A DNA stretch of 64,000 bases from NCBI RefSeq assembly GCF_030540875.1, contig NZ_JAUOEM010000001.1, positions 992,001 through 1,056,000 on the forward strand. Reading direction: 5' to 3'. This DNA is from Flavivirga amylovorans (GTDB lineage: Bacteria > Bacteroidota > Bacteroidia > Flavobacteriales > Flavobacteriaceae). Below are positions 1 through 64,000 of the stretch, one piece after another. The notes below the pieces were generated by a model, which worked only from the letters and a program-made list of their open reading frames with translations, made no database searches and was not told the origin of the DNA. Both the position numbers and the translations under genes were made by a program. Position 1 is the stretch's first letter. The number at the start of each line of letters is the position of its first letter.

Positions 1-374
1 TCATTTTTATTACTGGTCATGGTGCAAATAAAACGGCTTGCGAATTAGCCTTCTTCAAAATATGGGAAAAACATCCAGATTTTAAAGGCATTTGTTGGAA
101 CTGGTGGAGCGATTGTGGTATCACAGGAATTCATCATGCAGATAAAGGCGAAACTGAAGTTGCTATAGCCGTTGGGACACCATCAAAAATGGATCGTGCC
201 AAAGACTTTAAAGTAGAAAAACCTTGGTATAAAATCCGTTCGCGTTATGAATTAGATGCCGAATCGGGAGGTATTAATGGATACCCAACAGAAGCCGATA
301 TTGAAAATGGAAAACAAATACGAGATAAAGCTGTGGTAGAATTGACAAAGAAGGTTCAAAAAGCATTCGATTAA
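1..374 (+). CDS. Creatininase-family protein, C-terminal part (5' end outside window)
   Basis: The reading frame is open from position 3 to the stop at 374, giving about 123 C-terminal residues; the start lies to the left. The pieces ITGHGANKT and HADKGETEVAIAVGTP match the glycine- and histidine-rich metal-site blocks of the creatininase fold (compare the family's NGHGGN and HAGxxET motifs). The family holds metal-dependent cyclic-amide hydrolases and a few enzymes on other substrates. The stop is 6 bases before the KDPG aldolase start, so the two genes are very likely co-transcribed, and a role in sugar-acid catabolism is more likely than creatinine turnover. That role is inferred; the substrate cannot be read from the fragment. 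Confidence 0.75.
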   Translation, partial: IFITGHGANKTACELAFFKIWEKHPDFKGICWNWWSDCGITGIHHADKGETEVAIAVGTPSKMDRAKDFKVEKPWYKIRSRYELDAESGGINGYPTEADIENGKQIRDKAVVELTKKVQKAFD

Positions 375-380
375 AAAATT

Positions 381-1004
381 ATGAAACATTTTTTCGAACA
401 TAAAATACTACCTGCTATCACTATTGAAGATGAAACTAAAGCAGTAAAAATTGCTGAAGCTGTTATCGCTGGTGGTCTAAATATCATGGAAGTTCCTTTT
501 CGAACTGAAGCTGCTGCTAGATGCATTAGAAAGATTGTTGATGCTTTTCCAAACTTACATGTTGGAGCAGGAACTTTATTAACACCAGAACAAGTAGTTT
601 TAGCTAAGGAAAGTGGTTCAGCATTTGGGTTGGCTCCTGGATTTAATAAAGCAGTAGTACAGCAAGCTATAGATCTCAATTTCCCTTTTATTCCTGGAGT
701 CATGACGCCTTCAGAGGTAGAATTAGCGTTAGAAATGGAATGTAAAGTGCAAAAGTTGTTTCCGGCTTCTCAAGTAGGAGGCATTAATATGTTAAAAGCT
801 TTAGCAGGCCCTTACGGGCATACAGGTGTTGCTTTTATTCCTATGGGAGGTGTATCTCTTAAAAATATGGATGAATTTTTAGCCATGCAAAATGTCATTG
901 CTATAGGCGGCTCTTGGTTGGCTACCAAACAGTTAATTGCAGATGGAGATTATAGTACAATTACAAAAAATATTAGTAAAGCAATAGGGGTTGCAGTGCA
1001 TTAA
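381..1004 (+). CDS. eda: KDPG/KHG aldolase (2-dehydro-3-deoxy-phosphogluconate aldolase)
   Basis: This 207-residue cytosolic class I aldolase splits 2-keto-3-deoxy-6-phosphogluconate into pyruvate and glyceraldehyde 3-phosphate. The length is normal for the family. Glu37 and Arg41 in IMEVPFRTEAA and the Schiff-base lysine Lys125 in VQKLFPAS match the known E45/R49/K133 triad of the E. coli enzyme, and HVGAGTLLTPEQV and IPMGGVSLKN are typical phosphate-side loops. It follows the creatininase-family gene by 6 bases. In a PUL with a lyase and a GH88 it would serve uronate breakdown (KDG to KDPG to pyruvate). KDG kinase and the isomerase/reductase steps are not in the window. The name rests on family motifs; a keto-deoxy-fuconate-type substrate cannot be excluded. 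Confidence 0.92.
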   Translation: MKHFFEHKILPAITIEDETKAVKIAEAVIAGGLNIMEVPFRTEAAARCIRKIVDAFPNLHVGAGTLLTPEQVVLAKESGSAFGLAPGFNKAVVQQAIDLNFPFIPGVMTPSEVELALEMECKVQKLFPASQVGGINMLKALAGPYGHTGVAFIPMGGVSLKNMDEFLAMQNVIAIGGSWLATKQLIADGDYSTITKNISKAIGVAVH

Positions 1005-1084
1005 GGTATATAGTAGTAGGGGCACCCTGTTATTTAGAATATTTAAGATAAATTATAACGCTTTTTATTATCAATAAAGTTAGA

Positions 1085-3235
1085 ATGAACAGACCAAAAT
1101 TAGCAATTTTATGGATTGTCGTAATATTTGTGCAATATGGCCATGCTCAAAATTCTAAAGTATTAGGTAATGCTAGTTTCCAATTTTCAGACAATACAAT
1201 TACAGTGTCTACAGGTAAAGTTGAACGAAAATGGCGTTGGACAGGAGCTGGATTTTTGACTACCAGTTATAAAAACCTGTTATCAGGAAAAGAGTGGGCT
1301 ACTTTAAAAAAATCAGATGCTAAATATGAGAGCCAGCCAATTAATATAAACAGTCGTAAAACATGGACTCAATCTGATCGAGTTCATAATAGCGATTGGG
1401 ATCTTCCTACGAAGATTGACTCAAATTCCGAGGCTAAACTTCTTTCGTTGAATTGTCTAGAAACAGATGATGAACACTTTACTTCTAATCATTTATTGGT
1501 TACTGCTCATATGGTTTACGATAGTGGTTTAGAACTTAAATACTTGATTCGAGTGTATCCAAACGCCACAGGGATTTGGACTGCTATCGAGGTAAAGGCT
1601 TTAGATTCTTTTTCATCAGATGGTATACCAGAAGACATAAATACCAGAAAGTATTATGGTTCTAGACAGCCAATTAAAATTGCTAGGACTGAATATATAC
1701 CTGTTGATTTTTCTTTGCCCAACCAAAGACGATATTGGGGCCTTTATAACGATCCTGGAAACCGTGTTAATACCAAAGATATGGTAAAGGAAAAGGTCGT
1801 ACAAGGTTGGCCTATTTTTCAAGATGAACAAAATACCTGGGCTAATGGAGTATCTATTGAATCGGATGGAGAAGGCCTGATTTTGGTTAAAGAATCTAAT
1901 AAGACAGTTAATAAATATGGGCATCAAACTGGATCTTTTTTCTGTACACCAATAGGTGTGGAAGTTACAGGATGGGGTTTGAAACCTAGTGAGATTACCT
2001 CAGAATTTAGAAGGACATGGGGGACTTGGTCTATACTCTATTCAGGAGGGGAAGACAACATGGAGTTCGCTTTAAAGCAATTTGATCGTATACGTTACCC
2101 CGTAAATTTAGAAAGGGATATGCATATTCTTATTGATACTTGGGGTAGTGATTTACAAAATGATGAGTATAAGAAGATTTATGGTCGAGAGAATTCCAAG
2201 TTTCCAGTTATTGAAAAAGAGATTAAATCGGCTTCAGATCTTGGGATTGATATTGTGCGTATTGATGATGGCTGGCAAGAAGGTGGAACAATGAGTAAAA
2301 ATTCATGGCATCCCAATACAAAGGTCGGTTACGATGCCAATTGGGGTAAAATAAAAAAAATATCGACAGATTACAATGTTCAGATAGGTCTGTGGGCTGC
2401 AGTTCGCTATATTACAGCCGAAGAATTAATCAGTAATCAAAAGAAGTTGGGTGTAGCTACTTGGAAATTCGATTTTGACAAGTTAGAAAATTGGGAATCT
2501 TTTAATGCTCGTATAAAAGGGATTCGAAAATTCATAAAAGAAACTAATTATACCACTCAAGTTTCTTGGTGTCCGGAATATGACGATCAACGCTACGGAT
2601 GGTATAATAAAAATCGTGAGTATGGTCCTATGTACTTTCAAAATATTCAAAACAATTTACCACATCATATAGTTTATGTGCCATATATTACACTTCGACA
2701 TCATTGGATGATGTCAAAATATTATAATATGAATGCGCTTCAATGTCATTGGCAAAACCCATCAAGAACTAACCCTAAATATTCTGATGCCTATTTGCAC
2801 GGTCAATCCTATGCCGCTATGTCTGCGTTTATGTCTGCTCCTTCATGCTTTATGTTAACACAATTTTTAAAACCAGAAGAAAGAGATGAATTGAGAGAAG
2901 TGATTAGTGTTTATAAAGCACATCGCAAGGAAATATTTAACTCTTTTGTTTTTCCAATTGGAGATGAACCTAATAATGCTTCATGGACAGGATTTCAAAT
3001 AGCCAATAAAGAAAACAATATAGGATATCTCATGATTTTTAGAGAACTTCATAATATTGAAGAGAAAAAAATAATGAAACTTAAGTTTTTAGATAGCAAG
3101 AAAATAAAAATAAAAGATTTAGAACGATCAGGAAGCAAAGAAATTCTTATGAATGTCGAAAATGGAAATATAGAATTGAATATTCCAAAATCTGCCGACT
3201 ATCGCTTTTTTCGATATGAAATATTAGATAATTAA
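1085..3235 (+). CDS. GH36-like (clan GH-D) glycosidase, putative alpha-galactosidase
   Basis: A 716-residue protein with a signal peptide (about residues 1-21, ending GHAQ). An N-terminal beta-sandwich region is followed by a TIM barrel containing VRIDDGWQEGG (about 393-403), IGLWAAVRY and WKFDFDKL. Asp463 in K-x-D is the probable nucleophile, as in GH27/GH36. The usual GH36 acid/base motif (SGGxRxD) is absent; the matching place reads SWCPEYDDQRYG, so an Asp there may act. The protein is probably periplasmic and removes alpha-galactose or a related sugar from oligosaccharides. It sits 80 bases after the aldolase and upstream of the MFS porter. The fold is fairly certain and the specificity is open. 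Confidence 0.75.
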   Translation: MNRPKLAILWIVVIFVQYGHAQNSKVLGNASFQFSDNTITVSTGKVERKWRWTGAGFLTTSYKNLLSGKEWATLKKSDAKYESQPININSRKTWTQSDRVHNSDWDLPTKIDSNSEAKLLSLNCLETDDEHFTSNHLLVTAHMVYDSGLELKYLIRVYPNATGIWTAIEVKALDSFSSDGIPEDINTRKYYGSRQPIKIARTEYIPVDFSLPNQRRYWGLYNDPGNRVNTKDMVKEKVVQGWPIFQDEQNTWANGVSIESDGEGLILVKESNKTVNKYGHQTGSFFCTPIGVEVTGWGLKPSEITSEFRRTWGTWSILYSGGEDNMEFALKQFDRIRYPVNLERDMHILIDTWGSDLQNDEYKKIYGRENSKFPVIEKEIKSASDLGIDIVRIDDGWQEGGTMSKNSWHPNTKVGYDANWGKIKKISTDYNVQIGLWAAVRYITAEELISNQKKLGVATWKFDFDKLENWESFNARIKGIRKFIKETNYTTQVSWCPEYDDQRYGWYNKNREYGPMYFQNIQNNLPHHIVYVPYITLRHHWMMSKYYNMNALQCHWQNPSRTNPKYSDAYLHGQSYAAMSAFMSAPSCFMLTQFLKPEERDELREVISVYKAHRKEIFNSFVFPIGDEPNNASWTGFQIANKENNIGYLMIFRELHNIEEKKIMKLKFLDSKKIKIKDLERSGSKEILMNVENGNIELNIPKSADYRFFRYEILDN

Positions 3236-3509
3236 AGTATGGGATATCTAAATTTTAAACATCTGTTTTTTACTAAAACGCATTATCATAACAACATTCT
3301 TAAAAAGTATGTTTTCTCAATTTCGAAATATGTATCTATGGTCAAATAAAGTATTGCTATTTCTTATAATGTATTGGGTAATGACCAATTTGTTATGCTA
3401 TTTTGATTTAATAGATACCAATATTATTTATCAATCATAAATATCTTTGAGTTTTAAAAGGCTTCATTTTTTCGATATAGAATACTTAGACCAATAACCT
3501 TATAAAATT

Positions 3510-4898
3510 ATGGAAAACACTAAACATTTTAACTTTAAATATATTTTGTCCATCTCTATGATATCTGCTCTTGGGGGACTGCTTTTTGGTTACGATTGGG
3601 TAGTAATTGGTGGAGCAAAACCTTTTTATGAAAGGTTTTTTGGTATTTCTGAAATACCACATCTTCAAGGTTGGGCAATGGGAAGTGCTTTAATAGGGTG
3701 TATTGTTGGAGCAGCTATAGCTGGTAAAGTCACGGAACGTTTTGGTAGAAAAAAACCTTTAGGTCTTGCCGCTTTTTTGTTTGTTGTTTCTGCGGCAGGA
3801 ACAGGTTGGTTTAATGATTTTAATTTATTTATTGTCTTTAGAGTTTTGGGGGGATTAGGTATTGGCCTGGCTTCTACAATTTCACCCATGTATATAGCCG
3901 AAGTATCGCCATCTATTTATAGAGGACGTTTAGTATCGCTTAACCAATTAGCTATAGTAATAGGGATATTGGCAGCGCAATTTATAAACTTTTTTATTGC
4001 AGATGTAGTTCCTGATAATATGACCGATTTAGAAATAATGAATTCATGGAATGGACAAACGGGTTGGAGATGGATGTTTTGGGCAGAATTAGTTCCTGCA
4101 TTTTTGTTTTTTGTACTGATTTTTGGTATTCCTGAAAGCCCGAGGTGGTTGTCAAAAAATAAAAAAATGGATTTATCAAAGAAAGTATTATTAAGTATTG
4201 GAGGTAAAGACTATGCAGAAGATGTTCAAAAAGAAATTAACGAAACATTACAAGAAACTGCAAGTGCTTTGAGCTTAAAAAAACTGTTTAAAGGGAAGAA
4301 TAGAAGCTTGATTATTATAGGTATTATATTGGCTTTTTTACAACAATGGTGTGGTATTAATGTGGTTTTTAATTATGCGGAAGAAGTATTTGCCAGTGCT
4401 GGTTATGGGGTGAGTGATGCACTATTCAATATCATTTTAACCGGGATTGTAAATCTTGTATTTACATTAATTGCTATGCAGGTTATAGATCGTTGGGGAA
4501 GGAAAAGTCTTTGGCTAATGGGGTCTTTAGGCCTATGTACTCTGTATGTTTTTATTGGATTGTTCTATTTTTTCGAGCTAAAAGGCTTCGCTTTGGTTGT
4601 GTTAATTGTAGCAGCGATTGCTGTTTATGCACTTACATTAGCCCCAGTATTTTGGGTATTGGCCTCAGAAATTTTTCCTAATAAAATTAGAGGAGCAGCT
4701 ATGTCAATAACGACAACTTCCTTATGGTTAGCTTGTTTTTTATTAACGTATAGCTTTCCTATTCTTAATAAAACTATGGGAACTTATGGTACCTTCTGGG
4801 TATATGCAGGAATATGCGTATTATGCTTTTTGTTTGTGAAATATAAAATTCCAGAAACTAAAAATAAAACATTGGAAGAGATTGAAGACCTTTGGTAA
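3510..4898 (+). CDS. MFS sugar:proton symporter (sugar porter family)
   Basis: A 462-residue inner-membrane carrier with about 12 hydrophobic segments. It carries the sugar-porter hallmarks: GGLLFGYDWVVIGGA in TM1, FGRKKPL in the loop after TM2, RGRLVSLNQL, PESPRWL near residue 209, DRWGRKSL in the second half and PETKNKTLEEIE at the C-terminus. The length is typical of XylE/GLUT-like porters. It is not of the FucP (FHS) type, so if it moves fucose it does so by a different family. It is the only inner-membrane sugar transporter in the window and probably imports monosaccharides released in the periplasm. It lies between the GH36-like gene and the AraC/DUF5107 pair. Confidence 0.9.
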   Translation: MENTKHFNFKYILSISMISALGGLLFGYDWVVIGGAKPFYERFFGISEIPHLQGWAMGSALIGCIVGAAIAGKVTERFGRKKPLGLAAFLFVVSAAGTGWFNDFNLFIVFRVLGGLGIGLASTISPMYIAEVSPSIYRGRLVSLNQLAIVIGILAAQFINFFIADVVPDNMTDLEIMNSWNGQTGWRWMFWAELVPAFLFFVLIFGIPESPRWLSKNKKMDLSKKVLLSIGGKDYAEDVQKEINETLQETASALSLKKLFKGKNRSLIIIGIILAFLQQWCGINVVFNYAEEVFASAGYGVSDALFNIILTGIVNLVFTLIAMQVIDRWGRKSLWLMGSLGLCTLYVFIGLFYFFELKGFALVVLIVAAIAVYALTLAPVFWVLASEIFPNKIRGAAMSITTTSLWLACFLLTYSFPILNKTMGTYGTFWVYAGICVLCFLFVKYKIPETKNKTLEEIEDLW

Positions 4899-4917
4899 CC
4901 CTTTAATAATCAAAAAG

Positions 4918-4956
4918 AATTTCTATTGACTTTGCCTCAGGGTTTGCATAGAAATT
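4918..4956. other. Imperfect stem-loop after the MFS gene
   Basis: Arms AATTTCTAT and ATAGAAATT pair perfectly around a 21-base loop, 20 bases after the transporter stop. No T tract follows, so it is at best a weak terminator or an mRNA 3'-end stabiliser. Confidence 0.35.
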
Positions 4957-4973
4957 GTTATTCCCATGAAATT

Positions 4974-4991
4974 ATAGATTCGCGAATCTAT
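4974..4991. promoter_or_regulatory. Perfect 18-bp palindrome, possible operator or stem
   Basis: ATAGATTCGCGAATCTAT is a perfect palindrome in an otherwise featureless 373-base gap between the transporter and the convergent AraC gene. It has the symmetry of a dimer-binding site, but no promoter is placed beside it. With no loop it would form only a poor RNA hairpin. The function is unknown. Confidence 0.35.
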
Positions 4992-5225
4992 GAGTAATTA
5001 GATTAGTATGGTTCTGTTTTTAAGATTTTAAGAGGGTAGGTTTAAAGATACTCCTTTTATTTAAAAAGTAAGTTGTAATAAAATAAAAGGAACACATGTT
5101 ATCATGCGCTCCTCTTCACTAAAAAACTAACTCAATTCACCATACTAACTTAAATAACTAAATGAGATGTTTTCTAAAATAAAAACTTAACTGTATAAGA
5201 TATGAAAATCTTAAATTATATAAAT

Positions 5226-5246
5226 AATATCCTTAAAAAGGATATT
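5226..5246 (-). terminator. Candidate terminator of the AraC gene
   Basis: AATATCCTT and AAGGATATT form a perfect 9-bp stem with a 3-base loop, 26 bases past the stop of the minus-strand AraC gene. The following sequence on that strand is AT-rich but has no clean T run. Confidence 0.45.
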
Positions 5247-5271
5247 TCCCCTATTTCAGAACATATTTAGT

Positions 5272-6147
5272 TTAATCTTTTTTAAGTCTATAAGATGAAG
5301 GCGATTTCCCCATTGTATTTTTGAATACGCGTGTAAAATAATAAGGATCTTCATAGCCTATAGTTCTTGCTATTTCATTAATCCTTAATGTACTATAGTC
5401 TAATAAGTGACATGCTTTTTGTATTCTTAAAAATGTTAAGTGCTCTATTGGAGTATGGTCTGTATGTTTTTTAAAAAGTAGGCAGAAATGAGAAACAGAA
5501 AAGCCGCAGTGAATAGCTAAATCGCGTACTGTAATATTTTGATTTAAATTGTCTTTCATATATATAGTAGCTTTGGATATGGGGTCTTTTCTGTATATCT
5601 TTCTATTTTTTCTGTATAGGGATAAATATTTTAAAGACCCTAATAAGTTAATAAGTATCACACTACTATACTCTAGGTTGTTTAAAGAAAGTCCCGCTTC
5701 TAACGTGTAATAAATTTCTTCAAACAAATGAAACTGGTCTTCTAATTTTGTATTAATATCATTATTTAAAATGCGAGGGTAGTTATATGGTAAAATGAAA
5801 TGATCGGTGTTTTCTCCTCCGAAATGTATCCAATAAATACTCCATGGCTTATCATGATTTGATGCGTATTTATGAGTAGTGTTAGGAGGTATAATGTGAT
5901 ATTGATTTTTATGAATAAAGTTCCGTTTCCCATTTATTTCTATCCAACCTGAACCTTTTACACATAAAATAAGAATATATTCCGAACAGCCTTGACCTCT
6001 TTCTCTATAGTGATATTTTGCATTGGGGAAAAAACCTACGTCTGTTACATATAATCCCCTTGTAAAAGTGTGTTTTTTTAAAATTTTAATTGATTTTTTT
6101 GGGATAACCAATATCTTTTCTCCAGTAAAACTATCCTTTTTTCTCAT
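5272..6147 (-). CDS. AraC-family transcriptional regulator with cupin sensor domain
   Basis: A 291-residue cytosolic regulator. The N-terminal half looks like an AraC-type sugar-binding cupin (YHIIPPNTTHKYASNHDKPWSIYWIHF, broken here only by reading, is the typical histidine-rich strand block, about residues 85-112). The C-terminal hundred residues hold two helix-turn-helix units (LAIHCGFSVSHFCLLFKKH and IGYEDPYYFTRVFKNTMG). It is transcribed away from the DUF5107 gene across a 137-base shared control region, so it probably regulates that gene and possibly the transporter and GH36-like genes in response to a monosaccharide. The effector is not identifiable. Confidence 0.88.
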   Translation of the reverse strand: MRKKDSFTGEKILVIPKKSIKILKKHTFTRGLYVTDVGFFPNAKYHYRERGQGCSEYILILCVKGSGWIEINGKRNFIHKNQYHIIPPNTTHKYASNHDKPWSIYWIHFGGENTDHFILPYNYPRILNNDINTKLEDQFHLFEEIYYTLEAGLSLNNLEYSSVILINLLGSLKYLSLYRKNRKIYRKDPISKATIYMKDNLNQNITVRDLAIHCGFSVSHFCLLFKKHTDHTPIEHLTFLRIQKACHLLDYSTLRINEIARTIGYEDPYYFTRVFKNTMGKSPSSYRLKKD

Positions 6148-6284
6148 AAAAATTTTTTTAAAAATAAGAAAATAATTTAGTATTATCGTAAAAATGTCTA
6201 TGTCTAATTTAGATGTTGAATACTAATTTTACAAAATTATCAATTAAGAGTATTCATTAAAAAAGTAAAAATATACTATAGAGT
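6148..6284. promoter_or_regulatory. Divergent control region between AraC and DUF5107 genes
   Basis: These 137 AT-rich bases separate two genes that start back to back. Both promoters must lie here. I see no convincing TTTG / TAnnTTTG pair and no strong symmetric operator, so the boxes themselves are not placed. Confidence 0.4.
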
Positions 6285-9200
6285 ATGGAAGTGAAAGTTT
6301 GGTCCGAAAAAGTTGTAATTCCCACGTATGAAATTGGTGAGCCTGAAAAAAATCCAATATTCTTAGAAAAACGAGTATATCAAGGCAGTAGCGGGAAAAT
6401 GTATCCTAATCCTGCTATTGAGAAAATTCATGATGATAAAATAGATAAAGAATGGTTGGGTTGTTTTCTTGAAAATGACTTTCTGAAAATAATGATTTTG
6501 CCAGAATTAGGTGGACGTGTACAAATGGCATACGATAAAACTAAAAAGCGTCATTTTGTATATTATAATGAGGTTATAAAGCCCGCATTAGTAGGGTTGA
6601 CAGGACCTTGGATTTCTGGTGGTATCGAATTTAATTGGCCGCAACATCACAGACCTAGTACTTACGAGCCTGTTGATTATAAAATAGAAGAACATTCAGA
6701 TGGTAGTAAAACTGTATGGTGCAGTGAGATAGAACGTATGTTCGGTACTAAAGGAATGGCGGGTTTTAAACTGTATCCGGACAAAGCTTATTTAGAGATA
6801 AATGCTAAACTATATAACAGAACATCCTTACCTCAAACATTTCTGTGGTGGGCTAATCCTGCAGTTGCAGTAAATGATGATTACCAATCTGTTTTTCCGC
6901 CAGATGTAAATGCTGTATTCGATCACGGGAAACGCGATGTTTCAAAATTTCCTATTGCTACTGGAACCTATTATAAATTTGATTACTCGCCAGGAACAGA
7001 TATATCAAGATATAAAAACATACCCGTGCCTACTTCATATATGGCAATAAAATCTAAGTATAATTTTGTAGGAGGTTATGAAAATGATAGTAAGGGGGGA
7101 TTGCTTCACGTAGCAAATCATCATGTGTCACCTGGAAAAAAACAATGGACTTGGGGTGATGGTGATTTTGGGAGAGCTTGGGATAGGAACTTAACAGATA
7201 ATAATGGCCCTTATATTGAATTAATGTGTGGCGTTTATACAGATAACCAGCCCGATTTTTCTTGGATTATGCCTTACGAAGAAAAGGCCTTTACGCAATA
7301 TTTTATGCCCTATCAGGACTTAGGCGTTGTTAAGAATGCATCAAAAAATGCGATGCTAAACCTTGAATTTATAGGAGATAAAGCTGCGCTTAGTGTATAT
7401 GCAACAGGAATTTATAAGCATGTATCTATAAAGGTTTTACAAGAGAATAAAGAGTTGTTGAATGATAAATTCGATTTTAAACCTGGCGTTACATATTTTA
7501 AAGACCTTACAATAGATGCAGCGGTTTCTCAAGACAGCTACTATGTTTCAGTTGTTTCAGAAGAAGGTGAATTGCTTATCGATTGGGCACCAGAAAAGAA
7601 GGAGTTTGATGATATTCCAGAAGCAGCAAAAGCAGCGAAAGCTCCAAAAGAAATTTCAACCATCGAAGAACTTTATTTAAATGGTCAACATTTAGAGCAA
7701 TATAGACATGCCACTTATAGCCCTACAGATTATTATCAAGAAGCTTTAAATAGAGATCCTGAGGATATTCGTTGTAATAATGCCATGGGATTATTATCAT
7801 TTCGTAATGGGAAATTCAGGGAATCAGAAACGTATTTTCTAAAAGCCTATCAGAAACAGATTTTAAGAAACCCCAACCCTTATGATGGTGAACCTCTTTT
7901 TAATTTAGGCTTGTCATTGCGATATCAAGGGAAGAGCCAGCAAGCCTATGAAGCTTTTTATAAATCCATTTGGAATACTAACTTTATGGATAGCGGCTAT
8001 TTCCAAATAGCCCAAATAGAAGCTCAAAATAAAGAATGGAACTTAAGCTTAGAATCCATAGATAAATCCTTAATTCGAAATTGGCATAACCACAAAGCTA
8101 GGCATTTAAAAGCGGCAATTCTAAGGAAAAACAATAATATAATCGAAGCTAAAAAACTAATTGATGCATCACTTGAATTGGATGCTTTTAATTTTGGACT
8201 CTATTTTGAAAAGTTTTTGCTAGGAGATTCTACTGCTAAAAATGATATGATAGAATTAATGCGAGGTAATATTCAAAATTATATTGAAATCTCGTTGGAT
8301 TACCATTGGGCAGGAATGTATGCTGAAGCCATCGAACTATTAAATGCTGGTATAGAACAAGAAGCTGATATTTACCCTATGGCTTTATATTATAAAGCTT
8401 GGTTTTTAGATAAATCTGGTGAAAGAAGTAAAGCAATAACTGTAGTAAAAGAATCGGAAATGTGTTTACCGGACTATTGCTTTCCAAATAGATTGGAATC
8501 TGTGTTGGCTTTGCAATTCGCTATGAAAGTGAATCCTGATGGAGCAAAAGCGCCTTATTATTTAGGTAATTTTTGGTATGATAAACGTCAGTATCAAGAG
8601 GCTTTACAATGTTGGGAAACATCTATTGAAAACGACACCAATTTTCCAACAGTTTATAGAAATTTAGCGCTTGCTTACTTCAATAAATTTAACAAGGAGG
8701 AAAAAGCACTGCATGCTCTAGAAACAGCATTTAAATTAAACAAGCAAGATGCTAGAATTTTTATGGAATTAGATCAACTCTATAAAAAACTTAATAAAAC
8801 AGTTGATTTTAGGCTACATTTCCTTGAAGAACATATAGAATTGGTAAAGCAACGCGATGATTTATATATTGAATGGGTTTATTTAAATATTTTAAAAAGA
8901 GATTTTTTAAAAGCATTCAATTTAATTATGGAAAGGAAATTTCACCCATGGGAAGGCGGAGAAGGAAAGATAACAAAAGCCTATACAGTATGTCTTGTTA
9001 ATTTGAGTAAGATCTCTATTGAGAATAAAGAGTTTGATAAGGCTATAGATCTGCTTCATAAAGCAAAAACTTACCCACCTAATTTAGGAGAAGGAAAATT
9101 ACAAGGAGCACAAGAAAATGATATTGATTTTTGGTTAGGTTGTGCCTATGAAGGAATGGGTGAATTTGAAGAAGCTAAAACGTATTGGGAGCAAGCATCT

Positions 9201-9560
9201 AAGGGGTTAAGTGAGCCTTCAATAGCATGGTTTTATAATGATCAGCAACCAGATACTATATTTTATCAAGGAATGGCTTTGATTAAACTTAAAGAAAATA
9301 AAGAAGCAACCAAGAGGTTTGATAAACTAATTAATTTTGGTAAAGAGCATATGAATGATGCCGTTAAAATAGATTATTTTGCTGTATCACTCCCGGATTT
9401 ATTAATTTGGGAAGAAGATTTAAATCAAAAAAATAAAACACATTGTAACTATCTTATGGCATTAGGGTATAAAGGGAAGAACATGAATAAAGAGTCTTTA
9501 CAATGTTTTCGCAGTATATTAAAATATGATAATGCACATATAGGAATCTTGGAGAATTAA
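6285..9560 (+). CDS. DUF5107 and tetratricopeptide repeat protein, function unknown
   Basis: A 1091-residue protein without signal peptide or membrane segment, so probably cytosolic. Residues 1-370 are a DUF5107-type region with the look of an aldose-epimerase/GH beta-sandwich: LPELGGRVQMAYDK, GPWISGGIEFNWPQHHRPST, WTWGDGDFGRAWDRNL and GPYIELMCGVYTDNQPDF, rich in Trp, His and acidic residues as in a carbohydrate site. From about 455 onward there are many TPR-like helical pairs (for example YKSIWNTNFMDSGYFQIAQI and NLALAYFNKFNKEEKAL). It sits beside an AraC regulator, which suggests a role in sugar handling inside the cell. Family literature known to me gives no firm reaction. Confidence 0.8.
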   Translation: MEVKVWSEKVVIPTYEIGEPEKNPIFLEKRVYQGSSGKMYPNPAIEKIHDDKIDKEWLGCFLENDFLKIMILPELGGRVQMAYDKTKKRHFVYYNEVIKPALVGLTGPWISGGIEFNWPQHHRPSTYEPVDYKIEEHSDGSKTVWCSEIERMFGTKGMAGFKLYPDKAYLEINAKLYNRTSLPQTFLWWANPAVAVNDDYQSVFPPDVNAVFDHGKRDVSKFPIATGTYYKFDYSPGTDISRYKNIPVPTSYMAIKSKYNFVGGYENDSKGGLLHVANHHVSPGKKQWTWGDGDFGRAWDRNLTDNNGPYIELMCGVYTDNQPDFSWIMPYEEKAFTQYFMPYQDLGVVKNASKNAMLNLEFIGDKAALSVYATGIYKHVSIKVLQENKELLNDKFDFKPGVTYFKDLTIDAAVSQDSYYVSVVSEEGELLIDWAPEKKEFDDIPEAAKAAKAPKEISTIEELYLNGQHLEQYRHATYSPTDYYQEALNRDPEDIRCNNAMGLLSFRNGKFRESETYFLKAYQKQILRNPNPYDGEPLFNLGLSLRYQGKSQQAYEAFYKSIWNTNFMDSGYFQIAQIEAQNKEWNLSLESIDKSLIRNWHNHKARHLKAAILRKNNNIIEAKKLIDASLELDAFNFGLYFEKFLLGDSTAKNDMIELMRGNIQNYIEISLDYHWAGMYAEAIELLNAGIEQEADIYPMALYYKAWFLDKSGERSKAITVVKESEMCLPDYCFPNRLESVLALQFAMKVNPDGAKAPYYLGNFWYDKRQYQEALQCWETSIENDTNFPTVYRNLALAYFNKFNKEEKALHALETAFKLNKQDARIFMELDQLYKKLNKTVDFRLHFLEEHIELVKQRDDLYIEWVYLNILKRDFLKAFNLIMERKFHPWEGGEGKITKAYTVCLVNLSKISIENKEFDKAIDLLHKAKTYPPNLGEGKLQGAQENDIDFWLGCAYEGMGEFEEAKTYWEQASKGLSEPSIAWFYNDQQPDTIFYQGMALIKLKENKEATKRFDKLINFGKEHMNDAVKIDYFAVSLPDLLIWEEDLNQKNKTHCNYLMALGYKGKNMNKESLQCFRSILKYDNAHIGILEN

Positions 9561-9747
9561 ACCAATGTAGGATTAGGAATGTTAAAGGACGTTTTTAATT
9601 AAGAACTATGACCGTCTTATATGAGGCGAACAATTTTTGCACCATTTTGAACTTATAATCGACTGCAAGTCTTTGCTTTCTTATGTAATTTTAAAAAAGC
9701 ATATCTAAGATTATCTAATTCCCAAATCGATTTTTTTTGTTGTTATT

Positions 9748-10329
9748 ATGAATAATCAATCAATTATATTAAATAGTGATAGAGTTTTAGTTGAACGTCT
9801 TAAAGATGGTGAAATAAAAGCTTTTGAAGAGTTATTTAATAAATATAATAAGAATCTATATGGTTTCGCATTGGGGTATTTAAAATCCCCAGTTGAAACA
9901 GAAGGAGTTGTTCAAGATGTTTTTTCTAAAGTTTGGGAAAAAAGAAGTTCTTTAAAACCAGAATGCAGTTTTAAGTCTTATATCTTCACTATAGCTTTTA
10001 ACTTTATAAAAAAGATATTTATAAAGAGAAATAAAATTAGAACATATTTAAATTCAAAAGAACAGTTAATTGATTTTGATCAATCGACCTTGGGGCAAAT
10101 TGATTATAATTTTATGATGGAACGAATTATGGAATTGATTTCAAAAATGCCTCCTCGTAGAAGAGAGACGTTTATAAAAAGTCGTTTTGATGGTCTTTCT
10201 GTTAAAGAAGTAGCAAAAGAAATGAATATTAGTCCAAAAACTGTAGAAAATCAAATTACTTCAGCTCTAAAGTTTATAAAAGCCAATTGGGACTATAAAC
10301 AAATAGACGAAAACGTACAAATAACATAA
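9748..10329 (+). CDS. ECF RNA polymerase sigma-70 factor
   Basis: A 193-residue extracytoplasmic-function sigma factor. Region 2 is seen in FNKYNKNLYGFALGYL and VQDVFSKVWEKRS (about residues 28-65). Region 4 is MPPRRRETFIKSRFDGLSV followed by the helix-turn-helix VAKEMNISPKTVENQI (about 131-170). The order sigma factor, FecR, SusC, SusD is the classic Bacteroidota trans-envelope signalling set. When the SusC plug/STN senses its glycan, FecR releases this factor and it directs RNA polymerase to the PUL promoters. Confidence 0.93.
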   Translation: MNNQSIILNSDRVLVERLKDGEIKAFEELFNKYNKNLYGFALGYLKSPVETEGVVQDVFSKVWEKRSSLKPECSFKSYIFTIAFNFIKKIFIKRNKIRTYLNSKEQLIDFDQSTLGQIDYNFMMERIMELISKMPPRRRETFIKSRFDGLSVKEVAKEMNISPKTVENQITSALKFIKANWDYKQIDENVQIT

Positions 10330-10418
10330 TTTTTTTCTAGATCAATAGGGGGATATTTGAGATTAAGGATATTATACTAGTATAATAGCTTTAGAGCTTT
10401 AAAGTTACATAGCTTTTA

Positions 10419-11459
10419 ATGAAACCAAATATTGATAAGAAAAAAATTACCAATTATTTCTCTGGAAATTATTCTGATGAAGATAGTTTGTATGTAGAAA
10501 AACTGTTCTGTGATGAAGAAATGGAAGCAGAATTGAAGGCATTTCTTGAGCAAAACTGGAATGAATATCAAAATCCACAAGAGTTGTATAAACATGAGTT
10601 AGATCATATTTTCCTCAGGCTTTATGATGAAATACAACGAAAAAAAAGTAACAGTTCACATAAAAAAATCTTTGTTAAAGTTTGGAAAGCGTATGCTCAC
10701 ATAGCAGCTATATTAATACTTCCAATAGCATTAATGTATACGTTGTATTTTAATGAAGTAAAAGTAGGATATACAAATGAGCCTTCTTATGCAGAAGTAA
10801 GTGCCCCTTTAGGATCTAGAGTTCAGTTTACGCTTCCAGATGGTAGTATAGGTTGGCTAAATAGTGGTTCTAAAATAAAATATCCAGTTGAGTTTGGGGA
10901 CACAAGAGATGTAGAATTAGTTGGAGAAGCTTGGTTTGACGTAAAAAAGAATCCTAATAAGCCTTTTAATGTCATGGCATCAAGTGTCAATATATCTGTT
11001 TTAGGGACGCAATTCAATGTTTCAGCCTATCAAAACGAAAAAGTAGATGTTGTTTTAGAAACAGGTAAAGTAAAGTTAAAACAACAGAATATAAGCGAAG
11101 AACTTGAGATGGTTCCTCAAGATAGAGTTGTTATAGATACTAAAGATAACAGTGTTAGTAAAACTAGGCTAGAAGAGGCTTATAAGTATTCTGGTTGGAA
11201 AGAAGGAAAGCTTATTTTTAGAAACGATCCTATTAATGAAGTCGCAAAAAGACTGGGTAGGTGGTATAATGTATCAGTTCATATAGAGAATAAAAACAAT
11301 AAAGATTTACGTTTAAGAGCCACGTTTGTGGACGAAGATATCGAAGAAGTGCTCCGCTTATTGAAGGTAAGTTTACCGATTGACTACAAAATAGGACATA
11401 GAGAAAAAGATAAAGACAACCAATTTCAAAAACGTAAAATAATGATTTCAATCCAATAG
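10419..11459 (+). CDS. FecR-family anti-sigma factor
   Basis: A 346-residue inner-membrane protein. It has an N-terminal cytosolic part of about 90 residues, one membrane span (AYAHIAAILILPIALMYTLY, about residues 94-113), then a periplasmic FecR domain with VSAPLGSRVQFTLPDGS, LNSGSKIKYP and VLGTQFNVSAY. The C-terminal DUF4974-type module contains GWKEGKLIFRNDPINEV and RLGRWYNVSV. It binds and restrains the ECF sigma factor encoded 89 bases upstream and talks to the STN domain of the SusC encoded downstream. Confidence 0.93.
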   Translation: MKPNIDKKKITNYFSGNYSDEDSLYVEKLFCDEEMEAELKAFLEQNWNEYQNPQELYKHELDHIFLRLYDEIQRKKSNSSHKKIFVKVWKAYAHIAAILILPIALMYTLYFNEVKVGYTNEPSYAEVSAPLGSRVQFTLPDGSIGWLNSGSKIKYPVEFGDTRDVELVGEAWFDVKKNPNKPFNVMASSVNISVLGTQFNVSAYQNEKVDVVLETGKVKLKQQNISEELEMVPQDRVVIDTKDNSVSKTRLEEAYKYSGWKEGKLIFRNDPINEVAKRLGRWYNVSVHIENKNNKDLRLRATFVDEDIEEVLRLLKVSLPIDYKIGHREKDKDNQFQKRKIMISIQ

Positions 11460-11522
11460 AAATAAACATAACCACAAACTAATTAAACAATATAAAGCCT
11501 ATGGTATAAATAAACTAAAAAA

Positions 11523-11553
11523 AACAGGAATGTGGTTGCAACACATCCCTGTT
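11523..11553 (+). terminator. Stem-loop between FecR and SusC genes (terminator or attenuator)
   Basis: AACAGGAATGTG and CACATCCCTGTT pair at 11 of 12 positions around a 7-base loop, in the 145-base gap before SusC. No long T run follows. It could end the sigma/anti-sigma transcript or reduce read-through into SusC; a separate SusC promoter would then lie in the last 50 bases. Confidence 0.45.
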
Positions 11554-11604
11554 ATAATGTATTAGCAGAGTTAACAAATTAAAAACTACTAAACAGACAA
11601 AATT

Positions 11605-14600
11605 ATGAAAAAAAACTCAGAACGGTGTGATTTTAAATCATATCGTATTAAAAATATCTTAAGAATTATGAAAATATCTGTATTCTTATTTTTTACAACG
11701 ATTACAAGTGTTTTTGCAAACGATTCATATTCTCAAGATAAGCGCTTGACATTAAACATGACCAATGTTAAATTGGGAGAAGTTTTTGATGTTATTGAGA
11801 ACAACAGCCAATTTTATTTTCTTATTAACCAAGACTTAATTGATGAAGATAGAATTGTGAGCATCAATGTAAAAAAGAAAAGGATAAGTAACATATTAAA
11901 TATATTGTTAAAGAACAAACAAATTGAATATGTTATTCACGATAAACAGATAGTTTTTACAAAACCTGGACATCGAAAATTAGAAAAGACACCAAATATG
12001 GGAGTTACATCTAATGGTTTTTCTACGAACATAGAAACGTCTCTTGTAAACATAAAAACAGCTCAAACCTATACTATTAAAGGAAGAGTAACAGACGCTA
12101 CTGAACAGCCACTTCCAGGAGTTAATGTTTTGGTAAAAAATACGAATGTTGGAACTCAAACCGATTTTGATGGAAATTATTCTCTCAATATCCCCCAAGG
12201 AGCTAGTCATCTGGTGTTTTCATATTTAGGACAGAGAACACAAGAAATTGCTATTACAGGTCAAACTGTTATTAATGTTGCTTTAGAGGAAGATACAGCG
12301 AGACTTGATGAGGTGGTAGTAATAGGTTATGGTACGGCCAAAAGAAGTGATCTTACAGGTTCTGTGGCTTCTATTTCTAGTGAAGATATTATGGAGCAAC
12401 CAAATAATGACATTGTAAGCTCATTGCAGGGTAGAGCAGCTGGTGTACAAATTTATACGGGAGATAGCTCTCCTGGTGGAGGTATAAGTATTAGGGTTCG
12501 AGGCACATCTACCATTACGGGTTCTACAGAACCATTATATATTATAGATGGTTTTCCTGTAAGTAGTTCCAATCGTGATATAAACATAGGCGGAGGTATT
12601 GGTGAAGGTCAAGCTGAAGGTAGTACGGTAAGTGATGTGTTTCCTAATGCATTATCTATGATTAATCCTGCAGATATTGCCAATATCGAAATATTAAAAG
12701 ATGCAGCAGCTACAGCTATTTACGGTAGTAGAGGTGCTAACGGTGTTATTATAATTACTACTAAAAGAGGACGTTCAGGAAAATCCAAATTGAGTGTTAA
12801 TTACTCGGTAGGTGTTAGTTCACTTGCTAATAAACTTAATAGACTTGATGGTAATCTAAGAGGACAGATAGATAATGAAAATGAAATCAGGGATGGTGCT
12901 GACCCAGCTGATGTTAGATGGAATGGCGCCGACGAATTTCACCCTATACCTGGAAATGCTGAATCGTTTGATTGGCAAGATATTGTATATAGGCAAGCAA
13001 TATCACAGAATGTGTCGCTTTCATTTAGTGGCGGGAATGAAAATACGAAGTATCTCTTATCAGCAAATGTAATTGATAAGGAAGGTATTATGAGAGAGAC
13101 TGGTTTTAAGGATTATCAGCTTAGAATGAATCTTGATAATGCCGTAGGGTCTTTCCTTAATTTAAAATCTAGTATATTGTTAAGTACTTCTGAAAGAAGG
13201 CAAGCCCCAGGTGCTGGTTCAGGTTTTGGTGCTAATGTGGTTAGAGACATTTTGAGTGCACATCCATTGATAAACCCAGAGTGGCGTGATCCAACTAATC
13301 CTGGAGTTTGGTACACAGATCCTTTAAGACAAGGTTCAGGTACTTTCTCTAATCCGCTTAAATTGTTACAGGATATTGATGATAAACTTATTAGAAATAG
13401 ATTACTGGGTAACATTTCGGCAACATTTAATTTAACAAAATCTTTAAAATTAGTCGGTAATGCCGGTATTGATTATTCGGATGGGACAAGAAAAATTTAC
13501 ACAAAGAGTAGTTTAACATTAAGTGGTTCTGTAGTAGAAGGAGGAGATGCTAGATTAAATACAAATGAATTAGTTCGTTCAAATGTGAATGCATATTTTG
13601 CATGGGACAATACGTTTAATGACCATAATTTTAATGCAGTAGTTGGAGCAGAAAACACAACCACAACGATCTCAAATGTGAATCTTTCTGCCAGAGGTTT
13701 TGCAACAGATGATTTATTAACAGAAAATTTTTCTGGTGGAAATTCAGAAACGTTCAATATAATTAATAATAAAAACAAAAGAGACCTTGTTGGTTTTTTT
13801 GGTAGATTAAATTATAATTATAAAAACAAATACTATGTAAGTTTAAATGCCAGACAAGATGGTTCTTCAGTATTTGGTCCTAAGAATAAATGGGGGTTTT
13901 TTCCTTCTGTAGCATTAGCATGGAAGCCTACTGAAGAAGCGTTTTTAAAAAACCAAGAGCTTATCTCTAATTTAAAAATGAGAGTAAGTATTGGGCAAAC
14001 TGGTAATGGGGATTTATCACCTTATTCTTCGCAAGGGCTATGGACTATTCGAAGTGATCGCTATAGTTTTGGTGGTCAAGCTGTAAACGGAGTTGAATTA
14101 TCTAGAATAGATAATGAAAATTTGAAATGGGAAACTACAACCCAATATAATATAGGTTTTGATGCAAGGTTCTTAAATAACAGGTATGGATTTTCCTTTG
14201 ATTATTATTTAAAAGATACAGAAGATTTAATATTGCCTGTTGTTATTCCCGAAACTTCTGGTTTTAGCAGTTCTATCCAAAATTTAGGTACGTTGAGGAA
14301 TAGAGGGTTGGAGTTTTCTGCAGATGCTGTGATACTTGAAGGTGATTTTCACTGGGACATTAACGCAAACATTAGTTTTCAAAAAGTGTTTGCAACAGAT
14401 GTTAAAGGAGGTACCAATATCGATCTCCGCACTGGTGATCCATATATAGAAGTTTTTGGTTTTCCTAGAAGAAATGGTCCGAGATTGTATGAAGGTCAAG
14501 ACGCAGGGCAGTTATATGGCTTTGTTAGGGGTGGTGTTTTTGCAGATCAAGCGGAAGCAGATGCTGCTCCTGATCAAATTAATGGTAATCAGGAAGGTTA

Positions 14601-15144
14601 TGTATGGTATCAGGATATAGATGGTAATGGGAGTATTGGTGATGAAGATCAAGTACCACTAGGTAAAATTACACCTGACTATTTTTATGGTTTTACCAAT
14701 CGTTTTAGCTATAAGAGTTTTGATTTGTCCGTGTTCTTTCAAGGTGTGCAAGGAAATTCAATCATTGCCTTCTATGGTGGTGATGCGGGTGATCCAAGGG
14801 AAGCGAATTTTTGGACACCAGATAATAGAATTACGAATACGCCTATTAATGCCAGTGTAAATGGTACATTAAACAGCTTTCAAACAACCGATAGGAGAGT
14901 ACAGGATGGTAGTTATTTAAGGCTTAAAAACATTAGATTAGGATATACATTGCCCCAAGACATAGGGATTTTTGGAGGTCTTAATATATTTTTAACTGCT
15001 ACAAACTTATGGACTAATACAGATTACAGAGGGTATAATCCAGATGTGAGTTCTGGTGGAGCCACTCCATTTAGTGAAGGGTTCGATACTGGAATTTATC
15101 CATTAGCCAAAGAGGTTACATTAGGCTTAAATTTTAACTTTTAA
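11605..15144 (+). CDS. SusC-like TonB-dependent outer-membrane receptor with STN domain
   Basis: A 1179-residue outer-membrane transporter that imports oligosaccharides with the SusD partner. It has a signal peptide (cleavage near VFANDSYSQ, about residue 45), then an STN domain (LTLNMTNVKLGEVFDVIENN, about 48-120). A CarboxypepD_reg-like domain follows (TIKGRVTDATEQPLPGVNV, about 150-230), then the TonB-box region DEVVVIGYGTAKRSDLTGSV, the plug (VRGTSTITGSTEPLYIIDGF, LKDAAATAIYGSRGANGVI) and a large barrel ending in LGLNFNF. The STN domain fits the sigma/FecR pair upstream, with which it forms a signalling receptor. An inner Met at residue 22 would also leave a usable signal peptide. Confidence 0.96.
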   Translation: MKKNSERCDFKSYRIKNILRIMKISVFLFFTTITSVFANDSYSQDKRLTLNMTNVKLGEVFDVIENNSQFYFLINQDLIDEDRIVSINVKKKRISNILNILLKNKQIEYVIHDKQIVFTKPGHRKLEKTPNMGVTSNGFSTNIETSLVNIKTAQTYTIKGRVTDATEQPLPGVNVLVKNTNVGTQTDFDGNYSLNIPQGASHLVFSYLGQRTQEIAITGQTVINVALEEDTARLDEVVVIGYGTAKRSDLTGSVASISSEDIMEQPNNDIVSSLQGRAAGVQIYTGDSSPGGGISIRVRGTSTITGSTEPLYIIDGFPVSSSNRDINIGGGIGEGQAEGSTVSDVFPNALSMINPADIANIEILKDAAATAIYGSRGANGVIIITTKRGRSGKSKLSVNYSVGVSSLANKLNRLDGNLRGQIDNENEIRDGADPADVRWNGADEFHPIPGNAESFDWQDIVYRQAISQNVSLSFSGGNENTKYLLSANVIDKEGIMRETGFKDYQLRMNLDNAVGSFLNLKSSILLSTSERRQAPGAGSGFGANVVRDILSAHPLINPEWRDPTNPGVWYTDPLRQGSGTFSNPLKLLQDIDDKLIRNRLLGNISATFNLTKSLKLVGNAGIDYSDGTRKIYTKSSLTLSGSVVEGGDARLNTNELVRSNVNAYFAWDNTFNDHNFNAVVGAENTTTTISNVNLSARGFATDDLLTENFSGGNSETFNIINNKNKRDLVGFFGRLNYNYKNKYYVSLNARQDGSSVFGPKNKWGFFPSVALAWKPTEEAFLKNQELISNLKMRVSIGQTGNGDLSPYSSQGLWTIRSDRYSFGGQAVNGVELSRIDNENLKWETTTQYNIGFDARFLNNRYGFSFDYYLKDTEDLILPVVIPETSGFSSSIQNLGTLRNRGLEFSADAVILEGDFHWDINANISFQKVFATDVKGGTNIDLRTGDPYIEVFGFPRRNGPRLYEGQDAGQLYGFVRGGVFADQAEADAAPDQINGNQEGYVWYQDIDGNGSIGDEDQVPLGKITPDYFYGFTNRFSYKSFDLSVFFQGVQGNSIIAFYGGDAGDPREANFWTPDNRITNTPINASVNGTLNSFQTTDRRVQDGSYLRLKNIRLGYTLPQDIGIFGGLNIFLTATNLWTNTDYRGYNPDVSSGGATPFSEGFDTGIYPLAKEVTLGLNFNF

Positions 15145-15156
15145 ATGTATTTTATC

Positions 15157-16776
15157 ATGAAAAAAACATATATATATTCAATTGTTTTAATGGCTTTCGT
15201 CTTTTTTACAACAAGTTGTGAAGATAAATTAGAGGAAGAGTTGTTTAACAGTTATGGATCTTCAAATTTTCCTACGAATGAGACTGCAGAAATATTATTG
15301 GCAGAAGCTTATGCAGATTATGCGAGAGCATATAATAATCATAGAATGGGCTGGGCTATTGAAATGCCCACACCTGCCATGCAGTATAGATCACGTAGAT
15401 CGTTACAACTAGTAAGACATAATCTGTCTACTTGGACTTGGAGTACTCAATTTGCTGATCCTGCATATTTTGAAATGTTAACCACCATTTTTTTTGGTGT
15501 TCGTACGGCTAATGATGCCATTGGTTTGATCTCTACTTTAGAAACAGACAATATAGAAAGAAGGGATGCTATGGTTGCAGAAGCAAAGGTGCTAAGGGCT
15601 TTGGCTTATTTTAATATGGTACGTTTATGGGGAGGTATGCCCATTATAGATAAAGCACAAACCCTTGATGATGATCTGTTCCCGGCTAGAGCTTCCATTC
15701 CTGAGACCTATGCCTTTATTGTACAAGGGTTACAAGAAGCTATTCCGGATTTGCCAACACGAAGCGGGTATATGGCACAAGGTATTCCTGCTGGTCACAT
15801 AACCAAAGGAGTTGCACAGGGAATCTTGGCTAAAGTGTATCTAACTATGGCTGGTGATCCTTTAGGTGACGCATCCAACCTTCAAGAAGCTAGAAACCTT
15901 TTAGAAGCAATTATAAACTCTGGTGAATGGGGGCTTGTACAGTCTGCTACACCTTATAAAGACCTTTGGGACTGGCAAAATGAATTTAATAATGAGCGTA
16001 TGTTCGATATCCAAAAAGAGAGTCAAGGACGTACTACAGGACAAAATTTAAGGATGATATTCGGGTATATGACCCCACCTTTAGTGTCCGAAGATATCTG
16101 GGCATCAGGTGCCAACCCTAACTCTCGTGGAGCAGGTTTGGATGGTATCCCGCCAGAGTATGCTAAATGGTATGAGTCTCACGATTCTGGACCAAGGTAT
16201 CAATGGACTATAGTTACAGAATTTATCGCCCAAAGTAATTTTGGTAAATTTAGGGCAGGAGATTTATATCATATGGAAGATGGCAGGGATGGCCAGGCGC
16301 ATATTGGTAAATATCGCGCGTTAGGTGCAGAGCTGGAAGATAGGTTTTACTGTCCAAACAATTTCCCTGTACTTAGATATGCAGATATTTTGTTGATGCA
16401 CTCTGAAGTGACCAATGAGTTGGGCGCTGCAGATTATACAGGGATTAATGCCACAAGAGAAAGGGCTGGCCTTCCTGCATTATCAGGATTGTCGCAAGAT
16501 GACTTTAGGGATGCTGTATTTCTAGAAAGGGAATTAGAATTAGCCTATGAGCAAAATTTACTGTTTGACATGAGGAGAAGAGGATTTGCCTATTGTCAAA
16601 GTAGGTTGAATGGATTTTTTCAACCCAATCAGAATGAAACGTCTCCAGGTGCAGGTGATGGTTATCAAGTAGATTATTCAATTACGAATCTTACAGAGCC
16701 ACACAGGATGTTATACCCTTATCCACCACGGGAATTAGCTTCTAATCCGAATTTAGAACAGAACCCTGGTTACTAG
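15157..16776 (+). CDS. SusD/RagB-like outer-membrane glycan-binding lipoprotein
   Basis: A 539-residue surface lipoprotein that forms the lid on the SusC channel and binds the glycan. The signal ends in the lipobox FFTTSC with Cys21. SusD hallmarks are AEAKVLRALAYFNMVRLWGG, AKVYLTMAGDP, RYADILLMHSEVTNELG and the end region LNPNLEQNPGY-type tail (seen as LASNPNLEQNPGY). I chose the ATG at 15157 because it gives the usual MKK start; an ATG at 15145, directly after the SusC stop, adds four residues. The tight spacing to SusC shows an operon. Confidence 0.94.
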   Translation: MKKTYIYSIVLMAFVFFTTSCEDKLEEELFNSYGSSNFPTNETAEILLAEAYADYARAYNNHRMGWAIEMPTPAMQYRSRRSLQLVRHNLSTWTWSTQFADPAYFEMLTTIFFGVRTANDAIGLISTLETDNIERRDAMVAEAKVLRALAYFNMVRLWGGMPIIDKAQTLDDDLFPARASIPETYAFIVQGLQEAIPDLPTRSGYMAQGIPAGHITKGVAQGILAKVYLTMAGDPLGDASNLQEARNLLEAIINSGEWGLVQSATPYKDLWDWQNEFNNERMFDIQKESQGRTTGQNLRMIFGYMTPPLVSEDIWASGANPNSRGAGLDGIPPEYAKWYESHDSGPRYQWTIVTEFIAQSNFGKFRAGDLYHMEDGRDGQAHIGKYRALGAELEDRFYCPNNFPVLRYADILLMHSEVTNELGAADYTGINATRERAGLPALSGLSQDDFRDAVFLERELELAYEQNLLFDMRRRGFAYCQSRLNGFFQPNQNETSPGAGDGYQVDYSITNLTEPHRMLYPYPPRELASNPNLEQNPGY

Positions 16777-16803
16777 AAAAAAAAATTTGGTAATTTAACT
16801 TAA

Positions 16804-16842
16804 AAAAAAGAGTTGTATACATACTAGTTGCAACTCTTTTTT
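16804..16842 (+). terminator. Strong intrinsic terminator after SusCD
   Basis: AAAAAAGAGTTG pairs with CAACTCTTTTTT around a 15-base loop, and the descending arm ends in a T run. It lies 28 bases after the SusD stop and closes the SusCD transcript, implying a separate promoter for the GH95 gene downstream. Confidence 0.8.
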
Positions 16843-17075
16843 AATAAAAATTCTAAAGAAGGCAACCTGTGTTCTTTAGTAGAATTGAGAATAAGGTTTT
16901 GTATTTAAGAGTGAATTTTACCAGTATAAGGAGTGATTCTTAAAATATAGATTAATTACTGACTTGGTTTATTGTAAATCTTATGACTTTATGCAAACCT
17001 AATAAGAAGAGACTATTTTGAGTTTAATAATTCAAAAAAGCATAGGCAATAATTAATTTAATTTGAAAATGACAA

Positions 17076-19415
17076 ATGAGATTAAAAGTTATATTATACT
17101 TTGTTTTAATAGTAAGCTGTTCGCCAAAAAAAAATGCCAATAAGCAATTGGAGCTAAAATTATGGTACAAACAACCTGCAACTATTTGGGAGGAGGCTTT
17201 ATCAATTGGTAATGGTAGGTTGGGCGCTATGGTTTATGGTGTACCGTCATCAGATACTATTCAATTTAATGAAGATACGTTTTGGGCAGGTGGGCCGGAT
17301 ACGTTTACAAAACCTGAAACATACAAAGTGTTACCGGAAATAAGGCAGTTGGTTTTTGATGGAAAATATAAAGAAGCCCAGAATCTTGTCAATGAAAAGT
17401 TTATAGGGCCTAAAATGATGCCTTTTTTGCCAATGGGAGATTTAGTGCTGGATATTAAAGGGCATGAAAACTATTCAAATTACAGGAGGGAACTTGATTT
17501 ACGAACAGCAATAACTAAAGTTGAGTACGATGTTGATGATACTAAATTTACTCGTGAAGTTTTTGTTTCGTTTAGGAAACAAGCTATTATTGTTCATATG
17601 GAAGCCATAGGAACAAAAAAAATGGATTTTACAGTTTCTTTTGCGAATGATTTAGACGCCAAGTCTGAAGCTATTGATAATTCAACACTAAAGCTTTCCG
17701 GAAAAGCCCCAACCATTAATGGACGCGAAGGTAAAGTAACCTTTGCCTCTCTTTTGAAAATTAGAAATCATTCTGGAACAAATGAGATTCAGGGATCCAG
17801 CATAGTTGTAAATAACGCATCATCTGTTGATTTAATTCTGGTTGCAGCTACAAATTTTAGATCCTATAATGACTTATCGCGTAACCCCGATCTTATGTGT
17901 GAGCTTTATCATAGTGAGATGGAATTAGAAAGCTATGATCAGATAAAATATGACCATATTGATAAACATCAGGAATTATTTAATCGTGTGGAATTTAAGT
18001 TGCCTGAAACAAAAAACTCAGACTTACCAACAAACGAAAGGCTCGAATTATTTCAAAACTTTCCAGATCCCAGTTTGGTAGCATTGTATTATCAGTTTGG
18101 TAGATATTTACTAATGAGTAGTTCTAGGCCAGCTGGTCAGCCTGCAAATTTGCAAGGCTTGTGGAATAATAAAATTTTACTACCGCAGGACAGTAAGTAC
18201 AATGCAAATATCAATTTCGAAATGAATTATTGGGCTGCTAATTCTGCTAATCTTAGAGAATGCGCCATGCCTCTCTATACATTTGTTAGAGATTTGTCTG
18301 AAACTGGAAAAATCACAGCAAAAAATAATTATAATGCCAACGGATGGGTACTTCATCACTATACCGATATTTGGCGATCAACATACCCTATTGATGGGAC
18401 TGCTTGGGGTATTTGGCCGATAAGAGGCGCTTGGTTGTGTACCTATTTATGGGAGTACTATCAATATTCATTAGACGAAAATTTTTTAAAGCTTTTTTAC
18501 CCGGTTATAAAAGAATCCGCTCAATTTTTTGTAGAAACGCTTGTAGAGCATCCGGAAAAAGGCTGGTTGGTTACGTGTCCAACAGTATCTTCAGAAAATA
18601 GGCTTTTTGATGAGAACATTAGTATCTGTGGAGGATCTTTTATAGATAACCAACTTTTAAGAGATTTATTTAAGAGTTGCATTCAAGCCTCAGAAATTTT
18701 AGGAATAGATAAAGAGTTTGCAGATACTTTAAAGGCCACCATTGTTCGTTTAGGACCTAATCAAATTGTAAAAGACGGTTATCTACAGGAATGCTTAGAG
18801 GACAGAGATATGAATATTCCAGAATTGAAACATAAGCATGTGAGTCATTTATATGGTCTTTTTCCAGGAAATCAGTTTACTAAAGAAGATACACCTGAAT
18901 TATGGGAGGCTTGCAGGAAATCACTCGAAATGCAAGGAGATGAAGGCACAGGGAGTTCATTAGCATGGAAAATAAATTTATGGGCACATTTATATAATGG
19001 TAACCAGGCTTATATGCTTTTTAAAAAGTTACTTAAACCAACAAAATTTGGAGAACATGGTATCTCTGAAGGGACTTATCCAAACTTGTTTAATGCTAAT
19101 TCTTCTTTTCAAATGGATGGAAATTTAGGCGCAGTTTCGGGAATAAATGAAATGCTATTACAAAATCGCAAGGATGAGATTATTCTATTGCCTGCACTAC
19201 CATCAGAATGGGGAAAAGGAAGTATAGAAGGGATTCGTGCAAAAGGCGGATTCGAAGTTTCTATTGTGTGGAAAGAAGGAAAGCTTACCGCAGTAAGAAT
19301 AATGTCAAAGAAAGGTAAACAATGTAATTTGAAATATGGTAAAAAAACATTTCAATTGGAAACCATAGCAGGGAAACATTATTTACTTGATGGTGATTTT
19401 CAAGTAAGAAAATAG
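17076..19415 (+). CDS. GH95 alpha-L-fucosidase (or alpha-L-galactosidase), lipoprotein
   Basis: A 779-residue lipoprotein (signal ending LIVSC, Cys15). The N-terminal GH95/GH65-type sandwich is clear: LWYKQPATIWEEALSIGNGR and QFNEDTFWAGGP. In the helical barrel, N378 and N380 in NANINFEMNYW match the Asn pair that activates water in Bifidobacterium AfcA. Glu572 in LQECLEDRD matches the catalytic acid, and Asp681 in FQMDGNLGA matches the fourth conserved residue. GH95 inverts alpha-1,2-fucosides and some related alpha-L-galactosides. Length and motif spacing are normal. It is the first gene of the degradative block, after the SusCD terminator. Confidence 0.93.
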   Translation: MRLKVILYFVLIVSCSPKKNANKQLELKLWYKQPATIWEEALSIGNGRLGAMVYGVPSSDTIQFNEDTFWAGGPDTFTKPETYKVLPEIRQLVFDGKYKEAQNLVNEKFIGPKMMPFLPMGDLVLDIKGHENYSNYRRELDLRTAITKVEYDVDDTKFTREVFVSFRKQAIIVHMEAIGTKKMDFTVSFANDLDAKSEAIDNSTLKLSGKAPTINGREGKVTFASLLKIRNHSGTNEIQGSSIVVNNASSVDLILVAATNFRSYNDLSRNPDLMCELYHSEMELESYDQIKYDHIDKHQELFNRVEFKLPETKNSDLPTNERLELFQNFPDPSLVALYYQFGRYLLMSSSRPAGQPANLQGLWNNKILLPQDSKYNANINFEMNYWAANSANLRECAMPLYTFVRDLSETGKITAKNNYNANGWVLHHYTDIWRSTYPIDGTAWGIWPIRGAWLCTYLWEYYQYSLDENFLKLFYPVIKESAQFFVETLVEHPEKGWLVTCPTVSSENRLFDENISICGGSFIDNQLLRDLFKSCIQASEILGIDKEFADTLKATIVRLGPNQIVKDGYLQECLEDRDMNIPELKHKHVSHLYGLFPGNQFTKEDTPELWEACRKSLEMQGDEGTGSSLAWKINLWAHLYNGNQAYMLFKKLLKPTKFGEHGISEGTYPNLFNANSSFQMDGNLGAVSGINEMLLQNRKDEIILLPALPSEWGKGSIEGIRAKGGFEVSIVWKEGKLTAVRIMSKKGKQCNLKYGKKTFQLETIAGKHYLLDGDFQVRK

Positions 19416-19533
19416 ATTGTTTTACGGTCTCTTTAAATGTATTAATCTGGATGGACTTATAACAAAGTCAGGGTATAATTAAAAAACTAAGTACCTTAAA
19501 GGTGCTTAAAAAAATAGTTGTTAGTTTAGTTTA

Positions 19534-19569
19534 AAATGGGGTTTGGTTCATAACAGGCCTCATTTTTTT
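19534..19569 (+). terminator. Candidate terminator after GH95
   Basis: AAATGGGG pairs with CCTCATTT at 7 of 8 positions around a 20-base loop, and the descending arm runs directly into seven T residues. It is 118 bases after the GH95 stop. Confidence 0.55.
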
Positions 19570-19814
19570 AATAGAATTTGATTTATATTTTTAATGTGGA
19601 GAATACGTATCCTCTTTATTCAAAATAAGCCACTAGTTGATGGTACCTTTTTCTTCAAAAAAATCAATAATTATTGCGGGAAGCCTAAATGGATTATCTG
19701 TAAAAAATAATCTTTTTTTCTTATCAGTATAACTTTTTTAAAGAATATAGTCCAGTATTTTAGTGGAAATATCTATCTGTGTTTAGGCTTTTGAATATTA
19801 ATTTTAAAAAAATA

Positions 19815-19940
19815 ATGAATCATATTTTTGATGACATACCTGGAATTCTGTGGAAATGGGAACAGATTTCTGACGGGCTTGAAGTTGTGCTGCCAAAAGA
19901 CCGTCCGTTTAAAGAGGCATATTGTTTAAGAATTCAATAA
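19815..19940 (+). pseudogene. C-terminal remnant of a GH29 alpha-L-fucosidase
   Basis: A 41-codon frame ends in a stop at 19938-19940. Its tail DGLEVVLPKDRPFKEAYCLRI is the classic GH29 C-terminal sandwich strand; the intact GH29 at 22292 ends with the related DGLRITMPDKKPCDNAYTF. Preceding it, ILWKWEQISDG matches the WEQHPDG stretch of the same neighbour. Nothing upstream encodes the barrel, so most of the gene is gone. The stop codon touches the first possible ATG of the phosphoesterase gene, showing that the two genes were once adjacent. Found by reading; too short for automatic gene calling. Confidence 0.72.
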
Positions 19941-20011
19941 TGCTTCATGTTTTTATAAAAAATCAGTATAGAATGAATAAAATTCAAACAGTTTCCAAAT
20001 TATTTGGCTTT

Positions 20012-22030
20012 ATGAAAATATTAAAAAAGTATTGTTTTAATCGCTCATTTTTAAAAATGGCCACCTTTTTTAGTTGCTCATTATTTCTAGTCGGTTATAT
20101 GCAAGCACAGGGTGATCGAATAGTATATACAGGCACAATTTCATGTGAAGAAACAGGAAGGTTTTTAAAGGATGTGTACGTAAAAAATTTAAAAAGTGGA
20201 GAAACTACAATGACCGATGTCTACGGAAAATTTCAGATTGAAAGCACTTCGGCAGATCCAATCACTCTTGTTTTTGATAAACCTGGGTTCGCAGTATCCG
20301 AAATGAAAACTAAAAACACCCGGAAAAATATTGAAGTTAACTTAAAGCCTCTAGAAATTAGTGCAGCGTCACATAGAAAGCGAAAATATATTGAAAGTGA
20401 GCCTGCACAAAATACGTTGACACATATTGAAGAACCAAGGGATAAATTCAATTCTGAAGTAGGATGTAAACCTAAAAAACAGACCTATATAAAAGCCCCT
20501 TTTGAGAAGTTAGATACCTATGCTGTAAACGATTGGTGGAACAGAAAACCAAACCCAATAGTAGATTTGAAAGTAAATAGGAATAAAGTAATTGCATTTG
20601 GTATTTATACAGTAGCCAATAATACTCTAAAGCTTAGTGCACAACTTTACCCTTTATACCCCCACGAGGATAGAGTTATATTTCTAGATATATTGAATGA
20701 TGGTTCTTGGAAGGAGATTCAGAAACAAAAAGTAAATGAAATTGGTTGGTCAGCATTGTTTAGGGTTGAAAATTGGGATGTCAGTAAGGATATTAAATAT
20801 CGTTTTAGGCATGGAGAAAAAGCCGTGTGGAAAGGATGTGTTCGTGCTGTTCCCGATGATAAAAATGAGATTAAGGTAGCTGCTTTATCCTGTAATTCGA
20901 ATAAGGATAGGGGTATGAGGGAAAATTATGTACGAAACATCAATGCGCTTGATCCAGACTTAGTGTTTTTTGCTGGAGATCAATCTTATGATCATCGACA
21001 ACATACAGCAGCATGGTTGAAGTTTGGTTTGCAGTTTAGGGAAGTGTTTAGAAACAGACCTTGTGTTACTATTCCTGATGATCATGATATAGGGCAAGCT
21101 AATCTCTGGGGTGAATCTGGTAAAAGGGCAAGTACCCAATTAGGAGATGATGGCGGTTATTATCATCATCCAGAATATGTAAAAATGGTAGAAAGGTGTC
21201 AGACAGCTCATCTTCCAGATGCTTATGACCCAAGACCTATAAAACAAGGAATTGGTGTTTATTTTACATCTTATAACTTAGGTTTTGTTGACTTTGCCAT
21301 TATTGAAGACCGAAAGTTTAAATCAGGACCTAAAGGAAAGATCCCTCAGCAAGGTCCGCGGCCTGATCATATAGATGACCCTAATTATAACCCTGAGTCT
21401 ATAGATTTACCTGACCTTAAATTATTAGGAGATAGACAAATAGATTTCTTGAATTCATGGGCTGATAATAATGACCCTCAAATCCGAATGAAATCAGTGC
21501 TATCTCAAACAGGCTTTTGTGGAGCAGCACATCTATCAGGAAGGCAACAAGGAAGGCTTCATGCAGATATGGATTCTAATGGTTGGCCACAAACGGGTCG
21601 AAATGCGGCTCTTAGTGCGATAAAGCGAGCAAATGCTGTACACATTGCAGGAGATCAACATCTTGCTACTCTTATCCAGCATGGTATACATGAGTTTAGA
21701 GATGGCCCATGGGCCTTTATAGTACCTGCTATTGTTAATAATTACCATAGTCGTTGGTGGTGGCCGGAAGATGAAAAGGCAGGAAGTGGCCCTTCAATTA
21801 ATGTATCATTACCTTGGACGGGAGATTACTTTGATGGCTTTAATAATAAAATTACTATGCATGCTTATGCTAACCCGGATACATTAGATAATGGAGCAGG
21901 GTTTGGCTTAATAAAATTTAATAGAGAAAGTAATGAGGTGACTTTTGAATGTTGGCCAAGAAGTGTTGATGTAACAGATCCACTGGCAAAACAATTTTCT
22001 GGTTGGCCAGTTAAAATAGCAATGGAGTAG
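20012..22030 (+). CDS. PhoD-like metallophosphoesterase with N-terminal CarboxypepD_reg-like domain
   Basis: A 672-residue exported protein. The start at 20012 gives a signal peptide ending GYMQAQG; ATGs at 19940 and 19973 would give longer leaders. Residues about 40-110 resemble a regulatory-like beta-sandwich (ETGRFLKDVYVKNLKSGETT, DVYGKFQI). The catalytic part is PhoD-like: VAALSCNSN, DLVFFAGDQSYDHRQH, TIPDDHDIGQANLWG and VHIAGDQHLATLIQHG supply the Asp, Asn and His ligands of a binuclear metal site. It would hydrolyse a phosphoester or related diester outside the cytoplasm. Its place inside a fucosidase/sulfatase block is unusual, and a role on a substituted glycan is only a guess. Confidence 0.8.
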   Translation: MKILKKYCFNRSFLKMATFFSCSLFLVGYMQAQGDRIVYTGTISCEETGRFLKDVYVKNLKSGETTMTDVYGKFQIESTSADPITLVFDKPGFAVSEMKTKNTRKNIEVNLKPLEISAASHRKRKYIESEPAQNTLTHIEEPRDKFNSEVGCKPKKQTYIKAPFEKLDTYAVNDWWNRKPNPIVDLKVNRNKVIAFGIYTVANNTLKLSAQLYPLYPHEDRVIFLDILNDGSWKEIQKQKVNEIGWSALFRVENWDVSKDIKYRFRHGEKAVWKGCVRAVPDDKNEIKVAALSCNSNKDRGMRENYVRNINALDPDLVFFAGDQSYDHRQHTAAWLKFGLQFREVFRNRPCVTIPDDHDIGQANLWGESGKRASTQLGDDGGYYHHPEYVKMVERCQTAHLPDAYDPRPIKQGIGVYFTSYNLGFVDFAIIEDRKFKSGPKGKIPQQGPRPDHIDDPNYNPESIDLPDLKLLGDRQIDFLNSWADNNDPQIRMKSVLSQTGFCGAAHLSGRQQGRLHADMDSNGWPQTGRNAALSAIKRANAVHIAGDQHLATLIQHGIHEFRDGPWAFIVPAIVNNYHSRWWWPEDEKAGSGPSINVSLPWTGDYFDGFNNKITMHAYANPDTLDNGAGFGLIKFNRESNEVTFECWPRSVDVTDPLAKQFSGWPVKIAME

Positions 22031-22291
22031 TTAGAAATAAAATGTTTAGAAACGCTTTTCGTTACAAAAATTAGTATTTGTATGATACTAAATTCTATGC
22101 AATAGGAAGTTCAATTAAGTATAAAACGAAGTAACAGCCTCTGTTTTATAATTTGAACAATCTATGCACCAAACTGAAGAGTTTATGTCACTTATTTTAT
22201 GGGGCATTTAGTAATTTTGAGTGTTTGGCTAAAACTTTTAAATCCAGCATTGGAGAATTATTTATATTAAATAGAAAATTAAAATAAATTT

Positions 22292-23869
22292 ATGCAAATA
22301 AAACAACAAAATAAATTAGTTTATCTAAGCAGTCAGGTTTTGTTACTCTTGCTCGCTGTTTTATTTATTTCATGTGAAAAACAAAAAGAAGATAAAGAGG
22401 TTAAAGAAACTGAGGAGCAAGCAATCCAAAAGTTTGAGCCAACCATAGAATCACTTCAAAACTATGAGTGTCCAGAATGGTTTAGAGATGCCAAATTTGG
22501 AATATATATGCATTGGGGGGTATATTCAGTAGCAGAACAAGGTGAATGGTATGCGCGAAGATTATACGATGAAACCAGACCAGAATACCAATACCATCTA
22601 AAAACTTATGGACATCCTTCTAAATTTGGATATAAAGATTTTATTCCAATGTGGAAAGCCGAGAATTTTGATCCAGATACATTAGTAAGCTTATTTAAAA
22701 AAGCAGGTGCTAAATACTTTACGCCTTGTGCTGTGCATCATGATAATTTCGATTTATGGGATTCTAAATACCATCGTTGGAATGCTGCCAAAATGGGGCC
22801 TAAAAAAGATTTGGTAGGTATGTGGCGCGAAGCTACACTTAAACAAGGTTTACGATTTGGTGTAACAACACATTTATCACGAAGTTATAGTTGGATGAAT
22901 CTTGCCAATCAATCCGATACCAAAGGATCTTTTAAAGATGTACCTTATGATGGTGATAACCCTGAATACGATGATTTTTATTTTAAAAAACATGAAGATA
23001 AACACCAAAGAGCTGCTATTAATCCGCCAAAAGAATGGCGTGATTTGTGGGCTAAAAGGATTAAAGATTTAATCGATAACTATCATCCAGATTTGTTGTA
23101 TTTTGATTGTGCTGTTCCTTTTAGGGGAGATGATAAAGGAGAAACAGGCATGAATGTTATTTCTCATTTATATAACCATTCTATAGAGAGACATAATGGT
23201 AAACAAGAAGCCGTTATGAATATAAAAGAGCGCCCTTGGCAAGGGTTGTATGCCGAAGGTATGGCAACGTTAGATTTTGAAAGAGGGAAAGCAAGTGGTA
23301 TTCTTAAAGATCCATGGCAAACAGATGATTCACTTGGTCCATGGGGTTACAAAAGAGGAGAAGATTATATGTCTGCTGATGCTACAATAGATAAATTGAT
23401 AGACATTGTTAGCAAAAATGGGAATTTACTGTTAAATGTTCCTATCAAGGCAGATGGTACATTGGATAAAAAAACCACAGATATATTACTGGAAATAGGA
23501 GAGTGGTTGGTTATAAACGGTGAAGCTATTTATGGAACAAGACCTTGGTATATGTTTGGTTCTGGACCACATAATGATATCCCTCATAAAGTAATCAAAT
23601 CACCTTATAATAAAAGAGACATTCGTTTTACGACCAAAGAAGATACTTTGTATGCTTTTGTATTAGATTGGCCGGGAGCTGGTAATGTTGTTGAATTACC
23701 AGATGTTACTTTGATGAATACCAGAATAGATGCAGTAGATTCAGTAGTAATGTTAGGGTATGACGGTAAAGTTGTATGGGAACAACATCCCGATGGACTA
23801 CGTATTACAATGCCAGATAAAAAACCATGTGACAATGCTTATACATTTAAAATTGAATTCAAGAAATAG
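22292..23869 (+). CDS. GH29 alpha-L-fucosidase, lipoprotein
   Basis: A 525-residue lipoprotein (lipobox LFISC, Cys28). The GH29 start block WFRDAKFGIYMHWGVYSV is textbook, followed by YFTPCAVHHDNFDLWDS. The probable nucleophile is Asp272 in LLYFDCAVPF, at the barrel position where other members read W/F-x-D-G. The barrel ends with SKNGNLLLNVP and a C-terminal sandwich (DGLRITMPDKK). It retains configuration and releases terminal alpha-L-fucose. It begins a run of plus-strand genes with short gaps to 27081 (49 bases to the next GH29). It has no visible binding module. Confidence 0.92.
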   Translation: MQIKQQNKLVYLSSQVLLLLLAVLFISCEKQKEDKEVKETEEQAIQKFEPTIESLQNYECPEWFRDAKFGIYMHWGVYSVAEQGEWYARRLYDETRPEYQYHLKTYGHPSKFGYKDFIPMWKAENFDPDTLVSLFKKAGAKYFTPCAVHHDNFDLWDSKYHRWNAAKMGPKKDLVGMWREATLKQGLRFGVTTHLSRSYSWMNLANQSDTKGSFKDVPYDGDNPEYDDFYFKKHEDKHQRAAINPPKEWRDLWAKRIKDLIDNYHPDLLYFDCAVPFRGDDKGETGMNVISHLYNHSIERHNGKQEAVMNIKERPWQGLYAEGMATLDFERGKASGILKDPWQTDDSLGPWGYKRGEDYMSADATIDKLIDIVSKNGNLLLNVPIKADGTLDKKTTDILLEIGEWLVINGEAIYGTRPWYMFGSGPHNDIPHKVIKSPYNKRDIRFTTKEDTLYAFVLDWPGAGNVVELPDVTLMNTRIDAVDSVVMLGYDGKVVWEQHPDGLRITMPDKKPCDNAYTFKIEFKK

Positions 23870-23918
23870 TGGTTTTAAATATAAAAAGATAATAAAATAA
23901 TTTTTTAAAATATTAAAA

Positions 23919-25385
23919 ATGAATAGAGTGCATACGATATTGTGTTTTGGATTGGCTGTTTTAATAGCTTCTTGTAATACAAAGAAAGATATCTCAGATA
24001 GCTCGGGAAAAGAAATTAAAAATGTGTCTTTAGCAGCGCTTCAACACGAATTTGTAAATACCCGTTACCAAGCTTATTTTCATTACAACATGTGCACCTT
24101 TAAAAACCTGCACGAAGATACTTATCAAGGTCGGTCAAATGGAAAAGAACCTGTAGAATGGTTTGCTCCTACGGGGTTGAAAATGGATGAATGGGTGAGA
24201 GCTGTAAAGGTAGCGCGTATGGAAGGTGGATGGCTGACTACTAAACACCATGGTGGATTTTGTTTGTGGGATAGTGAATTTACAGATTACGATGTAGCAT
24301 CTACAAAAGACAAGACAGATATTGTTGGAGAGTTTGTAAAAGCGTTTCGTAAAGCAGGACTTAAAGTTGGACTTTATTATTCAATTTTAGACTATCACCA
24401 CAGTGTTGAAAATGGAAAAACTTCAGCAAAAGATGTACAGTTCATAAAAAATCAAATAACAGAATTATTAACTAATTATGGACCAATAGACTATATCAAT
24501 TTTGATGGTTGGAGTAGTTGGCCTACCACTCCGAGTTTTGATGATGTAAATTACGGTGAAATCTTAGCCTTAGTAAAAGAGCTTCAGCCTGAATGTTTGG
24601 TTATCTCTCATACGTATGAATCAAATTTATCGCACGCAGAGGTGCCTTTTGCAGATGCTGCAGGACGTAATTATCCGTACCATCCAGATTATTTAAGACC
24701 AACAGCTGCTTCAGATTTTCTGCAACGTAGTTGGTTTTGGGATAATTCAGAAGATATGAAGGTTAGAAAAAGTGTTGAATACATTTTGGGTAAACTAAAC
24801 AGTTATAATTCTCATAATTCTGTATACATTTTAAATATATCACCAAATCCAGATGGAGGTATTGATGAAGACGTTTTTGTTCGTTTGAAAGAGGTGGCTG
24901 ATGTCTGGGAAAAACCAGCAGATATTAAAATAGAAGATAATTGGGGGTATCAGTATAATATAGCAGAAAATTTAGCTTTTATGAAAGTTTGTGAACAATC
25001 TAGTCTACATGCTTTTATACGAGACAAAAGAGCGTATCCACGGGCAGAAATTGCTGTTGATGGTGTTACCGAAGGCAATTGTATGATGGAACAAACTTCT
25101 TGGACTTTAGAGGAAGAGCAACCGTGGTGGAGAGTAGATTTAGGAAAAACATATCCTGTTAAAGAAATTACAATTTTCAATAGGACTGATGCCGATACAG
25201 AACAATTAAAAGACTTCACAGTAACCTTGCACGATGCGGCTGGGAATGTATTGTGGAAGTCTGTTCAGAAAGATATACCAAATCCTATGGTTAGGATTAA
25301 TGTACCTAATATTGAAGGTCGTTTTGTGAAAATTCAACTTAATGGAAATGGAGCTTTAGCTCTTGCTGAGGTCATCGTAAAGTAG
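23919..25385 (+). CDS. GH29 alpha-L-fucosidase fused to an F-type lectin-like (CBM47-type) domain
   Basis: A 488-residue lipoprotein (signal ending LIASC, Cys19). The barrel has FHYNMCTFKNLH, WLTTKHHGGFCLWDS and IDYINFDGWSSW, placing the nucleophile at Asp196. YILNISPNPDGGIDEDV closes the catalytic part near residue 325. The sequence is of the GH29-B kind, which usually cuts alpha-1,3/1,4-linked branching fucose. From about residue 345 to the end a discoidin/fucolectin-like sandwich carries PWWRVDLGKTYPVKEITIFN, the F-type lectin signature, which would tether the enzyme to fucose. Domain calls are from motifs; linkage is inferred. Confidence 0.9.
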   Translation: MNRVHTILCFGLAVLIASCNTKKDISDSSGKEIKNVSLAALQHEFVNTRYQAYFHYNMCTFKNLHEDTYQGRSNGKEPVEWFAPTGLKMDEWVRAVKVARMEGGWLTTKHHGGFCLWDSEFTDYDVASTKDKTDIVGEFVKAFRKAGLKVGLYYSILDYHHSVENGKTSAKDVQFIKNQITELLTNYGPIDYINFDGWSSWPTTPSFDDVNYGEILALVKELQPECLVISHTYESNLSHAEVPFADAAGRNYPYHPDYLRPTAASDFLQRSWFWDNSEDMKVRKSVEYILGKLNSYNSHNSVYILNISPNPDGGIDEDVFVRLKEVADVWEKPADIKIEDNWGYQYNIAENLAFMKVCEQSSLHAFIRDKRAYPRAEIAVDGVTEGNCMMEQTSWTLEEEQPWWRVDLGKTYPVKEITIFNRTDADTEQLKDFTVTLHDAAGNVLWKSVQKDIPNPMVRINVPNIEGRFVKIQLNGNGALALAEVIVK

Positions 25386-25437
25386 CACTATAATTATTGA
25401 TAAAAAAATTAAACTTAAAAAGCAATATATCTCTTTC

Positions 25438-27081
25438 ATGAAAAAGTATTTACACCTAGTATTCGTACTACTTTGTAAGCTAAATACATTTGGTCAAACA
25501 GAAAAGCCAAATATTATTTTTATTCTAACCGACGATCAACGTTATGATATGTTGGGTTGTACAGGTAATGATTTAATTCAAACACCTCATATTGATAGTA
25601 TAGCGGCCCAAGGCACATTGTTTACAAATGCTCATGTAACAAGTGCTATTTGTACACCTAGTAGGGCTTCTATATTCTTAAGTCAATTTGAACGTAAACA
25701 TGGTGTGAATTTTAATTCGGGAACCAGTGTTTCAAATGAAGCCTGGGAGCAAGCTTACCCTGTAGTTTTAAGAAAACATGGTTATTATACGGGATATATT
25801 GGGAAAAACCATGTACCGGTAGGGAAGGAAGGTTATCAAACTGGTTATATGGAACAAACGTTTGATTATTGGTACGCAGGACATAAACATTTAGGCTTTT
25901 ATCCAAAAGGAAGGCATTCCATTTTTAAAGCCGCTAATAGTGATACTCAAATAGAGATATTAGATGAAGGTGTTACCGACTTTTTTAGTAACGAACATAA
26001 ATTAGAAGGTGCTAAGCATTTTATTGATGAGCGTCCATCCGACAAACCATTTTTTTTGAATATCTGTTTTAATTTACCTCACGATGCTGGAGCAGGTACA
26101 ATGCGTATGTTAGAAACAGACCCTGATATTTATAAAACATTATATCGCGATTTGGATATCCCATTACCTAAAAATTATGTTGAACATGAACATATTGTAA
26201 CCCCTAAACTACCACCTTCCATCCATTTTGCAGAAGAAATACAAACAGGATATTCTTATACTAAAAAACCAGACGAGGTAAAAGAGCGAACCATTCGACA
26301 AATGCAGGCTGTTACAGGAATTGATAAATTGGTTGGAAACCTTAGAGCTACTTTAAAAGAGAATAATTTAGATGGAAATACCATCATTATTTTTTCGTCA
26401 GATCATGGTTTATTTATGGGAGAATACGGTTTAGGAGGAAAATCATTGTGTTATGAGATATGTACACATGTTCCTTTAATTGTCTACAACCCAATAATAA
26501 AACCTAAAGCCCGTGGGCAAAAAAATGATCAGCTTGTTCAAAGTATTGATATTGCGCCTACCATATTGAGTTATGCTGGCATTGAAAAACCTGATTCATT
26601 TCAAGGGAAAGACCTGTCATTTATAATAAATGGTAAAGACAAACCTGTTCGTGATTTCCTTTATACCGAGAATCTATGGTCTACCCAATTTGGAAACCCC
26701 AGATGTGAATCTGTTCAAGATAAAACATGGAAATATATCCGTTATTACAAAAATGAAAACTTAAGAGCATCAGCCAAAATAGCAGCAGCAAAAATGCTAG
26801 ATATACCTATGGGAGAGATGCTTTATAAACAGCACGATCCTGATATTGCTTTGTATCGAACTTTTATTGAAAACCCATTAAAAGGAGAACCTGCAGTATA
26901 TGAAGAACTTTATAATTTAAAAGAAGATTCTGGTGAACTTAAAAATATAGCAGGAGATGCTAAGTATCGGTTAAAGTTGGAAGAAATGAGAAAAATCTGG
27001 GCAGAAAAGATAAAATATGCTCGTGGAGAAGGAAACCCCAAGGTATATAGATATACCAAAGACAGTAGCCTTGAAGATTAA
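25438..27081 (+). CDS. S1-family formylglycine sulfatase
   Basis: A 547-residue secreted arylsulfatase-type enzyme with a signal peptide (ending NTFGQ). KPNIIFILTDDQRYDMLG supplies metal ligands Asp32 and Asp33. The signature CTPSR begins at Cys72, the residue converted to formylglycine by a maturase outside the window. FSSDHGLFMGEYGLGGK holds further metal and sulfate-binding residues. It removes sulfate esters from a polysaccharide or oligosaccharide, which fits the fucosidases on either side. It follows the GH29 gene by 52 bases. The S1 subfamily and sulfate position cannot be read directly. Confidence 0.93.
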   Translation: MKKYLHLVFVLLCKLNTFGQTEKPNIIFILTDDQRYDMLGCTGNDLIQTPHIDSIAAQGTLFTNAHVTSAICTPSRASIFLSQFERKHGVNFNSGTSVSNEAWEQAYPVVLRKHGYYTGYIGKNHVPVGKEGYQTGYMEQTFDYWYAGHKHLGFYPKGRHSIFKAANSDTQIEILDEGVTDFFSNEHKLEGAKHFIDERPSDKPFFLNICFNLPHDAGAGTMRMLETDPDIYKTLYRDLDIPLPKNYVEHEHIVTPKLPPSIHFAEEIQTGYSYTKKPDEVKERTIRQMQAVTGIDKLVGNLRATLKENNLDGNTIIIFSSDHGLFMGEYGLGGKSLCYEICTHVPLIVYNPIIKPKARGQKNDQLVQSIDIAPTILSYAGIEKPDSFQGKDLSFIINGKDKPVRDFLYTENLWSTQFGNPRCESVQDKTWKYIRYYKNENLRASAKIAAAKMLDIPMGEMLYKQHDPDIALYRTFIENPLKGEPAVYEELYNLKEDSGELKNIAGDAKYRLKLEEMRKIWAEKIKYARGEGNPKVYRYTKDSSLED

Positions 27082-27139
27082 AATATCTCAAGATAAACTC
27101 TAACAAGTTCCCCCGTGATTTTTAGTACTCAACTATTAA

Positions 27140-27328
27140 AACATATATATAAGACTATTTTTTTTATTGATAAGTATATCGGCTTTTTGCCAATCAAAAA
27201 AAGATGAATATCCTATTGCTAAAAATGTCCTAGAGGTTATGAAAAAAACTGCCGATTGGCAGTTAGAACATCCAACAAGCAAAGAGTTGTGGGTTTGGGA
27301 AAAAGTAGTTAAGGCATATTTTTTGTGA
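27140..27328 (+). pseudogene. N-terminal remnant of a GH105-type unsaturated uronyl hydrolase
   Basis: A 62-codon open stretch begins without an ATG. It reads as a signal peptide (RLFFLLISISAFCQS), then EYPIAKNVLEVMKKTADWQL and HPTSKELWVWEKVVKAYF before a stop. The pattern ADWQLxHP followed by W is typical of the first helix of Bacteroidota GH105 enzymes, which would continue WTNGAFYAG; here the frame ends instead. The start codon and the rest of the enzyme are missing, so it is not functional. It lies between the sulfatase and the GH141-like gene. Confidence 0.65.
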
Positions 27329-27409
27329 TGCCACAAAATTTAAAAGCTTATTAGCCTAAAAGATTAGATTTGAGAATAATAAACAAAATAATACATAAAT
27401 AAATTACAG

Positions 27410-29851
27410 ATGAAACAACAAAAATTTTGGTTAGTTAGCATTCTTTTGATTATTGGAATAACAAATACAGTTTTTTCTCAAAAGGTAGCGAATAATGGTA
27501 ATCAACCGCCACATTCATTTCCAGAATACAGCGAAAAATATACTAAAAATCAGTTAGCCCCTATTTTAGAACCAGGGAGCGTTTTTTATGTTTCTAATAG
27601 AGGTAACAATAAAAGCATAGGAACAAAAAAATCTCCTTTTAAAAGTATTGAAGCAGCCAGAGATGCCATTAGAAAACTAAAAGCATCAAAAGGGCTACCA
27701 AAAGGAGGGATTCATGTTATATTACTTGATGGAACCTACCATATTAATCAAACAATAAATTTGACACCTGAAGATTCGGGTACAGAAGAAGCTCCTATAG
27801 TATATAGAGGTATTAAACGTGGCAACGTAATTTTATCCGGAGGGTTAGAAATTGATACCAAGCGTTTCAAAATAGTTAAAGACAATGCGTTACTAAATCG
27901 TTTACACCCTAATGCTAAAGGAAAAGTAATAAGCATGGATCTTTCTAAAGATAATGTTTCAAGATATTTTCAGGGTGAAGGTAAATATGGGCAAATTGCC
28001 CTAGATGGTTATATGTTACAATTGGCACAGTGGCCAAACCGTGGATACAATCATATAAGTGAAATTGTTGAAGAAGGACCAACAACTCGCTGGCTAAAAC
28101 CGGGAGAAAAACCTATGCCATTTACTAAAGAGAATCCAACAGGTGGGAAATTCATTTTTAAAGAAGCATTTTCTCCAGCTATAAGAAGCGAGTTTGAACG
28201 TACAGGAGATATACGTGCACAAGGTTATTTCCATAATGACTGGTATTTTCAGGATGAACCGGTTGGAAGTATTAAAAACAATGTAGTTCAACTTTTACAC
28301 CATACAAGGTATGGTATTGTAAATAAGATTAAAACGGTACCAAGACGTGTAAGGCTATTTAATGTTTTAGCAGAATTGGATGAGCCAGGAGAATGGTATT
28401 TCGATAAAAAAGATCAGCGGCTTTACTTATGGCCCATAGAAGGGTTTAATCCTAAGGAATCAACATTAACGATTATAGGAAATCAAGCTGAGTCTGTTAA
28501 TAAAAGTTTTGAACCCGTTCGAAAGCGTAAATCAAACAATAAAAATCAATCGTTATTAAGTTTGAACAACACAGAATACCTTACGTTTCGTGACTTTGTT
28601 ATTGAAAATACCGGTGATTTAGCTGTTAAAATATCAGGAGGAAAATACAACCTTTTGGCAGGTAGTGATATACGGAACGGTTCAGGTAAAGGTGTTATTA
28701 TAGAACACGGCACATACAATGGCATTACTGGTTGTGATTTTTATGATTTATATTCAGCTTTCAGTATTAAAGGAGGTGATTTTGTAACCATTACCCCTTC
28801 TTACAATTTTGCAACAAACAATGTTATTAGAAACTGCCGCCTTAGAGGTTATGGTGTTGTTGGCCTTTCAGGTGTTGGAATCTATTTTGCACACAACCTT
28901 TTACACAGTATGAATGGTGCTGTGATGTATGAAACTGTAGATATGTTAATGGAATATAATGAGTATTACAATATAGGTTACGAAATGGGCGACTTTAATG
29001 TGGCATATTGTGGGGCACAATGGTATACTATGAATAATGTGTTACGATATAATTTTGTACACCATCTTATTGAACCTGGGGGACACCCGATTACTGCTTT
29101 TAGAAATGATGATAATGGAGCAGGAATGAAAGTTTATGGTAATGTATTCTATCGTCCAGGTAGAGGGAGTTGCATTTTTCATGGTTTTTTAAATGATTTC
29201 CAAAACAATATAAATGTTGATGCTACAATTATGTGGTGGACTCTTAAAAAGCCAATCACACCCGAAGGGATAAAAGAAAGATGGGATGGTTTGGCAAAAT
29301 TTGGTCGCGACCTGCCAAAAGGAGATAAAGGCGATTACATTTATATTATGGAGAGTGTGATTGGTAAAGATGGATGGAAAAAAGGGGCTTGGAAGGAAAA
29401 ATTTCCTGAGTTAGAACAGGCTATCGATAAAAATCCATGGGCACAAACAGGTTGTAATGTTAACCTAAATTATGCATATAAAATTAAGCAACCATTTCAT
29501 ATTCATGGAGGTGATGGTACAGTTGAAGGATTGGAAAGTACTTATGAAGGAGCATTTGCAGATTTACCTAAAGATGAAGTTTTTGAATTTCCAAAACCAA
29601 TTACTCCAGACGCTTTTAAAGACATCACAAAGCTTGATTTTTCTTTTAAAGATGGTTTTAAGCTCATGGAAGGTTTTAAACCTATTCCTTTTAATGACAT
29701 CGGATTGGTAAAAGATGAATTTAGATTGAAAACTTTAGATAAAAACATTTATAGAAACGATGTATATGAACACTTTAAGAATGATAAGGGAGGTCGTTAT
29801 AATGCAGAAATAGTAAATGCTAGATATCCTAAACCTAGCTATTTTAAATAG
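27410..29851 (+). CDS. GH141-like parallel beta-helix enzyme (putative alpha-L-fucosidase)
   Basis: An 813-residue exported protein with a signal peptide (ending TVFSQ). FYVSNRGNNKSIGTKKSPFK and SIEAARDAIRKLK are the usual entry to a right-handed beta-helix. They are followed by ILLDGTYHINQTINLTPEDS, an inserted domain (about residues 150-380), and helix coils such as GVGIYFAHNLLHSMNGAVMY and RYNFVHHLIEPGGHPITAF. The arrangement matches GH141, whose characterised members include an alpha-L-fucosidase acting on rhamnogalacturonan II and a xylanase. In this context fucosidase activity is the better guess. Other beta-helix families cannot be ruled out by reading alone. Confidence 0.78.
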   Translation: MKQQKFWLVSILLIIGITNTVFSQKVANNGNQPPHSFPEYSEKYTKNQLAPILEPGSVFYVSNRGNNKSIGTKKSPFKSIEAARDAIRKLKASKGLPKGGIHVILLDGTYHINQTINLTPEDSGTEEAPIVYRGIKRGNVILSGGLEIDTKRFKIVKDNALLNRLHPNAKGKVISMDLSKDNVSRYFQGEGKYGQIALDGYMLQLAQWPNRGYNHISEIVEEGPTTRWLKPGEKPMPFTKENPTGGKFIFKEAFSPAIRSEFERTGDIRAQGYFHNDWYFQDEPVGSIKNNVVQLLHHTRYGIVNKIKTVPRRVRLFNVLAELDEPGEWYFDKKDQRLYLWPIEGFNPKESTLTIIGNQAESVNKSFEPVRKRKSNNKNQSLLSLNNTEYLTFRDFVIENTGDLAVKISGGKYNLLAGSDIRNGSGKGVIIEHGTYNGITGCDFYDLYSAFSIKGGDFVTITPSYNFATNNVIRNCRLRGYGVVGLSGVGIYFAHNLLHSMNGAVMYETVDMLMEYNEYYNIGYEMGDFNVAYCGAQWYTMNNVLRYNFVHHLIEPGGHPITAFRNDDNGAGMKVYGNVFYRPGRGSCIFHGFLNDFQNNINVDATIMWWTLKKPITPEGIKERWDGLAKFGRDLPKGDKGDYIYIMESVIGKDGWKKGAWKEKFPELEQAIDKNPWAQTGCNVNLNYAYKIKQPFHIHGGDGTVEGLESTYEGAFADLPKDEVFEFPKPITPDAFKDITKLDFSFKDGFKLMEGFKPIPFNDIGLVKDEFRLKTLDKNIYRNDVYEHFKNDKGGRYNAEIVNARYPKPSYFK

Positions 29852-30063
29852 TGAAGTATTAAAAATAAAGATGGTATTTCGTTAAAATTTGATTAAATAG
29901 AAATTAGGTTCAGTTTTGATGGAATTAATTTTTAATTAGCCTAACCACTTGTTCACTCCTATAAATCATAGATAGAGGTGTCTCGTGAAATAGAGATATG
30001 CATTATGTATACAGTAATTACTGGTACAAATAAAGGTGTTTTTCTAATAAAACTATAAATAAA

Positions 30064-31254
30064 ATGAAATCATTAAAATACAGATTCTTAAAACTTTTAG
30101 TAATTAGTCTATTTATTATTGGATGTAATAAAAAGACTAAAACTACAGATTATAAAATAGAAGAGGTTATTTCAAAAGTAGAGAATCAGTTAGATTATGG
30201 ATATGGACTTGTCGAATCAAAAAACGATGGAAACTTAATAATGCCAAGGTCTGTAGAAGGTGATGAACTTCGTATGGTTTCCTCAAGCGATTGGACAAGT
30301 GGTTTTTTTCCGGGAGAATTGTGGTTGATGTATAACCTAACAGGTAATGAGGTTTGGAAGAGTCGTGCTAAAAAGTATACCGAATTGCTTGAAAAAGAGC
30401 AATACAATACAGGAACACATGATGTAGGCTTTATGATGTATTGTAGTTATGGAGAGGGCTACAAGGTCACAAATAGTTCCGATTATAAAAAAGTTTTAAT
30501 TCAAACAGCTAAATCTTTGTCAAGCAGATATAATGAAAATGTAAAATGTATTAAATCTTGGGATCACAGTCCAGATTTATATCACTTTCCGGTAATTATT
30601 GATAATATGATGAATATGGAATTGTTGCTTTGGGCTAGCGAAGAGACTGGAGACAGTATATATATAAATATTGCTATAAATCATGCCAATACCACAATAA
30701 AAAATCACTTTAGACCTAATAACAGTTCATATCATGTTATAGACTACGCTCCAGAAACAGGCAAAGTGATTAAAAAAATCACAAATCAAGGTTATGCAGA
30801 TGAGAGCATTTGGTCTCGTGGTCAAAGTTGGGGATTGTATGGTTTTACAGTAATGTACAGATACACTAAGGATAAGCGTTATTTAGAACAAGCTGAAAAA
30901 ATTGCTAAATGTATCATGTCTTACCCGAATCTTCCTGATGATAAAATACCATATTGGGATATGGATGCCCCTAATATTCCAAAAGAACCAAGAGATGCAT
31001 CGGCGGCGGCTATTACTGCTTCTGCTTTATATGAACTCATAAACTATACATCTGATAAAGATGCCTATTTAGAATTTGCTAATGGCATAATGAAATCACT
31101 TTCAAGTTCAAGTTATTTAAATACAGTAGGAGCCGATAATGGGTTTATACTTAGCCATTCAACAGGAAATATGCCAAGAAATTCTGAAATTGATGTGCCA
31201 ATCAATTATGCAGATTATTATTTTTTGGAAGCCCTTTTACGAAAAAAGAAGTGA
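30064..31254 (+). CDS. GH88 unsaturated glucuronyl hydrolase, lipoprotein
   Basis: A 396-residue lipoprotein (lipobox FIIGC, Cys21). It has an alpha6/alpha6-barrel with the GH88 features DWTSGFFPGELWLMY, Asp120 in THDVGFM and Asp180 in VIIDNMMNME, matching the two catalytic aspartates of Bacillus UGL; GYADESIWSRGQSWGLYG is also diagnostic. It hydrates the vinyl ether of an unsaturated uronate left by a lyase, breaking the glycosidic bond. It lies next to the heparinase-type lyase gene, its natural supplier. The stop codon at 31252-31254 is made by the first three bases of an inverted repeat element, so the original C-terminus may have been altered slightly. Confidence 0.93.
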   Translation: MKSLKYRFLKLLVISLFIIGCNKKTKTTDYKIEEVISKVENQLDYGYGLVESKNDGNLIMPRSVEGDELRMVSSSDWTSGFFPGELWLMYNLTGNEVWKSRAKKYTELLEKEQYNTGTHDVGFMMYCSYGEGYKVTNSSDYKKVLIQTAKSLSSRYNENVKCIKSWDHSPDLYHFPVIIDNMMNMELLLWASEETGDSIYINIAINHANTTIKNHFRPNNSSYHVIDYAPETGKVIKKITNQGYADESIWSRGQSWGLYGFTVMYRYTKDKRYLEQAEKIAKCIMSYPNLPDDKIPYWDMDAPNIPKEPRDASAAAITASALYELINYTSDKDAYLEFANGIMKSLSSSSYLNTVGADNGFILSHSTGNMPRNSEIDVPINYADYYFLEALLRKKK

Positions 31255-31366
31255 ACTCATTTAGACTTTTTTGAGTTGTATAGCAGAGTTACGGAAGGAA
31301 AAAAAGACAAAAACAGAGCAGAAAACAGCAATTTTTTAGCAAATTGAAAAAGTCTAAATGAGTTCA
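31252..31366. repeat. 115-bp inverted-repeat element (MITE-like) overlapping the GH88 stop codon
   Basis: Perfect 20-bp terminal inverted repeats, TGAACTCATTTAGACTTTTT at 31252-31271 and its complement at 31347-31366, enclose 75 bases with no coding sense. A close copy of the left end begins at 63955. The first TGA is the stop of the GH88 gene. It could also act as a bidirectional terminator because the arms end in T/A runs. Confidence 0.75.
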
Positions 31367-31396
31367 GTATTAAATTAGTGATATAGATAAAATACG

Positions 31397-33391
31397 ATGA
31401 TAAGAAAAACAAATTATAGCGTAAAAGTTAATGTATTAAAAGTGGGACTTTTTATAATTGGCTTATTGTTTTGTGAATTTGCTGTTAAGGCTCAAAACAA
31501 TAAGAATTTTTTAACCGAAAAAACGAATATTCAAAAAGTTTCAGAAGTACTTTTAAATACCGATCAATGGGCTTCAATTATTGAAAAAAAGATAAATTGG
31601 AATGATGCTCCAATAGCTTTTAGAGAAAACATTATTTCTGAAGCCGAAAGCTATCTAGGAACTCCTATTCCTTCATTATCTGCAACTTTAACTTTAGAAT
31701 ATTCTATTAATGGAAATCGTACCAATTATCAAACACCATGGTTTGAGCGACGTAACCGATTGACTAATGCAGTGTTAGCGGAGTGCATGGAAAGAAAAGG
31801 GCGTTTTTTAGATGATATTGTAGATGGTGTTTGGGCCATTTGTGAAGAAAGTTGGTGGGGGTTCCCTGCACATCATTACCAGTATGGACAGGTAGGATTA
31901 CCTGATATTGAAGATGAATATGTAGATCTTTTTGCTGCTGAAACCGGGGTTTTATTAACTTGGACACATTTTCTACTTCAAAAAGAATTAGATAGTATTT
32001 CCCCTGTAATTAATAAACGTATTTCTCTTGAAATAGATCGAAGAATCTTAAAGCCTAATTTAGAACATGAAGATTTTCATTGGATGGGTTATAATGGAGA
32101 AAATCTCAACAATTGGACGCCATGGATTTGTTCCAATTGGCTTACATGTATATTGTTTTTAGAGAAGAATGATAAAAAAAGAGCAGCTTCTGTTTATAAA
32201 ATTATGACATTACTAGATAGATTTTTAAAACCTTACCCAGTAGATGGTGCCTGCGATGAAGGACCGGCCTATTGGAATAGGGCAGGAGGTTCTTTATTTG
32301 ACTGTCTAGATTTATTGGAAGAAGCGACCAATGGAGAGGTCGCTATATGGAATGAGACCCTTATTAAAAATATTGGAAAATATATTTACAAAGCACATAT
32401 TAAAGAAGATTACTATGTGAATTTTGCAGATGCAACTGCTAAAGTTAAACCAGATGCAGCTTTAATTTATGAATATGGTAATAAAATTAACGATGTAACT
32501 TTGGTACAATTTGCAGCTTGGTTGGCCAAAAAAAATGCAGATATAGCATCTGATAATAAAAAACTAGATGGAAATAATCGTGTTTTAAATGGTAATATAG
32601 CACGGCAAATTAGAATGATTCAAACACATAAAAAGCTTAGAGAAGAAACACCAAGGGAACCTGTAGTTAGTGAATCCTGGTTTGCTAATTCTCAAATAAT
32701 GATGATGAGAGAAGACCCTCATAATGGGAAGGGGTTTTATATAGCGGCTAAGGGAGGACATAATAGAGAAAGTCACAACCATAATGATGTTGGAAGTTTT
32801 ATAGTTTATTATGATGGTAAACCGGTTTTAATAGATTTAGGACTTGAGACATATACAAAAAAGTCTTTTAGTAGTCAGCGTTATGAAATTTGGATTACCC
32901 AGTCGCAATACCATAATTTACCAACCATTAATGGTGAAATGCAATCAGCAGGTAGATCATTTAAGGCTACGAATGTAAATTATAATCCGCTAAAGTCTAC
33001 TTATACTTTAGATATGGCGTCTGCATACCCAAAAACAGCATGTGTTAATAAATGGGAGCGAACCATTTATTTGGATAAAGAAGTGAAATCAGTAAACATT
33101 ACTGATGTATATAAGCTATCTAAACTGATTAAGCCAAATGTTTTAAATTTTATGACAGATACCAAGCCTGAAAAAGGAAAGGGAAATACACTACACCTCT
33201 TTGCTTCTGGCAATGATAAAAAGAAAATTATAATGTCTTATCCCGAAACATTTAATGTAAATATTGAGCCATTAGAAGTAGCAGATCCTTTACTTAAAAA
33301 TTCTTGGGGTGATAAGGTTTATAGAATTCAGTTGATACAAAAGAAAATGTACAAGGCTAGTGCTATTAATATTTCATTAATTTCTGAATAG
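31397..33391 (+). CDS. Heparinase II/III-family polysaccharide lyase
   Basis: A 664-residue exported protein with a signal peptide (ending FAVKAQN). The N-terminal alpha-toroid contains NWTPWICSNWLTCILFLEKN and YPVDGACDEGPAYWNRAGG. The C-terminal heparinase II/III-like sandwich carries GHNRESHNHNDVGSFIVYYD with the conserved His-Asn cluster, and LIDLGLETYT. Families with this fold (PL12, PL15, PL17, PL21 and others) cut uronic-acid-containing polymers by beta-elimination. It probably makes the unsaturated ends that the adjacent GH88 removes. The PL family number and the uronate involved cannot be decided by reading. Confidence 0.85.
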   Translation: MIRKTNYSVKVNVLKVGLFIIGLLFCEFAVKAQNNKNFLTEKTNIQKVSEVLLNTDQWASIIEKKINWNDAPIAFRENIISEAESYLGTPIPSLSATLTLEYSINGNRTNYQTPWFERRNRLTNAVLAECMERKGRFLDDIVDGVWAICEESWWGFPAHHYQYGQVGLPDIEDEYVDLFAAETGVLLTWTHFLLQKELDSISPVINKRISLEIDRRILKPNLEHEDFHWMGYNGENLNNWTPWICSNWLTCILFLEKNDKKRAASVYKIMTLLDRFLKPYPVDGACDEGPAYWNRAGGSLFDCLDLLEEATNGEVAIWNETLIKNIGKYIYKAHIKEDYYVNFADATAKVKPDAALIYEYGNKINDVTLVQFAAWLAKKNADIASDNKKLDGNNRVLNGNIARQIRMIQTHKKLREETPREPVVSESWFANSQIMMMREDPHNGKGFYIAAKGGHNRESHNHNDVGSFIVYYDGKPVLIDLGLETYTKKSFSSQRYEIWITQSQYHNLPTINGEMQSAGRSFKATNVNYNPLKSTYTLDMASAYPKTACVNKWERTIYLDKEVKSVNITDVYKLSKLIKPNVLNFMTDTKPEKGKGNTLHLFASGNDKKKIIMSYPETFNVNIEPLEVADPLLKNSWGDKVYRIQLIQKKMYKASAINISLISE

Positions 33392-33409
33392 GTGTTGGCT
33401 GAATAAAGT

Positions 33410-36400
33410 TTATTGAGGGTCATCGGTAACATAATCATTTGCAGCATATTTTTTAGTGAATTCTGAAGGAGTCATATCGTAAACCTGTTTAAAACATTTA
33501 CTAAAGTATTTAGGATCATTAAACCCTGTTTTAATGCAAACCTCAGCAATCAATAAGCCTGAATTTTGTTTAATAATTTGCGTGGCTCTCTTTAACCTAT
33601 AATCTCTTATAAACTCATTGGAAGACTGACCTGTTAACTGGGTTAACTTTCTATAAAGTCCTGAATGACTCATATTCATTTCTTCTTTAAATTTACTCGC
33701 ATTAAAACTAGAATCATCAAAGTTTTTGTCTAAGACTTCGTATGCTTTTTTAATAAATAAATCATCGGTAGAATCTATATTTTTATCTTCAGGAATGAAG
33801 TTTACTTTTTTCTTTGATTTCTCTGATATTTTTTTGTTAGTTTCAATAATATTTGTAATTCTAGATTCCAGTATTTGTATACTAAAAGGTTTTTGAATAT
33901 AATCTATTGCACCAATACTAAGTCCTTTGATCTTAAATTCATCTGATGACCAGGCACTTAAAAACAAAAAGGGAATATGATTGGTTTTTTCATTTGCTTT
34001 AATATGCTTACAAAACTCGATACCGTCCATTATGGGCATTAGTGTATCACTCAAAATTAAATCTGGAAAATGCTTTAATGCTTTAACAAGACCTTCTTTA
34101 CCGTTAGGAGCTTCTATAACTTTAAACTTCACAGAAAGTGCTTCAACAATATATGCCCTAATATCAAAATCGTCTTCTACAACTAATACTTTTGGGGTAT
34201 TTCTGTTATTGTTCTTTGTAATGATTTCAGCATGTGTATCTTCTTTTACTAAATTAATAGGTTTTAAAGGTGCTCTTTCTGGTGGATGATTTCTAATATT
34301 TTTTGGTTCATAGAGTTCCTTTTTAATAGGAATAGTAAATGAAAATGTAGAGCCCATATCAAGTTCACTATCAACACTTATCTTACCATGGTGTAGTTTT
34401 ACCAATCTGTTAACATAATCTAAACCTATACCTGCTCCATTTGGATTTAGCGATTTTGCAGATTCTACTTGATAAAAACCTTCAAATATTTTAGACAATT
34501 TGTTTTTAGGAATACCAATGCCATCATCTTTTACACTAATGGTAATGTAATCTTTAGACTCCTCATCTGCGTAATTTAAAAGAATTTCAATATGACCTTT
34601 TTTAACAGTAAATTTAAAGGCATTAGAGAGTAAATTATATAGTATTTTTTCAATTTTATCTTCATCAACCCAGCCGATTAATTCTTCATTTTGATAATGG
34701 AATTTGAACGTGATTTCGTTTTGAATGGCAAATTCGTGAAATGCATTAGCTGTATCTTCTATGCATTTTATAATGTTTTGTTTGGATACTTGTAAACTTA
34801 ATGTGTCACCGTCAAGTTTACTGATATCTAAAATTTGATCTGCCAAGCGTAACAAGCGAAAAACGTTTTTATCTATAAGTTGTAAGAAATGTAAATCTTT
34901 ACCTTTTGTATCTTTTGTGTTTTTAATGAGTTGAGAGACCGGATCGGAAATTAAAGTTAATGGAGTACGCAATTCATGCGAAATGTAAGTGAAAAAACGA
35001 AATCTCATTTGGTTGAAATCTTCTTCACTTTTTAGTTTAAGTCTTTGCAGTTCATTTTCATTTTTTTGTTTTGTACTTATAATTGTGTATTTATTGTAAT
35101 AATATAAAACAACAATCAAACTGATAAAAATAAAAGCCTTAAACCACCACGTGAAATAGAACGGTGGAGCAATAGAAATTTTTACCGATTTTATATTTCC
35201 GTTAGCATTATTGTTAATATTAATGGCTTTTACTTTAAATATATAATCTCCATGGTTAAGATTAGTGAAGCCTATGGATCTAGTGGTTCCGATGTTTACC
35301 CATTCGCTCATATAATTCTCTAAAATATAAGCATATTTATTACCTCCTTGGTTATTAAAATCTAATGCTGCAAAGTCTATAGAGAAATCTTTTTGGTTAG
35401 CTTTAAGGTTAATTTGTTTAATGCTTGTAATACTTTCACTTAAAGGAGAATTGGGAGTGTTTACATTAACATTTTTATTATCAATTTTTAATGAAGAAAA
35501 TACAATTTCAGGGCTTTTTTTGCTTTTTGAAATACTGTCAGGATGAAATATAACCAATCCTTTTGATCCTCCAAAACCAATATAATTATTTGGTAAAATA
35601 ACTGATGCTTTTGGTTGAAATTGTTTCGAGGGAAGCTTATAGGTATTACTGAAGTTTTCAAATGTTTGAGTCTGTTTATCGAATTTAACTAAACCTTCAA
35701 AAGTACTAACCCAAAAAACATCATCTCCAAGAGAAATCATACTTGAAACAAAATTGCTTGGTAAACCATCGTCTTCTGTGAAAAAAGTAAACTCTTGGTT
35801 GTTTAAATCTAAATACCCCATACCGCTTCCTTGAGAACAGAACCAAACAAGTTCTTCATTGTTTTCAATATAAACTTGACTTATAGGGAAAGATTCTAGT
35901 TTGTTGCTATAAAAATCTTTAAATGTTTCAGTTGTAGTATTAAAAATAGAAATACCTCCTACTGTAGCTAATACAAGATTATTGTTTTTTGTTACTTTTA
36001 TATCTCTAACATTAATATTGCTATATTTTTTAAAGTTATTTTGATCTGGATTATAAAGGTTTAATCCAGTTTGGGTACCAATCCATAACTTTTTATTATT
36101 ATCTTCAGCAAAACAATATATGTTGTTATTACTAATACTATTTATATCGTTAGAATTGTGTTTGTAATGAAAAAAACTTTTCTTATTGGGTGCTAATAGA
36201 TTGATGCCTCCTGTATAAGTGCCAAACCACATATTGCCTTTAGAATCTTCAAAAATAGAAGTCACTGTATTAAAACTTAGAGATGATGGGTTATCTGCTT
36301 CGTGACAATAAGAAGTGTATAGCTTGTTTTTAGGATTGAAAACACTTATGCCTCCCCAAGTACCAAACCATAAATTGTTTTTATTATCATGAAGAACACT

Positions 36401-37510
36401 TCTAATTCGGCTTTCAATAATACTATTTTTGTCATGGGCTTGGTGCCTGATTAACTTAAAGACACTGTTTTTAGAAGTGTTGAAACAAACGCCACCTGCA
36501 TAGGTTCCAACCCATAAAATACCTTCTCTATCTTCATATACCGAATATAATGAATTGGTTACCAGGCTTTGAATATGGTCTGGATTACGATTTATTGTTG
36601 TTAATGTATGGGATGATTTATCCATTTTACTTAATCCACCTCCATTAGTTGCTATCCAAAGGTTACCTTCTTTAGTTTGGAAAATATCAAATACATCATT
36701 GTGGGGAAGATTGCTGTTTTCTGTATTATAAGTTTTAAAATGAATGTCTCCCTTTTTAAGATAAGAAAGTCCACCTTGAACAGTACCTACCCAAAGATCT
36801 CCAGTGTTATTAATAGAAAGCGACTTAATAGTATTTCCTGCAACCGAATTTTTGTCATTCTCATCATGAAAATAACGGGTTATTTGTTTACTTTTCTTGT
36901 TAAGTTGGTTTAAACCATTTTGTGTTCCTATCCATAAACCAATACTATCATTTGCTAACGATAGTATTTCAGAATCTGATAATGAATTTGGAGTGTTTAT
37001 AGAATGTCTATAATTATCTACTACACCGAGTTTAAGACTGTACAAAACAAGACCTTCAGAAGTGCCTAGCCATGAAAGTGAGTCATTCTCTTTTTCAATA
37101 CAATATACTCTTATGGGGTTATTAAAGTTTTTGAATAAATCACATTGAGTCACTTTTTTACTAATTGGATTGTAGAGTTTCAATCCATTGTCTGTTCCAA
37201 TCCAAAGTAAGCTATTTTTATCTTCGTATAAATCATAAACCTTTTTTCCGCTTAAAATTTTAGATTTATTTTGATTGATATCAATAACTTCGATATCATA
37301 ACTGTTATATCTGTTAAGTCCGTCGTCTGTACCAAACCATAAATAGCCAGATTTGTCTTTTAAAATAGTATTTACAGTATTTTGAGATAAGCCATTTTCG
37401 GTTGTTAGGTTAAAAAAATCTGAAGAAGATTGGTCTTCAATATATTGAGCATTTGTTAAACAACAAAAGCCAAATGAAAAGAATAATAATAAAAAAAAAT
37501 TATGCGACAT
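33410..37510 (-). CDS. Hybrid two-component system regulator (sensor kinase-response regulator-AraC HTH)
   Basis: A 1366-residue one-protein signalling system. The signal peptide ends LTNAQ (about 21). Around a dozen Reg_prop blades such as LWFGTDDGLNRYN and LWIGTQTGLNLYNP form the periplasmic propeller sensor (about 30-700). A Y_Y_Y-type domain and one membrane span (about 795-820) follow. The cytosolic part has phospho-His845 in ISHELRTPLT, an ATPase with DDGIGIPKN and GAGIGLDYV, a receiver with VLVVEDDFDIRAY and phospho-Asp1155 in LILSDTLMP, and a C-terminal AraC helix-turn-helix (TGFNDPKYFSKCFKQ). It senses a periplasmic oligosaccharide and activates PUL promoters. It is the only minus-strand gene in the degradative block. 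Confidence 0.96.
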   Translation of the reverse strand: MSHNFFLLLFFSFGFCCLTNAQYIEDQSSSDFFNLTTENGLSQNTVNTILKDKSGYLWFGTDDGLNRYNSYDIEVIDINQNKSKILSGKKVYDLYEDKNSLLWIGTDNGLKLYNPISKKVTQCDLFKNFNNPIRVYCIEKENDSLSWLGTSEGLVLYSLKLGVVDNYRHSINTPNSLSDSEILSLANDSIGLWIGTQNGLNQLNKKSKQITRYFHDENDKNSVAGNTIKSLSINNTGDLWVGTVQGGLSYLKKGDIHFKTYNTENSNLPHNDVFDIFQTKEGNLWIATNGGGLSKMDKSSHTLTTINRNPDHIQSLVTNSLYSVYEDREGILWVGTYAGGVCFNTSKNSVFKLIRHQAHDKNSIIESRIRSVLHDNKNNLWFGTWGGISVFNPKNKLYTSYCHEADNPSSLSFNTVTSIFEDSKGNMWFGTYTGGINLLAPNKKSFFHYKHNSNDINSISNNNIYCFAEDNNKKLWIGTQTGLNLYNPDQNNFKKYSNINVRDIKVTKNNNLVLATVGGISIFNTTTETFKDFYSNKLESFPISQVYIENNEELVWFCSQGSGMGYLDLNNQEFTFFTEDDGLPSNFVSSMISLGDDVFWVSTFEGLVKFDKQTQTFENFSNTYKLPSKQFQPKASVILPNNYIGFGGSKGLVIFHPDSISKSKKSPEIVFSSLKIDNKNVNVNTPNSPLSESITSIKQINLKANQKDFSIDFAALDFNNQGGNKYAYILENYMSEWVNIGTTRSIGFTNLNHGDYIFKVKAININNNANGNIKSVKISIAPPFYFTWWFKAFIFISLIVVLYYYNKYTIISTKQKNENELQRLKLKSEEDFNQMRFRFFTYISHELRTPLTLISDPVSQLIKNTKDTKGKDLHFLQLIDKNVFRLLRLADQILDISKLDGDTLSLQVSKQNIIKCIEDTANAFHEFAIQNEITFKFHYQNEELIGWVDEDKIEKILYNLLSNAFKFTVKKGHIEILLNYADEESKDYITISVKDDGIGIPKNKLSKIFEGFYQVESAKSLNPNGAGIGLDYVNRLVKLHHGKISVDSELDMGSTFSFTIPIKKELYEPKNIRNHPPERAPLKPINLVKEDTHAEIITKNNNRNTPKVLVVEDDFDIRAYIVEALSVKFKVIEAPNGKEGLVKALKHFPDLILSDTLMPIMDGIEFCKHIKANEKTNHIPFLFLSAWSSDEFKIKGLSIGAIDYIQKPFSIQILESRITNIIETNKKISEKSKKKVNFIPEDKNIDSTDDLFIKKAYEVLDKNFDDSSFNASKFKEEMNMSHSGLYRKLTQLTGQSSNEFIRDYRLKRATQIIKQNSGLLIAEVCIKTGFNDPKYFSKCFKQVYDMTPSEFTKKYAANDYVTDDPQ

Positions 37511-37687
37511 CGTTAGGGGTTTAATAAACAGTTTTTCTCGCTAAATACCATTAATGTTAAATATAATCTTTTACTAATTGAGGTACTTTTATGTTTATAT
37601 TTAAAATATAGGTAATGTAAAAACGGTAAGATAATAAAAATTTAGGTTTCATGAATTTATGTACTCTGATTCTATAATATTTGCAGC

Positions 37688-37856
37688 TTACAACATGTTT
37701 TTACCAAAATTAAGATCTAAATTAGGAACTCTATTCTTTATTTCTATAACACTTTCTTTACTTATTAAAGTTTCCCAAATATAGAGTTTTTTTAAGCCTG
37801 AAATTGATTCTAATGTTTTTAGGCTTTCATCACTAAGGTTTGTAAATTCTTCTTAT
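37688..37856 (-). pseudogene. C-terminal remnant of a leucine-rich-repeat protein
   Basis: Reading the minus strand from about 37856 to the stop at 37688-37690 gives FTNLSDESLKTLESISGLKK, then LYIWETLISKESV and VPNLDLNFGKNML. The pattern TxxTDxxLxxLxxLxxLKxLYLWxTxVTxxGV ending in a P-x-x-x-I/L-x-x-G tail resembles the C-termini of Bacteroidota/Planctomycetota LRR proteins, often joined to a c-type cytochrome domain. An in-frame TAA lies just upstream and no start is visible, so this is a relic. The exact parent family is uncertain. Confidence 0.5.
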
Positions 37857-38321
37857 TCTTTTAGTCTAAAACAAATTTTAGAAACAGGATGGATATCTAA
37901 ATATAAGAGGCCTTGATGAAACTTGTTAGAAGCGTATAAAAAGATTGAACCAAATATTTGAGATGTAGATTAGTTTTACCTCCCTCCATCATTTAAACTT
38001 CTGACTAATAAATTCTAAATCTATCACCTTAATATTTTCTTTAATATAGAAAGTTGTATACTCTCATATTTTTATCAATTTATATTCTTCATATTCGTTT
38101 TGTAAGCGTTTTGTAAGCGTTTTGTGGGCTATTTATGCTTATATGAACAATTTCTTAACCATTTATAGTATTAAGTCGACCTATAATCTTTGATTATTCA
38201 AGTAATTTGGTTCTCTGAATTTATTATGAATATAAATATGAATATAAATATTTTATCCATGTAGGGGTAATTATTTTGTATAGGATATTAATTGTATTTG
38301 TTACCCTAAATTTTAAAGATT
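37857..38321. other. Long non-coding gap before GH97
   Basis: I see no gene here on either strand; parts may be further decayed remains of the LRR gene. It contains a short tandem repeat (CGTTTTGTAAG twice plus a partial third copy, 38096-38125) and the promoter for the GH97 gene, which I cannot place exactly. Confidence 0.5.
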
Positions 38322-38327
38322 TTGTAT

Positions 38328-40253
38328 ATGTATAAAAATAAAATGATAATTGTTAAGATATGTTTATTGTCTGTTTTCTTTAGTGCCTGTTCTAAAGAAA
38401 AGAAAACAGATAATACCCTTATAAAAAGCCCAAACCTTGATTTTGAATTTGTTTTAAAAACCAATGATAGTTTATCAGGTATTTCTTATTCTGTAAGCTA
38501 CAAAAATGAAGAAATTATTGGAGATTCTAAATTAGGTTTTGTTTTAAACACAGAGAGCCTTAAAAATAAACCATATCAAATTGCTAATGTAAGTCAAATC
38601 GAAAACTCTACAGTAGATTCTACTTGGCTACCTGTTTATGGTGAAAGAAATAAATACCCAGAAATATATAACGAATCTCTTTTTAGGCTTAGTGATGTTG
38701 ACAATCAAGAAATCTTTAACTTAAGAGTAAGAGCTTATAATGAAGGTATAGCTTTTAGATATGAGTTTACAAATGAAGCTAGGAAAATTAATATTATACA
38801 AAAAGAAATAACAGAATTTTCTTTGCCACCAAAAGCGGTCGCTTGGGCATCATTACGGGCTCAAAGTGAAATATTAAAAATGCCTGTTTCTAGTATAAAA
38901 GAAGCTGTAGAAAGACCATTACTAGTTGAATTACAAGATTCTCTGTTTCTGGCAATTGGAGAAGCTGCTTTGGTTGATTATGCTCGAATGAAGTTTATTA
39001 ATAAAGAAGGAAGTCCAGGAACTTTAGTCTCCGAACTTAGTAGTGAAGTTATTGTTGACTTACCGCTCAATACACCATGGCGTTTTATTATGGCAGCAGA
39101 GAAACCCGGACAGTTATTAGAACATAATTATCTTCTTTTAAATTTAAATGAACCAAATCAGTTAGAAGATACCTCGTGGATAAAACCAGGGAAAGTAATA
39201 AGAGAAACAACACTAACGACCAAAGGGGGTATAGCCTGTGTAGACTTTGCAGAAAAACATAACCTTCAATTTATTGAGTTTGATGCAGGATGGTATGGTA
39301 ATGAATATGATGAAGCATCAGATGCAACAACTATAACTGTAGACCCAAAAAGATCTAAAGGCCCATTAGATTTATTAGAAGTAATTAAATATGCCAAGAG
39401 TAAAAATATTGGAGTAATTCTATATGTTAATAGAAGAGCATTAGAAAAACAATTGGACGATGTATTGCCTTTACTTAGTTCATGGGGAGTAAGTGGTATA
39501 AAATATGGATTTGTTAACGTAGGGCCTCAAAAATGGACAAGTTGGTTGCATGATGCTGTTCGAAAAGCAGCCGATTATAAATTAATGATAGATACTCATG
39601 ATGAATATCGACCAACAGGGTATTCCAGAACCTATCCGAATTTTATGACACAAGAAGGCATAAGAGGTGATGAAGAATCTCCTGAGAATTCTATGGTAAT
39701 TAATACCATTTTCACAAGAATGATAGCAGGAGCAGGAGATCAAACCAATTGCTATTTTGCACCACGAGTAACCGAAACGATGGGTTCCCATGTTTCTCAA
39801 TTAGCTAAAGCCGTTTGTATTTATAGTCCATGGCAATTTCTGTATTGGTACGATAGACCTGAAGGTTCTGTAGCAGGAGCAGAAGGTGCAGGTGGAACTA
39901 AAGAATTTATAAAAGAAGTTCCTGAATTGGCATTTTATGACGCACTTCCTACAGTTTGGGATGATACTAAAGTTATTGATGGTTATCCAGGTGAATTTGC
40001 AGTTATAGCAAGAAGGAGCGGGAACGATTGGTTTATAGGTGCCTTAAATGGTGATATTCCGCGTGATATAAAAATCCCTTTAGATTTCTTGACAGAAGGA
40101 AAAACTTATGAGGCTACAATTTATTTTGATGATGATACCCTTACGTCACTGACTAAAGTTGGTATTGATACTAAAAAAGTAAGTATAAAAGATAATTTAG
40201 CTTTTAAGGTAAAAAATAAAAACGGTGTAGCAATTCATCTTAAAGCATTATAA
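38328..40253 (+). CDS. GH97 glycosidase, lipoprotein
   Basis: A 641-residue lipoprotein (lipobox FFSAC). I use the ATG at 38328; an upstream TTG adds two residues. The N-terminal sandwich is followed by a barrel with FIEFDAGWYGNEYDEASD, GIKYGFVNVG and a 19-residue block MIDTHDEYRPTGYSRTYPN, then TQEGIRGDEESPE, all typical of GH97. The nucleophile Asp of retaining members (K-x-D-F) is Gly here, as in inverting SusB. The SusB base Glu439 is matched by Asp425 in HDEY, and Glu508 by the Glu of TQEG. This suggests an inverting alpha-glucosidase or alpha-galactosidase-like enzyme in the periplasm. The alignment is by eye. Confidence 0.88.
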   Translation: MYKNKMIIVKICLLSVFFSACSKEKKTDNTLIKSPNLDFEFVLKTNDSLSGISYSVSYKNEEIIGDSKLGFVLNTESLKNKPYQIANVSQIENSTVDSTWLPVYGERNKYPEIYNESLFRLSDVDNQEIFNLRVRAYNEGIAFRYEFTNEARKINIIQKEITEFSLPPKAVAWASLRAQSEILKMPVSSIKEAVERPLLVELQDSLFLAIGEAALVDYARMKFINKEGSPGTLVSELSSEVIVDLPLNTPWRFIMAAEKPGQLLEHNYLLLNLNEPNQLEDTSWIKPGKVIRETTLTTKGGIACVDFAEKHNLQFIEFDAGWYGNEYDEASDATTITVDPKRSKGPLDLLEVIKYAKSKNIGVILYVNRRALEKQLDDVLPLLSSWGVSGIKYGFVNVGPQKWTSWLHDAVRKAADYKLMIDTHDEYRPTGYSRTYPNFMTQEGIRGDEESPENSMVINTIFTRMIAGAGDQTNCYFAPRVTETMGSHVSQLAKAVCIYSPWQFLYWYDRPEGSVAGAEGAGGTKEFIKEVPELAFYDALPTVWDDTKVIDGYPGEFAVIARRSGNDWFIGALNGDIPRDIKIPLDFLTEGKTYEATIYFDDDTLTSLTKVGIDTKKVSIKDNLAFKVKNKNGVAIHLKAL

Positions 40254-40280
40254 AATTTAAAACTTAATTAAAAAAGTAGT

Positions 40281-41768
40281 ATGACTAAAAATGTAGTAGC
40301 TTGTTTATTAACATTGTTGTTGTTTGTAAGCTGTAAGGAGAAAAATTCTTCAGAAAAGATAGAAGAAACAAAAGAGCAAATACAACCAAATATAGTATTT
40401 ATTTTGGCGGACGATTTAGGGTTTGCAGATTTAGGATTTACAGGTAGTGATTTATACCAAACCCCCAATATAGATAAATTAGCGAGTCAGAGCATGTATT
40501 TTACAAAAGCACATTCTTCGCATCCAACTTGTCAACCAAGCCGTATTTCTTTAATTACAGGTAAGACACCAAGTAGATTAGGAGCCGTAAGTCATGGTAG
40601 TTTAGGAGGTGTAGATGGTAGTGGAATAGACATGAAACCAGAGGAAATTACTTATGGTGATTTTTTACAAAACGCTGGCTATACCACAGCACATATAGGT
40701 AAATGGCATATAGGACATGGTGATAATGGTCCTAAGGATAGAGGTTTTGATGTCGATATAGCATCAAATGAATTTTGCTGTCCTGGTAGCTACATCTACC
40801 CATATAAAAGCAAAGTACTTTCTGAAGAAAAAACTATAAAATCGGCTGTTCCGGATTTGGAATCATATTCACCCGAAACACATTTAACAGAAGCTTTATC
40901 GGCAGAAGCTGCCAATTTTATTGCAAACCAAAAGGGAAATAAAAAACCATTTTTTTTAAACTTATGGTATTATGCAGTGCATACACCTATGGAGGCTAAT
41001 AAAGATAAAGTAGAAAAATACAAGAAATTAATCACTCCAGAAAACAAGCACAAACATGCTACTTATGCAGCCTTAGTCGAACATCTAGATGATGGCGTAG
41101 GAGCTGTTATTAAAGCACTTGAAGAAAATGGAATGGCAGATAATACCATTATAATATTTATGGGAGATAATGGAGGAGAACTGAGGTCTGGGATTACTAA
41201 AAATTATCCACTTCGAGGAGGAAAAGGGATGTTTTATGAAGGTGGTACACGTGTACCCATGTTTGTACATTGGCCAGGTGTTGTTAAGCCAGGTTCTGTT
41301 AATAATGAGCGTGTTGCAGGATGGGATATCTACCCAACATTGCTTTCTATGGCAAAAGTAGATAAGAGTATAGCACGCAATAAAAATTTAGATGGTGCAG
41401 ATTTAACTCCATTATTAAAGGATACGAATGTGAAACTTGAAAACCGACAGTTTAATTGGGTGAAGTATGTGTCGCTAATTCATTATGAAAATAAAACTGA
41501 AAGAAACTGGCCAGGGAGAAGTATTATAAAAGATGAATGGAAGTTAATAGAATATTATAATATGCCTTATGATCTTGATAGACACCAATTCCTTTTGTTC
41601 AATCTTGCAGAAGATCCTTCGGAAAAAAATAATCTTGCAAGTGAAAATAAAGAAAAATTAGAAGAGCTTATTATGGCTATGGATAAATGGGGTAAAGATG
41701 TAAATGCACCAGAATATGATATGGAAAAATTCTATGGAGAAGTACATAGAGCAAGTTTAAAAAAATAA
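40281..41768 (+). CDS. S1-family formylglycine sulfatase, lipoprotein
   Basis: A 495-residue lipoprotein (lipobox LFVSC, Cys18). QPNIVFILADDLGFADLGFT gives metal ligands Asp44 and Asp45. CQPSR with Cys84 is the formylglycine motif, and FMGDNGGELRSG and YPLRGGKGMFYEGGTRVPMF are the usual distal metal and sulfate-binding loops. It differs clearly from the sulfatase at 25438 in length and motif (CTPSR), so it probably belongs to another S1 subfamily and removes a different sulfate group. It follows GH97 by 27 bases and is likely co-transcribed. Confidence 0.93.
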   Translation: MTKNVVACLLTLLLFVSCKEKNSSEKIEETKEQIQPNIVFILADDLGFADLGFTGSDLYQTPNIDKLASQSMYFTKAHSSHPTCQPSRISLITGKTPSRLGAVSHGSLGGVDGSGIDMKPEEITYGDFLQNAGYTTAHIGKWHIGHGDNGPKDRGFDVDIASNEFCCPGSYIYPYKSKVLSEEKTIKSAVPDLESYSPETHLTEALSAEAANFIANQKGNKKPFFLNLWYYAVHTPMEANKDKVEKYKKLITPENKHKHATYAALVEHLDDGVGAVIKALEENGMADNTIIIFMGDNGGELRSGITKNYPLRGGKGMFYEGGTRVPMFVHWPGVVKPGSVNNERVAGWDIYPTLLSMAKVDKSIARNKNLDGADLTPLLKDTNVKLENRQFNWVKYVSLIHYENKTERNWPGRSIIKDEWKLIEYYNMPYDLDRHQFLLFNLAEDPSEKNNLASENKEKLEELIMAMDKWGKDVNAPEYDMEKFYGEVHRASLKK

Positions 41769-41918
41769 CTTAAATTTTTAGTCATAAACTATTAAGAATA
41801 ACTATCAAGTTTACTGCTTATATGTAATTATCATTTAGTTCACTAAGAGCATATTGATTTGCTATTTAATAAGCAACCTTACTCGGTATTAGCCAAAAAA
41901 ACATTAAACACTAGAAAA

Positions 41919-44369
41919 ATGTTAAAACGATTGATCTATTTAAGTTTTCTATTATTACCAATTCTGATCTCAGGACAGGTAAACAAGAAAATTTATCATA
42001 AAAACTGGATAGATTTCAACAAAAATGGAATTAAAGAGCCTTATGAAGATGCTAAGGCGTCTGTTGAAGAACGAATAGAAGATTTGTTATCCAGAATGAC
42101 ATTAGAGGAAAAAAGTTGTCAAATGGCTACGCTTTATGGCTTTGGACGTGTACTTAAAGATGAATTACCAACTCCAGATTGGAAAAACAAAATATGGAAA
42201 GATGGTATTGGAAATATCGATGAGCAACTTAATAATTTAGCATATCACCCTTCTGCTGTAACAGATAAAGCATGGCCACCTTCAAAACATGTAAAGTCAT
42301 TAAATGAAATTCAAAAGTTTTTTGTGGAAAATACGCGTTTAGGAATCCCCGTAGATTTTACAAATGAAGGCATACGAGGGTTGTGTCACGAAAAAGCAAC
42401 TAGTTTTCCTTCTCAAATTGGTATTGGGTCGACATGGAATAAAGATTTGGTAAGTCAAATTGGGCATATTACAGGTAAAGAAGCTAGACTATTGGGATAT
42501 ACAAATGTTTATGCTCCCATTCTTGATATAACAAGAGATCCAAGATGGGGAAGAACTGTAGAATGTTATAGTGAAGACCCCTATTTAACTGGTGAACTTG
42601 GTTTTAGGATGGTAACTGCTATACAAGAAGAACATGTTGTTTCTACACCAAAACACTTCGCTATTTACAGTGCTCCAAAAGGTGGGCGTGATGGTGACGC
42701 TAGAACAGATGCGCATATAACAGAAAGAGAAATGTTTTCATTATATCTACACCCTTTTAAAAGAGCAATAAAAGACGCAGGAGCTTTAGGTATTATGAGT
42801 TCTTATAATGATTATAATGGTATACCCGTAACATCTTCAAGTTATTTTTTAAGAGATATTCTTCGTAAATCTTGGGGGTTTAAAGGATATGTAGTGTCCG
42901 ATAGTCGTGCGGTAGAGTTTATTGCTGATAAACACCATGTAGCCCAAGATCATAAAGAAGCAGTTTTAAAATCCGTAAATGCTGGTTTGAATATTAGAAC
43001 AGATTTTACTATGCCAGAAGATTATATTATACCCGTAAGGGAATTAGTAAAAGAGGGTAAATTAAGCATGGATACTATTGACGATTGTGTACGTGATATT
43101 TTAAGAGTCAAGTTTTGGCAAGGTCTTTTCGATGCTCCATACGGGAAGAATTTTTCTAATGCAGATAAAACTGTAGGTAATGGTGATTCTCAAAAAATTT
43201 CTTATAATGCCTCATTAGAATCTATCGTTTTGTTGAAGAATGAAAAAAATATATTACCATTAGATTTCGATAAATATAAGTCGGTATTAGTAACAGGACC
43301 TAATGCTAAAGCTATAAATCATTCAGTAAGTAGATATGGACCATCTCATATAGATGTGGTTTCAGTTTACGATGGTATAAAGGAAAAGTTTCCAAAAGAT
43401 GTTGAGATTAAATATGCTAAAGGATGTGATTTTTTTGACGAGAATTGGCCAGATTCCGAAATTATTTCAATGGCACCAACAGTTTCAGAGCAAGAAGAAA
43501 TTGATAAGGCTGTAGAAATGGCAAAAACAGTAGGTTTAGCGATTATAGTAGTAGGTGATGATGAGGAGACAGTAGGAGAATCTAGATCAAGAACGTCTTT
43601 AGCACTCCCTGGAAATCAACAAAAACTAGTTGAAGCAATATATAATACAGGAACTCCTGTTGTTGTAGTGTTAATTAATGGTCGACCTTTAACTATAAAT
43701 TGGATAAATAAATACGTTCCAGCTGTGGTTGAAGGTTGGTTTCAAGGTAAGTTTGGTGGCACAGCTATAGCAGATGTGCTAGTTGGAAACTATAATCCTG
43801 GAGGTAAACTACCTGTGTCATTTCCAAAAACTGTAGGTCAAGTACCAATGAATTTTCCATCAAAACCAGGAGCTCAAGCCAATCAACCTTCAAATGGACC
43901 AAATGGTTCAGGGAAAACACGTGTTGGAGGGTTTTTGTATCCCTTTGGTTATGGACTTAGCTATACAACATTTAAATATTCCAATTTAATAGTAGATTCT
44001 GGAATTAATAATGGGATAGGTAAAGTAAAAGTATCTGTAGATATTACAAATACAGGAAGTGTTAAAGGTGAAGAAGTAGTGCAACTTTATTTTTCTGATT
44101 TAGTATCTAGCGTTACTGTTTATGAAAAGCAATTAAGAGGCTTTGAAAGAATTAGTTTAGAACCAAATGAAACTAAAAATGTAAGCTTTATTTTAAAAGC
44201 AGATGATTTTGCACTCTATAATAAAGTTATGGAATTTGTTGTAGAACCAGGTGATTTTAAAATAATGATTGGTAGTTCTTCTGAAGACATTAGATTAGCA
44301 CATAATATCACCATTAATGACTTACATGTATTAAGTAATACGATGAAAATATCAAAAGTAAAGAATTAA
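41919..44369 (+). CDS. GH3 beta-glycosidase
   Basis: An 816-residue exported enzyme. The ATG at 41919 gives a clear signal peptide (MLKRLIYLSFLLLPILISGQ); an earlier in-frame TTG at 41859 does not. The N-terminal barrel has DITRDPRWGRTVECYSEDPY, TPKHFAIYSAPKGGRDGD and GYVVSDSRAVEF with nucleophile Asp328. The second domain has the GESRSRTSLALPGNQ region, and YPFGYGLSYTTFKYS leads into a fibronectin III-like end. GH3 enzymes release beta-glucose, beta-xylose or similar residues with retention. It probably acts on periplasmic oligosaccharides; the sugar is not determined by the motifs. Confidence 0.92.
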   Translation: MLKRLIYLSFLLLPILISGQVNKKIYHKNWIDFNKNGIKEPYEDAKASVEERIEDLLSRMTLEEKSCQMATLYGFGRVLKDELPTPDWKNKIWKDGIGNIDEQLNNLAYHPSAVTDKAWPPSKHVKSLNEIQKFFVENTRLGIPVDFTNEGIRGLCHEKATSFPSQIGIGSTWNKDLVSQIGHITGKEARLLGYTNVYAPILDITRDPRWGRTVECYSEDPYLTGELGFRMVTAIQEEHVVSTPKHFAIYSAPKGGRDGDARTDAHITEREMFSLYLHPFKRAIKDAGALGIMSSYNDYNGIPVTSSSYFLRDILRKSWGFKGYVVSDSRAVEFIADKHHVAQDHKEAVLKSVNAGLNIRTDFTMPEDYIIPVRELVKEGKLSMDTIDDCVRDILRVKFWQGLFDAPYGKNFSNADKTVGNGDSQKISYNASLESIVLLKNEKNILPLDFDKYKSVLVTGPNAKAINHSVSRYGPSHIDVVSVYDGIKEKFPKDVEIKYAKGCDFFDENWPDSEIISMAPTVSEQEEIDKAVEMAKTVGLAIIVVGDDEETVGESRSRTSLALPGNQQKLVEAIYNTGTPVVVVLINGRPLTINWINKYVPAVVEGWFQGKFGGTAIADVLVGNYNPGGKLPVSFPKTVGQVPMNFPSKPGAQANQPSNGPNGSGKTRVGGFLYPFGYGLSYTTFKYSNLIVDSGINNGIGKVKVSVDITNTGSVKGEEVVQLYFSDLVSSVTVYEKQLRGFERISLEPNETKNVSFILKADDFALYNKVMEFVVEPGDFKIMIGSSSEDIRLAHNITINDLHVLSNTMKISKVKN

Positions 44370-44427
44370 AAAATAATCTAGATAACAACAACATCTTAAA
44401 AATAAATTGGTAAAGTATAAATTGGGT

Positions 44428-45888
44428 ATGAAAAATATAGTTATTGCAATAATATTAATATTATCATTGAAATCTTTTTCACAAAAAAAATATGAAGCAA
44501 ATTGGGAATCTATCGATAGTAGACCAATTCCTTCGTGGTATACTGATGCTAAATTTGGAATTTTTATTCATTGGGGACCTTATTCTGTGCCTGCATTTTC
44601 TAAAGTTGGTGAATATTCAGAATGGTATTGGATGAATTTAGTAAATCCAAAGAGAATAAAAAATGGGCATAATGAAACTAAAGCATTCCATAATAAAGTG
44701 TATGGTGAAGATTTTACATACCCTGATTTTGTTCCTTTTTTTACAGCAGATATGTTTGATGCAGATCAATGGGCAGATATTATTAAAAAATCAGGAGCAA
44801 AATATACAGTATTGACTTCTAAACATCATGATGGTTATACACTTTGGCCAAGTAAAGAAGCCGATAAATCTTGGGGTAGGCCATGGAGCTCTACAAATAC
44901 TCGCCCAGGAAGAGACCTTGTAGGCGAATTAACAACTGCAGTTCGTAAAACGGACGTAAAAATGGGGCTTTATTACTCCATTTATGAATGGTTTAACCCT
45001 TTGTATACCAGTGATGTGAATTTATATGTAGATAATCATATGGTTCCTCAATTTAAAGATTTAGTACAAAATTATGCTCCTTCTTTAATTTTTGTAGATG
45101 GAGAATGGGATTATCCGCATACAACATGGAAATCAACAGAATTACTTTCTTGGTTGTATAACGACTCAGCAAGTAAAGAAGATGTTGTAATTAACGACCG
45201 TTGGGGTAAAGAAACACGTCATCATCATGGTGGTTACTATACTACGGAATATGGTTCAGGAATGCCAAATGCTGATGTGCCTTGGGAAGAAAATAGAGGT
45301 ATGGCACATTCATTTGGATTTAGTAAAACTGAAAATTTTGAAGATTATAACTCAACTCAACAGCTTATATACATGTTAGTTGATATTGTGAGTAGAGGAG
45401 GTAATTTTCTTTTGGACATAGGACCAACTGCAGATGGGCGTATTCCTGTTATTATGCAAGAGCGATTAATTGAAATAGGAGATTGGTTGAAAGTAAATGG
45501 AGAAGCTATTTATGGCACTACTCTTAATGAAGAAACATGCCAGTGGACAAAAGGAAAAGTAGAAGATGCTAAAAGAGGTCGATATAAAGTAAAATACGAC
45601 GTTATGAAATTAACTGTATCTCCAGATAAAGGTATGGCAACTAAGCAAATAATGTTTACTAAAAAAGGAAATATATTATATGGAATTTGCCCTATTTATC
45701 CAAAGAACCAATTGGTTGTAAAAAATGTAAAATTAAATTCGTCTGCTAAAGTAACATTGCTAGGGTACAGTAAACCTTTAAAATGGGTGCAGAAAGGCAA
45801 TAATGTTGTTATAGAAGTACCTGCTTTAACTGCTTCTGAAGTACCTTGTAATTATGCGTGGACCTTTAAACTAGACGGGCTTAAATAA
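44428..45888 (+). CDS. GH29 alpha-L-fucosidase
   Basis: A 486-residue exported enzyme. An in-frame TTG lies at 44407, but the ATG at 44428 gives the proper signal peptide (MKNIVIAIILILSLKSFSQ). The barrel opens with WYTDAKFGIFIHWGPYSVPA and has YTVLTSKHHDGYTLWPS. The nucleophile is Asp224 in LIFVDGEWDY, and GGNFLLDIGPTADGRIP closes the active-site side. The motif set is that of GH29-A, usually the broader-specificity subfamily. It is the third intact GH29 in the locus and the last PUL gene, followed by 676 bases without a gene. Confidence 0.93.
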   Translation: MKNIVIAIILILSLKSFSQKKYEANWESIDSRPIPSWYTDAKFGIFIHWGPYSVPAFSKVGEYSEWYWMNLVNPKRIKNGHNETKAFHNKVYGEDFTYPDFVPFFTADMFDADQWADIIKKSGAKYTVLTSKHHDGYTLWPSKEADKSWGRPWSSTNTRPGRDLVGELTTAVRKTDVKMGLYYSIYEWFNPLYTSDVNLYVDNHMVPQFKDLVQNYAPSLIFVDGEWDYPHTTWKSTELLSWLYNDSASKEDVVINDRWGKETRHHHGGYYTTEYGSGMPNADVPWEENRGMAHSFGFSKTENFEDYNSTQQLIYMLVDIVSRGGNFLLDIGPTADGRIPVIMQERLIEIGDWLKVNGEAIYGTTLNEETCQWTKGKVEDAKRGRYKVKYDVMKLTVSPDKGMATKQIMFTKKGNILYGICPIYPKNQLVVKNVKLNSSAKVTLLGYSKPLKWVQKGNNVVIEVPALTASEVPCNYAWTFKLDGLK

Positions 45889-46529
45889 AAATAGCCTATT
45901 TATTTAGTAATAACCATCATTAAAGATGCTGGATATGTTTCTTAAGTAGTGTAATAAGTTTGTTTATCAAAACCTTTTAAGAAGACGAGGAAATGATAAA
46001 AGGATAGATAGGCCAATAAAAAGAATATTTTAAAAAGAATAAAATTTTAAAACCTGAAGGGGATTCTAAATATTCAAGAAGAGCTTCTTTTAAGAAGATT
46101 CATTAGATTTATAAGTAAAATATAGAAACTGATTATATTATTTTTTTAGAATTAGCATATTTATAGTTAGCACCCATTCAGCTCATTTCTCTGTATTCCG
46201 TTAACCCTTTCCGTTACTCTAGGAGCACTTCATTCTCAAGTAAAAAGTGAGAATCAAGTCCGCCAAATAAGGAAAAATATATTTATGTTTTGTTCCATTT
46301 CCTATGATTTTGTATTTCACAAAGAATTTAGAATCACATCCTAAGGCAACACCGTTATACCTTTTTTTGACATAAAAATAACAGCATTCAGTTTTTAATT
46401 TAGCGTTAGTTTGGTATATTAAAAACTGATAATCAACAACTTAAAAGGTTTCAAAGAAGGAATCATGTTATTCCTGTAAAGGTTAACTAAAATATGGACT
46501 TAAAAAATCTAATTTGTTGTACTCAAATA
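45889..46529. other. Intergenic region closing the PUL
   Basis: About 640 bases with no convincing frame on either strand. A small hairpin (ATTCTCA / TGAGAAT, 46232-46254) has no T tract. A stretch near 46200 (CTTTCCGTTACTCTAG) loosely resembles the complement of the interior of the repeat at 31252, too weakly to call a copy. Confidence 0.45.
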
Positions 46530-46559
46530 AAAAACCCAAGACTAAAAATCTTGGGTTTT
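46530..46559 (-). terminator. Intrinsic terminator of the tRNA-Met gene
   Basis: AAAACCCAAGA and TCTTGGGTTTT form a perfect stem around a short A-rich loop, directly downstream of the minus-strand tRNA. The 3' arm on that strand ends in a T run. Confidence 0.75.
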
Positions 46560-46564
46560 CCTTG

Positions 46565-46638
46565 TAGCGAGAGGGGGGCACGATCCCCCGACCTCCGGGT
46601 TATGAATCCGACGCTCTAACCAACTGAGCTACCTCGCC
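46565..46638 (-). tRNA. tRNA-Met (CAU anticodon)
   Basis: The 74-base minus-strand cloverleaf has acceptor GGCGAGG/TCTCGCT (two G-U pairs), D stem GCTC/GAGC, anticodon loop TTCATAA with CAT, variable loop AGGTC and T stem GGGGG/CCCCC. The 3' CCA is not encoded (CAA follows). The G1-U72 pair rather than a C1-A72 mismatch and the lack of three G-C pairs in the anticodon stem argue for elongator tRNA rather than initiator. Two details are off the textbook form: an A31-C39 mismatch, and A54/U58 in place of U54/A58 in the T loop (ATCGTGC). Confidence 0.9.
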
Positions 46639-46652
46639 ATAATTTAAGGCTG

Positions 46653-46683
46653 CAAATATAAAAACAATATTATTGTAAGCAAA
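46653..46683 (-). promoter_or_regulatory. Bacteroidota-type promoter of tRNA-Met
   Basis: On the minus strand TTTG (46683-46680) and TATATTTG (46660-46653) are separated by 19 bases, fitting the Bacteroidota -33 TTTG / -7 TAnnTTTG consensus. The implied start lies just ahead of the tRNA 5' end at 46638. Confidence 0.75.
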
Positions 46684-46770
46684 CAGATATAGGAGAAAAT
46701 ATTATTAAAAATTGTTGTTTTACTTATCAATTAATGTATATATTGGGAACATAAAATTTTTAAGCTATTT

Positions 46771-47160
46771 ATGGACGATAAAGTTAAATTTGATATTGAA
46801 TTTCCAATACAAGCATCCCCTCAACTGTTATATCAATATATATCGACACCTTCAGGTTTATCTGAATGGTTTTCAGATAACGTAAACTCTCGTGGCGAAT
46901 TGTTCACTTTTATTTGGGATGATAGCGAAGAGCAAGCGAAATTATTAAGTAAGAAAAGTGGTGAACGTGTTAAGTTTAGATGGATAAATGATGAAGATGA
47001 TCAGGTTTCGTATTTCGAAATAAGAATTCAGGTGGATGAAATCACTAAAGACGTGTCTTTGATGATCACAGATTTTGCAGATGAAGACGAGGTAGATGAA
47101 GCTAAAATGCTTTGGGAAAATCAAATTTCTGATTTAAAGCATGTGCTAGGATCTGTTTAA
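46771..47160 (+). CDS. START-like (SRPBCC/AHSA1-type) domain protein
   Basis: A 129-residue soluble protein with one helix-grip domain. FDIEFPIQASPQLLYQYIST and GLSEWFSDNV at the N-terminus and a long acidic C-terminal helix (EAKMLWENQISDLKHVL) are typical. Such small START-like proteins are conserved next to the aminotransferase in Flavobacteriia; the ligand and role are unknown. A terminator hairpin follows the stop. Confidence 0.82.
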   Translation: MDDKVKFDIEFPIQASPQLLYQYISTPSGLSEWFSDNVNSRGELFTFIWDDSEEQAKLLSKKSGERVKFRWINDEDDQVSYFEIRIQVDEITKDVSLMITDFADEDEVDEAKMLWENQISDLKHVLGSV

Positions 47161-47175
47161 TTCTATATTTTAAAT

Positions 47176-47183
47176 TATATTTG
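47176..47183 (+). promoter_or_regulatory. Possible -7 box (TATATTTG) for the aminotransferase gene
   Basis: TATATTTG fits TAnnTTTG and lies 37 bases before the start codon, but no clear TTTG sits at the right distance upstream. Confidence 0.3.
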
Positions 47184-47219
47184 TCCCGCTCTTATTAATT
47201 AATAAAGCGGGATTTTTTT
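47184..47219 (+). terminator. Intrinsic terminator between START-like and aminotransferase genes
   Basis: TCCCGCT and AGCGGGA (47206-47212) form a perfect 7-bp GC-rich stem around a 15-base loop, followed by seven T residues. The T run reaches to the next start codon, so this hairpin also occupies the leader of the aminotransferase gene. Confidence 0.7.
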
Positions 47220-48062
47220 ATGACAAATTTTAATGGAAATATTCTGGAAGAAAATACAATTCTTTCAATCGAAAATCGAGGCTATAACTATGGAGATGCT
47301 TTATTTGAAACCATTAAAGTAAGTTTTGGTAAAATCTTATTTTGGGAAGATCATTATTTTAGACTCATGGCTTCTATGCGAATTATGCGTATGGAAATTC
47401 CAATGAATTTTACTATGGAATATTTGGAAGAACAGATTCTTGCTACATTGCATTCGAATGAATTATTAAAAGCATCAGCAAGAGTTAAATTGTTGGTACA
47501 TAGAAACGAAGGAGGGCTATATACTCCAAATACGAACGATGTAAGTTTTATAATTTCAGTAAAGCCTATTCAAGATGATTTTTATTTGTTTCAAGATCAT
47601 TTTTATGAAGTTGATTTGTTTAAAGATTATTATGTGTCACCTAGCTTATTATCAACATTAAAAACGAATAATAAAGTATTAAATGTGGTAGGAAGTATTT
47701 ATGCAAAAGAGAATAGCTTACATAACTGTTTGGTTTTGAATACCAATAAACATGTTATAGAAGCTCTTAACGGTAATGTTTTTGTTGTAAAAGGTAATGT
47801 TATAAAAACAGCTCCAATAAGTGATGGTTGTTTAAAAGGGGTTATGCGCAAGCAACTTATAGATATTATTAAAAGTATTCCCGATTATGAAATTGTTGAA
47901 GATTCAATATCTCCATTTGAGCTTCAAAAAGCTGACGAAATTTTTATAACAAATGCTATCGTTGGTATTCAACCCGTATCTAAATATAGAAAGAAGGTAT
48001 ATGTTAGTCAGGTATCTAAAAATTTACTACAAAAGTTAAATGTAAAAATAAGATTGAACTAA
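47220..48062 (+). CDS. Class IV PLP-dependent aminotransferase (PabC/IlvE-like)
   Basis: A 280-residue cytosolic enzyme. ENRGYNYGDALFETIKV at residues 18-34 is the class IV opening, ARVKLLVHR is the central strand, Lys148 in LSTLKTNNK is the probable PLP lysine, and ADEIFITNAIVGIQPV is the C-terminal phosphate-side block. The size and the ITNA motif favour 4-amino-4-deoxychorismate lyase (folate synthesis), though branched-chain or D-amino-acid aminotransferases share the fold. It overlaps the end of the convergent yqgE gene by 4 bases. Confidence 0.85.
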   Translation: MTNFNGNILEENTILSIENRGYNYGDALFETIKVSFGKILFWEDHYFRLMASMRIMRMEIPMNFTMEYLEEQILATLHSNELLKASARVKLLVHRNEGGLYTPNTNDVSFIISVKPIQDDFYLFQDHFYEVDLFKDYYVSPSLLSTLKTNNKVLNVVGSIYAKENSLHNCLVLNTNKHVIEALNGNVFVVKGNVIKTAPISDGCLKGVMRKQLIDIIKSIPDYEIVEDSISPFELQKADEIFITNAIVGIQPVSKYRKKVYVSQVSKNLLQKLNVKIRLN

Positions 48063-48619
48063 TTATAGTTTGGGTTCTCTGGTGCATTAGACCAAATACT
48101 ATATTCTCCTCCAAACTCTAACATTTTCTCTTTCCAAAATGATTTATAATCTTTTTCTATAATATTGTTTTTATAAATATTTTCAGTAACAACCCAAGAA
48201 TTGGCTCTAAGCTCTTCTTCCAACTGGTCAGCTTCCCAACCAGAATATCCTAAAAAAAATCGAATATCGTTCTCGTTTATATCACCATTAGTAATAAGTT
48301 CTGCTACTTTACTAAAATCTCCTCCCCAAAAAATACCTAAAGAAATTTCAATACTTTCTGGTATTAACTTTGGTATCTTATGAATGAAATACAAATTATC
48401 CTGCTCTACAGGACCTCCATTATAAACTTTATAAGTAGCTTCAACTTCTGGAACCAGCTCATTGATGGTATAATCTAGAGGCTTATTGAGTATAAAGCCA
48501 ATAGAACCTTCTTGGGAATGATCCGCAATTAAGACTATTGAGCGATTAAAAGAAACATCACCTATTATCGCAGGTTCAGCGATTAACAAATCACCTTTCT
48601 TTGGTTTAATTGTTATCAT
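48059..48619 (-). CDS. YqgE/AlgH family protein
   Basis: A 186-residue cytosolic protein. GDLLIAEPAIIGDVSFNRSI, VLIADHSQEGSIGFILNKPL, YNGGPVEQDNLYFIH and FLGYSGWEADQLEEEL are the full set of YqgE/AlgH (UPF0301) blocks, and the length is normal. The family is widespread with no settled biochemical role; one member was linked to alginate regulation in Pseudomonas. It converges on the aminotransferase gene and lies downstream of the HU gene on the same strand. Confidence 0.92.
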   Translation of the reverse strand: MITIKPKKGDLLIAEPAIIGDVSFNRSIVLIADHSQEGSIGFILNKPLDYTINELVPEVEATYKVYNGGPVEQDNLYFIHKIPKLIPESIEISLGIFWGGDFSKVAELITNGDINENDIRFFLGYSGWEADQLEEELRANSWVVTENIYKNNIIEKDYKSFWKEKMLEFGGEYSIWSNAPENPNYN

Positions 48620-48695
48620 GCTTTTGAGGTATTAGTAACTAAATCTAATATTTATTTATTAAAAAAGCAACTGTTTTATAGATATAAAATAAAAA

Positions 48696-48719
48696 ATGCC
48701 TCCAAATATTGAAGACATC
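48696..48719 (-). terminator. Candidate terminator of the HU gene
   Basis: ATGCCTCC and GAAGACAT form an imperfect stem, and on the minus strand the hairpin is followed by a six-T run, 26 bases beyond the HU stop. Confidence 0.45.
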
Positions 48720-48744
48720 TTTATAATATAAAAGAAGTAAACGA

Positions 48745-49017
48745 CTAGTTTACTGCATTTGATAAATCTGATCCAGCTTTAAACTTAACAACGTTTTTAG
48801 CTTTAATTTTGATAGTTTGTCCAGTTTGAGGGTTTCTTCCTTCTCTTGCAGCTCTTTTAGAAACTGACCAAGATCCAAACCCTACTAAAGAAACTCTATT
48901 ACCTTTTTGTAAAGCTCCTTCAATTTCAATGATTGCACACTCTAAAGCTTTCTTTGCAGCTGCTTTAGTGATTCCTGCGTGTTCTGCCATTGCGTCGATT
49001 AAATCTGTTTTGTTCAT
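48745..49017 (-). CDS. HU-family DNA-binding protein
   Basis: A 90-residue histone-like protein of standard length. The helical N-terminus is MNKTDLIDAMAEHAGITKAA. The beta-arm with GFGSWSVSKRAAREGRNPQT holds the intercalating proline region (RNP), and KAKNVVKFKAGSDL forms the end. It bends and compacts DNA as a dimer. It is monocistronic between fmt and yqgE, both on the same strand. Confidence 0.95.
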   Translation of the reverse strand: MNKTDLIDAMAEHAGITKAAAKKALECAIIEIEGALQKGNRVSLVGFGSWSVSKRAAREGRNPQTGQTIKIKAKNVVKFKAGSDLSNAVN

Positions 49018-49205
49018 AATATAAAATTTAATTATTAATAAATTGGTTAAACATTATTGTTAAATCCTACTACAAATTTATACGGATTATGAAACCATGC
49101 AAGTAATAGCAAGGGAAAAACACGGTATTGTTAATAACTTGACGCTTTTGTTAATAAAGACAACGTATTTTATCGATGATTTGTAATATCAATGAGAATA
49201 AGGGT

Positions 49206-50153
49206 TTAGAGCGCTTTGGCATTTGCTTCAAAAGTATAACCGTTTAAAAGCGATTTTATATCCATAGTGCGCTTACCTGGAAGCTTAATTTCCTTTATGG
49301 TGATGTAACCATTTGTAACTGCTATCTTTAGCTCTTTTTTATTAGAAATTATACTTCCAATACTTTTTGTGTGTGGTGTTATTTCTTTATCTGCTCGATA
49401 TATTTTTACGTCTAATTCATCTTCTCCATTTATAAAAGTACACCAAGCTGCTGGATATGGGCTTAAACCACGTATTTTATTATATATATTGTCTATAGAG
49501 GCATTCCAGTCAATTTTGCAATTGTCTTTATGTAACTTATAAGCCGTTCTAATATTTTTTGTTGTCTTCTGTGGAGTGGTTTTAACGTCTCCTTTTTTTA
49601 TAGCGTTAACCGTTTGTATAACTAAGGTACTCCCTATATTCATTAGTTTATCATGGAGGCTCCCTACGTTTTCATCAGACTCTATGTCTATTTCTTCTTG
49701 GAGAATCATGTCACCAGTATCAATTTTTTCGTCAATAAAGAACGTTGAAACCCCTGTTTTGACTTCACCATTAATAATAGCCCAGTTAATAGGAGCGGCC
49801 CCACGATAGTTTGGTAGTAATGATGCGTGCAAATTAAAAGTACCATATTCAGGCATTTGCCAAACTACTTTTGGTAACATTCTAAATGCTACAACAATTT
49901 GAAGATTTGCTTTAAGAGCTTTTAGCTCGTCCAAAAAATCACCCTGCTTTAAATTGGTAGGTTGTAGAATGTTTAAATCAGCTTCTTTGGCATATATTTT
50001 CACAGCACTTTCATTAAGCTTGCGACCGCGTCCAGCTGGTTTATCTGGAGCAGTAATAACACCAACGATATGATACTTGTTTTCGACTAGTGCTTTTAAA
50101 GTGGTAACAGCAAAATCTGGTGTTCCCATAAATACAATTCTTAAATCCCTCAT
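49206..50153 (-). CDS. fmt: Methionyl-tRNA formyltransferase
   Basis: A 315-residue cytosolic enzyme that formylates initiator Met-tRNA with 10-formyl-tetrahydrofolate. RIVFMGTPDFAVTTLKALVE opens the Rossmann part. FNLHASLLPNYRGAAPINWA contains the catalytic Asn-His pair and the SLLP loop, FIDEKIDTGDM completes the site, and the C-terminal OB fold contains IRGLSPYPAAWCTF. Its start overlaps the recQ stop by 4 bases, so it is translated from a shared transcript with recQ and the upstream ATPase. Confidence 0.96.
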   Translation of the reverse strand: MRDLRIVFMGTPDFAVTTLKALVENKYHIVGVITAPDKPAGRGRKLNESAVKIYAKEADLNILQPTNLKQGDFLDELKALKANLQIVVAFRMLPKVVWQMPEYGTFNLHASLLPNYRGAAPINWAIINGEVKTGVSTFFIDEKIDTGDMILQEEIDIESDENVGSLHDKLMNIGSTLVIQTVNAIKKGDVKTTPQKTTKNIRTAYKLHKDNCKIDWNASIDNIYNKIRGLSPYPAAWCTFINGEDELDVKIYRADKEITPHTKSIGSIISNKKELKIAVTNGYITIKEIKLPGKRTMDIKSLLNGYTFEANAKAL

Positions 50154-52054
50154 GTATGACTTAATTTATATGTGTTTGTTGGTGTAATAGTTATTATGTG
50201 ATGTTCTAATAATAGTTTTAATACTATTTTCAAATCTGTTTCTTTACAATTCAGGGTTGAAATTATATCTCTAGATGATTTATCGCCGTTTTCTAATAAT
50301 TCTACAATACGTTTTTTTATTGTATTAGTGTCTTGCGGTGTAACTGCTTTTTTAGACTCAATACAAATCGAGCACATATCACAGGGTTTTATGTCTTTTT
50401 CACCAAAGTAGGAGAGGAGCTGCATGCTTCTACAAACCGAATCATTTTCAATATAATTAAGCATGGCATTAACTTGATGCTGTTTTAATTTGTTTTGTTG
50501 TTCTATAATTGATGCAATTCTATTAATAGTTTTATCATCTTCCCTAGGTTCTATAAAAGTAATTTGAGCATCTGTTTTTGCTAAGTTCAAGGTAATGATT
50601 TTATCACTTTCTAATTGTTGAAGTACGTGAGTTAATTTAGTTTCACTTACCGATGCTTTGTTAGAAATTTTCATCAAATCAATTTTTGTAACATGATCAA
50701 AAATACCACCGTACATTCTTAATATTGATTTTACAATCATACTAAAATCTTGATGTGTTTCTAGATAATTAAAAAGCGAAGAGCTTGATATAACAAATTG
50801 AGCAGTTACTTTGTTTTTAAATTGTTTCGATAAGGTAATAATACTATTTCTATCTAATAACAATAATGTATTATAACATAAAACAGAACTAAAATTATAA
50901 GTTTTACAAAAGGTATTAAACTCAAAATCAAAAGTTAGATATTCGCCTTCTCCATAAGATATTTGAAAATAACTACATAGTTTTCTATAAACTTGTTTTA
51001 CAAAATTGACTGTTGGTAAAATACTTAAAAACTGATTTTTAACTAAGGTAGCATCACTATTGTTTTTAAGAATTACGGCAAAAGCCTTTTCTCCATTACG
51101 GCCTACACGACCTGCCTCTTGAAAATAACTTTCAATACTTTCTGGTAAATTAAAATGAATAACCGTTTTAACATCTGGCTTATCAATGCCCATACCAAAA
51201 GCATTCGTGGCTACCATAACTTGTTTTTTGTTTTGAGACCACGCAGCCATATTAGAGTCTTTTTCGATATTGGAAAGACCTCCGTGGTAATATGTAGATG
51301 TAATATTTTTAGACTCTAAAAAAGTACTAATCTCCAGGGTTAGTTTTCTATTTCTAACATATATAATAGATGAGGTTTTATATTTTTTTAAAATAGTTTC
51401 AAGTCTATAATATTTATCATTCTCATGAAATACCATGTATGCCAGATTCGGTCTAACAAAAGATTGTTTAAATATTTTGGGTTGAATAAAATCGAGTTCT
51501 TTTATAATGTCTTCAACGACTTCTGGTCTCGCAGAAGCCGTTAAGGCTACGACATTTACACTGGGTTGTATTTGACGTAATAACGATATGTTTTTGTATG
51601 CAGGTCTAAAATCGCTTCCCCATTGTGAAATACAATGCGCTTCATCAACAGCTATTAAATTTACATGCATTTGTTTTATGCGATCTTGTACTAATTCCTG
51701 TTGTAAACGTTCTGGCGATAGATATAAAAATTTGTAATTTCCGTAGACACAATTGTCCAAAAGGGTGTCTAATTGGCTGTAGCTTATTCCGCTTGTAATT
51801 GACATAGCTTTGATGCCTTTATTATTTAAGGCTTGTACCTGATCTTTCATAAGAGAAATTAAAGGCGAAATAACAATACAAATGCCTTTTTTTGCTAAGG
51901 CGGGAATTTGAAAACATAATGATTTTCCACCACCAGTTGGTAATAGAACAAAAGTATCCTCTCCTTCAATAACAGCATTGATGATAGCTTCTTGGTTGAG
52001 CCTGAATGATGTAAACTTCCAATAGCGTTCCAATATGTTTATGGGGTGTTCCAT
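50150..52054 (-). CDS. recQ: RecQ-family ATP-dependent DNA helicase
   Basis: A 634-residue 3'-5' DNA helicase. It has Walker A LLPTGGGKSLCFQIPAL, DEAHCISQWGSDFRPAYK (DEAH and the RecQ aromatic loop), YYHGGLSNIEKD, and QEAGRVGRNGE motif VI. A zinc-binding cluster follows (CRSMQLLSYFGEKDIKPCDM plus CSIC), then a winged-helix region. There is no obvious HRDC domain; the last 70 residues form a short helical tail. It sits between fmt and the AAA ATPase with 4-base overlap and 2-base spacing, an arrangement that indicates one operon. Confidence 0.95.
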   Translation of the reverse strand: MEHPINILERYWKFTSFRLNQEAIINAVIEGEDTFVLLPTGGGKSLCFQIPALAKKGICIVISPLISLMKDQVQALNNKGIKAMSITSGISYSQLDTLLDNCVYGNYKFLYLSPERLQQELVQDRIKQMHVNLIAVDEAHCISQWGSDFRPAYKNISLLRQIQPSVNVVALTASARPEVVEDIIKELDFIQPKIFKQSFVRPNLAYMVFHENDKYYRLETILKKYKTSSIIYVRNRKLTLEISTFLESKNITSTYYHGGLSNIEKDSNMAAWSQNKKQVMVATNAFGMGIDKPDVKTVIHFNLPESIESYFQEAGRVGRNGEKAFAVILKNNSDATLVKNQFLSILPTVNFVKQVYRKLCSYFQISYGEGEYLTFDFEFNTFCKTYNFSSVLCYNTLLLLDRNSIITLSKQFKNKVTAQFVISSSSLFNYLETHQDFSMIVKSILRMYGGIFDHVTKIDLMKISNKASVSETKLTHVLQQLESDKIITLNLAKTDAQITFIEPREDDKTINRIASIIEQQNKLKQHQVNAMLNYIENDSVCRSMQLLSYFGEKDIKPCDMCSICIESKKAVTPQDTNTIKKRIVELLENGDKSSRDIISTLNCKETDLKIVLKLLLEHHIITITPTNTYKLSHT

Positions 52055-52056
52055 AA

Positions 52057-52605
52057 TTACATATCTAATGTGTTTAAAATAAAATCGACTCTATTTTTAA
52101 TGGTGCCAAAGGGAACATCAATTAAGCTGTAATTAAAATTTTGATAGGTATTCAGTAAATGTTTATGAATGTCTAAAGCTTGTTCAAAATTTTCGTAACG
52201 CTCATTATCACTCTTGTAAATGGCTTCCCAAGGTTTTAAAATAAAAACGATATCATAAGCTGAATCGTTACAGGTATCTACAAAACTCTGTGGATAAGAG
52301 TCGCCTATATAATCCATATAAGCTAACACATCTGGTAAGCCTCTATCAAAAAATACAATTTCAGAAGACAGTATATTGGAATCTAAAAACTGTTGTTGCC
52401 TGCCTTTTAAAAGTAATTCACTAAACAATAAAGGGTTGGTTAAAAATAGTTGGTCAATGCCTTCTTTTTTTGCATTTAAAGTAACTTGACGTGAAATTTC
52501 TTCAAGACAGGTGTGGCCTCTATCAATCAATTCATTTATTAAAGTAGATTTCCCTGTTCCCGGCCCCCCTGTAATTACAATCTTTTTAGTATTCAAAACT
52601 GGCAT
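52057..52605 (-). CDS. AAA-type ATPase / nucleoside kinase-like protein
   Basis: A 182-residue cytosolic P-loop protein. Walker A is ITGGPGTGKSTLINEL at residues 11-26; FFDRGLPDVLAYMDYIG is a Walker B/LID-like block and FILKPWEAIYKSDNERYEN a third conserved block. This is the AAA_28 (NadR-like) type, related to nucleoside and deoxynucleoside kinases. The substrate is unknown. It is the first gene of the minus-strand recQ-fmt operon. Confidence 0.85.
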   Translation of the reverse strand: MPVLNTKKIVITGGPGTGKSTLINELIDRGHTCLEEISRQVTLNAKKEGIDQLFLTNPLLFSELLLKGRQQQFLDSNILSSEIVFFDRGLPDVLAYMDYIGDSYPQSFVDTCNDSAYDIVFILKPWEAIYKSDNERYENFEQALDIHKHLLNTYQNFNYSLIDVPFGTIKNRVDFILNTLDM

Positions 52606-52774
52606 TATTTTGCTGTAAAAATCGGAATTAAACTGCGATAAAAAAAATGTATACAGAAACAGTTATAATCAAAGTTCTTTATTCATATAGTTGTGATTGA
52701 GTGACTGTTATTTTATTGTGTGGAGAAGTCGTTAAGTATGCTGTTAAAAATGATGATTTAAACAGATGAAACTG

Positions 52775-52782
52775 TATATTTG
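52775..52782 (+). promoter_or_regulatory. Possible -7 box (TATATTTG) for the DUF493 gene
   Basis: TATATTTG fits TAnnTTTG and lies 12 bases before the start codon, giving a very short leader. No clear TTTG is found 19-21 bases upstream. Confidence 0.3.
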
Positions 52783-52794
52783 TAGGATATAAAA

Positions 52795-53094
52795 ATGACT
52801 ATGAGTACATCTCCAAATTCCGAAGAGTTTTACGAAAAGCTAAAAGGACAATTACATGAAACTGCAAGTTGGCCAACAGAGTATTTATATAAATTTATTG
52901 TGAAATCTGATGTTGAAAAAATAGATAAACTAGAAACTATTTTTAATAACCTAGGAGCAGTAATAAATAAGAATGAATCTAAAAATGGCAAATATACAAG
53001 TATTTCAATCAATTTGTTGATGAAAGACCCTGATGCTGTTATTGAAAAGTATAAAGAAGTAGCAGAAAAAGTTGAAGGGGTGATAAGTCTTTAG
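52795..53094 (+). CDS. DUF493 (YbeD-like) family protein
   Basis: A 99-residue cytosolic protein. EEFYEKLKGQLHETASWPTE, YLYKFIVKSD and ISINLLMKDPDAVIEKYKEV fit DUF493, a small ferredoxin-like/ACT-like fold. In E. coli YbeD is thought to regulate lipoate or protease systems; no role is set for Flavobacteriia. It leads the conserved DUF493-DUF4290-murA order. Confidence 0.88.
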   Translation: MTMSTSPNSEEFYEKLKGQLHETASWPTEYLYKFIVKSDVEKIDKLETIFNNLGAVINKNESKNGKYTSISINLLMKDPDAVIEKYKEVAEKVEGVISL

Positions 53095-53162
53095 TTTTTT
53101 TTTGTATTTTGCGCATGCATACCAACTTACATGCATAAATAATTAATTCTACACATTTAATT

Positions 53163-53816
53163 TTGATTATAGATAACTTAGAATACAATACAGAGCGTGA
53201 ACATTTGATCATTCCAGAATATGGTCGGCATATGCAGAAAATGATTAACTATGCCAAGAGTATAGACGTGAAAGAAGAGCGTAATAAGGTTGCAAAAGCC
53301 ATTATTGCCGTTATGGGAAATATACAACCACATTTAAGAGATGTTCCAGATTTCCAACATAAACTTTGGGATCAACTTTTTATAATGGCTAATTTCGAGT
53401 TAGACGTTGATTCTCCTTATGAGAAGCCTACGAAAGAACTTTTTGAAGAACGCCCAGAGCCTTTAAAATATCCACAAAATTTCCCTAAATATCGTTTCTA
53501 TGGAAATAATATTAAAACAATGATTGATGTTGCTAATACATGGGAAGAAGGTGAACTTAAAGAAGCATTATTATATACGATTGCTAATCATATGAAAAAG
53601 TGTTTTTTAAATTGGAATAAAGACACTGTTGAAGATGCTGTGATTTATAATCATTTATATGAGCTTTCTGGAGGTAAAATTAATTTAAAAGGTTCTAAAG
53701 AAGATTTATCCGATTCTTCTAGTTTGTTGCGTTCTAAGAACAAATTTTCAAATAATAACAGTAATAAGAAAGGCCACCACAAAAAGAATTCTAATAGACA
53801 AAGAAAACGCCACTAG
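53163..53816 (+). CDS. DUF4290 family protein (TTG start)
   Basis: A 217-residue cytosolic protein found almost only in Bacteroidota. LEYNTEREHLIIPEYGRHMQ is the family opening and RFYGNNIKTMIDVANTWEEG a central conserved block. The tail from about residue 185 is basic and Asn/Lys-rich (NKKGHHKKNSNRQRKRH), suggesting contact with nucleic acid. The start is TTG at 53163; the first ATG falls inside the conserved block, so TTG is very probably the true start. It precedes murA by 7 bases. The function is unknown. Confidence 0.85.
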   Translation: MIIDNLEYNTEREHLIIPEYGRHMQKMINYAKSIDVKEERNKVAKAIIAVMGNIQPHLRDVPDFQHKLWDQLFIMANFELDVDSPYEKPTKELFEERPEPLKYPQNFPKYRFYGNNIKTMIDVANTWEEGELKEALLYTIANHMKKCFLNWNKDTVEDAVIYNHLYELSGGKINLKGSKEDLSDSSSLLRSKNKFSNNNSNKKGHHKKNSNRQRKRH

Positions 53817-53823
53817 TTAAAGT

Positions 53824-55134
53824 ATGGGAACATTTAAAATTGAGGGTGGTCACCAACTAAAAGGAAGTATACAACCTCAGGGAGCTAAAAATGAAGCGTT
53901 ACAAATTTTATGCGCAGTGTTACTAACTCCAGAATTAGTAACGATCAATAATATTCCTGACATTGTTGATGTTAATAAGCTAATTAGTTTATTAAGAAAA
54001 TTAGGAGTTAAAATTCAAAAAATAGCACACGGATCATATACGTTCCAATCAGACGATATAGATTTGGATTATTTAGAATCTGATGAATTTAAAGTTGATG
54101 GACGTGGTTTACGTGGATCGATTATGATAGTAGGGCCTTTATTGGCCCGTTTTGGAAAAGGCTATATTCCAAAGCCTGGAGGTGATAAAATTGGACGAAG
54201 ACGATTAGATACACATTTTGAAGGACTTATAAATCTAGGGGCTAAATTTAGATATAGTAAAGAAGAGCAATTTTACGGTGTTGAAGCTGATAAATTAAAA
54301 GGAGCTTATATGCTTCTTGAAGAGGCTTCAGTTACTGGAACTGCAAATATTGTTATGGCAGCAGTTTTAGCAGAGGGCAAGACAACTATATATAACGCTG
54401 CTTGCGAGCCTTACTTACAACAGTTATGTAAAATGCTAAATAGAATGGGCGCCAAAATAAGCGGTGTTGGATCTAATATGTTGATTGTTGATGGCGTTGA
54501 GGCTTTAAGAGGAACAGACCATAGAATGCTGCCGGATATGATTGAAATTGGTAGCTGGATTGGACTTGCTGCTATGACAAAAAGCGAGCTGACTATTACC
54601 AACGTGTCTTGGGACGATCTAGGAGTGATTCCAAATGTTTTTAGAAAACTAGGTATTACTGTTGAACGCAAAGGAGATGATATTTATATTCCTGCCCATA
54701 CTGATGGTTATGAAATACAAAGTTTTATTGATGGATCTATTTTAACGATTTCTGATGCACCATGGCCTGGGTTTACACCCGATTTATTAAGTATTATTTT
54801 AGTTGTGGCCACACAAGCTAGAGGAAGTGTTTTAGTACACCAAAAAATGTTTGAGAGTCGTTTATTCTTTGTTGATAAATTAATTGACATGGGAGCAAAG
54901 ATTATATTGTGTGATCCACACCGAGCGACAGTTATAGGTCACGATTATAAATCGACATTAAAAGCAACAACTATGACGTCTCCAGATATTAGAGCAGGAG
55001 TATCATTGCTTATCGCTGCGCTTTCGGCAAAAGGGACATCAACAATTCAGAACATAGAACAGATTGATCGTGGCTATGAGCGTATAGATGAACGTTTACG
55101 TGCTATTGGAGCTAAAATAGAAAGAATAGATTAA
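53824..55134 (+). CDS. murA: UDP-N-acetylglucosamine 1-carboxyvinyltransferase, Cys-to-Asp variant
   Basis: A 436-residue cytosolic enzyme that adds enolpyruvate to UDP-GlcNAc, the first committed step of peptidoglycan synthesis. Lys22 in QGAKNEALQI, the IPDIVDV loop and PDMIEIGSWIGLAAM are conserved, and SLLIAALSAKGTSTI and IDRGYERIDERLRAIGA mark the C-terminal domain. The catalytic loop reads KPGGDKIGRRRLDTH with Asp121 at the place of the usual Cys (C115 in E. coli). Such natural Cys-to-Asp forms stay active but resist fosfomycin. It is the last gene of the DUF493-DUF4290-murA group. Confidence 0.96.
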   Translation: MGTFKIEGGHQLKGSIQPQGAKNEALQILCAVLLTPELVTINNIPDIVDVNKLISLLRKLGVKIQKIAHGSYTFQSDDIDLDYLESDEFKVDGRGLRGSIMIVGPLLARFGKGYIPKPGGDKIGRRRLDTHFEGLINLGAKFRYSKEEQFYGVEADKLKGAYMLLEEASVTGTANIVMAAVLAEGKTTIYNAACEPYLQQLCKMLNRMGAKISGVGSNMLIVDGVEALRGTDHRMLPDMIEIGSWIGLAAMTKSELTITNVSWDDLGVIPNVFRKLGITVERKGDDIYIPAHTDGYEIQSFIDGSILTISDAPWPGFTPDLLSIILVVATQARGSVLVHQKMFESRLFFVDKLIDMGAKIILCDPHRATVIGHDYKSTLKATTMTSPDIRAGVSLLIAALSAKGTSTIQNIEQIDRGYERIDERLRAIGAKIERID

Positions 55135-55171
55135 ATAGATTAGCTGTTGTTCCGTTTCGGTTTTTATCATA

Positions 55172-55416
55172 TCATTTTATAGCAAAATGTAATTCGTCAT
55201 ATTTATCTTTTATATATTTTAAGAAATACAACCCTTTAGAATCTATATTCTCAAATTCTTCCCATTCACTTTTTGGAAAGTTATGGTATTGTCTGATTTG
55301 CCTGTTTTTTTAAGCTCAATTTCTAAAATTTTATTCTCTGAATCATACCCTATACTAACGTGAGTTCGACCTAAGAAACTTGTCTTTACGTTTAGAAAAA
55401 GCCTAGCTTTTAACAT
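55172..55416 (-). pseudogene. Frameshifted KTSC-domain small protein gene
   Basis: From the ATG at 55416 the minus strand reads THVSIGYDSENKILEIELKK and then loses frame. The second frame continues QYHNFPKSEWEEF, then KGLYFLKYIKDKYDEL, to TGA at 55172. Joined, these follow the KTSC domain pattern (SIGYD...LEIEF...YQYxxVP...SKGxYFxxxIKDxY). The two frames meet in a run of seven T (55305-55311); eight would restore an 81-residue protein. The break is therefore one base, either a true mutation or a sequencing slip. The N-terminal part overlaps the left arm of an inverted repeat. Confidence 0.7.
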
Positions 55417-55477
55417 TAACTTTGTGCAAACAAATCAAATGTGCCTTAATCTTTTAGCTAGGTCGAAAACTCACGTT
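55357..55477. repeat. Inverted repeat flanking the start of the KTSC-type gene
   Basis: AACGTGAGTTCGACCTA at 55357-55373 is mirrored by TAGGTCGAAAACTCACGTT at 55459-55477; the arms match completely except for two extra bases in the right arm. They enclose 85 bases. Being 17-19 bp, they exceed chance for a region of this size and may mark an old insertion or duplication. Confidence 0.55.
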
Positions 55478-55516
55478 ATTGTTAATATTAAGAGTTTATT
55501 GATGTTATCTCATATT

Positions 55517-56095
55517 CTAAAACATAGGGTGGTCATTCGCTACTACTTTAGGAACTCGCTGTATAACATCCCAATGTTCAACAAGTTTATTGTCTTCAAC
55601 TCTAAATACATCCATAACAGAAGTAGGCCTGGGCTCTAAACCTGTTTTGGTATGAATAAAAACTAAATCGTCAGCGGCAAATAACTTTTGAACATCAATT
55701 GTTTCTTTACTTGCTGTTGGAAACCATGGACTAGCCCAATCAATTAATGCTTGCTTACCATCTGCAAGACTTGGGTTATGCTGTATATAAATATCCCCTA
55801 TATATTTATGAATAGACTCCAAATTTTTATCTCCAAAAAATTCTTGATAAAAATCGCTAACCAATTTTTCATTTGCTTCTAATCTTGCTGCTTCAATAGC
55901 CAGATTTTCATTTGCTTCAACTTTCACATTCAACTCTTCAATAACCAACTCCAATCTTTCAATTTCTGCCAAAAGCTCTTCAATTCTTGTTTGTTGCGTT
56001 TCTAACTGTTCGGTATCATTACCATCATCTTCAGAGCATGAATTAAGACATAATAATAAAATGGTTAACAGTGTAAATACTTTAAATGATTTCAT
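55517..56095 (-). CDS. SnoaL-like (NTF2 fold) lipoprotein
   Basis: A 192-residue lipoprotein (lipobox CLNSC, Cys20). After an acidic linker, residues about 30-75 form a coiled coil rich in Glu and Leu (RIEELLAEIERLELVIEELN). The C-terminal 115 residues are SnoaL-like: VSDFYQEFFGDKNLESI, IGDIYIQHNPSLADGKQALI and DVFRVEDNKLVEHWDVIQRV. Related polyketide-cyclase-like proteins are often of unknown activity. The protein would be anchored in the periplasm or on the surface. It lies downstream of the membrane AraC regulator on the same strand and may be controlled by it. Confidence 0.82.
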   Translation of the reverse strand: MKSFKVFTLLTILLLCLNSCSEDDGNDTEQLETQQTRIEELLAEIERLELVIEELNVKVEANENLAIEAARLEANEKLVSDFYQEFFGDKNLESIHKYIGDIYIQHNPSLADGKQALIDWASPWFPTASKETIDVQKLFAADDLVFIHTKTGLEPRPTSVMDVFRVEDNKLVEHWDVIQRVPKVVANDHPMF

Positions 56096-56191
56096 TTTTT
56101 TGTTTTTTATAATTATTTTTATTTGAAATCAAAAAAAGTAAATCTTGGTGTGTAAACTGTTTAGAATCCTGTTTCTAAACCAAAAAAATAA

Positions 56192-57271
56192 TTAAACGCC
56201 ACTTGCAAACTCTTTTCTAAATTGAGTTGGTGTCATTCCATGTGTTTTCTTAAATAAAATATTAAAAGTAGATTTTGAGTTAAACCCAACCATGTAATAT
56301 ATTTCTGAAATTGTTAACTTTTCTCTTGAGTTATGCTTTAATAACTCTTTACTTTTTTCCAAACGATATTTATTAACATAATCATTAAAATTAGAGTCAA
56401 ATTTTGAGTTAATTGCTTGAGATATGTGTTTTGTAGGCACTTTTAATTCTTCCGAAAGTTTTGAAATAGAAAATTTAGGATCTATGTAAGGTTCCTTCAA
56501 TTTTAAGTAAGCTTCTATTTTTTCATATAAATCATTAATGTTTTTTTCTGTGAGGCCAGATGTTTTATACTTTATTTGATTAATTATTACGTTTTTTGAC
56601 TCAACAACAAAATACATAATTGTATAAGTAATAACAAAAGCAGTAATAAAATACATCCCATTAGTATAAGGGCAGATATAAAAATCTCTATAAATATCTA
56701 TTAAAATAAAAGAGGAAAAATGTATCATCCATAAAAATAGAAAACCAATAAAAAGAGCATAAGACCATTTAATCTTTTCTTTAATTTTTATTTTAGGTTT
56801 CACTTTTTTAATAAGCCTGATAATAAGCCACAAGTAAATACTATTTTGAAATAAAATTAAACCCCCAGAAACAAACCTTAAAGGAGAAAAAAATATATTA
56901 AATCGCTTTTTTAAGGACAATAAATATATCAATATAGGGGTAGTAACAATAAACAGAAGAGTGTGTATAAGAAATTTTTTGAAAACAAATTTTTCATTGG
57001 TAAGAATCGTTTTTATATAAACGTACAAAAGCGGAATTAATAATAATGATATATGCCTAGATAGAAATAAGGCCTTATTATAATATTTAGGCAAATTAGA
57101 AATTGTTAACATATTACTCATAACAAGTAATGAAAACAATAACAATATGATAGCAAAAACTTTATGTTCATTAGTATTTGTTTTCTTTTCAAGAAAAAAA
57201 TAGATAAATAAAAAAAACGTGTGTACACTTGCAATAAGACTAACAATAAACAAGACATTCGTGATATTCAT
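56192..57271 (-). CDS. Membrane-bound AraC-family regulator (7TM sensor and HTH)
   Basis: A 359-residue protein. The first ~225 residues hold about seven hydrophobic segments (for example VLFIVSLIASVHTFFLFIYF and FLIHTLLFIVTTPILIYLL). The C-terminal ~110 residues are an AraC helix-turn-helix pair: FSISKLSEELKVPTKHISQA and YMVGFNSKSTFNILFKKTHG. This layout is common in Flavobacteriia; the regulators bind DNA while embedded in the inner membrane. The signal is unknown. It is 96 bases upstream of the SnoaL-like lipoprotein gene, a probable target. Confidence 0.88.
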   Translation of the reverse strand: MNITNVLFIVSLIASVHTFFLFIYFFLEKKTNTNEHKVFAIILLLFSLLVMSNMLTISNLPKYYNKALFLSRHISLLLIPLLYVYIKTILTNEKFVFKKFLIHTLLFIVTTPILIYLLSLKKRFNIFFSPLRFVSGGLILFQNSIYLWLIIRLIKKVKPKIKIKEKIKWSYALFIGFLFLWMIHFSSFILIDIYRDFYICPYTNGMYFITAFVITYTIMYFVVESKNVIINQIKYKTSGLTEKNINDLYEKIEAYLKLKEPYIDPKFSISKLSEELKVPTKHISQAINSKFDSNFNDYVNKYRLEKSKELLKHNSREKLTISEIYYMVGFNSKSTFNILFKKTHGMTPTQFRKEFASGV

Positions 57272-57427
57272 AAATTAATAAAATATATAATTTATTTTAA
57301 ATTTTAAAGAGCTGGCAAAATAGAAAATACTTCTTTATATCCTATAGAAATAAAAGTGAAATAATAGTTTAGTTCGTGTTTTAAGTGTCCGAAATTGATA
57401 CACAGGTTTTCGATACTATATATAAAA

Positions 57428-57465
57428 AACCCAGAAAAATATAAAATGTTATATATTCTGGGGTT
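57428..57465 (-). terminator. Intrinsic terminator after the small gene at 57557
   Basis: On the minus strand AACCCCAGAATATA pairs with TATTTTTCTGGGTT (interrupted near the loop), and a T run follows. It closes the transcript of the upstream 71-residue gene. Confidence 0.65.
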
Positions 57466-57556
57466 AATTTTTTAGGGTTTATAAAGACCTAATTTTAATA
57501 AAAAGGTAATTTATTTATCGCTATTCAAATTAAGAAAAATGAATATTAGTAGATAT

Positions 57557-57772
57557 TTATGGTCTTCCTTTTAATCTTTTCTCTATTTTTTGCTTAATTA
57601 CCGTTAAACGCTTCATTAAATCCATAATTTCTGGATCTTTCTCTTCTTTATAAATTTTATTTAAGCTTAATATTAAATTTTTAACTTCTCTTGATGCCTC
57701 TATTCTTTCGCTTGTTGTTTTAAAAGACTGTTTGCGTTGTTCGAATTCTAAAGCGTTGTTAATAATATCCAT
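57557..57772 (-). CDS. Small helical protein, paralogue of the 57930 gene
   Basis: A 71-residue basic, Lys/Glu-rich, all-helical protein with no signal or membrane span. About half of its residues match the 74-residue neighbour, with the tail DLMKRLTVIKQKIEKRLKG nearly identical. I recognise no family. The two genes lie 157 bases apart and arose by tandem duplication. Conservation of the whole length and strong tail identity support real coding. Confidence 0.7.
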   Translation of the reverse strand: MDIINNALEFEQRKQSFKTTSERIEASREVKNLILSLNKIYKEEKDPEIMDLMKRLTVIKQKIEKRLKGRP

Positions 57773-57929
57773 GTATTTTAATCTAATTTAAATCTGTCTG
57801 ACAATTTTCTTTTTTCAGAATTTGACAATATAATAAAATATATGAGATATTTGATTTTTACAATGAATAATTATGTAAAATTTAATATTTTAAGTTTTTC
57901 ACAGCACCTAATCGAGAAGTTTTTAAATT

Positions 57930-58154
57930 TTAAGCTGTCAAAGGAGCTCCTTTTAGTCGCTTTTCAACCTTTCTTTTTATTACGGTTAAGCGTTTCATAA
58001 GATCCATTATTTTTTCGTCTTTTTTTGCCTTATATATTTGATTTAAATCTAAAATTAAAGCTTTAGCTTCTCTCGAAATTTTTACTCTGTCACTAGTTGA
58101 TAACGACCTCAAGCTTCTATTTTCAAATTCATGTGCTCTATCTAGTAAATCCAT
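57930..58154 (-). CDS. Small helical protein, paralogue of the 57557 gene
   Basis: A 74-residue protein resembling its neighbour from end to end: both start MDxxxxAxEFExR, share SREAK/VxxLIL and NxIYK, and end in DLMKRLTVIK and EKRLKG. The charge pattern predicts two or three amphipathic helices, as in a small coiled-coil or DNA- or protein-binding partner. No function is recognised. It precedes the 57557 gene on the same strand. Confidence 0.7.
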   Translation of the reverse strand: MDLLDRAHEFENRSLRSLSTSDRVKISREAKALILDLNQIYKAKKDEKIMDLMKRLTVIKRKVEKRLKGAPLTA

Positions 58155-58324
58155 AATACCAATTTTTTAAATAGTTTTTTAATTTTTCTTTTTTTGGGTA
58201 TACACCTGTACACATCTTTAGGTACTGTACAATATATAGTGATTAGCTATATCAAATATACAAAACGCATCATGTGCTTTTTCTATAAATTAAGCATAAA
58301 TACTGATAGTATTATAAGGTTTCT

Positions 58325-58942
58325 TTATAATTTCGGTCTTTGATACCCAAAACGTGATCTGTTTTTAGGGATCGCATACCCATCTAATCCATTTATGGCT
58401 GCCACATCTGCTTTTGAAAGGTTTATAAAGCCATCTTCTTCAATGATTTTATTGTTAATATATAAATCAATTATTTTGCCAACTATTAATATCGTATTAT
58501 TTGCTTTAATATGATATTCTTCAACAAATTCCATTGCTAATTGAACTGGAGTATTTTTAACAAATGGCGCATGAAAATTATTTTTATATTCTGATGATAA
58601 GCTTGTTACATCAAATTCTGAAATAGAAGCTTCATACTTAGCAGAGGTATGATGAGCTTCTTGAATAATATTTTCATGAATATGATTTATAGTATAAAAC
58701 CCTGTGGTTTTTATGTTTTCGTAGGTATTTCTGATTACAGTGGTAGGTCGTAAAAAGAATCCTAGCATGGCAGGGCTTGAACCAATATGAGTTACAGAAC
58801 TAAAGACAGCAACGTTTTCAAGGCCATCTTTTGAAGCCGTTCCCATTAAATTTGCCGACTTATACCCAGAACAGCTATTTATCAAGTTAATTTTATATAA
58901 ATGATCTAGTTTTTCGATAGCTTCTTCATTAAAATGCTGCAT
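58325..58942 (-). CDS. Flavin reductase-like (FMN-binding split barrel) protein
   Basis: A 205-residue cytosolic flavoprotein. The split-barrel block includes NVAVFSSVTHIGSSPAMLGF and LRPTTVIRNTYENIKTTGFY (the P-x-T-x-x-N motif), then TINHIHENIIQEAHHTSAKY and VGKIIDLYI. The family reduces FMN or uses NADH-bound flavin. It overlaps the end of the UbiB-like gene by one base, so they form an operon with the TetR gene upstream. Confidence 0.85.
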   Translation of the reverse strand: MQHFNEEAIEKLDHLYKINLINSCSGYKSANLMGTASKDGLENVAVFSSVTHIGSSPAMLGFFLRPTTVIRNTYENIKTTGFYTINHIHENIIQEAHHTSAKYEASISEFDVTSLSSEYKNNFHAPFVKNTPVQLAMEFVEEYHIKANNTILIVGKIIDLYINNKIIEEDGFINLSKADVAAINGLDGYAIPKNRSRFGYQRPKL

Positions 58943-60252
58943 TATAAGTTGGTGTAGTTATTTATTTTGATGTTATCAGCCTTTAAATCAAACATTAAAT
59001 TATATAGACCAAAGAAGGTTCTATTTATATAGATAAAATGTTTCGAACCTCGATTACCATTCATTTTTTTTAAGTCGGTACTTTTTGAATAACGTTCACC
59101 CAATTCGGCAATTTTACCAAAGAATTCTGCGTCTGAAAAATCAAAAATATCAACATGAAAGGGTTTTGTAAATAAACTTAACATCTCATGAAACATGTTC
59201 GTGAAGAATTCAAGTTCTTCATTACTATCATCATCTCTTAATATCTCTAATTCATATAGTTTAGCAATAAAATGGTCTTTATTATTGATGTTCTCTGGTT
59301 TTGCTAATTCAAAATATGGAATATAAAAAGTGTCAGGAATGGATTTCATACACCCAAAATCTAGAGCTATAAGCTTACATTGTTCCGAGATTAAAAAATT
59401 TCCTGGATGCGGGTCTGCGTGTACGTTCCTTAACTTGTGAATCTGAAACATGTAAAAGTCCCAAAGTGCTTGCCCAATTTTGTTTGATTTTTCGGGATTA
59501 GTATTATATGAAGTGAATTCAGAAATATGTTCACCATGCATATAATCCATGGTAATAATACGTTCAGAAGATAAATCTTCATAATATTTGGGAAATAATA
59601 GATTAGGAATATGAGTGCATGATGAAGCAATCTCCTTGCTCTGTTTTATTTCCAAAATATAATTTGTTTCCTCAACTAATTTATTTTCAACTTCTTTAAA
59701 GTATTTATCAGAATCTCCGCCTTTTATATTGAACATATTCATAGCAATAGGTTTAACCATTGCTAAATCTGAAGCGATACTTTCTGCAACTCCTGGATAT
59801 TGAATTTTCACAGCAAGTTTTTTCCCATCTTTTTCTGCAATGTGCACCTGGCCGATGCTAGCAGCATTTACAGAAGTTGCATTAAAAGTGTCGAATATAT
59901 CGTTTGGTAATTTACCAAAGTATTTTTTGAATGTTTTTAGAACAAGAGGTGGAGATAATGGAGGAACTGAAAATTGTGCCAAAGAAAATTTTTCTACATA
60001 GGCCTGTGGTAAAATACTTTTCTCCATACTCAGCATTTGTGCAACTTTCAGAGCGCTCCCTTTCAATTGTTTTAATCCGTCATAAATATCAGATGCATTA
60101 TTTTTATTTAAACGTTCTTTAGCTTCTGTTTCTGAGCTTACAATTTTATCCCCGTAGTATTTTAAATAATTTACGCCAACTTTAGCTCCAGTTGAAACCA
60201 GTTTTGTTGCTCGTTGAATTTTTGATGTAGGTATTTTATCTATAGTTTTCAT
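58942..60252 (-). CDS. AarF/UbiB (ABC1) family atypical kinase
   Basis: A 436-residue ABC1-family protein. The family's KxGQ-type stretch appears as LKGSALKVAQMLS (about residues 64-76). The Ala-rich nucleotide loop is AASIGQVHIA, VKIQYPG holds the ATP lysine, VHADPHPGNFLI is the catalytic loop and ALDFGCMK is the metal-binding DFG. UbiB-like members support lipid or quinone metabolism by ATPase activity. There is no clear membrane tail. It is sandwiched between a TetR regulator and a flavin reductase, which hints at quinone or redox biology; that link is inferred. Confidence 0.9.
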   Translation of the reverse strand: MKTIDKIPTSKIQRATKLVSTGAKVGVNYLKYYGDKIVSSETEAKERLNKNNASDIYDGLKQLKGSALKVAQMLSMEKSILPQAYVEKFSLAQFSVPPLSPPLVLKTFKKYFGKLPNDIFDTFNATSVNAASIGQVHIAEKDGKKLAVKIQYPGVAESIASDLAMVKPIAMNMFNIKGGDSDKYFKEVENKLVEETNYILEIKQSKEIASSCTHIPNLLFPKYYEDLSSERIITMDYMHGEHISEFTSYNTNPEKSNKIGQALWDFYMFQIHKLRNVHADPHPGNFLISEQCKLIALDFGCMKSIPDTFYIPYFELAKPENINNKDHFIAKLYELEILRDDDSNEELEFFTNMFHEMLSLFTKPFHVDIFDFSDAEFFGKIAELGERYSKSTDLKKMNGNRGSKHFIYINRTFFGLYNLMFDLKADNIKINNYTNL

Positions 60253-60256
60253 AAGC

Positions 60257-60913
60257 TTAGTTCATGTGCATTTTTTCTTTAAACAAAAATTTCCCAAAAT
60301 CAATAACACTTTTTAAAGGGGCTATATTTATAATATCAAAGCTTGTATTAACAGATTTTTCTATGAAAATATCTGTTTTTTCAAAAGATGGAGACGTATC
60401 ATCTAACCAAAATTTAATGGTTAACAATAATTGCATCCATGCAGACTCCTGCAATGTTTTCTGTTGAATCTTTTCAAGTTTTTCTTGTTTAATATCTATC
60501 ATTTCTATTTCTAAAAGAGAGATATAGTCCGTGAAATGCTTTTTCAACCCTGAAAGCATTTTTAATCCTTTCAAACCACCTTTGTATTTATGAAGTACAT
60601 GAGTTACATAGCTTCTGTTTGCTGTAAGATTTTCGAAGAATGTGAAATAAAAGCTTAATAATTTATTTCTAGAATCGAAGCCTTTATAATCAGAACTTTT
60701 ATCGAGAGCCGTTAGTGTGTTTTTATAAAAGGTAACAAAAATGCCTTTTTCAATAGCTTCGAATGATGTGAAGAATTCATAGAATTTCGATTCTTCTAAA
60801 TGATTCGCTTTGCAAAAAGAATATATGGATTTAGGATTTTCATCATGTTCTAAAACATAATCCATATAAAAAGATATGATGTCGTTATTTGAGACTGTTT
60901 TTTTCTTTGCCAT
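60257..60913 (-). CDS. TetR-family transcriptional regulator
   Basis: A 218-residue regulator. Residues about 8-55 form a TetR helix-turn-helix (SIYSFCKANHLEESKFYEFF), which is weaker than usual. The rest is an all-helical effector domain ending in FGKFLFKEKMHMN. It is the first gene of a three-gene operon with the UbiB-like and flavin reductase genes (4-base gap, then 1-base overlap), and probably represses it. The ligand is not known. Confidence 0.82.
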   Translation of the reverse strand: MAKKKTVSNNDIISFYMDYVLEHDENPKSIYSFCKANHLEESKFYEFFTSFEAIEKGIFVTFYKNTLTALDKSSDYKGFDSRNKLLSFYFTFFENLTANRSYVTHVLHKYKGGLKGLKMLSGLKKHFTDYISLLEIEMIDIKQEKLEKIQQKTLQESAWMQLLLTIKFWLDDTSPSFEKTDIFIEKSVNTSFDIINIAPLKSVIDFGKFLFKEKMHMN

Positions 60914-61010
60914 AATGATTAAGTTTATGGTAAAGATACAAAATGTTTAACAATATTTAAAATAAGTTAAACAAAACAATATAAAGATTCAATCAGAAGT
61001 TAAAATACCT

Positions 61011-61670
61011 TTAACAGCAATTATCATCTTTTACAATTTTGCAACTAGAAACTGCGGTTAAAGCTCCCAATATTGGTGCCGTAATATATAACCATAAATA
61101 TTGAAAATTCCCAGTAAAAAGGGCAGGAGCTATAGAACGAATAGGGTTCATTGAGGCTTTGGTCATAGGACCAGCAAACATGGCTTCTAAAAGAATAACA
61201 CCTCCTACAGCAATGGCGGCCATGGTTCCAATTTCTTTACTACCAGTGGAAACGTTTATAATAACAACCATTAGGAAGAAGGTTAATAAAAATTCTAAAA
61301 TTGCAGCCTTAAACGGGGGGAAACCTGCTGCTGGAGTAGTTTCTCCCAAAAATTGACTTTCAGGAAATAAAAACCATAAAATAAAACTAGCAAATATAGC
61401 ACCTAAAGCTTGCGCAAGTATATATTTAGGAACCTCTTTCCATGAAAACTTCTTTGCAAAAGCAAAACCAATAGTTACAGCTGGATTAAAATGTGCTCCA
61501 GAAACTTCACCAAAAGCATATATCATAGCCATAACGATAAGTCCCCAGGTAATTGCTACCCCAACATGCGATATACTACCATTTGTAATTTCATTTATAG
61601 TCATAGCGCCACAACCACAAAATATCATGGTAAATGTTCCTATTGTTTCTGCGTAATATTTTTTCATCAA
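61011..61670 (-). CDS. MIP-family aquaporin/glycerol channel with variant second NPA motif
   Basis: A 219-residue inner-membrane channel with six hydrophobic spans. The first pore motif is normal (GAHFNPAVTIGFA, Asn62-Pro-Ala). The second reads MTKASMNPIRSIAPAL, with Ile in place of Ala at residue 177. Arg178 of the selectivity filter is kept. The length is typical of water channels. The end KIVKDDNCC has two Cys residues. It stands alone between the TetR operon and DUF2911. Confidence 0.9.
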   Translation of the reverse strand: MMKKYYAETIGTFTMIFCGCGAMTINEITNGSISHVGVAITWGLIVMAMIYAFGEVSGAHFNPAVTIGFAFAKKFSWKEVPKYILAQALGAIFASFILWFLFPESQFLGETTPAAGFPPFKAAILEFLLTFFLMVVIINVSTGSKEIGTMAAIAVGGVILLEAMFAGPMTKASMNPIRSIAPALFTGNFQYLWLYITAPILGALTAVSSCKIVKDDNCC

Positions 61671-61849
61671 ATTTAATTTTTAGCCTTCACATAGAGTATA
61701 ACTAGGATTCAACCCCTTGGTCAACGCCATAATTATTTTATATGGGGTAAATATACAACCTCTTATTTTAAGTTTTTGTTAACAATAATAGGATTTCGTA
61801 TGCTTAATTTTATGAATATTATTAGAACTTATAATTAAACTTAATCAAA

Positions 61850-62698
61850 ATGAAAAAACTATTATTAATGGCCTTAGTATTAACGTTTTCTTTTAATGTT
61901 AATGCACAGGTTAAAACACCGCAGCCTAGTCCGTTTTCTAAACAGGAACAAAAAGTAGGCTTAACAGACGTAACCATAGAGTATTCTAGACCGAATATGA
62001 GAGGACGTACCATTTTTGGAAACTTAGTGCCTTACGGAAAATTTTGGCGTACTGGTGCTAATAAAAATACAACTATTACTTTTAGTGATGATGTGACGGT
62101 TGATGGACAAACTCTTAAAGCGGGTTCTTATGCTATTTTTGTGAAACCTAATGCAGAATCATGGGATGTTGTATTTTATTCGGATGCTAATAACTGGGGA
62201 ACGCCTCGCAAATGGGATGACACTAAAGTGGCAGCTAAAACAAATGCGAAAGTTTATAAGCTACCAATGAAGATTGAAACATTTACAATGTCTTTTGATG
62301 ATTTAAGTAATAGTGGAGCTTCTTTAGGCTTAATGTGGGAAGATGTATATGTAGGAGTTAAATTTGAAGTCCCTACAGATGATGCGGTTGTTGCGAGTAT
62401 AAAAAGCGCAATGAAAGGACCAAGTGCTGGAGACTATTTCTCTGCAGCTGTTTATTATTTACAAGAAGGTAAAGATATTAACGAGGCTAAAACATGGATT
62501 GATAAAGCTGTTGAAATGACTAAAGACAAGCCACGTTTTTGGTTTTTAAGACAACAGTCTTTAATTCATGCAAAAGCAGGAGATAAAAAAGGCGCTGTTG
62601 CTGCTGCTAAAAAATCTTTAGCTGGTGCTGAAAAAGCTGGAAATGCCGATTATGTAAAAATGAACAAAGATTCTCTTAAAGAATGGGGAGCTATGTAA
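61850..62698 (+). CDS. DUF2911 family exported protein
   Basis: A 282-residue protein with a signal peptide (ending NVNAQ). The DUF2911 domain covers about residues 20-185: VTIEYSRPNMRGRTIFGNLV, PYGKFWRTGANKNTTITFSD and GSYAIFVKPNAESW. The last 90 residues are helical and Ala/Lys-rich with TPR-like repeats (AAVYYLQEGKDINEAKTWID, GDKKGAVAAAKKSLAGAEKA). It is common in Bacteroidota and has no assigned role. It converges on the oxidoreductase gene, with a repeat element between. Confidence 0.88.
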   Translation: MKKLLLMALVLTFSFNVNAQVKTPQPSPFSKQEQKVGLTDVTIEYSRPNMRGRTIFGNLVPYGKFWRTGANKNTTITFSDDVTVDGQTLKAGSYAIFVKPNAESWDVVFYSDANNWGTPRKWDDTKVAAKTNAKVYKLPMKIETFTMSFDDLSNSGASLGLMWEDVYVGVKFEVPTDDAVVASIKSAMKGPSAGDYFSAAVYYLQEGKDINEAKTWIDKAVEMTKDKPRFWFLRQQSLIHAKAGDKKGAVAAAKKSLAGAEKAGNADYVKMNKDSLKEWGAM

Positions 62699-62718
62699 TT
62701 TAGTACCTAGACTCTATT

Positions 62719-62871
62719 AAAGGTCTAAAAAGTCTAATTTGACTTGTCATTCTGAGGAGCGCCAATAAGTGCGACGTGAGAATCTTTTAAATTAAAACTA
62801 AAATTAAGCAGATTGCCACAGTCGTGCCTCCTTCGCAATGACAGACAGAGAATTAGACTTTTTAGACCTTT
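62719..62871. repeat. 153-bp inverted-repeat element (dispersed repeat) between convergent genes
   Basis: Perfect 21-bp terminal inverted repeats (62719-62739 and 62851-62871; core AAAAAGTCTAATT) enclose a second, imperfect inverted pair: TGTCATTCTGAGGAGC near 62745 and GCCTCCTTCGCAATGACA near 62826. The inner sequence belongs to a kind of repeat seen scattered through many Bacteroidota genomes. It would fold into a long hairpin and may serve as a two-way terminator here. Confidence 0.75.
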
Positions 62872-62881
62872 TGTTATATTA

Positions 62882-63856
62882 TTAATACTCCAATTTAATA
62901 TTGACCCTCACATCGTCCAGAAGTTTTATGAGTTTCTTACTAAATTCAAAAGTCATAATATTACTTTCAGTTTTCCCTTCTCGCAAGAGCTTATTAAAGT
63001 GCATGATTTCATAGTTATATCCAATCGTTTTGTAATCAAAATCGATAGTTTCTTCTTTACCATCAGAAATTAATGTAACCGTTGTTGGCATAAAGAAGCC
63101 TTTATTTATTTTAATAGTTCCTTTTTCACAATAGAAAATAGCTTCAGTAGGGGTTTTTTCTAAAAGGGTACTTTTTAAATGTGCTGTTACATCATTATTG
63201 TAATTAAAAATCATATGACATGATGAGTCAGCTCCGTTTTCAAAGAAAGTAGCATCTGTTTTTATGTTCTTAGGAATGCCAAGAGAAGATAAAGCAGCAA
63301 AGATTGGGTAGATGCCAATATCTAATAAACTTCCGCCTCCTAGAGACTTTTTAAAAAGTCTGGTAGACTCATCAAATTCACGATAAAAGCCAAAATCTGC
63401 TTCGAGCTTCAAAATATTACCATAAGTTTTATTCTCTAATTCTTTTAATACATATTGATAATGCGGAAGAAAGTAAGTCCAAAGGGCCTCCATAAGAAGT
63501 ACATTTTTCTCTTTGGCTGTAGAAATCATGGCGCTAACTTCTACGGCATTCATAGCAAACGGTTTTTCACATAATACAGCAATGTTATGTTCTAAACATA
63601 ATAGTGTGTTTTCCTTATGTAATGCATGTGGTGTGGCTATATAAACGGCATCGATATTAGAATCTTTAACTAATGCTTCATAACTATCGTACGCTTTGGT
63701 TGCATGGTATTTAGAAGCAAAAGTATTTGCTTTTTCTTGAGACCTTGATGCTACTGCATATAATTTAGCGTCTTCAACAGTTAGTAAATCTTGTGCGAAT
63801 TTATTAGCAATATTTCCTAGGCCTATGATGCCCCAGTTGATGGTTTTATTAGTCAT
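62882..63856 (-). CDS. Gfo/Idh/MocA-family NAD(P)-dependent oxidoreductase
   Basis: A 324-residue cytosolic dehydrogenase. The Rossmann opening is WGIIGLGNIANKFAQDL; AVASRSQEKANTFASKYHA is the second strand. CEKPFAMNAVEVSAMIS contains the EKP motif with the catalytic-site Lys, and GGGSLLDIGIYPIFAALSSL contains the D-x-G-x-Y/H block. The C-terminal alpha/beta domain has normal length. Such enzymes oxidise sugars or dihydrodiols. The substrate is not evident, and no PUL gene adjoins it. Confidence 0.9.
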   Translation of the reverse strand: MTNKTINWGIIGLGNIANKFAQDLLTVEDAKLYAVASRSQEKANTFASKYHATKAYDSYEALVKDSNIDAVYIATPHALHKENTLLCLEHNIAVLCEKPFAMNAVEVSAMISTAKEKNVLLMEALWTYFLPHYQYVLKELENKTYGNILKLEADFGFYREFDESTRLFKKSLGGGSLLDIGIYPIFAALSSLGIPKNIKTDATFFENGADSSCHMIFNYNNDVTAHLKSTLLEKTPTEAIFYCEKGTIKINKGFFMPTTVTLISDGKEETIDFDYKTIGYNYEIMHFNKLLREGKTESNIMTFEFSKKLIKLLDDVRVNIKLEY

Positions 63857-63954
63857 TGTACCTGTATTATTCTATATTCGAATATAAAATTATAATTATA
63901 AAAATGGCTAGTATAAGTTTGCCAATTTTTGATGTTTTTCGTAAATCAATACAC

Positions 63955-64000
63955 TGAACTCATTTAGATTTTTTTGGTATTGTTTGGAGAGAATAATTGA
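63955..64000. repeat. Partial copy of the 31252 inverted-repeat element, cut by the window edge
   Basis: TGAACTCATTTAGA is identical to the left end of the 31252 element, then TTTTTTTGG follows with one change. The remainder runs off the window, so neither the right arm nor the length can be seen. Confidence 0.55.

Follow-up and report, generated by a model that had tools for sequence, protein, structure and literature searches.

A Flavivirga amylovorans PUL with a PL33 lyase among fucosidases and sulfatases: gene content and probable substrate

Which polysaccharide could be consumed through a single run of genes holding fucosidases, sulfatases and a heparinase-type lyase, and what would the lyase do there? 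To our knowledge, few enzymes open mixed fucose-uronate polymers. Fucose-containing sulfated polysaccharides (FCSPs) are slow to turn over and store carbon in the ocean (PMC12786026, in the portion drawn on here). The run studied here lies in a 64,000-nucleotide stretch of Flavivirga amylovorans DNA (hereafter the window), and the original prediction took it for a PUL directed at a sulfated, fucose-rich and probably uronate-containing glycan, with the lyase as a possible backbone cutter. Our analysis favors the first part of this interpretation and not the second. With moderate confidence, and from gene content and conservation, we read the locus as a PUL for a sulfated, fucose-rich polysaccharide of algal type (i.e., of the FCSP class) that would also contain 4-linked glucuronic acid.

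Gene content and extent of the locus

The predicted gene list is borne out by open reading frames and by Pfam, PDB and fold searches: three GH29, GH95, two S1 sulfatases, GH88, a Hepar_II_III protein, GH97, GH3, a KDPG aldolase and the SusC/SusD pair all have Pfam matches. To these we add a PhoD-like phosphatase, an AraC regulator, an ECF sigma/anti-sigma pair, a DUF5107-TPR protein, an MFS porter and a hybrid two-component regulator. The locus continues upstream of the window (GH31, GntR, SIS, SDR, FAD oxidoreductase and ROK genes) and ends near 45888, beyond which are a tRNA and housekeeping genes.

Reading from the left (forward strand unless stated; bare percentages are identities to the F. 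rizhaonensis copies), the KDPG/KHG aldolase (381..1004; PF01081, 6.3e-59; TIGR01182 above cut-off) comes after a catabolic operon starting upstream of the window, and has a 62% homologue in the operon of another genome, G248. The next gene (1085..3235) encodes a predicted GH36-fold exo-glycosidase, clan GH-D like, which has no Pfam or NCBIfam match; its AlphaFold model (pLDDT 78.7) is closest to GH36 alpha-galactosidases (best Foldseek match 6phw, GH36, E 9.7e-24, TM 0.64, 12% identity), and DDGWQ and K-x-D are invariant among 8 homologues, in agreement with the earlier GH36-like call. There follow the MFS sugar porter (3510..4898; PF00083, 5.6e-114), the AraC regulator (5272..6147, reverse strand; Pfam; 82%), the DUF5107-TPR protein (6285..9560; PF17128, 4.8e-54; 85%), the ECF sigma factor (9748..10329; Pfam; 81%) and the FecR anti-sigma factor (10419..11459; Pfam; 77%). 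The SusC-type TonB-dependent transporter (11605..15144; Pfam) and the SusD-type protein (15145..16776; PF07980) are only 35% and 24% identical to their F. rizhaonensis counterparts.

Downstream of SusCD are a GH95 alpha-L-fucosidase/galactosidase (17076..19415; PF22124, 1.4e-153), predicted to be a lipoprotein from its lipobox pattern, and the PhoD-like phosphatase with a CarboxypepD_reg domain (19922..22030; PF09423, 4.6e-9), a 34% homologue of which lies close to PL33 in F. rizhaonensis. Two GH29 predicted lipoproteins come next (22292..23869; PF01120, 8.1e-97; and 23919..25385, with an F5/8C domain; PF01120, 1.6e-37; 76%), then the first S1 sulfatase (25438..27081; PF00884, 4.8e-49; closest solved structure 6hr5). 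Both S1 sulfatases carry the C-x-P-S-R motif, as CTPSR at residue 72 in this one. The GH141-like gene (27410..29851) is followed by GH88, an unsaturated glucuronyl hydrolase and predicted lipoprotein (30064..31254; PF07470, 1e-13; 83%) homologous to solved members of its family (3wiw, E 1.2e-106; 1vd5, 8.5e-53), and by the lyase (31397..33391). The hybrid two-component system regulator (HTCS; 33410..37510, reverse strand; Pfam; 79%) has homologues at 71% in genome G019 and 69% in G248. The right end is made of GH97 (38322..40253; Pfam; 81%), the second S1 sulfatase (40281..41768; Pfam; closest solved 9fo1, named S1_16; 83%), both predicted lipoproteins, GH3 (41859..44369; Pfam; 88%) and the third GH29 (44407..45888; Pfam; 79%), whose homologues in G019, G248 and G001 are 80-83% identical. 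GH29 and GH95 thus stand with sulfatases and with GH3, GH31 and GH97 around SusCD, GH31 being upstream of the window.

The lyase and the question of the backbone

The heparinase-type lyase belongs to family PL33 (8r6z, E 6.3e-124), and this is the unusual part of a mostly conventional cluster, as the family is so far known from other kinds of polymer: its members are known to cleave HA, CS/DS, heparosan and gellan (PMC11848413). The catalytic Asn238, Tyr291 and His444 (BtPL33HA numbering) are kept in the window protein and in all of 87 aligned sequences (of 91, the four shorter than 500 amino acids, L006, L025, L033 and L073, being dropped from this comparison; L006, which has an internal stop, was also kept out of alignment A1). 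The +1 subsite residues Arg103 and His154 and the platform residues Leu174 and Trp239 described in PMC11848413 are identical as well. PL33_1 and PL33_2 are told apart by Trp versus Val at 242, with a covarying His/Tyr (PMC11848413); the window protein has Trp242, but Arg at the presumed partner column 294 (the printed partner, 301, is Asp in our numbering). This Arg, near the -1 subsite, is shared by 56 of the 87 sequences, and the His at the +2 Trp224 column by six. In the tree, where a longer stretch of the same genome (L175) replaces L013, the window protein falls within an environmental clade of 68 sequences (support 0.99), separate from BtPL33. Its closest relative among the matches listed is that of F. 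rizhaonensis (74%). A GH29-, GH95- or GH141-type gene neighbors only six of the best 80 of at least 586 confirmed PL33 loci; PL33 as a family is therefore not tied to fucose.

The backbone-cutting role was proposed on the grounds that no endo-fucanase was recognized, and three observations weaken it. First, GH141 now includes endo-fucanases (published December 2025; PMC12786026, in the part consulted), among them Wf141_3, which is endo-acting although it lies outside the GH141*6 branch. The window's GH141-like beta-helix enzyme reaches only 21.3 of the 27 bits required by Pfam GH141_M. Its profile nevertheless matches BT_1002, a GH141 enzyme (E 8.8e-24, in an alignment mostly covering the N-terminal part), and 9rx2 (E 7.6e-45), so that the original family call holds. 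In a scan run without a *6 positive control, it has RxD at 565-567 and neither HQxWxxxD nor DG-x24-N-x4-N, and as two of the three *6 motifs are absent it is not a signature-carrying *6 endo-fucanase. No GH107, GH168, GH174 or GH187 name appears among the Pfam matches of the PUL proteins, a set of four families that Pfam may not model in full. Second, the signal peptide of PL33 is a plain one, in which a simple pattern search finds no lipobox, and Pfam matches no type IX tail; the lyase is therefore probably located in the periplasm, where fragments already taken up would be its substrate. Third, a related locus in genome G001 contains the greater part of these fucosidase, GH141 and sulfatase genes, at 53-84% identity, although PL33 is unmatched across that genome (E <= 1e-30) and GH88 is absent from the 80 kb examined.

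Two Flavivirga loci and the likely substrate

PL33 is matched in two of 12 genomes of the genus, and both also hold the HTCS/GH97/S1/GH3/GH29 unit. In F. rizhaonensis (contig NZ_SRSO01000003.1), on which our literature search found no paper, these five genes keep the order of the window at 79-88% identity and lie with GH88-PL33 in one region of about 100 kb; GH88 adjoins PL33 in both species. This sharing supports the sulfated, fucose-rich and uronate-containing target of the original prediction, and favors one system for a polysaccharide with 4-linked uronate. The F. rizhaonensis locus differs from that of the window in being larger, with four GH141-like proteins in the region, sugar-acid genes of its own and a different SusCD; given the low SusC/SusD identities, the imported glycans may differ between the two species. 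An initial picture of this locus as free of S1 sulfatases and GH141 was discarded after a genus-wide GH141 search and 60 kb more sequence, in which both are present. Against one system counts the fact that the fucose/sulfate genes are also met separately from PL33, in G001 and in four genomes of the genus (G019, G248, G301 and G307), which have a GH141 orthologue at 68% identity or more and no PL33 match.

The two regulator sets could also mean two adjacent PULs, each with its own substrate: one for a uronate glycan (AraC, DUF5107, sigma/FecR, SusCD, GH88 and PL33) and an FCSP PUL (HTCS, GH97, S1, GH3 and GH29). The convergent PL33 and HTCS genes, the roughly 33 kb with further SusC/SusD-like and sugar-acid genes that part them in F. 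rizhaonensis, and the G001 set without PL33 would all fit such a division. However, the PL33 half contains GH29 and GH95 genes in the window, and GH29 and a GH95-domain protein in F. rizhaonensis, the halves are linked in both PL33-bearing genomes, and the window has a single SusCD pair; we consider two PULs rather unlikely.

Two narrower targets overlap with the class preferred here. Fucosylated chondroitin sulfate (FCS), or another fucosylated glycosaminoglycan-like polymer, would suit the known PL33 substrates (PMC11848413) and the homology of GH88 to unsaturated glucuronyl hydrolases. The upstream SIS protein, distantly related to UPF0309 SCO4393, a GlcNAc-6-P dehydratase, points the same way. 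Yet GH36-like, GH97 and GH31 would have no obvious role, and the only family with hexosaminidases that Pfam recognizes among window and upstream proteins is the broad GH3; we consider this target quite improbable. The backbone of sulfated fucoglucuronomannan has alternating 4-linked GlcA and would suit a lyase; on this reading PL33 would be the backbone lyase. Lyases for this polymer do exist, but the one described, FdlA, is a parallel beta-helix unlike PL33 (PMC9410043, in the part used), and the scanned PUL proteins include no alpha-mannosidase family, only a weak GH76 side match of the GH88 protein; such a target is improbable to a similar degree.

For the preferred single system, we infer the substrate, order of steps, cell location and pathway links as follows. 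SusCD would import fragments, the S1 sulfatases would strip sulfate, and GH29, GH95 and perhaps GH141 would remove or cut fucose. PL33 could then act in the periplasm by beta-elimination at 4-linked GlcA bonds, leaving an unsaturated uronate for GH88 to remove, whilst GH36-like, GH97, GH31 and GH3 may take off alpha/beta-hexose (or other) decorations, all under the presumed control of HTCS, AraC and sigma/anti-sigma. Fucose would be oxidized by a non-phosphorylating route encoded elsewhere. L-fucose isomerase, unrecognized in the original prediction, is indeed missing (PF02952 is not found genome-wide), but fucose use is plausible without it, since the genome has FucP (480 bits, cut-off 280), an L-fuconolactonase-like protein (277 bits, under the cut-off of 400) and a galactarate/altronate-type dehydratase; the genes fitting this route are located away from the locus. 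The unsaturated uronate could pass through KduI (444 bits, cut-off 250) and a KduD-like protein (319 bits, under the cut-off of 339) and end at the KDPG aldolase of the locus. The upstream SDR scores low as KduD (108 bits against 339), and the better candidate lies near KduI elsewhere.

The SIS/SDR/FAD oxidoreductase/ROK operon gives weak PDB matches and its SIS protein has no match in F. rizhaonensis. One distant copy, read gene by gene (G201, L111), also encodes a PTE-family protein and a PfkB kinase as well as, judged by eye, a KDPG-type aldolase, and we found no paper combining most of the features of the operon. It is tempting, as a tentative speculation, to see in the Flavivirga PL33 pair, with its His at the +2 Trp column and its Arg near the -1 subsite, a specificity for fucosylated, sulfated 4-linked glucuronate, and in the operon, taken from GntR to the KDPG aldolase, a so far undescribed route by which a further building block of this glycan is handled.

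Relation to known systems

Among marine Flavobacteriia, predicted FCSP PULs (20 in 14 isolates) are marked by GH29 and GH95, with GH3, GH31 and GH97 among their regular companions (PMC6298971, in the part drawn on). The present locus shares these families and a presumably sulfated target with those of the North Sea, and differs from them in PL33, which is absent from the main text of that paper.

Maribacter already provides an example of PL33 in the company of fucosidases, GH141 and sulfatases. The PL33-PL40 PUL of M. dokdonensis 62-1 has, like the window, PL33 with GH29, GH95, GH97, GH141 and sulfatases; in Maribacter, kduI/kduD lie next to it and genes for oxidative fucose use follow downstream. 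Unlike in the window, its PL33 is of subfamily 2, and PL40, GH117 and GH28 accompany it (PMC8072126, in the portion consulted, which also places the PL33-PL40 pair in Formosa agariphila). The window lyase has Trp242 and not the Val of PL33_2, and its identity to the V-type PL33 of two genomes of the family is 24-26%. A Pfam scan of 30 window proteins matches no other Hepar_II_III protein; we therefore reject a PL40-like partner in the window, and with the Trp the locus does not fit a PUL of the Maribacter type.

The Bacteroides PL33 enzymes (BtPL33HA and others) share with the window lyase strong sequence homology, the catalytic N/Y/H and the +1-subsite residues (PMC11848413), but identity is 35%, Arg and His occupy the His294 and Trp224 columns, and the neighbors are different. 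If this PL33 acts on a mixed fucose-uronate polymer, the family would extend beyond glycosaminoglycans and gellan, which might also suggest a reason why the marine Maribacter forsetii PL33 was inactive towards the substrates of the published panel. Comparing two Flavivirga species yields a small set of genes that is open to test.

Extent of the locus and sugar catabolism

ORF calls and Pfam across the window (G000:C1:992001-1056000; genome of 4.86 Mb) bear out the gene list of the original prediction. The right edge, at 45888, is followed by a tRNA and housekeeping genes, and leftward the locus runs on beyond the window into L002 (C1:972001-992000), with, in order, a LamG-domain sulfatase carrying a type IX tail, GH31, GntR, SIS, SDR, FAD oxidoreductase and ROK kinase, then the KDPG aldolase at 381. 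Another sulfatase-LamG gene, read by eye, starts within the stretch L014; there, sulfatase-LamG proteins bearing type IX secretion tails stand in tandem beside large LamG proteins (L014:18399 to L002:6050, outside the window). The GH141-like assignment is backed by profile search, the solved protein nearest to GH88 is 3wiw, and the GH36-like protein, without a Pfam family, gives a model (pLDDT 78.7) whose top structure matches are GH36 alpha-galactosidases, which suggests that fold. Four further GH141-like matches occur in the genome (G000:C1:571077-577383, C11:28885 and C9:269368), so other fucose-type loci may exist.

The genes from GntR to KDPG aldolase (L002:14953-19688 and window 381-1004) form a putative sugar operon, whose FAD oxidoreductase has matches in 10 of the 299 family genomes, its own included. 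A creatininase-family protein is also present in close copies (G001, another genus, by Pfam; the genus mate G248 by eye), and a distant copy, L111, has in addition a PTE-type protein and a PfkB kinase. FucI (PF02952) was not found in the genome by a search positive in 3 of 14 control genomes. Elsewhere, C10:111-118.5 kb carries a Zn dehydrogenase, a galactarate/altronate-type dehydratase, tagaturonate reductase, an L-fucono-1,5-lactonase-like protein (277 bits, cut-off 400), an SDR and FucP (480 bits, cut-off 280), and C10:69-75 kb carries KduI (444 bits, cut-off 250) and a KduD-like SDR (319 bits, cut-off 339).

The lyase, the endo step and the sulfatases

The lyase (31397..33391, + strand) belongs to PL33: phmmer matches it to 8r6z, 8r75, 8r70 and 8r73 at E 6e-124 to 1e-118 (next best 9o3q, 1e-10), entry codes that appear in the PL33 paper PMC11848413. 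It is 35% identical to the Bacteroides enzyme BtPL33HA over residues 31-627 and keeps, in that numbering, N238, Y291, H444, R103, H154, L174, W239, W242, Y470 and F475. It departs at W224, which is His (6 of 87 PL33 sequences), and in the His294 column, which is Arg (56/87); the F. rizhaonensis protein is identical in both. The two divergent family copies, in G229 and G002, carry Val242 and Tyr294, the combination published as the mark of PL33_2. A FastTree phylogeny of 88 sequences pairs the two Flavivirga proteins as sisters (1.0); they fall within an environmental clade of 68 sequences (0.99) and apart from BtPL33. The Maribacter forsetii PL33 was without activity on the published panel (PMC11848413).

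A simple lipobox pattern predicts GH29a (22292), GH29b (23919), GH95, GH88, GH97 and sulfatase b (40281) as lipoproteins, and gives plain signal-like N termini to PL33, GH141, sulfatase a (25438), GH3, GH29c (44407) and the GH36-like protein. Since its N terminus is plain and without a lipobox, PL33 more likely works in the periplasm than initiates degradation at the surface. GH141 might be the source of the endo cut; in Wenyingzhuangia fucanilytica, four enzymes of this family act as endo-fucanases (PMC12786026). Two of the three GH141*6 motifs given in that paper are absent from the window GH141, in a comparison holding no positive control sequence. With PL33 likely periplasmic and the endo step possibly from GH141, the earlier argument for a backbone-cutting lyase is weak. 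Sulfatase a has as its nearest structure 6hr5, whose subfamily we take to be S1_25, and sulfatase b an S1_16 member. PMC12786026 names S1_25 and S1_16 among the subfamilies linked to fucoidan. The predicted substrate class, a sulfated, fucose-rich and probably uronate-containing polysaccharide, is likely.

Related loci and a mosaic composition

Among 299 family genomes, this one counted, 11 have a PL33 match, as do 2 of 12 genus genomes (E <= 1e-30), the second of these being F. rizhaonensis (C38:142802-144763, 74%). Over C38:71.9-171.1 kb the identities to the window are AraC 82%, DUF5107 85%, sigma 81%, FecR 77%, GH88 83% and GH29b 76%; a second block, HTCS (divergent in both), GH97, S1b, GH3 and GH29c, is in common order at 79%, 81%, 83%, 88% and 79%. 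The F. rizhaonensis region also holds GH141 (69%), a second S1b-like protein (55%), an enolase-type sugar-acid dehydratase, an SDR, an aldo/keto reductase, a Zn dehydrogenase and a sodium symporter; the best counterpart of sulfatase a there reaches only 27%. SusC and SusD (window 11605-16776) are 35% and 24% identical while the flanking regulators are at 77-85%, which suggests, on sequence comparison, that the import pair was swapped. A PhoD-like phosphatase stands at both PL33 loci (window 19922-22030; L016:3100-5610; 34% identity), which a sulfated glycan does not account for.

The genus mates G019 and G248, with no PL33 match anywhere in their genomes (E <= 1e-30), hold HTCS, GH3, GH141 and GH29c together at 68-82%, joined in G019 by GH88 (66%). 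G001, with no PL33 match genome-wide and no GH88 within the 80 kb read, has GH36-like, MFS, GH95, GH29, GH141, GH97, S1b, GH3, GH31 and GntR-SIS-SDR-FADox-ROK counterparts at 53-84%, that of sulfatase a being only 29%. Because these genomes have fucose/sulfate genes without PL33, the locus seems to be a mosaic, combining a rare PL33 set with a more widespread set of fucose/sulfate genes; the two are linked in both genus genomes having PL33.

Searching with the window's own proteins (tblastn) around the best 80 of at least 586 PL33 loci from named genomes (50 of 80 spanning at least 15 kb, flank lengths varying), GH29/GH95/GH141-type genes were neighbours in 6, S1 sulfatases in 11 and GH88 in 5. 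Fucosidase-type genes also accompany the two Val242-type copies (G229, G002), whose loci are L175 and L176: L175 has GH29, GH97, a weak GH141 match and two further Hepar_II_III proteins; L176 has GH29, GH95, a sub-cut-off GH141_M match and one. In G129:C36 (L006/L123) a PL33 copy with a single in-frame stop lies beside histidine-biosynthesis-like genes (by eye), with a second, open copy of the same genome in L124.

Comparison with known systems

In the open-access papers searched we found no report of a Trp242-type PL33 inside a locus for fucose-containing sulfated polysaccharides (FCSP). FCSP PULs are common among marine Flavobacteriia (PMC6298971), and a 2025 taxonomy paper predicts, in Maribacter algarum, FCSP PULs as well as one for chondroitin sulfate, gellan and hyaluronan (PMC12313589). 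Maribacter dokdonensis has a PUL joining PL33 with fucosidases, GH141 and sulfatases (PMC8072126). This kind of locus is therefore already known, although the M. dokdonensis PUL differs in that its PL33 is of subfamily 2 and stands with PL40 (PMC8072126).
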